A DNA stretch of 64,000 nt, from assembly GCA_028753945.1 (NCBI GenBank), contig JAPNXP010000009.1, positions 3,968,001 to 4,032,000 of the forward strand. The letters are read 5' to 3'. The notes under the pieces were generated by a model. That model saw nothing but the letters and a program-made list of their open reading frames with translations. It made no database searches and was not told where the DNA came from. Each line of letters opens with the position of its first letter. The stretch's first letter is position 1. The position numbers and the translations under genes are program-made. Shown here piece after piece: positions 1-64,000 of the stretch. The stretch is from Hexactinellida sp. DTS-2022 (taxonomy: Eukaryota; Porifera; Hexactinellida).

Positions 1-439
1 TAATCCAAGGGTGTTGACAAATAACTCTATTTCCCCTGGTTTGCACGCTGTGTAACTATTGCATCAAGTCAATGGAAAATGGCGGGGCTCACTGTGGACT
101 GTTTGCGATAGCCATTTGGCTCTCCTTGGCAGTTAAAGTTGATCCCTCAAAAGTTAGATGGCGACATAGAAAAATGAGGAAACACTTGAGTGAAATTTTC
201 AAATCTGAAAAAATAACTCAATTCTCAACAATACAGGGAAAGAATTTGAATGTGCAAATGAAATGACACAATACGCAATCTCACTATGTTGTGTTTGTTG
301 TTTACCTACATGTGCGTTCAACCATATGGTAGAGTGCCCAAATTGTCTTAGGTGGTATCATAAGCCATGTATGGCCCTTCCGGATACAAAAAAGGCGGTG
401 ACCACGTTCCTTTGCTATTCATGCAACACTATACAATAG
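1..439 (+). pseudogene. Ulp1/C48-like cysteine protease C-terminus with PHD-like zinc finger (relic)
   Basis: The frame at 72-266 encodes a motif GAHCGLFAIA followed by DPS and MRKHL. This resembles the catalytic-cysteine end of Ulp1/SENP-like (C48) proteases found in many invertebrate repeat families, where the usual text is close to DCGLFAIA; the acidic residue before Cys is His here. After a frameshift near 240, the frame at 245-439 continues with CCVCCLPTC, then MVECPNCLRWYHKPCM and CYSC. That gives the Cys/His spacing of a PHD-type finger, ending at a TAG at 437-439. The protease N-terminus, with the catalytic His and Asp, lies outside the window or is lost. The frameshift and truncation make it a dead copy. 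Deubiquitinating or desumoylating activity is known for the family only and is not claimed here. Confidence 0.6.
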
Positions 440-2164
440 TTTAGATATTATTTAGTGTATTAGAAAGAATCTTTTGAATTAGTGTTGGTTATCTTCATTA
501 AATTTAACAATTTTTGAATTTCATATTTGTTTAAGCATGCCAAAAAAATATCTAATATTATAGAACACATTTTCGACTATTCCTTAAGTTGATTTTCGTT
601 ATTAGTATATTCGACTACATCAAAATGCGATGTTAATGTCAATATAGTTCTTCACAAAAGAAATTTGTGTAGATAGCCCTCTGATTCAGAGAATAGTTGT
701 TCACAAACTTGAGAGTTAATGTCGTCAATTGCGTCACAGTTGGTTGATCTCATTGAATAAGAGATGTTGCAAGAAAGATTCCGGGAATGGAATCGTAGAT
801 AAAGAATGCTGTTTCTTGGAATTCACTGGTATCCCTGTAAATTGCAAAAATAATATTTGATTATTTTCTGACTAGAAGTAAATAAATTTATTTCATTATG
901 TTTCGTAAACCGCAGTAATAGTATACCTGATCATACACGTATTGTGTTAGTTGCACGCATTATAATAAACTATAATTCGTGGAGTTCTTTTGAAGTATTT
1001 CAATAGCAGGCTATAAAACATCAAGTTGATTCCTTTTTTTATTATTATATGGAATCCATAACAAAGTACACTCTGCACACCATGACAAGCAGTCCAGTGA
1101 TATAATCTCTGATGTTTTGGATATGTTTTCGTGTACTTTTCTATTGTATCCTCTACTGCATCCGTGTCTGTGTTGGCAGCCTAAGTTTTAAGCAAGATTA
1201 GTAAATATTGAGATTGTGTTCATTGTAAGGTTACTACAAATACAAAAGTGTGTAATAAATTAACTTGCTTGTATCTCTTGTAAATCCAGGAAATATGTGA
1301 AATTACCCTCTAAATTTGCATCTACCACTTCGATGAGAATACTACTTAGATGACTGTACAAGGTTTTACTTTCAGGAGTATTTTACAGAGTGAAATGGAA
1401 AGTATTGGATGCAAACTAGCCTCTTCTTCGTTATAGTCTGATGGAGTTGTAGTTAATAGTAATTTAACAATATTCCAGAGTACACCTTTGGAGATATTGC
1501 TGTAATAATGGAACGTTTAACACGATTTTCTAAGGATAGTCGAACAAGTGATTGTCGTTCATAGTTGGCCAGCAGAGAGTATTAAACTAAGCCTAAGATT
1601 GGTTGGGAGCAGCTAAGCAACTTAACTGTATTTTTGGCATTTGGATATTCATCACGAATTGATATAATTTGTAGATTTATGTAAGTAATAGCTTACTATA
1701 TTCAGTTAGTTCATTTGGTCTAAGTTCAAACATTTCTTTGAAATCTTCATTAATTAAACCTTACGATTAATTTGCTTGGAGATATTTTCTTACCGCTGCA
1801 TTTGAAATATATATTCGTTCTGTTATTGGGACTGGTGCATACTGATGTCTCTCATCATATTAAGAAACTGCCTCTGGCACTGTTTACTTGTCCCCGTTGT
1901 TACCCCGTCCATATTCTAGAATTTTATTTTTAAGTGGAATGATATACAGGTACAAATGATATACACTACATAAATTCAAAAAATGCTTATAAATGTATTC
2001 CTCTTCATACATAGCTACCATTCAAATGCGAAGTAATTACTCCGGATTATGTAGGCCTAAACAGCTTAACCACAAATCTCAGATTCTCAAAAGTGGTTCC
2101 ATTGGACTCGCAATGGTTGATTACCCAATATACAACCCAAATAATAACAACAGGAGGCATAGAT
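440..2164. other. AT-rich stretch without recognisable gene
   Basis: No long reading frame, terminal inverted repeat or tandem array could be recognised. It is probably old decayed intergenic or repeat sequence. Confidence 0.5.
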
Positions 2165-2262
2165 TATCCTAGAATGAAAATTAGAAACTGGCCTTCTATT
2201 TTTTTGGCCTTCTTTGTGACTTACACGGCCATATATTAAATATGCCATGCTCCAGGTTACTT
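2165..2262 (+). repeat. Fragment of the CATGGCC palindromic repeat family
   Basis: This stretch (attagaaactggcct, then ggccttct, then atgccatgc) is clearly similar to the right end of the palindromic element at 21953-23321, around 23245-23321. Only one end is present. It stops just before the hAT MITE at 2272. Confidence 0.5.
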
Positions 2263-2271
2263 TCTCTATAT

Positions 2272-2847
2272 CAGTGGTTCTCAAACTGTGGTATGCGTAC
2301 CACTGGTGGTACGCGAGCTCCTTTCTAGTGGTACGCGGAGCTATAGGCGGAGGGAGGAGGAGTCAGGGGAACTGGGAAATACTTTTTTCAGCCATTTGAA
2401 TTTTTGCCAGTTTATTGTTGATATTATTCAAACCCGTCAATATCTTCAATTCTCTAATGTTGCTAGACTACACATTCTAAATCAATTGTAGTTTGTTTTT
2501 GTTAGCAAATTATGCTTTCTGCATGTAGATTAGTATTTAACATTAACTCTGCAAAAAATCCTGGGAGTATACTCCCAAACCCCTTAGGTCGCTCGCTACG
2601 CTCGCTCCTTGTTCATTTGACCGCGCAGAGACATTCTCCTAGCTACGCCCTTGAGAGGGGGTAGATCATTATACTTTAAAAATGCATCAAAATTTAGATG
2701 TTATTAAATACAATGGAAATGTACTTTAGTACAATTTGCTGTACGTCGTTTTCAGGGGTGTATTTAAATATCGATCATTATGGTGGTACGCGGACACCCT
2801 AATATTTGATGAAGTGGTACGGGCTGTGAAAAGTTTGAGAACTACTG
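2272..2847. mobile_element. hAT-type MITE with perfect 8-bp TSD
   Basis: The ends are imperfect inverted repeats starting CAGTGGTTCTCAAAC on the left and, reverse-complemented, CAGTAGTTCTCAAAC on the right. It is flanked by identical 8-bp copies of ctctatat at 2264-2271 and 2848-2855, the duplication length typical of hAT transposons. It is 576 bp long with no transposase frame, so it is non-autonomous. The TIR text is typical of Charlie-like hAT elements. Confidence 0.93.
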
Positions 2848-2944
2848 CTCTATATGAATGATAAGTGAAACATTTAGAATGCATTTTTTTCTCCATTGTT
2901 CGATAATACTAATTTCTTACAGATTTATTTCCAAATTAAACCCA

Positions 2945-3238
2945 TTATGAGCTGTTTAAATTTCCAAAACTTTGGCACACAGGACAGAACATTCCTTCTT
3001 TGGGATCTGTGCAGTAGACACATGGGTAGATCTTCTCCCAATCCTTTTTGTAGCTAAGGCGAGACTTATAAAGTAATTTTTTGGCTACTTTGGGCATACT
3101 GTCACTCTTTGTCTTCAGAAGACTGGTACTTTGTCCGTCTGCTCCTTGGTATGTAGACTTGGGTGGAGGAACCTCATTTTTGTCATTATCAAATGTTTCC
3201 ATTGGACGCTTCCTCGGGAAAAACTCTGTTATATCCAT
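2945..3238 (-). pseudogene. hAT-type transposase N-terminal zinc-finger exon, isolated
   Basis: A 97-residue minus-strand frame starts MDITEFFPRKRP. Its second half carries YKKDWEKIYPCVYC, then KEGMFCPVCQSFG. The layout W...YPC-x2-C...GMFC-x2-C is that of the BED/TTF-like zinc finger heading many hAT transposases and hAT-derived genes. The DNA-binding role is inferred from the family. No catalytic domain follows on the same strand, so it is an orphan exon or a truncated copy. No clear splice donor is visible where similarity ends near the C-terminus. Confidence 0.5.
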
Positions 3239-4230
3239 TTTGTAAACACTTGAAGAATGCTAAATGACGAGAAAAACTAAGCACATGGTCCTAAAATTTG
3301 CTGACAATGAAACACTTAATGCTTACAAAGTTAGCAATCTAATTAGCACCTATACTAGGCTAGTATCCAAGTGCTGATTAAATTTGTCAAACTTAGCTAG
3401 GGAGGCCAAATTCTCAAAATTTTCTGGGGTGGCTGGGGAGGGGGGATACCCCTAACCCCTTCACATTTCCTCGCTTCGTTGATGCACCAATAGATTTCTC
3501 CCCCCCCAAGCCAAAAATCCTGTATGAAACCTTGTGATTCATCTCAAAGTATTACATGGGAAATGCATTTCGAATTTTTTATGTACAATTGTAGAATACT
3601 TAACGCTTCCAGGAGGTTGAGCACAATATGACAGCGCATATCAATATTTGTATATTATATCCATATGTACGATAGTTCGCCCATTAGCAGCTCCAACTGT
3701 ATTAATTACAGACGATTAGCTTGCTTGCCTACTCAGTTAACTTTTAAATTAATTGTTACTTTATGTAGCGTACCCCCATCAAATAATTGTACTAGTTATT
3801 TGTCGAAGTTACTCTGGTAAGTGATCAATATTCTTAATAAAATACGGGTAGTCTAACTAGTGATGATGGTGCAATTAAAAATTGATTTTAAATATCTAGT
3901 GATGTTGTAGGCATTAATTAGGATATGATTGTCAAGAAATAGATTTCTTCACAAAGTGGAAAAGTTAAAAATAGAGAGTTGAAATTGACACATATAAAGA
4001 TATGTGTTCTGTAATAGTCATTTTTGCTTGTATGCACAAGAGTTATTACTGTAATAGCATTGTTTACAGTGTAAAAGGCCTCTGTGATGTTATCAATTTT
4101 CTCCATAGGATTTGGCTTATAACTTATTTTGGCCTTAACTTTGTCAATTAGTGTCCGATTTTAGAGTTCTTTTAGTCTATCTTAATCATTTAGCGGTTCT
4201 AGACTTGTCCATACAGCGTTTTAGCCTAAC
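3239..4230. other. Intergenic, with a G-rich repeat scrap
   Basis: No gene is recognised. Around 3405-3520 lies a stretch with ggggaggggggatacccctaacccc, typical of decayed DNA-transposon ends, but no matching end was found. Confidence 0.4.
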
Positions 4231-4234
4231 TCGA

Positions 4235-4272
4235 CTAAATCTTGGAGGTGTTTATTACTGAAGTTGCACCCA
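4235..4272 (+). repeat. Short direct repeat, copy 1
   Basis: About 37 bp (ctaaatcttggagg... to ...gttgcaccc) recur at 6536-6574 with only about two substitutions. This copy overlaps the end of the THAP fragment. Confidence 0.7.
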
Positions 4273-4557
4273 GGCAAAATAGAAGGAACTGCTGTAGAAC
4301 GAAGTTTAGGTCTTTCGCGTATTCTCTCGGTAACACTCCGTCAGCTTGTAATGTTCTGTCAGCAGTAATTATGTCTTCAGGGTGTAAGTAAAGTTCACAA
4401 ACATAAATATGTTTCAAACTTTCAATATTTTCTCAATGGAGCGTATTCAACCATTGATCACGTAACTCTTGGGCGTGGCAGGAAGTTTAAAAACTTGCGT
4501 ATAAGGCTCACCGTGGTAATTGCTTCTACACCCAGGAGCAGAGCACTGGTTCGGCAT
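4235..4557 (-). pseudogene. THAP domain fragment of a P-element-like transposase
   Basis: On the minus strand the ATG at 4557 opens MPNQCSAPGCRSNYHGEPY, the start of a THAP zinc finger (C-x4-C). It is nearly the same as the starts of the THAP proteins at 43699 and 54728. The frame stops after about 36 residues. The second half of the domain (YVCELYLHPEDIITADR, then a DG and a PR motif) continues in another frame below 4440. The usual C-x2-H reads C-x2-Y, so zinc binding is probably lost. No transposase body follows. It is a broken 5' end of the same family that dominates the rest of the window. Confidence 0.75.
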
Positions 4558-6535
4558 AAATGATAAGGATATCAACTATTATAGAGGGATTAGCTAAAAA
4601 CAAATTAATTTGAAATTTAATTGCGTTAATTAAAATTAACCGAAAGTAAGTAATAGCATGTAATAATAATTATGGAGTATAATTAAGTAAGTTAAGTTAT
4701 CTTAATTAGTAGTAGAAGAGCAGAAATAGTCGCTAATAATAATTATGTGCCAACAATAACAGTCTTGAGAGTTGATACAACTGTATAAATTTGTTGTAGA
4801 AATTGTGGTTGCGCAAGAAAATGCACTTCTAACCAATCCATGGTGCATTTTTCCAATTGGGTACTCTCTCCTTATTTTCGTACTCCACGATCAAGGTTAA
4901 AAACTCTGTATTTTGAAGTTATTTTATTTCAGTGAGTTTTATATAATAGTCCTCTTCTCAATTTTCCTATGTAAATACTAATGATACAATGGAGTTCCAT
5001 CATTAAGAACTCTGGTTCTGTTGCAAAAATAGTTGCTAATAGGGAAGTTGCTTTACTCCTCACCCATTCTACTATGGAGTATGTAGAAAGGGACGTAATA
5101 TACATCCCTTTCTACCATTTCCCATCTTTTTGACTTGTATGCAGAAGAAAGTCAGTTGGGATGTCGGGAATGATAGTTGGGATTTGCAATGGGTTGTAAC
5201 CATTTAAAGTGTAGAATAAAGTTAATCTGTATTTATATACAATTTTTTTCCTAAGGTAGTGACAATATTTAATGTTTGGAATGCTCTGTGGTTTACTTGG
5301 TGGTTGCTAGAAGAAACAATATCTAGTTAATAACGACAATTTTGCACATTACAATGCAAAAACATTATTTACGCACAGACTCGTATATAAAGTCGATTAT
5401 TTAGACAATAATCTGTTAAATAATTTTATTTACATTATTAAACTAAGAATGTGTTAATTAATAAGGCTAGGTATAATAAATTAATTGTTATCAATCAGAT
5501 CTTTTCAGAAAATACCGATTGCGGGCGGAATTGTATTTTTATTCTGTATTTCAGTAATATGCAAATATCATTATCCTATGCAAAACAATATTAATGTAAT
5601 TTTTATAAGAAAATCACATGAAATTTCCAAATAATTAATGTAATGCCCTAAATATGACTTATTAAAAATTGATGCATTAGGAGTTCTGTACGATTATGCT
5701 CAGAAGATACTAATAAAAAACATCCGGACGGGGGTGAAATTTGGGAGGGACGGGGATGGTAGATAAGTTATCTTGTTAGTATGGCCTAATATATTATTTT
5801 AATGGTATTAGTGCTTTACTTTTTTTTAAATGATTACACTGAGCAGGCGGTTTCAGAAAAGTGTTATTGCTCATTTAAGTGATTGCTTGCATGCTCTTAG
5901 TATAATTTTTGATTATTATATATATTAATGAGACGTTTTCAATTAATTGTAATAGATTATTCTATTCCTGCAAAGAATCGTTGCAGAATATATAATATGG
6001 ATGGGGTATAGCTTTGGGGCAACTTTTCATATGGATGGGGTGTAGCTTTACCAAATTATACAGTTACATGAAAGATATTTGCAGTGGAGCGGATTAAATA
6101 GTATAATAAATAATTATAGAATATGAAAAAATAATGTTCAAATTATACTCTAGTATAATTTGGACTTGGATACTAGGACAATAAATAGTATTATAACTGG
6201 GAGCGACGACTGTCATCAACATTACCTTATCTCTCGTCTCCTCATTGTGTTAGAATTTCAAGCTATTTAGATATAATCTTTATTCTTAGATTAACAAAAT
6301 CCTTAAAGAATGTTAAATTATAGGATAAACCTAGATTTGTTGACCGACTGAAGTAACTGCAAGAGCAGTTGCTTGACTGTTTGTAGATACAGTAGTGTCC
6401 GCCAAATATTAATGTCTATAAAAAGGAATATTTCATCATTATCCACACGCTTTTCATGTAATTATTACCCCCAAACGGTAATTTATTGTTATAATATACG
6501 GTGTATATGTGGAAAATAGCAAGTTTGCAGTGCCA
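4558..6535. other. AT-rich stretch without recognisable gene
   Basis: No coding similarity is seen. A short imperfect repeat gatggggt.tagcttt occurs twice near 6000-6050. Otherwise I see nothing. Confidence 0.45.
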
Positions 6536-6574
6536 CTAAATCTAGGAGGGGTTTATTACTGAAGTTGCACCAGA
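6536..6574 (+). repeat. Short direct repeat, copy 2
   Basis: Direct-repeat partner of 4235-4272. The two copies lie about 2.3 kb apart, and no element ends could be assigned to them. Confidence 0.7.
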
Positions 6575-7089
6575 TTTTCTACATAGACTTAATTTGATCT
6601 TTCTATAATTTGTATGCTCAGTAATTCTGTGAAAATATTGCATCTCAAGATATATTGTATGTTTCTAACTATTCACTTAATATATTTATTACAGTATCGT
6701 TCAATTACCCTTTGTTTTCGATTTCTATAATAATTCGAACTATTTCCAACATAACATCATTAGTTGTTGGTCCCATTGTCTATTAATTGATGTTCTGAGT
6801 TTATAGGGAAAAACAAAATGTATTATATAATGGATGCATTAATTACTTATTAATAAGCGAAATAGCACTAATCCGATAAAAGCGATGCAAGCAATTTAAT
6901 TATAGCGCTAGTAATGCTTTATGTAGTTATTTTCTCCTTGTTGTGTGATAGTGTATTTAATGATTATCACTTTGTGCTTAAACTTATATTCAGATCAACA
7001 CCAGGAAATTCTTGTTGGCAAGTCAGAACTTGGTTAACAAAACGTAATGTATATATAAGAGTTTATTTATATGACACACTTCATCATGG

Positions 7090-9595
7090 AGATACCAGAG
7101 ATACGCGATCCTTCGTTAGAAATTGTGACTGATGCAAATTGGGCATTGATTATCAACTCTGGTCCGATCAGGCCAGTTTTTAATTAATATCGGAAAACTA
7201 CTATTTGGAAATCGAGATTTTTCGTTTCAAACGGGTTGATATAAACTCCATTCATGGCTTGAGTACTCAGAAAAGAAGAACACAGCCTACTGTTTCTACT
7301 GCAGATGTTTTGGAACCCTTGGTATGTTTATACTGCTTGCCTCCTAAAATGACCAAATTAATGCCATATCCTACTAGAAAACTTATCTTGTATTCGGTTA
7401 GTATGCTGCATAGAAGCATGAATGTATCAATACAATATATTCAAATTCTCTTTGTTTTAAGAATGTTCTCTATATCTCTTTTGTCTATAAAATGTTATGT
7501 TTGCAGTCCAATAGTATTACTTCATTTTGTTTAGTTGGATGCTCAGAAGCAACATTTACGAAAGATGGCGTTAGCCAATGGAAAAATGCAACTGTTGATA
7601 GTGGGAAACTGTCTCAACATTCAAACTCACGTATGCATTTGCTATCAATAGAGAGGTTTCATGTCTTCAAGAGCGAACAACCTACGATTGATGTTCAGCT
7701 TATTGGTGTATCTCAAGTGGAAATATCGCGAAGAGAAATGGAGAGACTGGTGAACCGCGAAATTGTCAAAACAATATTTGATGTCATTCGACATTTAGCC
7801 AAAGCAAAACATTGCCTTTCGAGAAAAAGATTAATCCAGCGTATCTTCCAATCGTGGAAATTTTATTGAAGAACTTCAATTTTCTGCTAAGTATTATGAG
7901 CCCTTGAGAAAATGGATGAAGAATCATCCGAAAAACGTTTCCTACTTTTCGCATAGCACTCAGAATGAGATGATTACTTTATAAGTGACATAATTTAAGA
8001 AGTCATCAAATATGAAGCACAGTCAGCAAGATACTATTCAATTGAGTGTGACGAAGTGACGTCTCACAAAAGAGCTTTTATGTTAGTGATAATCAAGTAC
8101 GTTTATGACTGCACTATTTGGGAAAGATGCATAAAGCTTGTGCGAGTCGACTCTCTAAAGGGAAAGAACCTGGTAGTAGATATTAACGAGATTCTTGAGT
8201 ACCTTGGACTACCGTTAAAAGATCTAGTTGGGAAAGGATTCGACGGTGCCAGCAACATGTCTGGAAAAGATGAGGGCGTTCAGCACTATTTGACAATGGC
8301 TGGTGCAGAAAAGTAGTTGTATTCCATTGTTTTGTCCTTCAGCTAAATCTAGTTCTTGAAAAGAGCGTTGACAATGTTTACCAGTAAGACATATCTTTGA
8401 CATTGTGGGATGCATTTATAGATACATAGAAGGTTCACAAAAGAGACACGGTCTGTATGAGAAAAAGTTACAACTGAAGGTATAACCAAAGGGAAAATAG
8501 CATTGCATTCCTTTTCAGACACACGATGGACTGCAAGATCTGGTAATTTAGAAGTAATTAACACTATACCCGCCATACTATTGATGTTGAAAGAAATGGC
8601 ACATGATGGAGATTCAGCTGCTGATGAAATAATAGTTCGTATGCAAAAGTTCAAATTTGTTTTGGGTTGCCATATCTTGATGAAGTGTTTTTCGTTAAGT
8701 AGACTATTTCTGAATATTTACAGCATAAAGATATGGATTGGTCATGGCCGTTTCAGGAATATATTCTCTCTGCACTTCGTAATAATGAAGAGTATATGAA
8801 ATTTATAGAGGAGGAAGGAAAGTATTGCGAAGATAATGCATTGTCAATTTCTAAATTTCAGAGTAATGATATATAAAAGAAACGCCGGAGAACCATCACT
8901 GCACATTTTCGCAGCGGGTCTTCAGTCCTATAAAAAGAAGCTTTTGTGGTTTGTGTTTACTCCACACACAATCAACCTGATCAATTAGTATTCAAGAGAT
9001 AGTTTTTCTTGCCAGTGTTGGATCGACTGTTGAGGGAGTTTGAAAAGAGATTTTCACCAAATGCATAGTTTAAATTTATTCCTTGGCCAGCGTTTTCCAT
9101 CCCACCAAGCCCATTATGGAGAATGAGTCAAATGTAGTAGCAGGGAGAATTTTACTTAATTGAAAGTAAATGGCAGCAAATGAATTTTACTCCTTAAAAA
9201 ATCTAAGGGGATCACTTTATGGAAGAATGAGTACTTTGATTATATTAAAGAAAAGGAAATGGCTCAGAGAGATGCAACTTTGAAGAAGTCACCATCATTG
9301 CTTTGCCTTCCTACCCTGTTAGAGGTATTTAGGAAGAATTCATTGCACAAGCTTTACACAAATTTTTGTTGACATACTAAGAATAGTTGCTACTCTGCCA
9401 GTTACAGTTGCATCTTGCGAAAGATCTCAAATTAAGGTAAATATAATTGACAATTACCTTCGCGCCTCAATGTCAGAATTGAGATCGGATAATCTTGTAG
9501 AAATAAGCATTGAACGAGATATGACAGACAGGATAGAACTTGATAGCCTCATGGAGAAATTTAAAACAGTTGGAATTCGAAAATTACCACTCTGA
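7090..9595 (+). pseudogene. hAT transposase of the ZMYM/TTF-finger type, broken
   Basis: Fragments in changing frames follow the order of a ZMYM-like hAT transposase. The N-terminal DPSLEIVTDANW and GP motifs are followed by a TTF-like finger (WLEYSEKKNTAYCFYC). A likely intron spans about 7317-7506. Next come GVSQWKNATVDSGKL and HSNSRMHLLS, and a helical region at 7700-7869. The RNase-H-like core motif GFDGASNMSG lies near 8240, and TRWTARSGNL at about 8520. The hAT C-terminal dimerisation region (TVASCERSQIK, NYLRASMSELRSDNL, ending KLPL) stops near 9595. Several stops and frameshifts, for example after 7865, 8310 and 8660, make it inactive. The family cuts and pastes DNA with 8-bp duplications. 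No terminal repeats were found for this copy. Confidence 0.75.
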
Positions 9596-9614
9596 CAGAA
9601 AGTTATTCAAGAAA

Positions 9615-9745
9615 CCTAGATACATTTTAAAGGATTGGCGGACAATTCGTCCCTTGGACGTTTCGATTCCGGACATTTCGTTCCCTGAACTTATTGTCCC
9701 AGGACCTTTCGTTCCCTTGCCATTTCGTTCCCTGGGCAGACTTTG
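9615..9745. repeat. Orphan tandem array of about 17-bp units (ggac..ttcgttccc)
   Basis: About six degenerate units share the core GGACNTTTCGTTCCC. The first unit, ggacaattcgtccc, resembles the terminal array of the MULE at 47667-55208 (ggacaattcgtcgcc). It could be the surviving end of an old transposon of that kind. No inverted partner array was seen. Confidence 0.5.
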
Positions 9746-11670
9746 AAGGTCAATTCATTCTTTTCACATTTCTGGGTTAATTTCATAACATTGGGATTTC
9801 ATTTCATAAACAGTTGGTACTACAACTAGTCCTGCAATTTGATGCAAATTTGTGCATTTTCGAGACAAAAGTGGCAAATTTTGAACAATTGTAGTATTAT
9901 ATGTTCTGATCAACATCAGCTATGGCACATAGCATAATTTTTGGAAGAACAAATTCTTCAGGGGTCAAAAATTGGTGCCCAATCGAAATCGCCGACAGCA
10001 TAAATACAGGATAGCTCATTCAAATGAATTCTTAACGACTTTATATTGTCAGATTCGTGCTCAGTACTTAATTTCCAGCATTTTGATAGGTATATTGACT
10101 ATATTCGGTGGGAATATTCTTTTGTATTCCATAGCAACGGTAAGTATGTGCAGGGACTTCTTTAATATAGGGACTGTAAACTTCGTTTACGGTAAAATTC
10201 GCGTAGGCCTAAAACAGTATTGTTACTTATTGATATCCCGTAATCCGCTAATGCTAGACATAGGAAATGTATTATTGTCGTATAAGAAGTCATATTTTGG
10301 GAGTCCAACGGTCATATTGGTTTATCGAAAATATTTGTGGAATGTAAGTTATGCGATTTTCACACCCTTCCATATATGGTAATATTGTTAAAATCTCGAG
10401 ATTACTTAACTTTATACATATGAAATGTATCATTTTCGTACAGGAAATCATATTTTGGGAGTCCAACGGTAATATTGGAATATCGATAATATTTGTGGAA
10501 TGTAAGTTATACGATTCTCACACCTTTCCATATATGGTAATATTGTTAAAATCTCGAGATTAGTTAGTTTTTATACATATGAAATTTATTATTGGCGAAT
10601 GGGAAATGGTAATTCCATTTTAGGGACTCAGTAGATCACATTGATTTACCTAAGGCGTTCCCCTTAGCCTATATTATTATTTTGGCACTCTCCATAGGAG
10701 GATTGCCCCGACCCTGTTTTGTAGTTTAGCTAATACTTACATATCAGATATCTGTCATTATGTTGTTTATTAGAAAACAACAAGGCTTGATTCGGTTAAC
10801 CGGTTACCGTTGCTGACATCGGTTAACGGTTAGAGATTTTATTAACCAGTTAGCCGGTCTGTTGAATAACAGTAGAGTTATTGGGAAATTAATGTATAAA
10901 GTATTAAAATTTTTGAATTTTATCAGAATATGTAGTCCTAAATCCATTTCTCTTCACCACTTAATACATTTTATTGGACAACATTGATTTAAATATAGAT
11001 TCCAAAGAAACTTATCAAGATTTTTTTATAATGTAAGAATTAGCTAAACTACAAAACAGGGTTGGGGCAATCCTCCTGTGTAGAGTGCCAAAATAATAAT
11101 ATAGGCTAAGGGGAACGCCTTAGGTAAATCAATGTGATCCACTGAGTCCCTAAATATGAATTGCCATTTCCCATTCGCCAATAATATATTTAATATGTAT
11201 AAAAACTAACTAATCTCGAGATTTTAACAATATTACCATATATGGAAAGGTGTGAGAATCGTATAACTTACATTCCACAAATATTTTCGATATACCAATA
11301 TCACCGTTGGACTCCCAAAATATGATTTCCTGTACGAAAATGATACATTTCTTATGTATAAAGTTAAGTAATCTCGAGATTTTAACAATATTACCATATA
11401 TGGAAGGGTGTGAAAATCGCATAACTTACATTACACAAATATTTTCGATAAACCAATATTACCGTTGGACTCCCAAAATATGACTTCCTATACGATAATA
11501 ATACATTTCCTATGTCTAGCATTAGCGGATTACGGGATATCAATAAATAACAATACTGTTTTAGGCCTACGCTAATTTTACCGTAAAACGAAGTTTACAG
11601 TCCCTATATTAAAGAAGTCCCTGGTATGTGTTAACATTCCGATTTCCCAATTTGGACTAACCGTATCGAG

Positions 11671-11855
11671 CAGGCTTTCATCCAGACTAAATTCTCCGCG
11701 CGCCTAGATTTAGTTTGAGATCGCTCACACGCTCCTAAATTACCCATTTTGTATTAAGTCTATGGGGGAATTTCTCGATTTTCGCGCGCCTAGAAAATTT
11801 TTCTTCCAAATTGACGCGCCTGCAGGCGCGTTGCATACGCCTGGATGAAACCCTG
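11671..11855. mobile_element. Short hAT MITE (CAGGCTTTCATCCAG ends)
   Basis: It is 185 bp with TIRs CAGGCTTTCATCCAG and, reversed, CAGGGTTTCATCCAG. Identical 8-bp duplications gtatcgag lie at 11663-11670 and 11856-11863. It contains several gcgcgcctag motifs and no frame of note. Confidence 0.93.
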
Positions 11856-11949
11856 GTATCGAGTGACCCCCGGTTTTTCTCGGGTATGCGTACTGAGTGC
11901 GAATATACTATTAGAAACACTCTAAATATTAATTGTCGATCCAAAGTAT

Positions 11950-13315
11950 GTATTTATCATATTCCTGCTCAAAGCCAAGATTTATCCAAGATCAAAAGTA
12001 GTAGTTGCTTGGACCGGCCATAGTTACATAGTGCAATGCACATGCTCCCCCATTTGTACGTCCTTTTGTCAGGCCACTAGCTAGGGGGAGGCTCCTTGGC
12101 TAGGTTAACTTTTGTGATATATCTGCCATTTGGATTTGTTATTGAATTGTATATTATTGGAGTTTCAATTTCCTCATGCTCACATTTTGTATTAATTCTG
12201 TACGTCGAATAATCTAGTATCGCACTTGTACGTAGGTATTGAAATTTGGGTGAATGCTACTAGTAGCATTGTATCTGGCTTCCGAGGGCTTCGCCCTGGA
12301 TCAAACTGTGGAGCTAACTGCTCTCCAAGACCCCACCTGGTGATGCGATGTTTACAAACCACAACTCCCCTTATATCAAATCCTAAATCCACCCCTATCC
12401 AGGGTCTTCATATTAAATTAATATACTCAGCTCCACTGCAATCCTCATAGCCTCACCCACTACTGCATTCTGGGTACTGGCCTGCCTTGTGTAATAGTGA
12501 TTTGTCAACCTACCTCAACCTCCTAGTCAGTTAATGGCACCACCCCAAAGAGAGGGGATTCCGATCCTGCTTCTAGGTAAATGATTAGCTCTTTCAGTCC
12601 CAACCAACATTTTCATTGCTATATTCACTCATTTACCTCACAATATCGTCAAAATATTGGATGTTGTAACATATCATCTTTTTTTCTTGAATCAAATGGA
12701 CCTTTATGTTTTTATTAAGTATCTATATGGTATGAGACGCATTTACTCCAGTCCAAACAATAATTCGAACTACATTGACCCATTTACACTAATTAGACAA
12801 TAAAACTTGAATTAAAAAAGCGCACCAAGGGGAGGCTAGCTAGGACCATGGCACCCTTTCAGGGCTGTTGATGGGGCTAACACCGCATGCGCAGTGTTAT
12901 AAATAGTACGACTATATAGTTTACATGTTGTTTATATAAAATCTGGGAGGACTAAGACCCCTAGCTCCCCAGATCTACACCCTTGCCCCTTGAGATACTC
13001 TGGCACTACCTCTGACCCAACTTGGCTTCCCTCCATTAAATTACTATCAAGCAAATGATGTCTAAGCATTCTATTAATATAGTAGTGAAAACTCTTTTCA
13101 CTACTGTACTTAAAATATATTGAAGTGATAAAATTCGACCTAACTCTGGATTCAATTCTAGTTTTTATACAGAACTTCCTCCAATTCAAGCGATGACCCT
13201 TTGTCTATGAATCGCCCAAAGTCCGCAAGTATCTCATCTCTCATAGTTGTTCTGAGGTTGGTTGTTCAGCCTTGATTCAAAATGGAATTTGTAAATACGA
13301 AAATCGGATTCAGTA
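11950..13315. other. Non-coding interior of the long-TIR insertion
   Basis: No recognisable protein is present. Two GC-richer scraps (12240-12420, and 12940-13030 with gggaggactaagacccctagc) look like decayed repeat sequence. Confidence 0.35.
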
Positions 13316-13323
13316 TACATGAT

Positions 13324-13478
13324 CAGTGGCGGCGCCAAGGGTGGTCAAGGGTGGTCAGCTGACTATCCTATCAAAGTGCTTGACCACCCTCGTAACTATA
13401 CTATATTTGGTGTTTCACCCAAAAATATCCATGCTGACCCATGGGTGACCACCTAGTGGTGGAGCACACGCGCCACTG
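13324..13478. mobile_element. Short hAT MITE (CAGTGGCGGCGCC end)
   Basis: It is 155 bp with ends CAGTGGCGGCGCC and, reversed, CAGTGGCGCGTGTG. Perfect 8-bp duplications tacatgat lie at 13316-13323 and 13479-13486. The interior has repeated gggtggtca. Confidence 0.92.
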
Positions 13479-14819
13479 TACATGATTACTTCTTATAACA
13501 TTGGAAGTGAGTCTCTATCTCAATAATAAATCTGTTCTATATCGACCTATCACTCTAATATAATCGGGAAAAATAAACAAACAAGCTAACAAAAAAAAGC
13601 ACAACAATCGAATTTTAACAATATAAATATATCGTCCCATGCAGCCAGTAAGAGCGAGATATCTCACTAATACATTTGTTTGATAAAAAGAGAGAAGAGG
13701 CTGCGTCAGTTTTAACACTAATATCTGATGGCGTTACCAAACATAAATACTAGTCATAATTGTGACTAATTATAACAGTCTAATAACTAAAATGGTAACT
13801 ATTTAAAACCACATATAAATATTTGCATGGTGACGCAACCCCACATATGGAAGTAAGTTGGCAGATCCCTCCAAATAGCAGGCTTATGGCCAGCTCACGA
13901 ACAAAACGGCCCTACAGACAGTGCCCTTGGAACTATCTCAGTCGGCCCTAGTTGCATAAATACAATTACTGAAATGGTTCACATATTTTTGGACAAAATA
14001 TTGAGGGATCAAGGTATTAAAATGGCGAGTCAAATAGCAGGATATCAAAATTCATACTCATGGATCGACAATTAATATTTAGAGTGTTTCTAATAGTTAT
14101 TAGTACGGATACCCTAGAAAAACAAGGGTTCACTCGATATGGTTACTCCAAATTGGGAGATCGGAATGTTATCACATTCTTACCGTTGCTATGGAAACCC
14201 AAAAATATTCTCACCAAATATAGTCAATATACCTATCAAAATGCTGTATATTAAGTGCTGAGCACGAATCTGACAATATAATTCGTTAAGAATTCATTTG
14301 AATGAGCTATCCTGTATTTATACTGTCGGCGATTTCGATTGGGCACCAATCTTTGAACTCCTGTAAAATTTGTTCTTCCAAAAATTCTGCTATTTGCCAT
14401 TGCTAAGTTGATCAGAACCTATAATACTACAATTGTGCAAAATTTGGCACTTTTTTCTCGAAAATGCACATTTCGACCATTTCATGCACCATATTGCTGG
14501 ACTAAACACCTAACCTATTATTAACAGATTATTATTATGTTTTCGGAACAAATTGGTTTCACAATATAAATATAGAACGTAGCATTAACATGGAATCTTT
14601 TATTCTCTACAATTTCCATGATCACTACAAATGTTGTAATTGAAATTCTGAAATCAAGCAGAGGCAAAGATTAAGCTTAAATAGATGGTTTTGTGTACAC
14701 TCTTACTAAGTCTAGTTATCCACGCTTACATTGGCTCTGCGACAAACGTGCAACCTGTAAGCCCGTATTTCTATAAAAGAAGGAGTTGTGATAAAACGTG
14801 AAGGAGATATGATATTCAT

Positions 14820-15412
14820 TCGTCTCACACACATGGCCCAAATCCTATGCGAGCTGATATAATTAAAGGTCTCACTCAAATGAAATAGCGAGCATTGAAT
14901 TATGAAAGCAGCAACAGGTCCATACTTGCTAGTGGATTGGAATTAATGAATGAGTCAAGTATACAGCACTACTTAAATTTGATTCAATAAAACGGATAAT
15001 TCGTCGCTCAAAATCCAGAGCAGAGAATTTTGATAACTTGGCTACTGCCGGAGAAATTGTAATACCTGAAAAATATATATTGACTTCGAAAGGACAGCAG
15101 TTCTTGCTATATGATTTAGGCATCCATGAAACGAGCAGACTGTTAGTATTTGGCACTCGTCAAATTCTCGATCTCCTACGGGACACAAGTGATTGGTATG
15201 CAGATGGTGCATTTAAAGTTCTCCCCATTCAATTTTTCCAGTTATACACGATTCATTGCGAGAAAGATGGATGCATCATTCCATGTGTATATGCACTGAT
15301 GTCAAACAAGCTTCAATCAACATACGATGAACTACTCAAAAAATTGAAAGAAATCGAACCAGACTTAGATCCATCATCAATTATGGTTGATTTTGAAAAG
15401 GCTCAACCATAG
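14820..15412 (+). pseudogene. FLYWCH-type MULE transposase fragment
   Basis: Upstream, degenerate frames give HTHGPNPMRADIIKGL and NYESSNRS, matching the linker after a FLYWCH finger. The clear frame 15038-15412 encodes WYADGAFKVLP (first catalytic Asp), FFQLYTIHCEKDG, PCVYALMSNK and SIMVDFEKA (second catalytic Asp), then stops. The remaining half, with the C-x2-H and catalytic Glu parts, is missing. It most resembles the MULE gene at 48729-50140. No terminal array was seen around it. The family cuts and pastes DNA. This copy is truncated at both ends and dead. Confidence 0.75.
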
Positions 15413-15929
15413 CATTCTATACATAAGGCAATGGCGCATTTATAAAATTTTGGACCAGTGATTGGTTATTTACTTAGATTTAGTAAAAAAATGTTTCCAA
15501 TTTCTTCTTCGTTAATTGGAAATTTGTAAATGAAATTCATTAATCCCACCCCTTATACCCTTTTAAAGCATCTTAAGACTAATATTTCTGAATCCATCCT
15601 CTAATGTCTCACATTACGTTTTTATAGCTTTCCAATATTCCACTAATATTTCAGAAATTTAGTCCAATACGATATAATAAGTGTAGTAATCATCAGTCAG
15701 GAGATGATATGTGTATAGTACGATGTAAATGCCAAATAAATAAGGTCTATTCTTAGAGATACACCATCATTGATTCAATCAAATAGCACCTTTGAATTCT
15801 TAAATTTTTATATCCACCCATAATTGTTGTATCCAAAATTTTTACGAATACCATTGAAGTTCCATTTTCAGTGCAACTTTCAATTCCCACTACCTACATC
15901 ACCTACTACCACTTATTTTGACTATTCGG
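15413..15929. other. AT-rich gap before the THAP gene
   Basis: It probably contains the 5' flank of the P-like element whose gene starts at 15930. No terminal inverted repeat could be matched to the 3' side. Confidence 0.35.
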
Positions 15930-16904
15930 ATGTCCTGTCTTGTCCCAGGCTGCAGGTCGAACTATTTAGGCGAAGATACTTCCACTTCAACTTTCATTTT
16001 TTCTAAAGATGAGCGATTACGAGAACAATGGTTCAGATCCATTCCTAGACCAAGGAAGGAGTATGAAGCCAACAAACATTTGAAGGTATTCAATTGGAAA
16101 TTTCACATCCTTATATGTATACTCAATTTAATTTTTATATTTAGGTATGCATACACCATTTCAGAGAAGGAGACATCGAGAGATCACGCCAATATTTGAT
16201 GGACAGCGAACTATAACTGTTCCCCGCGATAGAGTGTCTCTAAAGAAAGGTGCGGTTCCAAGCTTATTTCCTAACTGTCCTTCCTACCTATCTGATACAA
16301 ATTCAAAACCGAAGAGAATTTCAAAAGATGACAAGGAACGATTGATGATGGAAACTGCCTACACTCAGAGCTTAGCTGATAACGAGGATAAGTTTCTTAT
16401 TCATTCATTTTCTGACCTTCTAAGTTGCATTTGATTGATCTCAGGAACAGTTGGATTTCTCACCATTCCGAGGACAATTCTTTGCACTTTTTTAAAATTC
16501 TTATCACTGATTCCGGACCTATAATTGAACGTTCAGTTTTAATTGACCATGATTTGTTTATCAAAGCATTTTGCATTAACAAAATTCCGATTTGAATTTC
16601 AAGAATTTCAATTAATGAAACCAGCCAAATTGAAGGTTCACTTTATGAGGTAGATGACTTTTCCACACCAACTCATAGTGAACACACATCTACTGAACAT
16701 TCGATAAACAATTATGTCAAATTAGATATCAATGAGCTACAAAACGCAATTAACCTCGTTGAATGCGGCACACTAGATCTAGACGTAACTGACAATCTAT
16801 TTACCTGTACTGAATCCATAAAATATTTGTTGTATGTTATTGTAGGACAACTGACAAATTTAATCCATTCAAAAAATAACCGGAGGTATGATATATTAAC
16901 GGGA

Positions 16905-17258
16905 AGACTGAATAAGATCGAAAATGAAGTTGGAAAAAGATCGAAAATCTCTTATGTTGGAATAAGATCGAAAGTGTTTCTGAAGTTGGAATAAGATCGA
17001 AAATGAAGTTGGAATAAAATCGAAAGCATGTTAAGTTGGAATAAGATTGAAAATGAAGTTGGAATAAAATCGAAAGCATGTTAAGTTGGAATAAGATCGA
17101 AAATGAAGTTGGAATAAGATCGAAAGCATGTTAAGTTGGAATAAGATCGAAAATGAAGTTGAAATAAGATCGAAAGCAAGTTAAGTTGGAATAAGATCGA
17201 AAATGAAGTTGGAATAAGATCGAAAGCATGTTTAGTTGGAATAAGATCGAAAATCGTT
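16905..17258 (+). repeat. Left terminal array of the MULE, about 14 units
   Basis: Units of GGAATAAGATCGAAA are separated alternately by atgaagtt and gcatgttaagtt, giving a higher-order repeat of about 46 bp. The inverted counterpart lies at 19535-19829. The array most likely contains multiple transposase binding sites (inference). Confidence 0.9.
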
Positions 17259-17409
17259 GTTTTGGTAATTAAAGGAATCAGATTTCAAAAATGTCATAGA
17301 AGCATGCTTCCAATGGGTAGTCTATGTTAATCGATTGTGCTGAGTTTAAATATGATGTTCTTAATATCATAATATACATATTTGTTATTTTAAATGCATA
17401 GTTGTTATC

Positions 17410-17545
17410 TATTCAAGGGACGAAGGCCCGAGTGCGGACGCGAAGCGTTCGCACCTGTGTAGCGCGAACAATTTCCTATTTTGGCATTTCGAACAATTTC
17501 CTACTTTGGCATTTCGAACAATTTCCGACAATTCAAACTACCCCT
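17410..17545 (+). repeat. About 22-bp triplicated unit next to a GC-rich scrap
   Basis: The unit catttcgaacaatttcc(tac/gac) recurs three times, preceded by gcgaagcgttcgc, a short palindrome. It lies in the 3' flank of the MULE gene. Confidence 0.55.
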
Positions 17546-17753
17546 TTCTATGACTCATGGCCATTTAAAACTTCTTTCAATTTAGTTTCAAATAACTATA
17601 GACAAAAGAGGGCTATTTAAAGCTCAACAAGAAAGTTTTATATAATGATAAATGACTGAAAATTAATTTAGTCAATGAAGGGTCAACAATTTATGATAAA
17701 AGGTATAATGAGAGTAGGGATAATAAGAAAAATGAATCTTTATCTGCTTATAA

Positions 17754-19365
17754 TTATTGGAAGATCTTCATTACTCCATCGATTTTTCCGCGGCAAATAG
17801 GACATTCACGATTAGCTTGGTGTATTTCGTTTGCACATTGTTCACAAAATCCAGCATGAGCAAAATTATGATGTAGAAACGCAAAATTTTCGGTTCTCTC
17901 CTGTAGACATATAAAACATCGAGCTTCCACGCTTTCTTCGTCATCCGATGAGTGTGTTTCTTCTGTAACTGACTGTAGTTCATTCTCGGTACTAATTAAA
18001 GCTACGTTTATGTTTTCTGCCCCTATTGTCAGCGAGATTAAATTTAGATATTGGACCGTGGTATATGTCCCATTTAAAAATCGAGTTTTATAATTAGTTC
18101 GAAGTTGTGAATTTAAGCGAGATCTGAGGTTTGGCATTCTGGTAGTTTCTAATCCATCACTTAACCTCCTGTATTCCAAATCATAGTCTGACATTACATT
18201 TTCCAAGTAAGTCACAAATTTCCATATATTAGGATGATTTGTCTTGATTTTGGACTTCAAATTTTTGTGGTAGGACTCTGCACCATTATTCGTACTAAAC
18301 TCGTAATAAAACACGGACAAATTTTTGCTTCCATCTAACCATGTTTTAACGAAATATTTCTTGAACGAACTGACAAGTTCCAATTCAGCAGTAGTAAGTC
18401 CTAATAATGACAGTGAAAGAGTTGAGTATGTTGGGCGAATTTCTTCTTCAGGCAAAAAGGGTAGTGACATGATTTGGTAGATCCACTTTTTGAATGCTTT
18501 GTTAAGTTTATATAATTTACAGAGGCCAAATTTCTTAATTTTGTCATATATAGCCTTTGTAAAATGAAACCAACATCCTATTAGATTGATACTGGGATAA
18601 ACACTTCTAAATGCACTACGGGAAGATTTTTCGAAATCACACATCGCTGTTGATGGGTTGAAATTGGGAAGGATATCTTTCAGGGATAACAACACTGCTT
18701 TATAAAGCTGTTCATTCTTGCTAGTCATAAGTATATGTATAGCCTGTATAGTGTGTCCTTTAGACGGTATAAAAATGGTCATAAGTTGGTAAAAAGTCGC
18801 GGGACAACTTTGAAGGTGGCATCAAAATGAATACTATCCGATTCTCTCAATTTTGATAGCATTAATTCAGTCGCAAAAACTACTGCAGTACCATTATCAT
18901 TTGCAATTGAAAATCTGTATGTGTTGGTGTAGGAATAAACTATCAGCTGCTCAACAAACTCTTCAGGCGATAAGGGAATATTGGGTACCTCTAACTTCCG
19001 TCTTTTGTACATAGTACTTTCCAGTTTCCTAAAGGTCAGAGAAGATCCAGCTGAAGAACCACGACATCATCATCGAAAATTTCTCTTAGAGTATCAGTCG
19101 AAGACACAGCAGATCTTTTAATTCTGTTTGCTAAAACTATGCTGTCAGATTTGTACTCAGCTTGAGAATGATTGTGTCCTCTTGTCACCTCTAAAAGATT
19201 AGTTCTAGCGTCAACTCTTGCTAAACTATTACAAGCACATTGCTTTGCGAGAGTACATTTAAGATAGATAATGCCATTGTTTTCGCGATTCTTAGTATAG
19301 CTATAGCCTTCTGCTATGTAATTTCAGGAACATTTCCTTTTGCCTTCAATCAAAGAGAATTCCAT
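17754..19365 (-). pseudogene. FLYWCH-MULE transposase with C-terminal RING-like finger
   Basis: Read right to left. An N-terminal FLYWCH-type finger lies at about 19365-19160 (GYSYTKNRENNG, YLKCTLAKQC, ending RGHNHSQ), with an in-frame stop after KRKCS. The frame at 19012-18779 carries HFDATFKVVPRLF, the first catalytic Asp. After a frameshift the 342-residue frame at 18782-17754 carries AMCDFEKSSRSAF (second Asp), GCWFHFTKAI (C-x2-H) and NNGAESYHKNLK (catalytic Glu). Its last 60 residues form a RING-like motif, CFIC, then HAGFCEQC and CPICRGKI, though the third zinc ligand position is not Cys. It is inactivated by one stop and at least one frameshift. It lies between inverted terminal arrays and is their presumed transposase. 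Confidence 0.85.
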
Positions 19366-19534
19366 TTCGTTTAACTAAATACAGACATAATCTATTTGAT
19401 ATAACACTGTAATCCACCTATTCTACCGGTTCATGTTTCAATAATATACATATTGCAAATCCAAGTGCCAAAGAATAATAAAATTAAAATTTCACTTCTA
19501 TAGAAACATTACAAACGCAAACAAATCAAGAATT

Positions 19535-19829
19535 GACATCTCGATCTTATTCCAACATAACATGCTTTCGATCTTATTCCAACTTCAAGAAAATTTTCGA
19601 TCTTATTCCAACTTCAAGAATATTTTCGATCTTTTTCCAACTTCAAGAATATTTTCGATCTTTTTCCAACTTACGAGGTTTTCGAACTTATTCCTACATA
19701 ACATCCTCTCGATCAAATTCCAGCTAGGAGAATTCTTTCGATCTTATTCCAACTTCAGCTATCGATCTTATTCCAACATCAGTTTCGATATTATTCCAAA
19801 TTCAGGTTTCGATCTTATTCCGCTTTCCC
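19535..19829 (-). repeat. Right terminal array of the MULE, about 11 units
   Basis: Units of TTTCGATCTTATTCCAAC, the reverse complement of the left array unit, with spacers different from the left side. It ends at the element end just before atattaac. Confidence 0.9.
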
Positions 19830-21952
19830 ATATTAACTCAAGTATTTTCACATAAAATTCACGAATTATCACCAGCTTGTTATAGAAATATCCAGTCATC
19901 TAGTTGTTTAATTTTGCCACATGAGTGAAACCTGCTTCACATTAAAAACACTCTGGGGATAGATGGTGACTATTTTCGAATTCTTAAGGAAATAACCTCT
20001 AAGTTTAGTGACAGGGAACTTCATGTGATACTTCAAATGGATGAAGTTCATATACGCAGTGATGTATCATATAAAGGAGGTAGGATTTTGGGCGCAATTG
20101 AAATCCTAGAGATCCTGCAACAACCGTCTTTTGGCTGATGGTTTCAAGTCTAATGAGAAAATTTTCAACCATCGTGCGCCTCATTCCTTTCGGTTCTTCT
20201 TCTGCTGCTTATTTACATCCAATAATTACCAAAGCCATATTTGATATCGAGACTTGTGGTCTCTTTGTCGAAGCTTTTTGTACTGACAACTATCAGTTAA
20301 ATGTTAACCTTTATAAGTTATTTTCAGATGACGGGAAATCATTACATCCTAAGGTAGTCTCCTTGTAATCCAGATCGTAATCTTGTATTATTTTTTGATA
20401 TTGTTCATATTATCAAGTCAATACGTAATAATTGGCTGAATATAAAAGACTATGAAAATACTTTTATATATCCCAAGTTTCATGCATGTACAATTGAACA
20501 TCAAAATCCCTAAATCTATCTACCTTGCACTCAGTTAAGAATTTCTATACCAACCGCCGACATTATTTTGAATCACAGCCAGCTGACGGGGTCAAGATAT
20601 CCTACAAAATATTATGCAGCATTTGAAGATCTTCGGACCTTGTTCAAAGTTGACAAATTTTCTATCATCAGATGGCCCCAAAATTCACATCAAAAGCATG
20701 TTGGCCATCTCAGTTAGAGCGACAGAAAGTGAACTTGGCTCTGAGAATTTTTCATGAATCTACAGTTGCAGGTCTTTCTATTTTCATTAACCATCCTAAC
20801 ATTTGTAACCCCCTTCAAACTGCTGATTTTCTTAACTTCATAAGTTATATTTGGAGCATCTTCAATATTAATTGGGTCGGGAAAGACATACGTTTCAATA
20901 ATCCATATATAGCCCTTCTCCACTATAACGACGAAAGATTAGTGTTTTTGGAAAATGTTGTTAAATGGCTAGATTGTTGGAGAGCTATTCCATCAACTAG
21001 GTTTAAGCTTGCACCTCAAACGTTTACCAGTTTAGACACACTTGTCTGGCTCTTCCATTCTTAAGTAATAGATTAACCTTAGAATGTGATTATGAATATT
21101 TTCTGACCTCCCGAATACAAAACGACACATTAGAACATCACTTTGGACTTTATCGCCAAATGTCTGGGTCCCACTAGAACATATCATATTGTCAAATTTT
21201 AGAAAGTGAGCGTAAACTTCAGTTATCTAACCTTCTTAAGTTCTATATTTGAACAAGCTGGTACCGATACGATATGTATTAAAGAATATTTAAAAAGTTT
21301 TGCAGATAATGTCGAAGAAAGACATTCAGAAATTGATTTAGAATTAAAACAGATGAGTTGCTTGACATTACTAACCCTATATTTGATAACTCTCAAATTG
21401 AATGCCTTAACTATATTGCAGGGTATGCAGTGTTTTCTTATTTTAAACAATCCTCTGGATGTTCAAGTCTGCCATGATTTATTGACTTCTTCAAAAGATA
21501 TTCAAATTATTAACGATATAGGCTTTTCATTATTTAATCTGCTCGCTAGAGGTTCCCTTAAATCAGTGGTTCCCTATAATTCTTAACTCGTGAACCCTCT
21601 GATACCCGAAAATTTGGTAGTGAACCCCCAGGACATACCTAAGTCAGAACGATTTCTACTGCCAAGGGCATCGATTATATAAACAGGATGGGGGGTGAAC
21701 ATCATATGGTCTCATTAGGATGAAAAGCGTCAGTATGTAATAATTTCACAAGGTTAATCTAAAGTATACTTGTATTTATAGACGAGCGAGCGCAGCGAGC
21801 GAGTAAAAGTTTCTGGGTGAAGAGGATTTTAAAATTACATTGAGTATTACTAACAATTTATGACAACAATATTTTGCTGATTAGGGAGGATAAAATTATG
21901 AGGTGCACCAATATTGGGGGGGTGCGCGAATGCCCAAAGTCATAGGTTGTGG

Positions 21953-23321
21953 CATGGCCTACTTAATATACGGCTATATATGTCGCCGAGAAGGCCATAA
22001 AACAAAGAGGCCAGTTTCTAATTTTCAAAATGGAGAATTGATCTTTATTCGAATAATTAGCAATGATAGAGCTTAAAAGTGTATTATAACTATATAGGAA
22101 TATGGTATCCAGGTATGTCATGATCTGATGACGTTATGGTTATTTTGGTTGCGAATTAACTTGTTTTTATAGCATACTTTTAACACAGTTAAAAGCGTTA
22201 TAAATGTTCAAAATTGGAACATGGTTATACCCAGAAGTAGTAGAATAAAATATATCGAAATTATAAATGGAATGTTGACTCATTATTCCTCGGTTGCCAT
22301 GTAAAATGTTTATTTCCTAAAATGTGCCATAACTCAAAAACTATGAATGTTATGTAAACTAGGCTGGTACTAATCTATTTGGAATTGGAAACTTCCTATT
22401 CATCGATAATACATTTCCTATGCCTAACTTCAATAATTTTTGAGATATGAGATAATTAACACTTAATTCATTACAGTACACCCTCGCTAATCCGAACCTC
22501 GCTAATCCGAACCCTCGCTAATCCGAACACGGGATACTAAAATATTTTTCTAATAATAGTGGGAAAAAATCGTAAATATTGGTATATTGTAATGGAATAT
22601 CAAAGATAAGTCTCAGTAAGGAGTAAAATAGATGTTTAGTGCGGATTAACAAGGTTTGTACAATTTTGGTTCGGATTATCGAGATTCTCATTTATAGATG
22701 CCCATATGAAATGCATTACTTCACTAATCGGAACAGAATTTTTTTGAATCGGAACACCTCTGTTCGGATTAGCGAGGGTGTACTGTATTAGGTAATGACT
22801 CACTATCTCAAAGATTATTGAAGTTAGGCATAGAAAAGTATTATCGATGAATAGGAAGTTACCAATTACGGATAGATTAGTACCAGCCTAGTTTACATAA
22901 CATTCATAGTTTTTGAGTCATGACACATTTAGGAAATATACATTTTACATGGCAACCGAGGAATGTGTCAACATTACTGATTATAATTTCGATATATTTT
23001 ATTCTACTACTTCTGGGTATAACCATGTTCCAATTTTGAACATTTATAACGCGTTTAACTATGTTAAAAGTATGCTAGAAAGACAAGATAATTCGCAACC
23101 AAAATAACCATAACGTCATCAGATGATGACATATCACAATTCTGGAGGGTGCTATGTATACCTGGATACCATATTCCTATTTAGTTATAATACACTTTTC
23201 AGCTCTATCATTGCTAATTATTCGAATAAAGATCAGTTCTCCATTTTGAAAATTAGAAACTGGCCTCTTTGTTTTATGGCCTTCTCGGCGACATAAATAG
23301 ACGTATACTAAGTAGGCCATG
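21953..23321. mobile_element. Palindromic element with CATGGCCTACTTA ends
   Basis: The left arm 21953-22473 is the inverted partner of 22786-23321. The outer ends are CATGGCCTACTTAATATA and, reversed, CATGGCCTACTTAGTATA. It is flanked by ttgtgg on both sides (21947-21952 and 23323-23328). Related fragments occur at 2165-2262, 33382-33490 and 35985-36817. There is no protein. A Tigger-like MITE occupies the centre of the palindrome. Confidence 0.85.
22474..22785. mobile_element. pogo/Tigger-type MITE with TA target site
   Basis: The ends are CAGTACACCCTCGCTAATCC and, reversed, CAGTACACCCTCGCTAATCC, flanked by TA at 22472-22473 and 22786-22787. The left end repeats the ctaatccgaac motif three times. 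It is 312 bp and non-autonomous. Confidence 0.92.
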
Positions 23322-23885
23322 CTTGTGGTAAATGGACCAGTACGGACCAAGCCCTCTTTGAAAAAGCGTCCGGTATCTTACAGAACACAATATTAATAAA
23401 TCATATAGTCGAGTAATCAGAATTTAACTTGCAGATTATAACTATATTTTAAAAACTTTATTTTAAAATGATAAAATTCACCACTCCTTGTGCCGTGCAT
23501 CCCCGAGACGTGTCCCGTGCACCCCCAAGGGGTTCATGCACCACAGGTTGGGAACCACTGCCTTAAATATCCATCAGAAAATGTTTATCAATCTGTCCTA
23601 ACAATGTACGAAATATTTATTAAGATCGATAATCATCCTAAATTAAGTCGTCGATTTTATGACGGACATTGCCTTAGAAAATTAGTTGACATTTCATTGC
23701 TCGAAATAGAAAGAAATTCCATTGAAATATGGAGGGGGTGGTGTATATGTATGGTTTCAAAATGGGATATGCTTAAGAAATTGTTAACAACAGTGGTTAA
23801 TTGCATTTTATCTAAGAAAGTTAAAAATTTTAATAACATTGTAGTTGGTCGCGATAATTCAAAACTTCAAAAAATTTCTTCCTAA

Positions 23886-24500
23886 TACTTCTTATCCTTC
23901 TAGAAAATCAATTAAAATACTTCAGAAGTTTGCATCTTTACTATAACTACTAGACGAGGAGCGGTGACATCAACCAGTTAAGAACGCAGCTCTCACTGCT
24001 AGGCAAAGTAACGCTAATTTCTATTTCAAGACAATACTACTTGTATATTTACTACATACTACATCTTTGTTACTACTGGTTTTATTATTATAGATATTTT
24101 TATTATTCTTCGATTCTTGTAAGTGTTTAGAAATACATTAAACTGTCTTTTATTTGATTCTAAATAGTCTAAACTAATCGTATGCAATACTATGCATTAT
24201 AAACCTAGATATTATTATGGAATATTCAGCATAAACATTATATAACCACGATAGTAATAGTAGATTCTCTAAGTTACTAACCATTCCCTGGTCCAAAAAT
24301 TTATAAGCGCGCCATTTACTTACGTATAGAATGCTATGGCTCAACTTAATGCTCGAGATGAAAACTTCATAGTTGTTGTATCTGGGTGTTTCTTTCATTT
24401 ATCGCAGAACATTTATCGACAAATACAGTCGAAAGGTTTGACTGCACTATATCTTGAAGACGAAGAATTTGCAATAAAAATGAAAATTTAGTAAGTCTAG
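23886..24500. other. AT-rich gap between two P-like elements
   Basis: No gene or element end was recognised. Confidence 0.35.
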
Positions 24501-24582
24501 CCGGGAACTTCGTAATACAGGACTTACGACTGGCTATAATTAGCTATGACTATGGATTACAAGTAGATGGTAGTGGAGCGCG

Positions 24583-24956
24583 TCGTTAGTCCTACTCCAC
24601 ATGTAGACGTTAGTCCTAATTGTAATATGTAGGCGTTAGTCCTACTAATTTGAAGTGTAGGCGTTAGTCCTACTCTTAATACTGGCGTTAGTCCTACTAA
24701 TTTGAAGTGTAGGCGTTAGTCCTACTCTTAATACTGGCGTTAGTCCTACTAATTTGAAGTGTAGGCGTTAGTCCTACTCTTAATACTGGCGTTAGTCCTA
24801 CTAATTTGAAGTGTAGGCGTTAGTCCTACTCTTAATACTGGCGTTAGTCCTACTAATTTGAAGTGTAGGCGTTAGTCCTACTATTAATACTGGCGTTTGT
24901 TCTACTAATGTGAAGTGTAGACGTTACTCTCATAGATGGAGTTAGTACTAGTAGAG
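24583..24956 (+). repeat. Left terminal array of the MULE, about 14 units
   Basis: The core GGCGTTAGTCCTACT is spaced alternately by aatttgaagtgta and cttaatact, giving an approximately 52-bp higher-order repeat that is almost perfect between 24640 and 24890. The outermost units are degenerate. Confidence 0.93.
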
Positions 24957-25193
24957 ATTAGAACTTAGTGAAGTGTAATTTTGAATTGTTATTGCGGATA
25001 TTCAATCACAATTGATAATTAGAATTTGAAACCCAAATTGGACCTAATATATGTCTTCGCATTTGTTAATGTCATCGAATGTCACTTTTGACTAATTTAT
25101 TATAAGAGTGTGTCAATAACATTATTACCCATAGTAATTATATAAGGGTGACTAATGTAATCGTTTAAATATTACGTACTACTTTCTTAACAT

Positions 25194-26801
25194 ATGGAGT
25201 ATAACACCGAGGAATATCAACGCGGAGGAGGCAAACCCATTACCACTTCAGATGGATATAAATATTTTCCCAATAGGAAAAAGTCTGATTGCGTTTACTT
25301 AAAATGTGTTCTTTTCAGGAATGGTTGCAAAGGCAGCGCTAAATTAAATACTCAAATTACTTTAGTTTATCCAAAGTCATTGCAAATCATGAGGTAGATG
25401 CATATAATTCGGAAGTGTTTGCATTAAAATCTAGATGCAGGACAAGAGCAAAGAATTCTCGCGACAACTTTCGCGACTTATTTAATGATACTACTAGAGC
25501 CGACCCTTCAGCTCACAAAGTCACTTACAAGGAGTGCGAATCTCTAATGTTTAGAGCAAGAAGAACCTCACAACGGATAATTCCGAAATCTGCGATCGAA
25601 TTTTGTGATCTATTACCAACAACGAATTTCGCATTGAATTTGAAGGCAACAATCACTTTAGGTGACAGAATAGCCTTGATTTTTTTCTCAGAGAAAATTC
25701 ATATCATGATTGGAGATATTTCTGATATCCAATTTGATGGTACGTTTTATGTAGTACCCAGAATATTTTATCAACTGTTTACCATACTTATTTCTATTGG
25801 CACGCACACTCTCCCAACGATTCATTGTTTGATAACTCATAAAGATGAGGAATTGTACACCGAAGTTATCTTGAAAATAAAAGATCTTTTCCCTCAGTTC
25901 CAACCAACTAACATAATGTCCGATTGGGAAAGAGGATCTCGAAACTCATTTAAACATGTTTATCCAGGAACTAGGATAAATGGATGTTGGTTTCATTACA
26001 CGCAAGCTATTGGGCGTAAGATACAAAAATATGGATTAACCTCTTGTTATCGAAATATCCCAGAGCTAACTATATTTGTAAAGAAAATCATGGCAATTCC
26101 ACACCTACCTTGCGATTTAATACACTACACTTACTCTCTTCTCCAGCCCCCAGCTTTGCAACAAATAGATCAAACGAAACTTGATGGATTTCTTAGGTAT
26201 TTTAAAAGGTATTGGCTAACACAAGTTACCCCAAGTGAGTTATCAGTATTCGAGTTGGAAAATGTAACAAATAATGGCGCTGAGTCTTATCATGCAAGGT
26301 TGAAATGCTTATTCAAGACTGGACATCCTCGCATTTGGAATTTTATGCACACTCTTAATGATTTAATTACGGATTATGATAATGATATCTCTCGATTAGT
26401 ATTGGGAAGAGAAATTACTAGATCAAGGAAAAAACAAGTCAAGATTAATATTGAACATCGAAAAATATGCAAAGAAAAACTTACAAGTGGTGTATATACT
26501 CCTTGGGGATTTTTAGCCTCAATAACCCATTCGCTTACACAGACGATTACATTTAATGAATCTGTCTTATACATTTCTGATGATTCGGATGAAAGCGAGG
26601 GAGAAGAACAGGGAAGTGCATTAGAAAATCAAAATTTATGCGCCGTTTGCCTAAATGTACGTTGGGGTCACATGGTTGTTCTTACCATGCAAACACGCAA
26701 ACTGTTGCACCCAGTGTAGCAACACTATTACAGAATTGGCACAAACCTGTCCAACCTGCAGAGCACCCATCCTAGACAAGTTCCAGATATATTTAAACTA
26801 A
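25194..26801 (+). pseudogene. FLYWCH-MULE transposase with C-terminal RING finger
   Basis: ATG at 25194 opens a FLYWCH-type finger (DGYKYFPNRKKSD, YLKCVLFRNGCKGSAKL). A frameshift near 25385 leads into ANHEVDAYNSEVFAL. The 434-residue frame at 25415-26719 carries IQFDGTFYVVPRIF (first catalytic Asp), NIMSDWERGSRNSF (second Asp), GCWFHYTQAI (C-x2-H) and NNGAESYHARLK (Glu). An acidic stretch, DDSDESEGEE, precedes a RING finger: CAVC, then after a frameshift near 26680 PCKHANCCTQC and CPTCRAPI, ending at TAA 26799-26801. The RING ligands C-x2-C, C-x-H, C-x2-C and C-x2-C are all present. Only two frameshifts are apparent, so this copy decayed recently. It is the presumed transposase of the surrounding arrays. 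Confidence 0.88.
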
Positions 26802-26956
26802 TTAAATCGTTTATCCCAGTATAAATATTACATTCATTTTATTTATTATTCTCGTCAATTAAAACTTCCAATTTGAAATTTTCATTCAAAATCATGTGCA
26901 AAATAAACGAATGTAATAAAATTTTAAGAGTAGGAGTATTGACATTTATGAGAGTA

Positions 26957-27114
26957 CAGTTGAAACCGGATATTTTTAACACATTCTTTTCACGAAAATT
27001 TGTTAAAATATCCGATTGTTAAAAATACCCGATATTACAACAACAACAATAATTAATTATTTACAAGAAAATGTGTTAAGAATATCCGGTGTTAAAAATA
27101 TCCGGTTTCAACTG
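26957..27114. mobile_element. Tigger-type MITE with TA target site
   Basis: The ends are CAGTTGAAACCGGATATTTT and, reversed, CAGTTGAAACCGGATATTTT, with TA at 26955-26956 and 27115-27116. It is 158 bp and lies just inside the right array of the MULE. Confidence 0.9.
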
Positions 27115-27183
27115 TAGGACTAATGCCTACACTGAGAGTTGGACTAACGCCTACACATGCAGTAGGACTAAAGCATGCGACCC
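27115..27183 (-). repeat. Right terminal array of the MULE, three units
   Basis: Three units of gtaggactaa(t/c/a)gcctac, inverted relative to the left array. It is far shorter than the left array. Confidence 0.85.
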
Positions 27184-27192
27184 GATGGTAGT

Positions 27193-27271
27193 ATTATTGT
27201 TGAAAAGAAAATGCTTTAAAAATATCCGATTGTTAAAAATATCCGGTGTTAAAAATATCCGGTTTCAACTG
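27193..27271. mobile_element. Right-end fragment of a Tigger-type MITE
   Basis: It matches the right end of the MITE at 26957-27114 (aaaaatatccggtttcaactg followed by TA) with one extra internal aaaatatccg repeat. No left end is present. Confidence 0.7.
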
Positions 27272-27400
27272 TAGTTCAAGATTTGATTATTCGATAGTCG
27301 TATATCGCTTTCGTACTATTTATGCTCATGATTTTTAAATTATTCTTGACCTAATACTAATTTCATTTTACTCGTTTGGATATACTTAGCTTAATTCACG

Positions 27401-30400
27401 ATGCCAAATTGTAAAAGTAATTATCCTGGATCGGAGAATACCTACACTGTCTTCTCATTGCCAAAAGATTCCGATCTAGCGAAAATATGTTTGAAGCAGA
27501 TATGTCGTGAGGATGTTTCTGAATTACGAACAATTTATGTCTGCATTAAACATTTCAGAGAAGAAGATTTACTTTTGACCGTCGATATACCGCAACCTGA
27601 TGGTTCACTGAAAAATGTTTCCAGACGGCCAGCCTACCTACCTGGTTCTATTCCCCGGATATTTGAATTCTCTACTTATTCAACGTTAAATGACGCCATC
27701 CCTCAGCGATTGGATCTTGATAAGAAAGAGCAATGCTTCTTTCATCAAGTATTTAATATTTATATTGAGTAACTAAAATCTTAATTAATCAAATACCCAA
27801 ATTTCATGCAGCTAATTAATACAAATTGCAAATTGCCAGTTTTGCGATTTGCATGAACTGCATGAAATATAAATAATGTTATTCATGCATATTAGAGCAG
27901 ATTTCTGAACTGTGTCCTAAACGTATCTTCCTACAGTCCTTGTAGAACTGAATTATACACACTACATATTTTTAATATAAACATACATAGGAATTCAATA
28001 TTTTATTTAAATATATTTCTTTTATCAAGGGGATTACAGATAGCAAGCTTGATTATGAACTTGAACTTGAAAAATTCGCTGTATCGACTTTTCAAGAATT
28101 TAAACTTAAAATTTCAAACTTTACACTGCCAGAGAATTGTTTCTTTTGGTATCCCTCTGATGCAACTTTGAGTATATTTAAACCTCGGCTTTGTGGATCA
28201 CTTCTTAACGTAGAATCATATATCCTTATAGATTAAAGTCTTTGCGCAAAGGGTTAGTTTATATGCTTACATAGATTATTAATTGGTTTCTATGTACCCG
28301 GAAATACTTACTACATAAAAATATATATCTACAAATAGTTTATATTGAAAATATTCGGCCTAATATGTTCGGAATCCCTTACTAACCGAAACTACTGTAC
28401 ATTTTGTTGCAGCCCAAGGTCCATTTTTGATTGACAGTCTAATTTACCCCTTCGTAAGTTAGAAATTTATAACACATTTATAAAATTCGTTCCTTTAGAA
28501 TTTTATGAAGATGTTCAGGTGGCTTTATCTCCGCAACACGTTAAAGACATTCGTGAAATTGATTCATACTATATCAAAGATATTTCGAGCTACCATCAAA
28601 ATTCTTCCCAAAAGGAAATCAAACAAGCTATTGTTATTCTTCAATCTTCAATTGATAAGTTTGATCTTAATAATGAACCTGATAAATTATTAACAATCCC
28701 TCGTCTCCAATTTATAGTATGCCAACTCGAAAATATCTTGCTTCCCAAGCAAAGATACAGATACAATGTGATTACTCCTGCTTGTTATAGTTTTCTTCAA
28801 ACTTCTCAATGTCTTACACTTCCACATCAAAGTACATTACGAAATCTTAATTCAAAATCTGGTTTGGAATATGATTTTAGAGAATTTCTAATTAAATCAA
28901 CGGCGAAGTTTACTAAACAACAGCGTCAACTCGTATTAAACATCGATGAGGTTTATGTACAGTCTGACTTTAGCTATAAAGGAGGAATGATTTATGGCTC
29001 ATCCAGTTCGAATGTAGAAGTAGCGGCAAAAACTGTACTTGCTTTCATGGTGACTAGCCTTTTCGATAAATGGAGTGAAATAGTTCGGCTATATCCACTT
29101 GCCTCTACGGATGCTAAAGAAGTCTTTGAGATAGTGACGACTGTCATAGCTGATATTGAAAAGTGCAAACTCAATGTTGTGGTATTATGTTCAGACAACT
29201 TACCGCTAAATCAAAATTTATTCAAATTATTCTCGCACAAGCATGTAATTGAACGATAAGTTCCCCGTCCTTATGACCCCAATCGTCCTCTATTCCTCAT
29301 TTTTGATTTTGCACATCATTAAATGTATTCGTAACAATTGGCATAACCAACATGATCCTCAGTGTTGTTTTATTTTTCCTTCTTTTGAAGATACTATTAA
29401 CTTTAATTTACCAGTTGCTGTATCCAGACAATCCTTTGAAGATATTAGGAATTAATACAGACTTGAGCACTCTTCCACCTTGAAGCAAGCATATAAATTG
29501 ACCGCAAAGGTTTGCTGGCCTACCAATTTAGAGTGGCAAGATGTTAATCTTGCGTTGGCTGTGTTTAGCGAATCGACAAACGCTACCTTGAGGCTAAATA
29601 AAAAAATTCTGGGTGCAGCTATTGTAACTCAGACTCATGAATTTCTAGATGTTATAATTAATATTTGGAAAATCTTTAATGTTAACAGTCCAATGAAAGG
29701 TAACCGCTTAAGAGATTCCTTTTCAAGCCCACTCATTAATAATTATGAACGTTTTTCATTTCTTAGTAATGTTGTTCAATTGCTAGATACTTGGAAATTG
29801 CTACCTGGTAAGGTTGAAAAGTTAGTACCCCAAACTTTCTCTAGTTTCAGACATTCTTGTTTAGTATTTCCTCAAATAGTTAACTATCTTACAAGTGACA
29901 CATGTGGTTTCGCTTATATTCTATCCTCCCGTCTTCAGAACGATCCCCTTGAACACCGTTTGGCGTTTATCGACAAATGTCAGGTGCTCAGTATAGTATA
30001 TCTGTCCTCCAAATTCTTGAAAGTGAGCGCAGACTGAAGCTTTCTTCAATATTAAAGTTATTTCAGAAGGATACTTCTGGAGAAATGTCACTTAAAGACT
30101 TTATTAAGACATTTACCTCGGAAGAAGAACCGGTTGAAATAACTCCATTAAAAGATTTCTTTTCGCTGTTGGACAATTCTATTCCTCTTCCTGAAGTTGA
30201 TGAAACTACTCTCCTAGCATTGGCATTTGTAGCTGGAAACGCTGTCCATTCTACATTCTCTAAATACAAAGATAGGTGTGGGGAATGCTTTGCTAGTTTA
30301 ACCAAACAGAGAGATATTCATTTTGAAAATCAAGATAGTGTGAATCTACTCATTCAAATAACAGATCGAGGAGGATTAAAGTATCCATCAATGGAGGTTC

Positions 30401-32706
30401 TAGAATCGTGCATTCTCCTTTGGAAATCTATACTGCAATTGAAGAGCAACCGATATTTATCAGCAAATTTATTTCATCAATCCCGCGAAAAATTCTTCTA
30501 TCTCTCTCTACTATCAAAATAGAAGATACATCATCTTTGACAAAATTTTGGAGAAGTAATTGCGACTACTGTCTCAAGGTTAAGGGTGCTCTGTACTGAT
30601 ATTTTGACACCCGACGACCTAATGTTTTTATTGCGTTTTTGGATAGTACTAATATATCTAAGATATCCCTGAAAATATTAGAGTTCTACTATGTATATAT
30701 CCTTAGTTATGAACTAGACAATGTCAATATAGGCCTAATCCATACTAGCCAAATATTTACAAAAAAATTTTATGTTAGTTTATAGCGCGAAACATGTCAA
30801 TTATAAAATATACCTGAGTCAATACTCAATGTTTTAAATCGAACCGAAATATGCTTTTTCTTTAATCTACTCTATGTTATTGTCATTTTTGTGAAATTGG
30901 TAAAAAAAAACCCACTATTTTTCATTAAAAGTATACTAATTCAATTTTTTTGTATTAAATTGCCAAAACTGCCCGCTTTTAAAACATGCGCCTACATATA
31001 CTGAGCATTTTAAAAAAAAGTTTGACTTTCTAGAATAAAAATTCTCTTTTTTACATCCATATGCCCAAATGGTCTTTTTTTACACCTTCATAATTAGCAT
31101 TTAATTAATTTGTGTCGAAGTGGCTGAGTCCAGAATATGAAAGTGCGAGGAAAAGGAGTTCCTAAACTGCATAAAATAGATAATGTCATTTGAAATTGAA
31201 TTAGACTATTTTTAGAAATTTAGAGCTAAGCTCTATCTCATTTGGATCAGAAGTTGGATTTTTGTCAGCTTTTTAACATATTGCCACTTTGACACCACCA
31301 TATTTGGGCATTTGAAATCAGAACACATCATTCGAATTATAATATAATCCCAAAAGTTTATCCAATGAGTAAGAAATAGTATCATGATGTGACTAGAATT
31401 TTAGAGCTAGTCTCTGCTGTCCAGAGATCAAGAGTTACAAAATTTGCTTCGTCATCAAAATTGGGCACATCAAATTACCATATATGGTCATGTTAAAAAG
31501 TGTGACACCTAGAGTCCTAAAATGTATTATAAACGTATAGCAAGTCAGGTATTTACAGTATTTTCTAATGCCTATGATCATTTTATCTCAAAGCGTTTCT
31601 GAAATATCAACAGGTGTGAAATGTCAGATTTTTTGCCCCCTTCTGTGGCCCAAAAGTCCATAACTTATCGAATAATGATTGGATCGTGTTGTGTAACGTC
31701 TCATTTTGTGCGCAAATGCTATTTCCATATTTGTATTACCAAATTGGTGTTTTATATAATACTTTATTGTATATTTGAGGGCCTTGAGGTGTGAAAATAT
31801 GACAAAACAGACAAAACGATAGTCATAAATTGGTCATAACTCATGATATTTTATTGTAAAAGTGTTGAAAACAAATGCTACGCATAGATAAGAAGCTGGC
31901 GCATTTTTATGAAGAATAACAGAATTATTCTGCTGTCCAATTTCCCACAGTAATATATGATCACCGGGTACTTGCATACCCTTCATATTCTTTTATGCCC
32001 CTAATTTCCTAATTTTTGACATATTCCTGAACTTTTTGACGTGAACCTGTATATTTTTACCTGTAGATTCCGAAATTTTTAATTTTGGGAACAATATATG
32101 GCAGTGTAGAATTTTATCACCTCTTTTGATGTTGAAATTCGGAAAAATTCGTGGGCCGCAGCCTTAGAATGCTTATAAAACCAAAAATAATTATCAGAAA
32201 GTCAAAAAATTTCTCTGGGGTAACACATGATGCATCCTCAGACCCTTGAACTAGAATTGAAAAATTTTTCTTCTAACATTTTATAACGATAGTTTAGTGC
32301 ACGACTGCGTTTTATGATTATTTTGAATAAATGCCCTTTAGCATCGTTTCTTCTGCAAAAATAAATAAAATAAAAATTATTACTGAGAGGAAATAGTCTC
32401 ATAATAATATGTTCAAAAATTCAAAAAGATTCAACAATTTTGAAAAAATGTCATGCCCATATAAGGAAGTCGACGTCTTATTTTATTAAAAAACACCATC
32501 TTGATTGAAAATTAAGAAAAAAAAAATCATAGAAGTCAATCTCTATCTCATCTAGAGTATTCCTTGTAGTAAATTATGCAATTCTGAGATTCACCGTGAA
32601 CGCCCGAATATCAATACAGATTACCCTTAAATGGGATCTATTGAAGAAAATACTTTGTATCATCTCTAATTGCATTCTGTCAAATAAAGTTCGCAACTTA
32701 AATTAA
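27401..32706 (+). pseudogene. THAP/P-element-like transposase with introns, split by a TTAA element
   Basis: ATG at 27401 opens MPNCKSNYPGSENTY. The first THAP Cys pair is reduced, but VCIKHFREEDL (C-x2-H) follows, then RRPAYLPGSIP. A likely intron 27749-28029 (GT-AG) joins FFHQ to GITDSK, leading to FWYPSDATLSIF. From about 28430 the body shows LRLQF-like LQFIVCQLENILLPK, LNIDEVYVQSDFSYKGG (catalytic Asp), CSDNLPLNQNLFK (second Asp), KVCWPTNLEWQDVNLAL (29507-29560) and DPLEHR. The tail is CDYCLKV, a TTAA element, then KWDLLKKIL to a TAA at 32704-32706. Frameshifts lie near 29258 and 29975, with a stop at about 29453. It is a moderately decayed copy of the same family as 43699. Confidence 0.85.
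30584..32626. mobile_element. Non-autonomous TTAA element (Kolobok- or piggyBac-like)
   Basis: The ends are GGGTGCTCTGTACTGATATT and, reversed, GGGTAATCTGTATTGATATT. TTAA lies on both sides (30580-30583 and 32627-32630). The interior of about 2 kb is AT-rich with no protein; catatatggtcat and cctaaaatgtattat motifs are shared with the TTAA element at 56897-58482. It interrupts the THAP gene between CLKV and KWDLL, and dropping it with one TTAA keeps the frame. Starting with GGG argues for Kolobok rather than piggyBac, but this is not decisive. Confidence 0.85.
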
Positions 32707-32947
32707 CTCAAAGTACTCAAATCTTCAAAACGAACTTGTAATATTGAGGACTACTGGAAATTGAAGAAATTTGAATCTTAATTAATATAATTGTTTCAGT
32801 ATGTGATTACATATGTTATCTGTTTTAAGTGTCGGAGTTAATGATGAATACTCCTCTGTTTCAAAATTATCGTAATACAATGCCATCTACTTACCATCCA
32901 TGGTCCAAAGTAGTTGTAAGCCCTGTATTACGAAGTTCCCGGTCTAG

Positions 32948-33381
32948 CTTTGTCCCGGAGTATGACGTCATTGAATGTTTCACAATATTGATGTGAGATT
33001 TTCCGGAATCGGGTAAAGAGATAGCTCAATATTTTCACAGAGGCTCAAAATGGCAATAATGGCGGAATAGGGATTTTGGTGCATGCTAGCGATATGTAAT
33101 GTATTATTGGCCAATATTATTATCGACCAAACGAATTCATTTGACATTATCAAAATTTGTCTGTGGCTTCTATTTTGACATATAATGACGTCAAAACCGA
33201 CTACAATATTTTGTATTATTTACTTACTGAATAGGTTTCAGCATAGATTATGTAATTACCTAATTCCAATAGCACGCTATTGATATGAATAATACTATGA
33301 TTATTTCCACTTGAACATAAATCACAAATCCTATTCTAATATGAATGAATTCATTAACAAATCATCTTCACTTAGTCCATG
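32948..33381. other. AT-rich gap
   Basis: No gene or repeat end was recognised. Confidence 0.35.
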
Positions 33382-33490
33382 GCCTACTATATTATACGGC
33401 TAGATAAGTCAAGTATTTGCCATTTTATTTCCAGGCCAGTGTTTACTTTATAATTGCTCGTAAAATAAATTATCTATGGTCATGGAATAA
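33382..33490 (+). repeat. Left-end relic of the CATGGCC palindromic family
   Basis: It starts catggcctactatattatacggct and continues with gccagtgt. It is similar to the left end at 21953, with decay increasing inwards. Confidence 0.6.
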
Positions 33491-33576
33491 AGTAAACTTA
33501 GGTTTTCAAATACGCTGGAAACATCTAAAATACTTTTGAGAATGATTTCTCATCGGATTTAACCACAATGACGTAT

Positions 33577-35268
33577 TCAAAAAACTTTCTGAATTAAAGC
33601 CATTGAAGATTTGTCCTCTGGTAACAAAGAAGAAGTTGGCCATCTTATGAAATCCTTTTCATTATCAAAACAGGATCGCGCTACATTTCCAGTGGAACTA
33701 GTTCCACCATCACATGAAGGGATATCTATATGTATACCAGCTTTCTCCAATATAGAGTGCGCATTCTTTTCATAGACTGGTGTATCTTTGCAGATGTAGG
33801 AGACCACTTTCTTTGTCCTGCATCTAAGTGATAAATTAGTAACATGAACCACCTAAACACACAGAGGTAGCTATGCAATGGTGAGGCAGATAGGATGTTA
33901 ATATTTGACATTGGAAGATAAGTTAAGCCATATCTCATCTCGGAAGGAAGCTTCAAAAATTCTTCTTCATTAACATCGTTGAAAATGTCGATTGAATCTT
34001 TCACATGCCTATTTATAGGATAGCCACACTCAACCAACTCCATGTCTTTAAGTTGCTCTCGAGTTGCTGTACATAGCTGAGCACCACTTAAAAAACCGGA
34101 CATTTTACAGTCGAACATAGTTCTCTTCACTTTGAAGTTCACATGACCTTGCAAAAGGTCCAAACCAACTGTTTCCAGGATATGAGTATCTGGGTTAATC
34201 AATTTATCCATTAAGTAATGAATATTCTCCAGATTTTCCTTCTGAGCAACAAATGCTATTGTCCTTGTTACAAAGGGTGAATTTAGAGAAGGATTGGTCA
34301 AAATTTCGTTACTTGTTTTGTCGACTAAAGACAAAGCTTTAAATGCAAAAAGGATAAAGGATTTGGTCGAGATATTCGAATTAGTTGGTGCCTGGTTATA
34401 GATTCGATGAGATGCTGAGCCGTCTAAGCCATCAGCTATGGTTAATGTAATCGGAAACTGAAATTCTTGAGGGACATGTTTGAGCGGTAACAATCGTTCA
34501 GTAGTGATACTAACCAACTTTGAATATGGTATGCCGACACCAATTGCAACTCTATCTTCATTGTGTAACATTTCCATACAATTAGCTGAAGCTAAGTAAT
34601 TTCTGTGTGCAGCAACTCTTGCATACCCAGGAAACCGTATTTCTTCGGACTTGCAAATTACGGCGTAGGTCATTGTATTTTTTCTTTCCTATTTCGAGGA
34701 AATCAATCAGAAAGGCCGCTTTCTCTAATGAAAACTCTTTCGGTTGGTTCCCTACATTTCCAATTGCAATTTCTTTGGAAATTATAGCAGACTCCCTATC
34801 ATAACTTACATTGGAAATAGATTGTAATGCAAGAGCTGCGATAGTCTTAGGGTCTGTATTCTCCCTATCAGCAAGAAAAGAAATGTGATCTAATAATAAA
34901 GAAATTGTTTTCCTACTGTCACTTGAACGAGAAACTACGAATGAAATAGAATTCAACATTTCACAATCAGATTTACGTTTTTTGGAAGGGTTACTAGCTG
35001 CGGGATGATAGAAAGACATCTCTTCCCATGTGGTTAGGTCATTATTTCGGACCAATTCTCGACGAACACCTACAAAATCCTTAAATTTCTTGTTCAGGAG
35101 TGTGTAATCAGATTCGGGTAAATCAAACAATTCTAGAATATTTCGAGTTGCTTTACGACAATTATCTTCGGAATTTTGAAGAAAAACTCTAGCTTCTAAA
35201 TTAACTAACTTACAAGTAGTATATGAAAAGAACAAAACTGGTACTCGTAGCTTGAAAGATTTTAGCAA
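33577..35268 (-). pseudogene. RAG1/Transib-like recombinase-transposase relic
   Basis: Three overlapping minus-strand frames (35268-34582, 34673-33726, 33852-33577) form one protein of about 550 residues with two frameshifts. Visible motifs in order: NILELFDLPES and LDHISFLADRENTD; YARVAAHRNYLASANC; ITIADGLDGSASHRIYN-like text around ADGLDGSASH; SFILFAFKALSL; DCKMSGFLSGAQLCTAT; CGYPINRHVKDSIDIF; and SASPLHSYLCVFRW; near the end GGTSSTGNVARSCF. The ADG-GSxSH segment and the following LCTAT and PLH segments recall the RNase-H core of RAG1-like/Transib families, with the first catalytic Asp in ADG. The second expected Asp after PLH is not obvious, and the C-terminal Glu region is missing because the copy is truncated near 33577. 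The identification is tentative. A different, unnamed invertebrate transposase family is possible. Confidence 0.45.
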
Positions 35269-35436
35269 AGAATCCCGTTATTACTTATATATTATAAAAT
35301 TTAAATATATAAACAATTTCCAAAAACCGGGAATTTGAAAAGTTTGGTGGGAGGTCGGGAGGTCGGGAGGATGGGAGAGAAAAGGCAAAAATCGGGAGAG
35401 TTGGCATCCTGGCCTGGATATTATCAGATTTTATAA

Positions 35437-35985
35437 CAAACTAGCGCGCTTCCCTTGCTAAGTCGCATCGCGGCAGAAGACAAACACAACCAACCACTTC
35501 GCGGTTGGTGTGTGGTTTATATACTCCTAATGTTGATTATAAAGCGTAAATAGGCATAAAATAGTAGAATCTAACAATGTAAAATTCAGTGATTACGTCA
35601 TCATGCGATAATGAGTAACCATAGTGGCAATTTGTTGTTACCAACGAGTCCGCATCATTAATGTACATGTTCTATTAAATTTTCAGATTTTCATCTCTTA
35701 ACCCTCGTCTGGCTAGGAATGTAAAATTGAAACTGAAAGTTAATTGAATTTCAATTGAAAGTGAAAGTGAAAGTGAAAGTGGGGTTTTTCTATTTATACC
35801 TTTTACCCCAAGCCAGCCGAGGGTTAAGGGCGCGAATTATGTGCGATTAGGTGTATTTTCAGGGTTCTCGAAATGTGACAATGACGTCACAACTTCTCGA
35901 GGTGTGAGAAATTTTAGTGGAAACCTCATCTTGTTGGCGGGTGCCAAAAGTTTATATAACAATTTTAGTTTTGGTGTTATGGCTC
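35437..35985 (+). repeat. Dispersed repeat shared with 50135-50520
   Basis: It begins aactagcgcgcttc, then ttcgcggttggtgtgtgg and a gattacgtcatcat segment, and continues to caatgacgtcac and gggtgccaaaa. The same order occurs at 50135-50520. This copy additionally contains a TTAA MITE at 35702-35823. Confidence 0.8.
35702..35823. mobile_element. piggyBac-type MITE with TTAA
   Basis: It is 122 bp with ends CCCTCGTCTGGCT and, reversed, CCCTCGGCTGGCT, and TTAA on both sides (35698-35701 and 35824-35827). It contains (gaaagt)n. The related copy at 50135-50520 lacks it and so shows the approximate empty site near 50395. Confidence 0.85.
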
Positions 35986-36817
35986 ATTTAGGAAATATAC
36001 TTTTGCCTGACAACCGAGGAATGTGTCAACATTCCTATTATAATTTTGATATATTTTATTTAACTAGGTCTGGGTATCAGAGTGGACCACAGGTCTGGGT
36101 ATCAGAGTGGACCACGGGTCGATGGGTCATGGTTCATGGGTCAGATGGGTCACCTAAATCGATGGGTCAGGTGGGTCATGGGTCACTGCTCTGTGACCCA
36201 TGACCCATGACCTATTTGGAATTTCGATGTTCGTCCAGTTATACTAGTACGAATCGAATTAACCGAGAAACATTACAGGGTATTTCTTTGGTATTAGAAG
36301 TCTACCAAAATTAATTGATTGACAAGCATCATATGTTTATTATAAGTCGGATTGTATACATAAAAGTTTAGATATTTAAAAAGGTCAATGGTATCACGAT
36401 GGGTCAAAGGGTTACTTGATGGGTCAATGGGTCACTCGATGGGTCATGGGTCAATGGGTCAATGGGTCATGGGTCACAAAGGCGATGGGTCATGGGTCAC
36501 CAAAGTTGACCCATGTTCCACTCTGCTGGGTATCATCATGTACCAATGTTGAACATATATAACGCGTTTAACTGTGTTATAGCAGGGTTTAAAAACATGA
36601 TAATTCGAACGAAAATTGACCATTACGTCATCAAATGATGACATATTTCAATTCTGAAAGATTCTATATATCATATTCGGATGTTCCCATATAGTTCCAA
36701 AACATATTCAGGTCTACCATTACTAATAATTGAGATAAAGAAGTACCCTCTATTTTACAATGGCCTTCGACAGTATCCTTATTCCACATTTTGATAACAC
36801 TGAATAGGCCTTATTAT
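35985..36817. repeat. Relic of the CATGGCC palindromic family, split by a MITE
   Basis: 35985-36077 and 36534-36817 together match 22925-23321 (atttaggaaatatac, gaggaatgtgtcaacatt, tataacgcgtttaactgtgtta, cgtcatcaaatgatgacat, aatggccttc). The intact relative shows the empty site ctgggtat near 23014. Confidence 0.7.
36078..36525. mobile_element. hAT-like MITE rich in gggtca repeats, with duplicated left end
   Basis: The ends are CAGAGTGGACCACGGGTC (36103) and, reversed, CAGAGTGGAACATGGGTC. The 8-bp ctgggtat occurs at 36070-36077, again at 36095-36102, and after the right end at 36526-36533. So the target duplication plus the first 17 bases of the element are repeated on the left. The interior is mostly imperfect gatgggtcatgggtca repeats, partly self-inverted near 36175-36210. 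Confidence 0.85.
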
Positions 36818-38365
36818 AACGTAGGTCACGTATAGATATACTATCATCACTTGATAATTCTTTGATTCTACATGTAAGTAATAATTTTTCCGATATACAA
36901 CATCAGGGGCGTTCCAGGATTGGGTACGGAGGGGGAGAGGGTGTGCACCGGAGCGAGCGACAGTAAGGGGGACCAATTTTGCACATATTACATTGGCAAT
37001 AGTTTTCAAGGGGCGGTACGTACCCTTGATCATGCATGATCATTTTTATCCTGCAACAATTTATCCTTTGCCGTATTCGTTTTTCTCATTCCCTCAAAAT
37101 TTAGTTTATTTATACCTTAATTCTAACTTGGTTGTGTTTACTTCGGGCTGTAGAAAGTTCAGCTTTCCTAAAGTAACTACGTTTACTTCTCTTGTCTCTC
37201 TTTCCAGATTTCTTCCATCTGTGTGTTATCCTTCCTTACCACCATTATCCATTTTATTCATTTGTTACTTATGGGTAAGAATGCAAAATCAAATGCTTTT
37301 ATTCTGCCAGAAATACTTTCACTTATACCTTCGTGTAAAGTCCCCAGGTTAGTTTCGTTTTGCAATATACTAATTTTCACAATGCGCACCCAATTTTTAC
37401 CTATAGAATTCGTAAAAAGGTATTTTCACAGGATATAATGTTTGGCCAAGTATCAAACCTTTCCAAAGTTGGAAAATTGGCATATAATGTGTTGCCAAAA
37501 AGTCAGGAAAATCAGGTAAATACAATGAAAAAAAGTTAATTGTCTTGTTATTCGAGGGACCATTATATAAATGTTGACTCGAAAATTTACCTTAGCTATA
37601 ACTGAAACTATTAAATTTTGATTTGAAAACCTTGATAGACGATCTATGGTAATACTAAGTAAGGCTGACACACCTCGCAAATTTGCATTTCCCTCAGCAA
37701 AAATTGGACAGTTAGTTCGAGTGAAATTGAGGTTGAAAAGAGATTTCATTTTATCGATTTTTTTGACTATAGTATAGTCACATGTAAGGATATCCGGACC
37801 ATTGAACTTTGTTGTAGGCCGTTTTAGTCGACTTGAAATTCAATGTAGTACTGTTTAATTTCATAGTTTGAGTAATTTAGTGTAACTTAACCTAGTTTCC
37901 TTTGAGAGTTTTTATTTGTACACTGGGTACCGCATGATCATGGCGCATCAATGCGATGCTCATTCTCATTCTCATTCTGTTATGTCGTTACACACATACG
38001 AACGAAGGCTAATTTAATTAAAAAATGGGAGCCGATTGAATGGAAATAGATGTGCGGTTTCCACTGTATAAATGGAGGATAGGACGGCTGGATGAGGAAA
38101 AGGAGGAGGGCCCCCCAAAAAGTTATTGGCTAATATAATCAAAACTGATTGAAGAAATAGTTACCTTTTATTTATGTTATAAATATATGTATATCCATGA
38201 ACTACAATCTACAGGACTATTCACAAGGTTGGACCATGGATTGTTTGAGGTCTGACCTCATATATTCAGAATTAGTTGAATATCATAGTTATTAATGTTT
38301 CGGATGTTCAACTTACTAAATTACATTCTTGTTAGAAACGAAATATAATTATTATCGTTTACAAG
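36818..38365. other. Intergenic, no recognised gene
   Basis: A GC-richer scrap at 36905-37025 (gggtacggagggggagagggtgtgc) looks like decayed transposon sequence. A minus-strand frame at 37453-37749 has no motif I can name. Confidence 0.35.
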
Positions 38366-38644
38366 CAGGGTTGTTAAAAATCATGATTATTATTTTTAAT
38401 AAAAAAAATCCGATTTTCTTTAGTTGAATCCGATTTTTTTTATTTAAATCAGAGTTTGGAATTTAATTTTTTTTGCAATATATATCACACTGGCGTATAT
38501 TATTGGCTAATAGATTAATTACATAGATAATGACTCATTATCATTGTAATTTGACTCATTATCTATGTATTTCTTTTCATTTTGCAAAAAACAATAGACA
38601 TAAAAAATCTGATTTAAATCAATGATTTAAATCTAACAACCCTG
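38366..38644. mobile_element. hAT-like MITE (CAGGGTTGTTA ends)
   Basis: The ends are CAGGGTTGTTAAAAATCATG and, reversed, CAGGGTTGTTAGATTTAAAT. The flanks tttacaag (38358-38365) and tttacaaa (38645-38652) match at 7 of 8 positions. The interior repeats aatccgatttt. It is 279 bp. Confidence 0.8.
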
Positions 38645-38856
38645 TTTACAAAATAACATGATGTATAAGTATACTACTTGTATCATTGTCGAAAAGGATG
38701 AAACAAGGTACAAAAAATAATTACACACAGTACACAGTGATTAAACTTCTAGTTCGGTTTGAATTTCTTAATTTTGCGTGATTCGTCTTGCTCCTTTCAA
38801 GCGAGTTCAAGTTCTTCGTTGTATTTCGATAATGTGCAATTGCATATTGTGAAAAA

Positions 38857-41320
38857 TTAACTTCTTAAGGATATCCCATCTGAAGGTCGAACAACTGGGA
38901 CATTAAGTCTGCCATATCTCCTCATGTTCAGATTTAAAGTGAATAAGACATAATTTACTAATATACTACGTGACTGTTCAGTAAGTAGCCCTTCGTACAA
39001 TGTGGAGTCGAATTCAATTAAGGTATAAACCGTCCATATCTTGGTCACTGCATTAAGAACTGGCTGTGATGGCCATTTCAGTGATCCCCGATCAACTAAT
39101 TCAAAAAGTGTATAGACGGATTGAACATCATGAAACTCGATAACCTTGTCTTCCGTTAGTTCTGTAAGGCAATCGCAACATTTCATTTTGGAACGCTTAA
39201 AAATAGAGTGAACTGCATATCCCCCAATAAAATCCAGAGATTGAAGAATGGGAAGAGGTGCTTCTACTGTACGTATCTTCTTCGATGATAGACAGAAACA
39301 TATCTATATTAACATTTGAATCATCACCTTAGACTGCTGAAGGGAATGTATCAAGAAATTATTTAGTGAGAGGCTATTGAATTAAGATTGTTTCGAAAAG
39401 AGTTTTAATAGCTAGAGAGTTTGAGACGTCGTTCACTTTCATAAATTTGACAAGCTTTGACTTGGTACTGTGCACCTGATAGCATCCCATAAAGCCAAAA
39501 ATGATGTTAAATGGAATCATTCTGCATAAAAGCACTGAGAATGTAATCGAATCCACAATCTTGGGCTAAATAATTGACGATTTAGGGAGACAATAACGTT
39601 ACAGCTGTGGTGGAAACTAGTAAAATTTTGTGGAGTTAGCTTTCCATATTTTCCAGGGAGTTCTTTCCAATGTGAGAGCCAGTCTGCAATACGAGCAAGA
39701 AATGTGAACCTCGAGTCGTTGTAAATCAAAGGAAGTGATACATCATTTCGGAAACGTTTTTGCTTTGGTAGGTGTATTTACATTGAATACTTTCCAAACA
39801 CTGCAAATGATTTTAATAAAATCGTGTGTTTGAGATTTGTAAGTTTCTCGAATCGAATTTTGTATTTGAAGAGCGGCAGCAGTTAGGTCATTAAATATCT
39901 TTAAGGCAAGGTGAACATTCTGACGTTCAAGCTTTGTGGGCCAGCATGCTTTTGCAGTTAACTTCGGTGCTTGTTTCACTGAGTTGTATTGTTCAGATTT
40001 GAATAATAGTCTGACATCTTCCAAAGAAGCTTTGTTTGTAATAGAAAAGTCGTCAAAAGAAGGAAAAGTGAAAGTTTTATTGTAATCCGTTTGATTTAGC
40101 CAATTGTTTAGGATAGTTTTTAAAATGTGAACAAAATCAAAAAGCAGGAATAAACTTCTATAAGAATCAACGGGATGGGGTATGTAATGTTCAAGTTGTA
40201 ATTTTGATGAGAATAACTATAAGAGACCAACGTTTATAGGATGATTATCAGTTATGATAGCCACAACAGATAGACCACATTACTCGATATCAGATATTAC
40301 CTTCTTCGTGATAGGAAATATTTTGACGCACTAGTTTGCGAACAAGGGAGAAGTCGGACAATTGTAGACCATTTTGTAAATAGACTTGAAATCATAAGAC
40401 TAGTATGTTTCTCGATGCTTTGTTGGGATTATTCGACAATCCTATAATTTTTCCATCTTTCAAATGAATCTCATCCATGTGAAGAGAAACATAGCGTGCT
40501 GGTGATTAAATCCGGTTGTTAAATTTCTAAGGTAGGAAATATAATCATTTTCTAAACCAATGTTTTCTTGGAGACGTCGGAGAGTTGAGTGATGTGGTAG
40601 AGAAATGCATTCAAGCGATTGTAAATATCGATAAGCAGCAGGAGATATAAGTTCGCATTTGATGATAGTATGGTAGTTACTATTATATTATACTTTCTAT
40701 GGGTTTTCGGACAAAGAACATTTTCAAGCTGAGAAATGGATGAATTGTAAACAAGAAAGTAAATCTGAATTACTACTAGTTATCGCATCTTCACTTAATT
40801 TAGAAATTGATTCTGAGAGTTGAGTAGAAGCAGCTTTAACAGCCATTTCAATGCAATCGATAGAATACTTTGAAATTTCTTCATTAAGCACAGATATTTG
40901 ATGAACATCATCTATTTTTCTTTATAGAAATAGGTATTTGAATATTGTGATGAAAAGCTTTCAGATTCAAGTGAAAATCTATTTTCAAGTAAGATTTGAT
41001 TTGTAATTGGTCTTGAGATAGAGACGGGTGTAATATGTGCAAGGTAGAAGGAATTGAATACCAGAGAAGCCAGTGATTTGAAATATTAGTTTTCTCCAAT
41101 TTGTACTCAAGCTCAGCGAAAGTATTAACACAAATTATTATTTTTTTCTTTTTTACATTGGAGGGCACTTTCTTCTAAAAGCTTTCTTAGTTGGATACTC
41201 TCCTTCAAATTAAAGTCGAGACGCTTTGGCTTTTCAACAGTTTTTTGAAGATACGAGAGACAATTGGGTTGTATCGTGGGAGTAGCACCATCAACAAGTC
41301 CGGGTCTTCGATATGCCTTT
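38857..41320 (-). pseudogene. THAP/P-element-like transposase, decayed and lacking the THAP domain
   Basis: Read right to left, it begins at about 41320 with RRPGLVDGATPTIQPNC, which corresponds to the proline-rich stretch directly after a THAP finger; the finger itself is absent. Later pieces are APKLTAKACWPTKLERQNVHLAL (40000-39900 region, matching KACWPSQLERQ in the copy at 15930), SIRETYKSQTHDF, WLSHWKELPGKYGKLTPQNF at 39730-39600, and the C-terminal MKCCDCL and VDRGSLKWPSQPVL at 39186-38857. Many stops and frameshifts separate the pieces. It is an old copy, truncated at its 5' side next to the 41367 Tigger scrap. Confidence 0.82.
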
Positions 41321-41366
41321 TAAAAGAAGAGCTAGTATACTACAGTGGAAAGAGCTAGCAGTAGTA

Positions 41367-41410
41367 CAGTGCCCCGATACGCGCATGCCCCGATATGCGG
41401 GGTTCTACTG
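41367..41410. mobile_element. Very short Tigger-like MITE, 44 bp, TA target site
   Basis: It starts CAGTGCCCCGATACG and ends, reversed, CAGTAGAACCCCGCATATCG, with TA on both sides (41365-41366 and 41411-41412). It is little more than two joined ends. Confidence 0.65.
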
Positions 41411-41465
41411 TATATACTTATTAGTGAGGCCACTTAATTAATGAATAGGAAATTAGGAATATAAA

Positions 41466-42243
41466 CTAGGGTGCGACCCGTAAAGCCCATGGCCCGTGGC
41501 CCGCTATCAAAGCCCGCGGCCCGCGGCCCGCTTATTTATTTTGCCAGCCCGCGATTTAGGAAATTTGTTTATTTTTTAGCACCGTTGGATGAATTCGTAA
41601 ATATATTCAATAAGAATTGTGAATTCATATAAATTTCCGCGTTATAAGAGGCGGGAAATTGTATACGCAAATAGTATACGTGTATAATAAAATTTTAATA
41701 TAGGCAACACTTAGATAGTTTGGTTAATTATTTCCTTTTTCTTTCTATTAATGGTGGAAGATAGTAGCTTTAGTACATCTAGACCAGGGGTTTATCTAGG
41801 TTTTTGTGGCTGGCACTTTATTATGGAGGTAGAAATTTTCCGGCACTCTAAAGGTATTAGCTACACTACATAATTAGTATAATTCATTGATGCGGCATTA
41901 TTCAGGGAGGTAAATTGCTACGTTGCACAAACAGTTATTTATCCATGGATTTCTGGACCAGAAAATCTGGCCATACACCCGGGAACTAATTAGGTGCCAA
42001 CCCGGCACCTAGATTAAATCGCAAATCACGAACATTTTGACCACAACTGATGCCTGGCTGGAACCTTAAAGTTCCGGCCAGGTACCTAGATAAACCCCTG
42101 ATCTAGACTTTTATATTTATTTGTTATTGAAAAATTAACAATTGATCTTTTTGACACTTTTCGGCCCGTTTTGGGCCCGCGGCCTGTAGAAAAAGGCCCG
42201 CAGCCCGTGATTTACAATAAAGCCCGTACGGGTCGCACCCTAG
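41466..42243. mobile_element. hAT-type MITE rich in cggcccg repeats
   Basis: The ends are CTAGGGTGCGACCCGTA and, reversed, CTAGGGTGCGACCCGTA. Perfect 8-bp duplications aatataaa lie at 41458-41465 and 42244-42251. gcccgcggcccg repeats lie inside both ends, and another hAT MITE is nested at 41785-42100. Confidence 0.93.
41785..42100. mobile_element. hAT-type MITE nested in another MITE
   Basis: The ends are CAGGGGTTTATCTAGGT and, reversed, CAGGGGTTTATCTAGGT. Perfect 8-bp duplications atctagac lie at 41777-41784 and 42101-42108. It is 316 bp. Confidence 0.94.
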
Positions 42244-42514
42244 AATATAAACAAATATTGATAGATAAGTTTCAAATCAGTAGGAACATTCTAACTTTTG
42301 CAATGGGTTGGTAAATGTATTTGAGAGTACCAAGAACATAGTTATAATTTAAGCTATATGGAAACCGTTAAAATGCGATGGAGTCAGGGCCGGATTACCC
42401 AATAAGCTAACTAAGCTATAGCTTGGGGCCTCGCCAAGTTTGGGGCCTCCACAGCCTCACAATTTGGGGCCACAATTGTTGTCAATGCCATCGGAGTAGG
42501 GGGGCCTTGCTGCC

Positions 42515-42709
42515 ATGGCACCCTCACTTTATAGGAGCCTCCGATGGTATTGGCATTCGAGACTGAAACATATGAAAAATGAATTGAGAACAACAACGCT
42601 ACAAGGAAAACTATCTTCCCTGAGCATCATGTGTATTGAAAGTGACAAATTGCGGCAATTAACTTTCAATGACATCAAAGAAGAATTTACTCGCCAAAAG
42701 GTTCGTTAA
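42515..42709 (+). pseudogene. hAT transposase C-terminal fragment
   Basis: The frame ends LQGKLSSLSIMCIESDKL, then FNDIKEEFTRQKVR. This is the helical C-terminal dimerisation end of ZMYM1-like hAT transposases (compare MSELRSDNLVEISIE in the copy ending at 9595). The rest of the gene is missing. Confidence 0.65.
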
Positions 42710-43698
42710 AAAAAACCTTGCACCAACATGCAAGGTCTTAAGTAACTGTATTGCTGTCCGAGCCCACTTAATTGATACTGTATAACCTGTACATATTATT
42801 GCTTTCATAAGTAGGGGCGACTGGGCGTTACTAACTTGTACTTAGGAAGAGGTGTTAATACTCTCTTTTCAGTGCTTAGCCTCCATTTTCTATAGTATTC
42901 GCCTCTTTTTACTGTGCCGACTATACTATAGTATAGTGGCCCAGTATTGAAATCACTGCCTTTATTATTATTATTTTTATTTCTCCGTAGCCGGTGCCCT
43001 GGCCACACCTGTATACATTATGGGCTGAAATTTGGCATGTAGTTGCGAAGTGACCGTCTAATTTGCACCTGGGGTTACAATTTTTGATCAAATAATTTTA
43101 ACACCTATTTCAACTAATTATGGCTCATAGCATTAAATAATTAATAGTGAGCTTCATAAAATTTACATATTTGGATAGAGAATTAAATTCTACACCTTTT
43201 CACAGTGCACGAATTTTCAAATTGGGCTTAGATTGTGCCACAATTGAGTTTAAAATTTCCTTTGTTTACTCGCACTTCAATCTCAGTAAAATTGTTGAAT
43301 CTAATTCCATTGTTTCAACTTGTAATAATTATATTGATTTCACTTGTTAAATCTTAACCCTATTGTTTCAACTTGCGATAAATATATTGATTCAACCGTG
43401 ACCTTCGATATAAAAGGCCTGAGTGCTGAGCAAAAATCAGTGTACCATGGATTACTTAAAGTGCATTTTTTTATTCACCCATAACATTAATAATCAAAAT
43501 AACAATGACTATCAACAGATAAATCTTTGTTTTTAATTAATTAATATGTGACATAGTTAGTTTAGGTTCACAATCCGTTCTTATTATATTTGGTTATTAG
43601 TTCTTCAAAGAATTACTTGGATGTGTACGAATATTATTCCTTTACTTTTTCTATTTCATTACTAATTTAGCTAATAGATATATTATAAAAACACTTAG

Positions 43699-46416
43699 AT
43701 GCCTAACACTTGCTCAGCACCTGGTTGCCGGAGTAATTATTCTGGGGAGCCATATACACCACTTTTCAAATTACCATCGAATCCTCAAGACGTTAGAGAA
43801 AAATGGCTACACGCTCTGCACAGGGAGGATATTGAAGATTTGAAGAACATATTCGTCTGTTCTAAACATTTTGCTGCCCAGGATTTAATTACTGAAGTGG
43901 ATATGCCTCAACCTGATGGTTCAATACAGAAGATTCCTCGTCGACCCATTCTACGTGAGAATGCTATACCTTGCCTTCTACCCAATTGTCCCAAGTATCT
44001 AAGCACAAAACCACAGTCCGCTAAGCCTGAACGTTTAAATCGTCAGAAGATTGAGAGTAACTTGTTCTTTCAAGCCTTAGAACAGAGCATTGATATCCAT
44101 ACCGCTGAAGATGATAAGTTCGGTGTCAGATCGTTAGCGGAACTAAAACATAAGCTCACGGATTTTGATCTACCGCCTTCTTGGGTTAAATGGTATTCAG
44201 AGGACACTTGTATAAACTTAATACAACTATCGAAAGACAAACAAATATCTATTCCAGGATATATTACAATTAATGACTCCTTAACACCAATAGGCTTATA
44301 TCAAACCATTCAAATTCCTCTCTCAATCCACCATCTCAGCGATATTAGAGAAATCGATAAAATCATTAGTGATGTTTCACTATATACTAAGGATTGTGTT
44401 GAAAAAAGTATTAAGGAAGCTACTGCTAACATCGGAAGTGCAATTTCGAATATAGAAACTTCAAACGATACATTAGAGAAATATTCAGAATTGTTACCCC
44501 AGCTAAAGTTTTTACTGTGCCAACTTGAGAATACTCTTATTCCTAAAAGTCGAGGAAGGTACAATGTAATTACAATGGTGCTAGCTCTAAAATCCCATTT
44601 GATTTCTTCTACTTGCTACAACTACTTACAGTCCTTAAATTGTTTAATTTTCCCTCACCCAGCAACCCTACGTAATCTTTATGGCACTATAGGCTTGGAG
44701 TGTGAGCTGAAAACTTATCTGATGGCTTCTACTGCTAAATTTAATAACCAAGAAAGGAATGTTACACTACATTTAGATGAAATACATGTAAAATCAGAGT
44801 TCTCTTACACAGGGGGGAGAATACTCGGCTCTTCATCTAACCGTACAGAAGCAGCCAATACTGTTCTTGCATTCATGATATCAAGTCTATGCAAAAAATG
44901 GTCTACAGTTGTACGACTTTTACCTTGCGCAAAATCTTCTGCTGCTCAAATATTACCCATTTTCCTCGAAGTAATAAAAGATATTGAAAGTTGTAATTTT
45001 CAAGTTCAAGTTGTTTGTACAGATAACTACCCTCTCAACGTGAGTCTGTTTAAATTACTATCTCCTACCACTATTCTGGAAACCTGTGTTCCTCATCCAT
45101 TACAGCCCTGTAGACCACTTTATCTTATTTTCGACTTTGTTCACATCATCAAAACAATAAGAAATAATTGGATAAATCAAATCGATTCCAATCACACATT
45201 TAGCTGTCCTTCATTCTTATCTTGCGACCTCCCCTTATGTGCAGCATTTCAGGATCTTCGAAACCTTTTTATACTTGAGCAAAATTCTGTCGCTAAAACA
45301 GCCCACCGCTTAACAGCTAAATCTTGTTGGCCCTCTAGTCTCGAAAGACAAAATGTCAATTTAGCACTTCGGGTATTTGACGATTCAACCGCTGCAGCTT
45401 TACCTGTCCATGCTGCGAAATATAATGAAATTTCAGAAACAGCTAAGTTCATTAACCTAATTTCTAAGGTATGGAAAATTTTCAACGTTGGTACACCTAA
45501 TAAAGGCCTCCGTCTAAATGACGAGTTTTCAATGCCTCTACTGAATAATGACAAACGGTTTCAATTTCTTTCAGATGTGGTGAGATGGCTTAATGAGTGG
45601 AAAATTTTGCCCAATAAGCGCGGAAAACTCACTGCCCAAACTTTTACCAGTTTTCGGCACTCGTGTATTGTCCTTGAAGAGATAGTCAATCATCTTACCA
45701 AAAATTGTGGCTTTACATATGTTCTAAGTGTGTTTCTCCAGAATGAACCAATCGAACATCGCTTTGGTATATACCGAATGATGAGTGGTGCCCAATACAA
45801 CGTAACAGTTTGTCAGATTTTGCAAAGTGAAAGACTGATAAAGATTTCTACAATTCTCAAGTTATTCTCTTCGAATACAATGGGTGGGGGCTCAGTCTCA
45901 TTAAAAGATTTTTTAAAATCATTCTCAATATCCGAAGAATCTAGCGATGCCGACCTATTCGATTTGGATCCCTATATCAGAATGTTAGATGAAGAAGAAC
46001 CACCAATCGCACTCGATACCTCTCTCCTTCAATCTCTAGCCTTTATCGCCGGTTATTGTGTTCATTCCGTATTCAAGAGTAGTTTATATTCCAAGCGAGC
46101 TAGTAGTACTCACTCCTCTAGCTTGGATATCAATGAGAAAGTAAGTAGCGTCTGTTCCCAATGTTTGAACAGCCTTATTGAAGAAGACACTTTTGATCTA
46201 GACGTAACTGATCCTGTCTATGGCTTAATATTATCGAATGACAGAGGAGGCCTTAAGTATCATTCAGTTCCTGTACTTGAAGCGGTTGTAAAGCTGTGGA
46301 AACTGGAAAGTATACTCGAGGATCGAAATGGATCCGAGTCTCTTCAGTCTATTTCTAACAGGTCCATCTCGACAGATCTTAGTTTCCTTAACATTAAATC
46401 TCATCGAGAGGGATGA
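43699..46416 (+). CDS. THAP/P-element-like transposase, long intact frame
   Basis: ATG at 43699 opens a 905-residue intronless frame. Residues 1-88 are a THAP zinc finger: C5-x4-C10, then C54-x2-H57, followed by AIPCLLPNCPKYLS, the counterpart of the conserved AVPS-type box. A helical linker leads to LKFLLCQLENTL and GRYNVIT (about 270-290). The RNase-H-like core contains HLDEIHVKSEF (first Asp near 358), GGRILGSSSN, CTDNYPLNVSLFK (second Asp near 441), KSCWPSSLERQNVNLAL, and NEPIEHRFGIYRMMSG (Glu near 690). A Cys pair lies in SSVCSQCLNSL. P-family transposases bind their own ends through THAP and cut and paste DNA. The last about 25 residues are out of frame relative to the other copies because of a frameshift near 46330-46360; the true C-terminus continues at 46328-46603. 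Expression and activity are unknown. Confidence 0.9.
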   Translation: MPNTCSAPGCRSNYSGEPYTPLFKLPSNPQDVREKWLHALHREDIEDLKNIFVCSKHFAAQDLITEVDMPQPDGSIQKIPRRPILRENAIPCLLPNCPKYLSTKPQSAKPERLNRQKIESNLFFQALEQSIDIHTAEDDKFGVRSLAELKHKLTDFDLPPSWVKWYSEDTCINLIQLSKDKQISIPGYITINDSLTPIGLYQTIQIPLSIHHLSDIREIDKIISDVSLYTKDCVEKSIKEATANIGSAISNIETSNDTLEKYSELLPQLKFLLCQLENTLIPKSRGRYNVITMVLALKSHLISSTCYNYLQSLNCLIFPHPATLRNLYGTIGLECELKTYLMASTAKFNNQERNVTLHLDEIHVKSEFSYTGGRILGSSSNRTEAANTVLAFMISSLCKKWSTVVRLLPCAKSSAAQILPIFLEVIKDIESCNFQVQVVCTDNYPLNVSLFKLLSPTTILETCVPHPLQPCRPLYLIFDFVHIIKTIRNNWINQIDSNHTFSCPSFLSCDLPLCAAFQDLRNLFILEQNSVAKTAHRLTAKSCWPSSLERQNVNLALRVFDDSTAAALPVHAAKYNEISETAKFINLISKVWKIFNVGTPNKGLRLNDEFSMPLLNNDKRFQFLSDVVRWLNEWKILPNKRGKLTAQTFTSFRHSCIVLEEIVNHLTKNCGFTYVLSVFLQNEPIEHRFGIYRMMSGAQYNVTVCQILQSERLIKISTILKLFSSNTMGGGSVSLKDFLKSFSISEESSDADLFDLDPYIRMLDEEEPPIALDTSLLQSLAFIAGYCVHSVFKSSLYSKRASSTHSSSLDINEKVSSVCSQCLNSLIEEDTFDLDVTDPVYGLILSNDRGGLKYHSVPVLEAVVKLWKLESILEDRNGSESLQSISNRSISTDLSFLNIKSHREG

Positions 46417-46603
46417 GACCGAGTTTTGGAGAAATAAGTGCCCTACTTGCAGCACGATAGGATGGAATATATTAAAGAAGATTATTTTTTCCGCGACCAA
46501 CTGCATGCTAGCAAATAAAGTAAAGAATATGAATTCATTGAAAAGGACTATGACTGATAGCTCGAATATATCTCGTAAATACAATAAAATAAAATCAAAA
46601 TAA
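46328..46603 (+). pseudogene. Frameshifted C-terminus of the THAP transposase
   Basis: This frame carries FLTGPSRQILVSL, KCPTCSTIGWNILKKI and NCMLANKVKNMN. It aligns with VQGPSKQILVSL and CSSCNMIYWHILQKM in the copy at 51015-54728. It is the missing end of the 43699 frame, displaced by one small indel. The C-x2-C...W motif is shared by all copies in the window. Confidence 0.85.
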
Positions 46604-47112
46604 TCAGATTTATGTGTTAGTATTCTCTTTATTGTACTAGCAATAGCAATCCAGTTTTATTATTGTTGTTCTTGTGTGATATTATAAAAATCAACACATC
46701 TGTATCCAATTTAATCAATAGATTCTTAAATAGTATAGCATTTCATATGCAAATGTATGCACTTTAAGTAATCCATGGTCCAAGTGAGCACTCAGGCCTT
46801 TTATATCGAAGGTCACGATTCAACTTATAAATTCCAGCTGGCTTCTATTTAATTGTAGTATTACTATACAATGGATTAAATAAAATAAAATAATATATGG
46901 AATTTGTTGACTCTACTCAACTCACCGTGGATAACATTGCTAAAATAAATAACTAATAATATAATATATTATCAATACAAAATGAATGAATGGCAATAAA
47001 CTCAAGATGGTTTATGATAGAAACAAACTTCAAATTCAACAATCGTTCCTTGTGACTCCGACCACTTAACAAATGGTTCTTCACACCTTGGGCGTTGATG
47101 ACTTGGCGAAAA

Positions 47113-47241
47113 AAATCCAAAATTGCAGCCTGCGCCGACAGCATGTTCCTTTGGAGGCACTATCAATAAACCACCAACAAAATATAGTGCCACCAAAGGA
47201 ACATGCGTCGGCACAGCCTGAAATTTTGGATTTTTTAAGCG
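47113..47241. repeat. Hairpin inside the hAT element
   Basis: Arms 47113-47163 and 47189-47241 are inverted copies (gcatgttcctttgg on the left, ccaaaggaacatgc on the right) with a loop of about 25 bp. Confidence 0.85.
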
Positions 47242-47670
47242 AATTTACTATCATTGGTTCCTCTCACCGGGATTTTATTAAACCCCAATAAAACTCATTG
47301 GGTAGGGCCTCCGACACTCATTTAGCTTAGGGGCCTCAACATACCTTAGTCCGGCTCTGGATGGAGTAGATAAGAATGTCAAACGTAATACTAATAATGT
47401 GCACCCAGTCCTCAGGAAGTAGACCTTCACATGTATAGATAATTTCCCAAAGTTCGGAAATGCTTAGCAGAAAGGAAGACTTGATTTAGAGAATAACAAT
47501 CATCTCTATGGAGAAACTTTCTCCACTCATCCTTTTTGTTCCAGAGAAGATTCTTCTCCCAATTTGTAATATAGGAATGGGTTCTTCGCCATCATAACCG
47601 CTACGACGTTAGGAGCTGAAAATCTAGCTGAAGTAACTCTATAAATTATCAAACTACATATAGTATCTTT

Positions 47671-47795
47671 GACGGACAATTCGTCGACAGACAATTCGTC
47701 GCCGAACAATTGGTCGCGGACAATTCGTCGCCGAACAATTGGTCGCGGACAATTCGTCGCCGGACAATTCGTCGCATGGACAATTCCTCGTATAG
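47671..47795 (+). repeat. Left terminal array of the third MULE, about 8 units
   Basis: About 15-bp units, mostly ggacaattcgtcgcc alternating with gaacaattggtcgc. Confidence 0.92.
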
Positions 47796-47839
47796 AAAAT
47801 TAGTCTCAAAGATGTTGTTGCAGAACATAACCACGAATG

Positions 47840-48728
47840 AGGTGTGAACGATAAATTATTTATTTTCCCACTCCAGAAATTTGACGTTCTCTCCTGATCG
47901 TTATATGGTTTCTAGTCTAAGCTGTACAACATAATATCAAAATTGAGTATATTAAGGTTAAATTACGGCAGATTCATGTAAAAAAACACATAAATTTCGT
48001 TTTGAAGTAAGATGTTTAATTTTCACATATATAATAGAAGACATTATAGCTATATCGAAACTGAAAACGAAATCGAATTATTTTGAATAAATTCGATTTT
48101 ATGGGGCGTGCAGTTTTATGGTAATACAAAAGTCCCATAGGGGGATTTCTTCAGACTCCACCTGATAAGTGTGTCGATCTCAAGATCATTATTAGCTAAA
48201 GACATATTATGTGCGATATATCACATAGATCATCGTTATATGCTGTAGGTGACTGGTTTAGAATTTTGATTTGACCTAAATAAAAAAAGTTGCGACCTTT
48301 TGAACTAAAGAAATCATTAAAAAGGTCATGTTTTTTATGAGATATTTGATAAAATGTTTGAAAAATAATTTCAGAGTCATAATTCAAAAATGTAAACCGA
48401 CTACCAACTCCGTACGCTTATAATCTTTCAATATTGATTCTGATAACAAACATTGATGGCCGCATTACCAAATTACACTATAATATCGACCACCACTTTT
48501 TGAAATCGCCCTATGGGAGATTTGTATTAGCCAAATATTGAAACCGACAAAAAATAAAAAGTATAATATATTGAGACATTTTCTTTTTTGTTTATTGCTT
48601 TGTATCGTACCTTGATCTATTTCTAACAATTACAGATTAATACAAGAGATTTCATTCCCGTGGGGTAATTTAACCTTAATAGTCAATAGTAATTACGTAA
48701 TTACAAAAATCATATTTACAAGATTCTA
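47840..48728. other. Leader of the MULE gene, no other feature
   Basis: AT-rich sequence between the left array and the transposase start. No promoter motif could be assigned with confidence. Confidence 0.35.
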
Positions 48729-50140
48729 ATGGCTACTTCCTTAACTTCTTTTTCGATTGAGAGGATTACGAGTGAAAAGAAGAAAGATAATGCAACTATA
48801 CAAGGTTTTATTTATACTTTAAATAGGAAATTTCACGATATTGAATTCTGGGTCTGTGAAAAACGCGGGATCTGTAAAGCGAGGTTACAAACAAATAAAA
48901 ATCAATTAGTCAAATCTACAGATCCTTCCACAATACCTAGTGAACACTCCCATAGTTCCGATGTAATTAGGGTCGATATACTAAAAGGGTATACAAACCT
49001 CAAAGGCATTGCTCGAAATTCTGATTCAAGTACACGGACTCTTCTTGCTAATTCAGTGGAAGGAATGACTGCAGAATGTATTAACAAGTTGCCTAAACTT
49101 GATTCTGTTAAGAGACTATTAGAAGGTGTAAGAGAGGAGAAGAAGAATACTATGGTAATCCAAGTTCTTGTGCTGAAATAATAATTCCTCACAGATATAA
49201 ATTCACACTCAATGGTAACAGCTTCCTACTGTTTGATTCTGGAGAAGGTGATATGTATAGAATGATGCTCTTTGGAACTACAAAGTTTTTATCGATACTT
49301 AAAGAAAGTAATAACTGGTACTGTGATGGTACATTTAAAGTGGTTCCAAAAGATTTTTTCCAACTCTACACTATCCATGTACAAAGAGATGCATATATAT
49401 TCCCTTGTGTGTATGCCTTGTTACAGGCTAAGACTGAAGTCACTTACGAAAGATGCTCTCTAAACTACTCCAGCTAGAACCAGAATTAAATCCCACATCT
49501 ATAATAGTGGATTTTGAAAAGGCCGCGATTAATGCTTTGGAAAATTTGTTCATTTCCTGTGTTTATGGATTTTTCTTCCACTTATCTCAAAACATTACCG
49601 GAGAATTCAAGCTGATGGATTAGCTACCGCGCGTATCAACAAGATGCTGATTTAGCTTTGAAGCTGAAGATGCTGCCCTACCTGGCTTTCGTACCCGAGA
49701 TCGATGTAATTGATTGTTTTAGTATTTTGATGGAAGAATATCCCCAATCTGGGATGACGGTAGCGAAATATTTTGAAGACAACTATATTGGAAAACAACT
49801 CCCAAATGGTTCTCGCAGGACGCCACTATTTCCCATAAGAATGTGGAACATGCATCCAAGAGTGATGGATCAAATGCCTAGAACAAATAATAGTGTAGAA
49901 GGCTGGCATAATGCATTTAGACATGGCATTGGTCATCCACACCCAAGTTTTGTCAAACTCTTAAGTTTTTTGCAAAAAGAGCAATCGCTTCAGGATGCAA
50001 TTTATGCAAAGTGGGAAGGAGGAACTATAAAGAAACGTTCGAAATTGAGTGATGAACGTGAAAAAAGAATCTATAATATCGTTAGCAAATATGATAATCG
50101 CGAAACCTTGGAATATCTTCGAGGGTTAGCATATAACTAG
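48729..50140 (+). pseudogene. FLYWCH-MULE transposase without RING
   Basis: ATG at 48729 opens a FLYWCH-type finger (GFIYTLNRKFHD, FWVCEKRGICKARL, ending EHSHSS), then IRVDILKGYTNLKG. After a stop near 49181 a second frame shows IIIPHRYKF and WYCDGTFKVVPKDFF (first catalytic Asp). After a frameshift near 49455 comes SIIVDFEKAAINAL (second Asp). The C-x2-H core reads YGFFFHLSQ, so the usual Cys is lost or misaligned. The frame 49658-50140 carries RTNNSVEGWHNAFRHG (catalytic Glu) and ends LEYLRGLAYN at TAG. No RING follows; the dispersed repeat starting at 50135 abuts the stop codon, so a lost C-terminus is possible. It has at least two breaks and is inactive. Confidence 0.85.
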
Positions 50141-50520
50141 CGCGCTTCGCTTGCTAGGTCGCTTCGCGGCAGAACACAACCAAGTACCAACCGCTTCGCG
50201 GTTGGTGTGTGGTTTATATACTCCTAATATTGATTATTAAGCGTGAATAAGCCTAAATAGTAGAATTTAAAAATGTGAAATTTAGTGATTACGTCATCAT
50301 ACGATAATGAGTAAGCATATTGGTGATCTGGTGTGACCAACGTGTCCGCATGATTAATGTACATTTTCTATTAAATTTTCAGATTTTTATCTTTTACAGG
50401 GCGCGAATTAAGTGCGTTAAATCAATTTTCAGGGTTCTCGAAATGTGACAATGACGTCATAATTTGTCGAAGTATGAGAAATTTTGAGACGGAAAGCTCA
50501 ACTTGTTTACGGGTGCCAAA
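50135..50520 (+). repeat. Dispersed repeat shared with 35437-35985
   Basis: Same order of motifs as the other copy (aactagcgcgcttcgc, cgcttcgcggttggtgtg, gattacgtcatcat, gggcgcgaatta, gggtgccaaaa). It begins exactly at the stop codon of the MULE gene. Confidence 0.8.
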
Positions 50521-50600
50521 ATGTTCCCCTATATGCCAAAAATCATTCTGGAAACCGTCCACTTTCTTCAATCAACTCGGAACATACAAACAAATATATA

Positions 50601-50794
50601 CAGTCAGGTCTGCTTATTATGAACAAGATTTCGTCTGCTTAATATGAAGATTTTTTATTATGAACAAACCCTACGGTCCCAATTTAACAACTTACATAGG
50701 GTTTGTATTAAGTTGAGTTCGCTTATTATGAAGTCTCTCTATTATGAACACAATTTTTGGTCCCTTGAATGTTCATAATAAAAGAACCTGACTG
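50601..50794. mobile_element. Tigger-type MITE with TA target site
   Basis: The ends are CAGTCAGGTCTGCTTATTAT and, reversed, CAGTCAGGTTCTTTTATTAT, with TA at 50599-50600 and 50795-50796. It is 194 bp. Confidence 0.9.
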
Positions 50795-52639
50795 TATATA
50801 TATACACCCAGGCTTGTGTTTTAATAGTATAGATATGGAATTTTGATTATAGCATAGATGACTCAAGTATAAGGATAGACCATTGAATAACCATGGATGA
50901 GCTCAAAGGCCATCCTACTGCATTGGATAAAATACAATGCCATGACTCTTTCATTGCATTAAGTCAACTAATGACAGTAAATTACAAAACAACAAATATA
51001 TAACTGATCTAAGTTCAGTCTTTCTTAAATTTCTTAGCCTTTCGAGAGTTGTCTCCACGTAAACTAACTTGAGAATTATAATCTTTAACCTTATTGGAGA
51101 TCAGGCAGTTCGCGATTACACCAAACATTTTCTGCAATATATGCCAATAAATCATGTTACATGAAGAACAAGTATCACCCCAAGTTTCACTGCAATTGTT
51201 TTCTATATACTCTATAGCTAGAGAAACTAATATCTGTTTTGAAGGTCCCTGAACTAGTTCTTTCATTAGCGAGATGTCATTATCAATTCCGAAGAAAATT
51301 TTCCATAAAATAACAACTGCTCCCAAGATAGTATCTGATGGCCACTTAAGTGATCCTCTGTCCACAATTTCCAAATATGCGAACCTTGAATCTTTGGGCA
51401 AATCGATCATGAATTCTTTGTCGGTGGTGAGGTAATCGAGACAGATAGGGCATTTATTTGATCGTTTGTAAAATTGATGCACAACAAAACCAGTCATGAA
51501 GGCTAAAGCTTGCAGAGTTTGGGTGTCATAATCTATCGCTTCTAAATTTGCGAGTTGGTTCATTATCCGTTCTTTTGTTTGAAGTGATATAACTGAAGAG
51601 TTCGGGTCATCTACTGAAAAATTTGAGAATCGCTTAATAAAATCTTGAACAGAAATTTGTTCTGCACTTAATTGGTACAATTTAAGCATACTAGATACTT
51701 TCAGTCGCCGCTCAGACTCTAGTATTTGACAATATGATATATGATAATTGGCTACAGACATTTGTCTGTACAGTCCAAAATGGTGCTCTAACGCATTATT
51801 CTGTAAAAAGGAGGTCAAAACATATGAAAAACCACAGTTGTTAGTTAAATGACGAACTAAAGTGGCAATGCTATGCACGTGTGCCTTACTAGTGAATGTC
51901 TGGCGGGTGAGTGACGCTTTGTTTTCTTTTGTTGTTGCTTCCCAGGTTTCAATCCAAACTACAATACGCTCTAGGAAAGAAAAGCGTGGATCGTCTCGTA
52001 CTAGGGGTTTTGAAAATTCGTCTCTCAAACGTGTTCCTTTCTGTGGTGTACTGATATTAAATATTTTCCAGATTTTTAAAATGATAGATATAAATTCGGC
52101 TGTTTGTGTTTTGAATGCATTATCTCGCGAATCATTCTGAATTTGCAGGCCAGCAATAGTTGATTCATGAAATATCTTGAGTGCGAGTTTTACGTTCTGT
52201 CGTTCCATGCTCGAAGGCCAGCACGATTTAGCTGTCAGATGGTGTGCAATTTTGGCGAAAGAGTGCTGTTCTTGCTTGTAGAGTAATCTCACATCTTCAA
52301 AACAAGCATTGTACTGGTTAAGAGGATATTTGATGGAGTCAGTGGAAATATCATCAATAGAGGGAAAAAGGAATGTGTGGTTATAATCTTTGGTGTTTAG
52401 CCAATTGTTCCGAATACATTTCAATATGTGAACCGCATCAAATAACAGGAAAATGTTCCTGGTAATGTCAACTGGATGAGGAACAATGGAAGTAAGAGTC
52501 TTTTGATCAGAGGAAAACTTCTTAAAAATGTTAACATTTTGAGGGTAGTTATCAGAACAAATTACCTGAACGAATAGCCCGCATTTTTCGATTTCACAAA
52601 TAACAGATTTTATGGACATATGTAAATCTGATGCATTGG

Positions 52640-53372
52640 CATAGGCGTCGTTGCAGGGGGGGCGGGGGGGGCCTGCCCCCCCCGAAAAAATGTCGGGGGG
52701 GGCAGCATAGGTCTCGCCCCCCCCAGATTTCGCATACCTGCCAACCTATTTGAGTCATGTCCCTGTACAGGGCTCCAATTTTCCCCTGTACATTGGCCAA
52801 AATCCATGTACACACCCCCAAAAATCTCTCGCTCGCTCGTCCAAGGAATTATTATTCACTTACATTGCTAAATTAGTACTGGGAAAGGAGAAAGCATTTA
52901 ATTATATATTGTACAGGGAATCCCTGAACGCTTGAATATATATATATATATATAAACCAGTTGTGCCTTTATGTGGCCAATGCAGAATGCACGGCAGAAT
53001 ATACTCCCATCACTGTAGACATTTTAGGCATTATTTGAAACATAATTAGTAAATTAAAAATCGCCAAAAAAATGTTTAAATCCCTGTACTGTACAGGGAA
53101 TCCCTGTAGGTTTGGCAAGTATGATTTCGTCTCCTCAGCTGGCGTTTCTCTTGAAAATTAGTTGAAACAGTGGAGGATAACAGCATTTAATTTGCCAAAA
53201 ATTTCAAGTTACATAAAGCTTTCTCAGTAAATTTGCATCTCTCTTACGTTATTTATTTACTATTTATGCGTGATTTTTGCGTATTAATTGCAAAATAAAA
53301 TAAATGTCATATAAATGTTCTCTGGCTGCCCCCCCCAGATTTTCAGAAAAATTGGAAAGTTCGACGCCTATG
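52640..53372. mobile_element. hAT MITE inside the THAP gene, perfect 8-bp TSD
   Basis: The ends are CATAGGCGTCG and, reversed, CATAGGCGTCG. Duplications tgcattgg lie at 52632-52639 and 53373-53380. Long G and C runs (52660-52730 and 53330) sit near both ends, and it carries a nested MITE. Dropping it with one TSD joins STNA to SDLHM in frame. Confidence 0.92.
52734..53122. mobile_element. MITE nested inside the hAT MITE
   Basis: The ends are ATACCTGCCAACCTA and, reversed, ATACTTGCCAAACCTA. gatttcgc (52726-52733) and gatttcgt (53123-53130) flank it (7 of 8). Ccctgtacaggg motifs lie inside both ends, and a short (ta)n tract lies at about 52935. Confidence 0.75.
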
Positions 53373-55171
53373 TGCATTGGTAGAGGACAGAGGGAATAGG
53401 CGAACAATGGTTGACCATTTCTTGTGGAGACTAGAAACCATTATTGCTAAAACCGTCTTAATTGGATCTTCTGTGTCAAGTGTCGGTGCAATGATATTAC
53501 CCCCCTTATACGCAATCTCTTACTTGACATGAACTTCATCAATTTGAACGATGACGTTCTTTTGCTGGAGTGAGAAGTCTTTTGTTGCATTTTTTAGAAA
53601 AACAAAGTATTCGCTCTCTAACCCAATAGGATGGTACAGCCTCTGTAACGTGTGGAAATGTGGGAGTGATAAACAGTCAAGAGATTGCAAGTAGTTATAA
53701 CAGGAGTGGGAGTAGATATGAGCCTTGAGCGACAAAACCTAAAAATACAAAATTGTATAAATTCACAAATATATAAGGAGCTTGTTGTTGAAATATATAA
53801 GTACGTACCTGTGTAATAATGTTGTATCTGCGCCTATTTTTTGGAACCATGATATTCTCAACCTGGCCTAAAATGAAGTGAAGTCGAGGGAGGTATGTAG
53901 ATATCACATTATCTTCTTTATTCAGTTTTAGATCTTTTGCGGTACACTCCTCTATTTCATCAATTGCATCAATGATATGTACTTTAGCTGAATTAACATG
54001 ATGACATATAGAATCAGTCTCAGAACCAGTCTTTATAAATGAGCTACGTACAATTTCACTAAAAAGAGCTTCAACTTGGCGTATATCATTTAGCGCATTC
54101 AGGGAGAGAGAAATCGGTTCGTCTTCGTAAAAGCGTTGGTAATTAAATCAGAATTAACAGATAGACTGGCTTCAATTGATATCCTTGATTTTTCTAACCG
54201 TGGGAGTAAAAAATGAATTGAACTATCACTCGAATACCAAATAACCCAGTTCTGAAGAGATATCAAATTGAGCTTTTGCTTCAATGCATCAAGAGTTGCA
54301 ATACAATACTTCTCCTCATCAGCTTTGAATGATTGTTGACTTTCCTTCATCACCTGAGTAAAGAAATGCTCTTCTTTCTCCTCAAACTTCAAACGTTTAA
54401 TATGTTTAGATCCTACGGGTGCTGAAAGATATGTGGGACATCCTGGCAAGAAACATGGAACGGCATCATTGCGAAGGACTGGCACTTTATGAGGGAATTC
54501 TTGAAGGGATGCGTTTGGACCTGATGGCACCGAGTATGTCCGTGAGATGTCTTCATCGCGGAAATGTTTTTCACAAACAAAAGTGTTAATATGGATATCT
54601 ACTAAGTGTAACGCTGTTATCCACTTAGATCTGACTTCTGGCTCCACAGGTAGTTTAAACACGGTTACATAACCATCAGTAGAACTGTAGTTTCCTTTAC
54701 AGCCAGGCGCAGAACATTTGTTGGGCATAATTTGCTAATTAATTGAATATTAAAGATTATAGTAAAGTGAATTATCATGAAATAAATCGAAAATATATAT
54801 TATTGTAGACTACTTAATAAATTAAGGATACATATCACAAGAAATAATAGTGAGACAGCCATATTTTTGAATTAAACTCTTATAAACTGATAGTTGAATG
54901 TGACTTTTACAACAAAAAATTATATTGTGGTTGGGTAATAAAATGGCCTTCCCACTCATCCTTGGTGAGTTTTCATTTGTAATGGTATATCCTTATACTT
55001 GAGTCATCTATGATTATAGCTATTTAACTAATTTACATTATATACTTTCCCTTTATTTATCTTAATTGTTTTCCTTCCTCGTACCCATATTAACCACTTC
55101 ATTCATTAAAAATAATAATAAGGTATGTATGTGCGCTTTATATCTAACAAAATCTTTGAGACTAATTTTCT

Positions 55172-55205
55172 ATGCGACGAATTGTCCGGCGACGAATTGT
55201 CCGCC
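55172..55205 (-). repeat. Right terminal array of the third MULE, two units
   Basis: gcgacgaattgtccg occurs twice, inverted relative to 47671-47795. It is duplicated at 60417-60450. Confidence 0.85.
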
Positions 55206-55404
55206 ATTCATATAGTATAAAGTTAAAGCGTGAACGGTTAAAGTCAATTTGGAGGATTTATATACTAAATTAATTAATTGATAAGTGGTAGATTATATAG
55301 AATGAAATTGTAGTATTTACTCGTACTAAACTTAGGTCTTATACTTTTAATAATTTATTTGGATTATGGTTCATTAAAAATTATATAACCTACAGTACAT
55401 GATA

Positions 55405-55798
55405 CAGTAGAACCTCGTTAATATGTTAATATGAACACATAGGGACCGTGAAAATTTGTTCACCTTATCCGAAATTAGTATTAACTGGTGTCATTTGTAT
55501 TGAAAATCCTTTGGTCCCAAAATTGTGTTCATACTAACCAGAAATTCATATCGTTAGACCGAAATAGTACATTAGCATCACCAGACAGACCCCCCACAGT
55601 ATAAGTACAGGTTTTCACATAGCACTTGTATTCTACATATATTTAAGTTCATTAGCTAGTAGTAATTACATGCCAACAATATTTCTGCTATTCTCAATTA
55701 GACATCATTTTTGAAGATAATTGCACGCACTTTCGTATCTGTATATTCACGCCCACCGGATCGCCAATTAAATATGTTCATACTAACAGGTTCTACTG
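55405..55798. mobile_element. Tigger-type MITE with TA target site
   Basis: The ends are CAGTAGAACCTCGTTAATAT and, reversed, CAGTAGAACCTGTTAGTATG, with TA at 55403-55404 and 55799-55800. It is 394 bp. A second copy at 60650-61043 arises from the tandem duplication. Confidence 0.92.
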
Positions 55799-55917
55799 TA
55801 CTAGCTAAAGTCTATATTAGTATTCCAATAATTAAATGGTAATGGTTTTACCGCTTGAATCGGACTATTTTGGCTCTCAAATTTGCTAAACTGACCAGAC
55901 CTCAAACAATCCATGGT

Positions 55918-56805
55918 TAGGGTGACCAGATGGCTTTGACCGAAAACCTGGACATTTTCCATTTATTGGCCAAAAAACTGGACATTCCTGGACACGTAAA
56001 ATCCAAAACCTGGACAAATCTAAAACCGCGATAAATCTCATATTATGAGCGTAGGAGTGCCAAAATTCTATATTCCATACTCTGATATATAAGAGTATAT
56101 AATTTCATGTTAAAATTGTTCACTCAAATTCACGATAAGCCATTGTTTATACTCTATTCTACTTTAGTAATATAGAAAATACACCTCAGTCTATAGGCAC
56201 TCTCGTTAATATCTAAATCAGGGGACTATCAAAATTTGTCTGTATATTACCTTCCTATTCGTATTACCGTGAGCTAATTGCATATAATTTATAGCCCAAT
56301 TACTACAATATTACTAAATAATAACTTTAAATATTCTGATATATCATGTGAAGTAAAATGAAAATATAAATACAAATGTTGAAATGAAGTTGACAAATTT
56401 CTATGATAAATGAGGAATACAAATGAGACCAACTGTGAATTTTTTTTTGGAGATTGGGAAAATAATATTCTGATATCACTCCAGGATTTATAATACGAAA
56501 AATAATGAACAATTAGACATGCAAGATGTAATTTTGAGAATACTAATATGAAACTTGAATTTAGGTTGGGTTATGCTAACTTATGGTTCCATATAAAATG
56601 ACCAGTCCTCTACAAAATTATCGATAACCGAATATACCGCAATCACATGCAATTAGAATCTTTACATAAAGGAATATAAGACAAAGATTTGTCATATTAC
56701 TTATATAAAATGACTGGGTGGTAAATAAAATGACAAAAACTGGACAAATCACAAACCTGGACAATTTCTAAATTTTGCCCAAAAAACTGGACAATGGTCA
56801 CCCTA
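55918..56805. mobile_element. hAT-like MITE (TAGGGTGACCA ends)
   Basis: The ends are TAGGGTGACC and, reversed, TAGGGTGACC. tccatggt (55910-55917) and tccattgt (56806-56813) match at 7 of 8. Repeated acctggaca motifs lie inside both ends. It is 888 bp with no protein. It is duplicated at 61163-62050. Confidence 0.85.
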
Positions 56806-56896
56806 TCCATTGTGTGGTATTCTATTGACTTGTGAATAGTCCTGTACATCGTAGTTCACGGTATAACTCTTTCTAGATATTCTCATAGTTTATTAA

Positions 56897-58482
56897 GGCC
56901 CCTCTTTGGTTAATTTGGTAATTGAGATTAGACTGTTTTCGTATAGTACACAGTAAAGTATTGATACATTGAAAATTTCAAGTGAATCTGAGCTCTACTT
57001 TTGCTGTTAATACCAGTTTAGTGCTCGGGAATGTGTGTATCATCATGAAAATGTCAATTTTCAATTGAAAATATATTTACATTTGGTTCAACTATTGCAA
57101 ATTTGGTCTAAATAGTTTGAAACCAAGTCTAAACTGATGAAGACATATGTAATTCGGGGGGATTTTTCAAACTAACCACTAACATACAAACTTTGTGAGT
57201 TATAGCCCTTTGAAGTCACATTTTGACTGCCAATTTTTGCATTATTCGATGTTTTATGTAAATATGCGGTCCAAGTCGAACTTCAAAGATATAGAATTCT
57301 GAATTTTTTTATGCTAGAGGTTAGTTTGAAAAATCCCCCCGAATTACATATGTCCTCGTTAGTTTAGACTTGGTTTCAAACAATTTGGACCAAATTTGCA
57401 ATAGTTGAACCAAAAATAAATGGAATTTTAAATTTACTTTTCACACTATTATGAGGGTATTCCGGTCAATATATAGGACAGCAATCTTTAGGAAAATGGT
57501 TTCAATTGTGATTCTAATGGGTTTGCAATATTATATGGATGTGATGGGAAATTTAGTGCTAAGCTCTAGAGTTTATAGTTTTGAAGAAATAAATATGCTA
57601 AATCATCAAAAATGGGCACATTTTATGCCCATATATGGTCATTTGGAAGATTTTTGCGAGTTAGGGTCATAAAATGTATTATGGACGAATAGGAAACCGA
57701 GTATTGCGAGCATTTTGCACTCAAATATTTCATTATTGGTCGACGGGTTTCTGAGATTCAATGCAGAGATGTGAAAGGACCACCCAATGAGTTGAAAGGT
57801 CAGAAAGTTTAAAATGCTAAAGCGTTCACAGTTTTCATCCAAATTGTTTGAAACCAAGTGTAAACGATTGAATATATATTTAATATGGGAATGACCCTTG
57901 ATCTAAACTTTACAATACAAACTTTCAAAGTTAATGCCCTTTGAAGTCAGACTAGGGACCTTGACAGTCCAAATCTGACTTCAAATGACTATAACTCGGA
58001 ACTTAATTTTTGGAATGTTGAAAATTTAGGTTTACAACCTAAGTAGATATGCAAATATACTTTTGTATGAATAACAATTATATTGAAAACAAATTGTGGC
58101 AGTGCCAGCCTACTAAACTTTCATTCCATTTGAAAAAGTCACCCTCCATGATGTCCTTCACATTCCTGGATCTTATAATGGTCGCTACAGTAAAACTATT
58201 AGTCAGATTCACCTGAAATTTTCAATGTGGCTTTACTTTCTGGTGTACTATCCAAAAACAATCGAATCTCAATTTATCTGACCAGCATTGTGTGGCCGTA
58301 ATATATATTACTCTCAATTTGGCCATATAACAGACATTCCCCAATTTCAAATTGCTCTAGTGAGTTCAATTGTCCTCAGAATTAAGCCAAATTTTCCTAT
58401 ACTATCCTCCCGGGTATTATAACTAATAAAAACGAAATAAACTGAATTATTTAAATAATTCAAAATTAACCCGAGAGGGGCC
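56897..58482. mobile_element. Non-autonomous TTAA element, absent from the duplicate
   Basis: The ends are GGCCCCTCTTTGG and, reversed, GGCCCCTCTCGGG, with TTAA on both sides (56893-56896 and 58483-58486). The second duplication copy reads tattaagtatgat across 62136-62148, the exact empty site. The interior includes an internal palindrome (57060-57430) and motifs shared with the TTAA element 30584-32626. Confidence 0.92.
57060..57430. repeat. Palindrome inside the TTAA element
   Basis: The left arm 57078-57185 (ggttcaactattgcaaattt... to ...ccaaactaacc-like) is inverted at 57320-57415 (gaaaaatccccccgaattac... to ...gcaatagttgaacc). Confidence 0.8.
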
Positions 58483-58592
58483 TTAAGTATGATACATTTA
58501 GAAAGAAGTTAATCGTTGAGATTATTTCTTTTAGCAATTAAATTGGGAGGATCGTAAGTATAAGTCGTAAGAAATCTAGGAATATTATATAA

Positions 58593-58965
58593 ATGTTGCA
58601 GTCCAAATGCGTTTCAACGCTAAACGCGTTTGGCGCATTTTAGTTAGCCAAACGCGTTTGGCGTGTTTATATACGCCATTCGCGTTTCTAACATTATTTC
58701 TTTTTATTTGTTGTTATTTAATTAATGCTAGTTCAACAATACAAATAATTTTGAATTATTTGGAATTATATTTCCCTCTAAGGCGAGGTACATATAGTTC
58801 AAGTACATATTGTTCAATTACTTAGTTTGAACGTGAATTGTTTTTAATTCACGATGGTTTTAAATATTTAGTATAAGTCGCGATGGTATTATTTTAGTAC
58901 ACAGATGAAAATTACAGTAAATATTGTAGAACAGATATTTGAATATTAATTAGATACTCTGTTTG
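58593..58965. mobile_element. MITE with AACGCGTTTGG motifs, cut off by the duplication junction
   Basis: The left end atgttgcagtcc is followed by AAACGCGTTTGGCG motifs. The right end is missing because copy 2 of the duplication begins here. The complete version is at 62248-62684. Confidence 0.8.
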
Positions 58966-59973
58966 AGCCTTGAGCGACAAAACCTAAAAATACAAAATTG
59001 TATAAATTCACAAATATATAAGGAGCTTGTTGTTGAAATATATAAGTACGTACCTGTGTAATAATGTTGTATCTGCGCCTATTTTTTGGAACCATGATAT
59101 TCTCAACCTGGCCTAAAATGAAGTGAAGTCGAGGGAGGTATGTAGATATCACATTATCTTCTTTATTCAGTTTTAGATCTTTTGCGGTACACTCCTCTAT
59201 TTCATCAATTGCATCAATGATATGTACTTTAGCTGAATTAACATGATGACATATAGAATCAGTCTCAGAACCAGTCTTTATAAATGAGCTACGTACAATT
59301 TCACTAAAAAGAGCTTCAACTTGGCGTATATCATTTAGCGCATTCAGGGAGAGAGAAATCGGTTCGTCTTCGTAAAAGCGTTGGTAATTAAATCAGAATT
59401 AACAGATAGACTGGCTTCAATTGATATCCTTGATTTTTCTAACCGTGGGAGTAAAAAATGAATTGAACTATCACTCGAATACCAAATAACCCAGTTCTGA
59501 AGAGATATCAAATTGAGCTTTTGCTTCAATGCATCAAGAGTTGCAATACAATACTTCTCCTCATCAGCTTTGAATGATTGTTGACTTTCCTTCATCACCT
59601 GAGTAAAGAAATGCTCTTCTTTCTCCTCAAACTTCAAACGTTTAATATGTTTAGATCCTACGGGTGCTGAAAGATATGTGGGACATCCTGGCAAGAAACA
59701 TGGAACGGCATCATTGCGAAGGACTGGCACTTTATGAGGGAATTCTTGAAGGGATGCGTTTGGACCTGATGGCACCGAGTATGTCCGTGAGATGTCTTCA
59801 TCGCGGAAATGTTTTTCACAAACAAAAGTGTTAATATGGATATCTACTAAGTGTAACGCTGTTATCCACTTAGATCTGACTTCTGGCTCCACAGGTAGTT
59901 TAAACACGGTTACATAACCATCAGTAGAACTGTAGTTTCCTTTACAGCCAGGCGCAGAACATTTGTTGGGCAT
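58966..59973 (-). pseudogene. Duplicated 5' part of the THAP transposase
   Basis: It carries the same 209-residue THAP-containing frame (59973-59344) as 54728-54099, the same frameshift, the segment up to ENIMVPK and RRYNIITQ (59152-58946), and the start of the same intron and next exon. It then ends at the duplication junction, so the catalytic region is absent. Being identical to the first copy, it is young or an assembly duplicate. Confidence 0.9.
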
Positions 59974-60649
59974 AATTTGCTAATTAATTGAATATTAAAG
60001 ATTATAGTAAAGTGAATTATCATGAAATAAATCGAAAATATATATTATTGTAGACTACTTAATAAATTAAGGATACATATCACAAGAAATAATAGTGAGA
60101 CAGCCATATTTTTGAATTAAACTCTTATAAACTGATAGTTGAATGTGACTTTTACAACAAAAAATTATATTGTGGTTGGGTAATAAAATGGCCTTCCCAC
60201 TCATCCTTGGTGAGTTTTCATTTGTAATGGTATATCCTTATACTTGAGTCATCTATGATTATAGCTATTTAACTAATTTACATTATATACTTTCCCTTTA
60301 TTTATCTTAATTGTTTTCCTTCCTCGTACCCATATTAACCACTTCATTCATTAAAAATAATAATAAGGTATGTATGTGCGCTTTATATCTAACAAAATCT
60401 TTGAGACTAATTTTCTATGCGACGAATTGTCCGGCGACGAATTGTCCGCCATTCATATAGTATAAAGTTAAAGCGTGAACGGTTAAAGTCAATTTGGAGG
60501 ATTTATATACTAAATTAATTAATTGATAAGTGGTAGATTATATAGAATGAAATTGTAGTATTTACTCGTACTAAACTTAGGTCTTATACTTTTAATAATT
60601 TATTTGGATTATGGTTCATTAAAAATTATATAACCTACAGTACATGATA

Positions 60650-61043
60650 CAGTAGAACCTCGTTAATATGTTAATATGAACACATAGGGACCGTGAAAAT
60701 TTGTTCACCTTATCCGAAATTAGTATTAACTGGTGTCATTTGTATTGAAAATCCTTTGGTCCCAAAATTGTGTTCATACTAACCAGAAATTCATATCGTT
60801 AGACCGAAATAGTACATTAGCATCACCAGACAGACCCCCCACAGTATAAGTACAGGTTTTCACATAGCACTTGTATTCTACATATATTTAAGTTCATTAG
60901 CTAGTAGTAATTACATGCCAACAATATTTCTGCTATTCTCAATTAGACATCATTTTTGAAGATAATTGCACGCACTTTCGTATCTGTATATTCACGCCCA
61001 CCGGATCGCCAATTAAATATGTTCATACTAACAGGTTCTACTG
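60650..61043. mobile_element. Tigger-type MITE, duplicated copy
   Basis: Copy of 55405-55798, carried by the tandem duplication. Confidence 0.9.
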
Positions 61044-61162
61044 TACTAGCTAAAGTCTATATTAGTATTCCAATAATTAAATGGTAATGGTTTTACCGCT
61101 TGAATCGGACTATTTTGGCTCTCAAATTTGCTAAACTGACCAGACCTCAAACAATCCATGGT

Positions 61163-62050
61163 TAGGGTGACCAGATGGCTTTGACCGAAAACCTGGACAT
61201 TTTCCATTTATTGGCCAAAAAACTGGACATTCCTGGACACGTAAAATCCAAAACCTGGACAAATCTAAAACCGCGATAAATCTCATATTATGAGCGTAGG
61301 AGTGCCAAAATTCTATATTCCATACTCTGATATATAAGAGTATATAATTTCATGTTAAAATTGTTCACTCAAATTCACGATAAGCCATTGTTTATACTCT
61401 ATTCTACTTTAGTAATATAGAAAATACACCTCAGTCTATAGGCACTCTCGTTAATATCTAAATCAGGGGACTATCAAAATTTGTCTGTATATTACCTTCC
61501 TATTCGTATTACCGTGAGCTAATTGCATATAATTTATAGCCCAATTACTACAATATTACTAAATAATAACTTTAAATATTCTGATATATCATGTGAAGTA
61601 AAATGAAAATATAAATACAAATGTTGAAATGAAGTTGACAAATTTCTATGATAAATGAGGAATACAAATGAGACCAACTGTGAATTTTTTTTTGGAGATT
61701 GGGAAAATAATATTCTGATATCACTCCAGGATTTATAATACGAAAAATAATGAACAATTAGACATGCAAGATGTAATTTTGAGAATACTAATATGAAACT
61801 TGAATTTAGGTTGGGTTATGCTAACTTATGGTTCCATATAAAATGACCAGTCCTCTACAAAATTATCGATAACCGAATATACCGCAATCACATGCAATTA
61901 GAATCTTTACATAAAGGAATATAAGACAAAGATTTGTCATATTACTTATATAAAATGACTGGGTGGTAAATAAAATGACAAAAACTGGACAAATCACAAA
62001 CCTGGACAATTTCTAAATTTTGCCCAAAAAACTGGACAATGGTCACCCTA
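61163..62050. mobile_element. hAT-like MITE, duplicated copy
   Basis: Copy of 55918-56805, carried by the tandem duplication. Confidence 0.88.
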
Positions 62051-62247
62051 TCCATTGTGTGGTATTCTATTGACTTGTGAATAGTCCTGTACATCGTAGT
62101 TCACGGTATAACTCTTTCTAGATATTCTCATAGTTTATTAAGTATGATACATTTAGAAAGAAGTTAATCGTTGAGATTATTTCTTTTAGCAATTAAATTG
62201 GGAGGATCGTAAGTATAAGTCGTAAGAAATCTAGGAATATTATATAA

Positions 62248-62684
62248 ATGTTGCAGTCCAAATGCGTTTCAACGCTAAACGCGTTTGGCGCATTTTAGTT
62301 AGCCAAACGCGTTTGGCGTGTTTATATACGCCATTCGCGTTTCTAACATTATTTCTTTTTATTTGTTGTTATTTAATTAATGCTAGTTCAACAATACAAA
62401 TAATTTTGAATTATTTGGAATTATATTTCCCTCTAAGGCGAGGTACATATAGTTCAAGTACATATTGTTCAATTACTTAGTTTGAACGTGAATTGTTTTT
62501 AATTCACGATGGTTTTAAATATTTAGTATAAGTCGCGATGGTATTATTTTAGTACACAGATGAAAATTACAGTAAATATTGTAGAACAGATATTTGAATA
62601 TTAATTAGATACTCTGTTTGTGAATAATCTAACTAGCATTAATTAAAACGCGTTTGGCGTTGAAACGCATTAGGACTGCAACAT
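62248..62684. mobile_element. Complete MITE with AACGCGTTTGG motifs
   Basis: The ends are ATGTTGCAGTCCAAATGCG and, reversed, ATGTTGCAGTCCTAATGCG, followed on both sides by tttcaacgc and aaacgcgttt. An inner aattaatgctag/ctagcattaatt pair is also inverted. No clear target duplication was seen, and the superfamily is unknown. Confidence 0.75.
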
Positions 62685-62689
62685 ATATA

Positions 62690-63400
62690 TTATTGAAATT
62701 TAGGAGAAATAAAAAGGTTCAAACATTTTTAACAAATCGTTTTATTTCACAACAACAAATTTTATTTGTATTATTTTGTTAATCGTAATCAGATAAGGTA
62801 GTGCTGGCAATTGGCGTAATTGACACTGTGTAAAAGAATTTAGTATTTTGGCAATCCAGAGTTATAACTATAAGTAATAGGAAACAAACTTTTTAAAAAA
62901 TGAAATGTTACGCTTAATTCTATTATATGGATGGGATTTAAATTGATTTTATCAAAGCGAGAAAGGGAACGGGTATAGGAGAGGAGGGCGTGAGAGGTGG
63001 ATAGATGGGCTTTTGACGAGGAGGTGCTGACCTTAAGAAGATTAATACTGGGGAGGAGTAGGAGGTGGAGGAAGAGGGAAGCGGGAAGCCAGAGGAGGAG
63101 ACATTGGATGAGGAGGGGAAGAGCATTGGGAATTTTAATATGTAGTGTATTTGTTACACATATTAATTTATTTAGTATATTTATTATGTTTCTTTGAAAT
63201 AGTTTTTTTTGTTTTGAATTAAGTTGTGTTCCTGTAATTGTTAGTATTATAACCATATGTTGAATTGGGAAAATTATTAGATTAGGAAAACTAGTCAAAT
63301 CAGATATACATTGGAAATTGGGCTACTGGTTTAACTTGCTTTAATTATCAGAAATTTATGTTATTTTAAAAGGGATACATATTGCAGATAGAATATAAAA
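62690..63400. other. GA-rich tract and AT-rich sequence, no gene
   Basis: 62950-63130 is strongly purine-rich on the plus strand (aggaggtggaggaagaggg). Reading frames here are low-complexity by-products. Confidence 0.4.
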
Positions 63401-63684
63401 TATAGTGAGACGTTCAAAACTGGTAATCACTCAGAAATTGTAATATACCAGCGTCTCAAAACAATATATAATTTCACATCTATGTCTATGGTTTATCTAT
63501 ACTATCGTCTCAAGATTGTTAGAATCTTAAATTCATAATAAAAAAGTGATATTAAGTAGAAAATTACGTTTATAGTGTCTCAAATATCACTGTATAATTT
63601 CTAATAGCACATCCATGATTTGCTAATAGTATGTCTCAAAATCTTACGCGTCTCAAAATATCATGCAACAGGTCTAATACAGAG

Positions 63685-64000
63685 ATGCAGCGGTCTGGAC
63701 TAGACTACGGTCCAGACCGGGTCCGGTCCGCTGATTTTCAAGTGCGGTCTGCACCGATCCAAACTAGCGATTTGAAGGTCTTGATCGGTCATCATTCTGG
63801 ACTCATCCTAGATTGCACAAACGATCAGTCTCCAATCCGTTATTGCCCATTGTTTACAAGCACATAAGTAATGTCTTATAAACACATGTTGATCAAATTA
63901 GCCACTCTACAATGCGGTCTGGAATGGTCCACATAAGGGATACACAATATCTTGATTACACGGTCTGAAACGATCTGGATCGTCCAGCAAAAATAAATGT
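63685..64000. repeat. Start of a repeat with cggtctg motifs, cut by the window end
   Basis: gatgcagcggtctggac starts a segment with repeated ggtctgga/tccagacc and cggtctg motifs to the end of the window. It looks like the left part of a hAT-type MITE, but no right end is available. Confidence 0.4.

Follow-up and report, generated by a model that had tools for sequence, protein, structure and literature searches.

The window analysed, a stretch of 64,000 nucleotides from the glass sponge Hexactinellida sp. DTS-2022, carries three transposons, A, B and C, in which FLYWCH-MULE coding sequence lies between inverted arrays of a short repeated unit (Table 1). All three are degraded copies, dead or dying: the MULE and FLYWCH parts of A and of B stand in separate frames, and the gene of C is broken across several. 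Inverted arrays around FLYWCH-MULE genes, as reported in a preliminary description, are present in all three, although frame breaks interrupt every gene and an insertion divides C. The MULE profile PF10551 (cut-off 27.6 bits) scored A at 41.6 bits and B at 37.8 bits; the piece in C reached just 15.7 bits, whereas its 96%-identical relative L069 scored 43.5 bits. Elsewhere in the genome, copy L010 is 97% identical to A at the DNA level across 2.5 kb, and copy L040 is 94-97% identical to B. Copy L069, 2166 bp long, lacks about 4.87 kb found in C between 50137 and 55010, the minus-strand frames of which we take to be a THAP/P-type transposase. A P element or Galileo identity was considered and rejected, as the array-bearing genes are FLYWCH-MULEs and the P-type gene in C is nested and absent from L069. 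A duplicated right end of C, carrying matches to the C unit, lies at 60418-60447. Target site duplications (TSDs) of 8-10 bp are present at all three elements; of the lengths first given (8, 9 and 10 bp), those of A and B stand, while that of C is 9 bp, or 10 bp with the last C as flank.

Table 1. Features of elements A, B and C in the window.
Feature	Position	Strand	Remark
A, left TSD ATATTAAC	16893..16900		8 bp, perfect match at 19830-19837
Element A, FLYWCH-MULE-RING, clade A	16901..19829	-	
A, left array, 14 units GGAATAAGATCGAAA	16909..17252	+	inward-facing
A, MULE and C-terminal RING (PF13920)	17754..18821	-	single frame
A, FLYWCH finger, reading strand GYSYTKNRENNGIIYLKC	19039..19323	-	frame other than MULE
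A, right array, 11 units	19539..19821	-	inward-facing
B, left TSD GATGGTAGT	24566..24574		9 bp, perfect match at 27184-27192
Element B, FLYWCH-MULE, clade B	24575..27183	+	
B, left array, 14 units GGCGTTAGTCCTACT	24582..24952	+	inward-facing
B, FLYWCH finger frame (GYKYFPNRKKSDCVYLKC)	25191..25394	+	
B, MULE transposase frame (PF10551)	25343..26719	+	
B, RING-like remnant	26655..26801	+	third frame; visual identification alone
B, right array, 3 worn units	27113..27175	-	inward-facing
C, left TSD ATATAGTAT	47658..47666		match at 55210-55218
Element C, second-clade FLYWCH-MULE	47667..55209	+	split by nested insertion(s)
C, left array, 8 units GGACAATTCGTCGCC	47674..47792	+	inward-facing, period 14-16
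C, FLYWCH frame	48693..49178	+	PF04500, 35.1 bits in 48732-49178
C, MULE domain start	49112..49477	+	low Pfam score; up to 96% identity to relatives
C, remaining transposase	49616..50140	+	different frame
DNA inserted into C	50137..55010		absent from copy L069
C, right array, 2 units	55173..55202	-	inward-facing

Across nine aligned relatives, D214, D276 and E396 are invariant; by comparison with the transposon Muta1 and with the MULE catalytic triad in general, these residues probably form the DDE triad. The FLYWCH profile PF04500 matched all 11 fingers of one alignment, A2 (E<=1; best 5e-7), L053 fell under the profile's cut-off (19.8), and L024 gave no match at E 0.01. The HxH motif is retained in most fingers. 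A profile search against solved structures returned only two matches, both short of significance: the WRKY domain of RRS1 (E 0.18), which leaves the predicted FLYWCH reading strand uncovered, and FLYWCH1 (E 0.31).

The array sizes given in the preliminary description (14 and 11, 14 and 3, 8 and 2 units) were recovered at their positions, but its units of 15-20 bp resolve into a repeated 15-bp word plus a spacer, hence a period of 23-29 in A, mostly 24 or 28 in B and 14-16 in C. In the left array of B, 10 of the 14 units are exact, the outermost and innermost being worn. With up to four mismatches, the window holds 61 matches to the A unit, 21 to the B unit and 24 to the C unit; first-order Markov sequences, 20 for each unit, averaged 31.9, 7.1 and 5.8. 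Matches with at most one mismatch fall exclusively inside arrays for the A and B units, and in arrays or the duplicated right end for the C unit. The units do differ between elements, as first described; those of A and B, however, agree at 7 of 15 columns (by eye) in the same ungapped alignment and on this comparison are diverged homologous 15-mers, the C unit belonging to the second clade.

The same design recurs through the genome, where 150 of 961 MULE candidates were scored. Two or more inward-facing units were found in the flanks of 57 of the 60 fetched relatives of A and B, a set that includes A and B themselves (both flanks in 47, one flank in 10), and 980 sites face inward against 10 outward. 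Three relatives scored no array: in L013 the gene span used by the script covered an array of 18 sites, while none was found at L041 or L067. No full-length relative with ordinary terminal inverted repeats (TIRs) was seen among the 60. Of eight other MULE loci without a convincing FLYWCH domain, L008 alone has an ordinary long inverted repeat; none was detected in the 1.5-kb flanks of the other seven. The expected homology of units was upheld in 19 held-out loci, 16 of which have arrays of at least four units, the exceptions being L079 (two sites), L085 (one doubtful site) and L082 (cut too short). The elements measure about 2.2-3 kb, most of it transposase gene. Perfect TSDs accompany 27 of 56 element rows, with A counted twice and the doubtful duplication of L071 lying inside its array, compared with 2-4 of 56 in shifted controls. 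Three copies at least 99.9% identical, at three sites and each with its own TSD, have unit counts of 15/14 each. Searches of viral contigs gave pattern matches, with no relative confirmed.

These data bear on whether the arrays could be independent satellites that happen to adjoin MULE genes. An exact pair of C units at C6:2256049, with no C transposase within 6 kb among the matches listed, is what such satellites would leave. However, exact pairs of A units (27 occurrences) and of B units (24 occurrences) are each confined to four places, every one at a transposase copy of the same family, the reversed pair patterns of A and B do not occur, and TSDs lie outside the arrays; stray satellites are therefore excluded for A and B, whose arrays belong to the elements, and for the elements in general this origin is scarcely credible. 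A second alternative is that the repeats serve a foldback hairpin rather than protein binding. Inverted arrays are able to pair, and elements with TIRs of tandem repeats, the feature present here, have been named type 2 foldback (PMC5225508), but the inequality of the arms noted earlier extends to 47 of 51 two-armed elements (only four have equal arms), spacers are less conserved than units, and a need for pairing would not explain why units track the finger, so that a purely structural role is highly improbable. Unit counts also vary between copies of one family, which is consistent with array change by slippage or unequal exchange.

All 31 families, each represented by a single row after grouping at 85% catalytic identity, share G8 and A13 in the unit; among 13 held-out families, G8 is kept in 11 and A13 in 13. 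The unit alignment omits L013, L039 (B itself), L041, L043, L067 and L070, where the unit finder failed or another repeat was present, and L069 and L071 of clade C; L034 is left out of the tree. L073, L084 and L088 were also dropped, as duplicates, and so were L079, L082 and L085, which gave no unit consensus. Unit distance correlates with catalytic distance at 0.65, and catalytic distance retains a correlation of 0.41 with the unit given the strand, as plain common descent predicts. This would agree with passive inheritance, in which the arrays are old, functionless minisatellites between the ends, mutating at the pace of the element. Against it stand the 980 to 10 orientation bias, the two invariant bases and the comparison between families, where units at 40-79% catalytic identity are more alike than flanks (e.g., 0.72 vs 0.44, 103 pairs), although aligning the units is in itself a bias towards their columns; at 30-39% the two are equal (0.55 both).

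A further point against passive inheritance is that windows over the finger's predicted reading strand are the best predictors of the unit. In leave-one-out prediction, the 7 best of 517 18-column windows begin at columns 20-26 (0.866-0.879; mean 0.816). They exceed the catalytic domain taken as a whole (0.860), and variability does not account for the lead. Given catalytic distance, the partial Mantel correlation of unit with strand is 0.34 (p 0.0005), and 0.40 within clades (p 0.0015). In the tree-based analysis of co-change, 20 strand columns have a mean z of 0.76 against -0.02 for 166 catalytic columns (p 0.00085), and column 28, which lies in the strand, scores highest of all individual columns; catalytic columns make up 8 of the 21 top columns, and a z of 3.07 is not unusual for a maximum over 432. 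The within-clade scan placed its best window at columns 3-16, with a linker window (86-99) equal to the strand; its highest-scoring individual column fell in the C-terminal part. For the 13 held-out families, the strand and the remainder of FLYWCH predicted the unit about equally well (0.677 vs 0.675; random 0.563). The proposal that unit and finger vary together across copies thus holds in part: the unit tracks the N-terminal region beyond relatedness, but with no held-out advantage for the strand. Over these comparisons, unit changes follow the FLYWCH N-terminus and its predicted DNA-reading strand better than equal-sized catalytic pieces, and we regard passive inheritance as quite improbable.

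Single residues proved less informative. A rule fixed beforehand for column 26 in families of 31-bp period (Q giving CCG, R or H giving CAG, and K with N22 giving TAG, at bases 10-12) was not borne out on the held-out loci. The two 31-bp cases covered by it, L079 (CCG) and L088 (CAG), are kin of training families; L078 and L090 (both K, H22), with CAG and TCG, were unforeseen by it; L066 (Q), a locus known beforehand, has TAG, contrary to it; and outside the 31-bp period it fails for L075 and L077 (Q, TCG) and L080 (R, H22, CCA). A GGAAT start, predicted for all clade A units, was found in L083 and L086 but not in L087. Post hoc links in 25 clade B families, without tree correction, gave counts of 14/1/1/9 for S27-A14, 20/1/0/4 for K28-G12, 6/0/2/17 for F25-G4 and 13/0/4/8 for F/Y22-C11. 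The S27-A14 link was not significant in clade A (p 0.30), and by mutual information columns 37, 41 and 42, which had not been singled out, score higher. On the tree, S27-A14 has four independent pairs (3.2 agree, 0 oppose) and K28-G12 one; single residue-base links have few independent changes behind them, too few for such tests to reach significance.

Finger positions 22-28 presumably correspond to the strand entering the major groove, by equivalence with the WRKY fold; WRKY proteins read the W-box TTGACC. A tentative and rather doubtful reading joins these points: several dozen FLYWCH fingers of this genome might be naturally matched to their 15-bp sites through an evolved code, in which finger positions 22-28 (G-x-K-Y-x-x-S-K) would set unit bases 4-14, with residue 27 and base 14 as the best candidate. 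The ancestral core might then have resembled the W-box, implying that plant WRKY factors and animal transposons have kept a common specificity of finger and site, and the fused RING could bring ubiquitin ligase activity to the bound array.

The anatomy of the arrays is already known from FLYWCH-MULEs with foldback-type repeats, namely Muta1, Tm1 and Phantom elements. Muta1 of Aedes aegypti joins a FLYWCH domain to a DDE MULE transposase, has TSDs of 8-9 bp, and has TIRs composed of a short terminal motif and a 12-bp subterminal repeat, present nine times with spacers of 3-4 bp; repeats of 9-15 bp are found in 10 of the 12 Muta families with long TIRs, and derivatives vary in repeat number (PMC5225508). 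The sponge elements resemble this Phantom group in FLYWCH-MULE gene, TSD and tandem-repeat TIRs, but differ in their longer spacers (period 23-33 in clades A and B), unequal arms, C-terminal RING in clades A and B, and the many families with homologous units that can be compared with fingers in one genome; no unit-finger comparison for Muta is reported in the accessible part of PMC5225508. Tm1 of root-knot nematodes, a Phantom transposase in Foldback-like TIRs, likewise has a 9-bp TSD and composite TIRs with variable numbers of a motif of about 14 bp (PMC3169594), but its FLYWCH lacks the last His. In Galileo, of the P superfamily and with a THAP finger instead, several transposase-binding sites were shown in long-TIR repeats, and its authors called the same role for Foldback/Phantom repeats untested in 2013 (PMC3688188); no later binding test was found in the part of the literature covered. 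Hermes offers another parallel, as fingers of the transposase multimer bind short subterminal repeats (PMC10368747), although it is a hAT element with a BED finger and its repeats are scattered rather than in regular arrays.

Taken together, array anatomy, orientation, TSDs, unit homology, the restriction of A and B units and the correlation with the finger are the basis for regarding the arrays of A, B and C, very likely, as multiplied sites for the FLYWCH finger of their own transposase, with finger and unit changing together; that the unit differs roughly in step with each family's FLYWCH suggests that they are the sites of its own enzyme. From this basis we infer binding, multimer loading and exclusive recognition of the arrays. 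In such a model, A, B and C would derive from animal-type (Phantom/Muta-like) Mutator transposons whose N-terminal finger binds the inverted units; many finger-bound monomers would load at each end, and the DDE domains would then cut at the GGG... tips that immediately flank the array. Site number would be free to change while the copies within one element remain alike. Between families, the reading strand and the 15-bp unit would change jointly, so that each family would mainly recognise its own ends.

FLYWCH might instead bind the arrays chiefly for regulation, in promoter control or protection from silencing. The left array lies directly upstream of the gene, and in Arabidopsis the anti-silencing protein VANC binds short, fast-changing tandem motifs of VANDAL, a Mutator-type element, protein and motif changing jointly (PMC5735166). 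VANDAL motifs, however, lie in non-coding regions, whereas the sponge arrays are inverted at both element tips and adjoin the TSD, and their predicted binder belongs to the transposase and is no separate protein. A chiefly regulatory function is therefore unlikely, and regulatory and cutting roles may coexist.

What is new here, beside the known anatomy, is that unit types have radiated within a single genome, with changes that follow the FLYWCH N-terminus and its predicted strand. According to one listing, FLYWCH domains also occur in animal transcription factors. At least 31 divergent families, all having a finger and a repeated unit of their own, lend themselves to a finger-by-unit matrix experiment, from which rules of FLYWCH specificity could be derived for the first time. 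If the proposed recognition is true, it would also illustrate how transposon families that share a genome can cease to recognise one another, enzyme and ends shifting jointly.

The three FLYWCH-MULEs of the window, referred to as A, B and C, carry inverted arrays of short tandem units at their tips, FLYWCH and MULE coding pieces, a short motif beyond the arrays (starting with GGGA.. or GG.GCG in A and B) and a perfect target duplication beyond this motif, confirming the anatomy proposed in the preliminary description. Frame changes disrupt the genes of all three, and C is additionally split: its copy L069, 2166 bp long with arrays on both ends, aligns to the window as far as 50136 and resumes at 55011.

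Elements and other repeats observed in the window
Feature	Position	Observation
Element A	16901-19829	inverted arrays at tips
Element B	24575-27183	inverted arrays at tips
Element C	47667-55209	inverted arrays at tips
Insertion(s) within C	50137-55010	THAP/P-type transposase frames, minus strand
Apparent termini of C's insertion (by eye)	near 50852; near 55000	CATAGATGACTCAAG... and its inverse
C-terminal RING fused to transposase	17754-18821	
MULE fragment	14954-15412	46% identity to C piece
16-bp repeat, TTAAAAATATCCGGTG-like	26980-27106; 27216-27263	inside and outside B's right end
Identical stretches	53719-56897 = 58964-62142	3179 bp, 100% identical
Identical stretches	58483-58965 = 62138-62620	483 bp, 100% identical
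Second copy of C right end	60418-60447	brought by the identical stretches
Long inverted repeat	10151-10742 with 11031-11623	96% identical, inner repeats
Long inverted repeat	21952-22497 with 22762-23322	88% identical, inner repeats

The identical stretches either arose by duplication very recently or are an artefact of assembly. The position of the 16-bp repeat would fit an insertion of B's right arm into another repeat, or its reconstruction with one.

Elements of this kind, in which the TIR of a FLYWCH-MULE contains short tandem repeats, have been described before. Muta1 is a FLYWCH-MULE with nine copies of a 12-bp repeat in its TIR, and repeats of 9-15 bp occur in 10 of 12 long-TIR Muta families (PMC5225508); Tm1 (PMC3169594) and, per a survey table, Phantom are likewise organized. 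Multiple binding sites of the THAP domain have been shown in such TIRs of Galileo, in a study that considered a corresponding function of Phantom and Foldback repeats untested (PMC3688188). For VANC, protein and tandem motif are described as co-evolving (PMC5735166).

Protein searches with the pieces of A, B and C gave at least 116, 95 and 150 matches, respectively, in the genome holding the window (112 Mb, 18 contigs). Sixty A/B loci with flanks of ~1.5 kb (L009-L068, including A and B themselves) and three C loci were sampled. The A/B loci were scanned with 26 unit consensus strings, some differing only at a worn last base, allowing up to two mismatches; at least two inward units, pointing into the element, were found in both flanks of 47 loci, in one flank of 10 and in neither flank of three (L013, L041 and L067). 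Sites were oriented inward in 980 cases versus 10 outward; of 37 lying within gene spans, L013 accounts for 18, its span covering the array. Among the C loci, L069 and L071 have arrays on both ends, and no array was found in L070. In eight other MULE loci (L001-L008), FLYWCH matches were unconvincing (best E 0.21). L008 carries a long inverted repeat of the ordinary type; the remaining seven showed no inverted repeat within short flanks.

That the arrays are independent satellites lying near MULEs, the alternative raised in the preliminary description, was rejected for A and B, since every exact A or B unit pair sits at or near a transposase of its own family (A, 27 pairs genome-wide in four places, all at the transposases; B, 24 pairs in four places, all at or within 2 kb of one). 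For C, 10 of 12 exact pairs lie at the window element or no more than ~1 kb from a C transposase among the matches listed, one lies in the duplicate of C's right end, and one, at C6:2256049, has no C transposase from these matches within 6 kb. The reversed pair pattern was absent (0) from each of the A, B and C genome searches.

The unequal array lengths previously pointed out within these elements are general: unit counts are equal in four and unequal in 47 of the 51 elements with both arms (median difference 3, maximum 13; some arms may be truncated where the retrieved sequence stops), and they also vary among copies of one family (e.g., 9/12, 3/16 and 10/10). Three copies at least 99.9% identical, with separate duplications, each have 15/14 units, which indicates recent movement with arrays unchanged; one of them carries ~190 bp extra. 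Unit spacings (L009-L071) alternate in clade A, for example 24/29 (sum 53), and in some of clade B (24/28), and are constant at 31 in most of clade B; these spacings are near 5 and 3 helical turns.

A clear unit was recognizable in 55 A/B loci; these units are homologous between the two clades and give an ungapped alignment of 15 columns. The clade A unit reads GGAAT(T/A/C)(T/A)G..., and clade B forms include GGCGTTAGTCCTACT, GTCATTTGTCCGAAT, GTCACTTGTCAGAAT, GTCACTTGTTAGAAT and GTCGATAGCTCGACT. G at column 8 and A at column 13 are invariant in 31 of 31 families, and are kept in 11 and 13, respectively, of 13 held-out families. Units are more alike within elements (0.92-0.93 in the same arm, 0.91 between arms; 55 elements) than between families (0.60). 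Unit identity between families exceeds flank identity at 40-79% catalytic identity and equals it at 30-39% (both 0.55), in an alignment built on the unit and thus biased towards higher unit identity. The C units fall outside the A/B profile; by eye, those of L069 and L071 resemble each other.

A RING finger was detected in A (35.7 bits, Pfam cut-off 27), and by eye B retains a RING-like remnant. In clades A and B, a C-terminal RING is also fused to the FLYWCH-MULE transposases of L024, L053 and L055; it is absent from the clade C proteins L069 and L071. No description of such a fusion was found in the parts of the literature examined, in which a published survey assigns RING to other MULE groups.

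The FLYWCH finger is assigned to the same WRKY-GCM1 fold as WRKY domains. From its location before the zinc ligands, we take its G-x-K-Y-x-x-S-K stretch to occupy the WRKYGQK position, the predicted DNA-reading strand (approximately protein alignment columns 22-28); a structure search with the finger gave no significant match. In WRKY domains, the WRKYGQK strand inserts into the major groove and recognizes the W-box TTGACC/T (PMC4012195). TTGAC occurs at unit columns 6-10 in four of 44 families, which may serve as a lead only, with an estimated chance of ~1% per unrelated 15-mer.

Across 31 families (single representatives at 85% catalytic identity), unit distance correlated with catalytic (0.65), FLYWCH (0.64) and strand (0.62) distances. 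The strand kept a partial correlation of 0.34 when catalytic distance was controlled for, and catalytic distance one of 0.41 when the strand was controlled for (both p 0.0005); within clades these values were 0.40 (p 0.0015) and 0.19 (p 0.001), respectively. Within-clade window averages were 0.18 for columns 1-72, 0.13 for the linker, 0.01 for the catalytic and -0.03 for the C-terminal part; columns 3-16 ranked top (0.50), with a linker window (86-99) at 0.49 and strand windows at 0.45; the family-wise 95% threshold was 0.43 and the highest null value 0.52. On a tree of 30 families built with FLYWCH left out, the 20 strand columns scored 0.76 (p 0.00085) for co-change with the unit and the 10 columns preceding the strand 0.86 (p 0.017); the remaining FLYWCH columns scored 0.22 (p 0.16), the linker 0.29, the catalytic part -0.02 and the C-terminal part -0.04. 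Column 28 was the highest of 432, yet 8 of the 21 top columns were catalytic.

When each unit was predicted from the nearest family in a leave-one-out scheme, the top-scoring 18-column windows (of 517; mean 0.816, sd 0.027) begin at columns 20-26 and reach 0.879, strand windows exceeding the whole catalytic domain (0.860) and columns 73-535 (0.864). The location was the same at widths 10, 14 and 24, and width 30 shares the first three. The strand itself is only moderately variable. In the 13 held-out families, the strand was no longer ahead of the rest of FLYWCH (0.677 vs. 0.675), with 0.694 for whole FLYWCH and 0.563 at random. The proposed co-evolution of unit and finger is partly supported: in our reading, the N-terminal finger region, including the strand, is more informative on the unit than equal-sized pieces elsewhere among the 31 families, and the particular advantage of the strand did not persist in the held-out ones. 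A residue-level code between finger and unit is plausible as a hypothesis. No comparison of FLYWCH with unit across families was found in the literature surveyed, a weak absence given that the original Phantom description fell outside the search scope. A radiation of finger and site within one genome, partly supported here, would represent a testable extension of this known kind of element.
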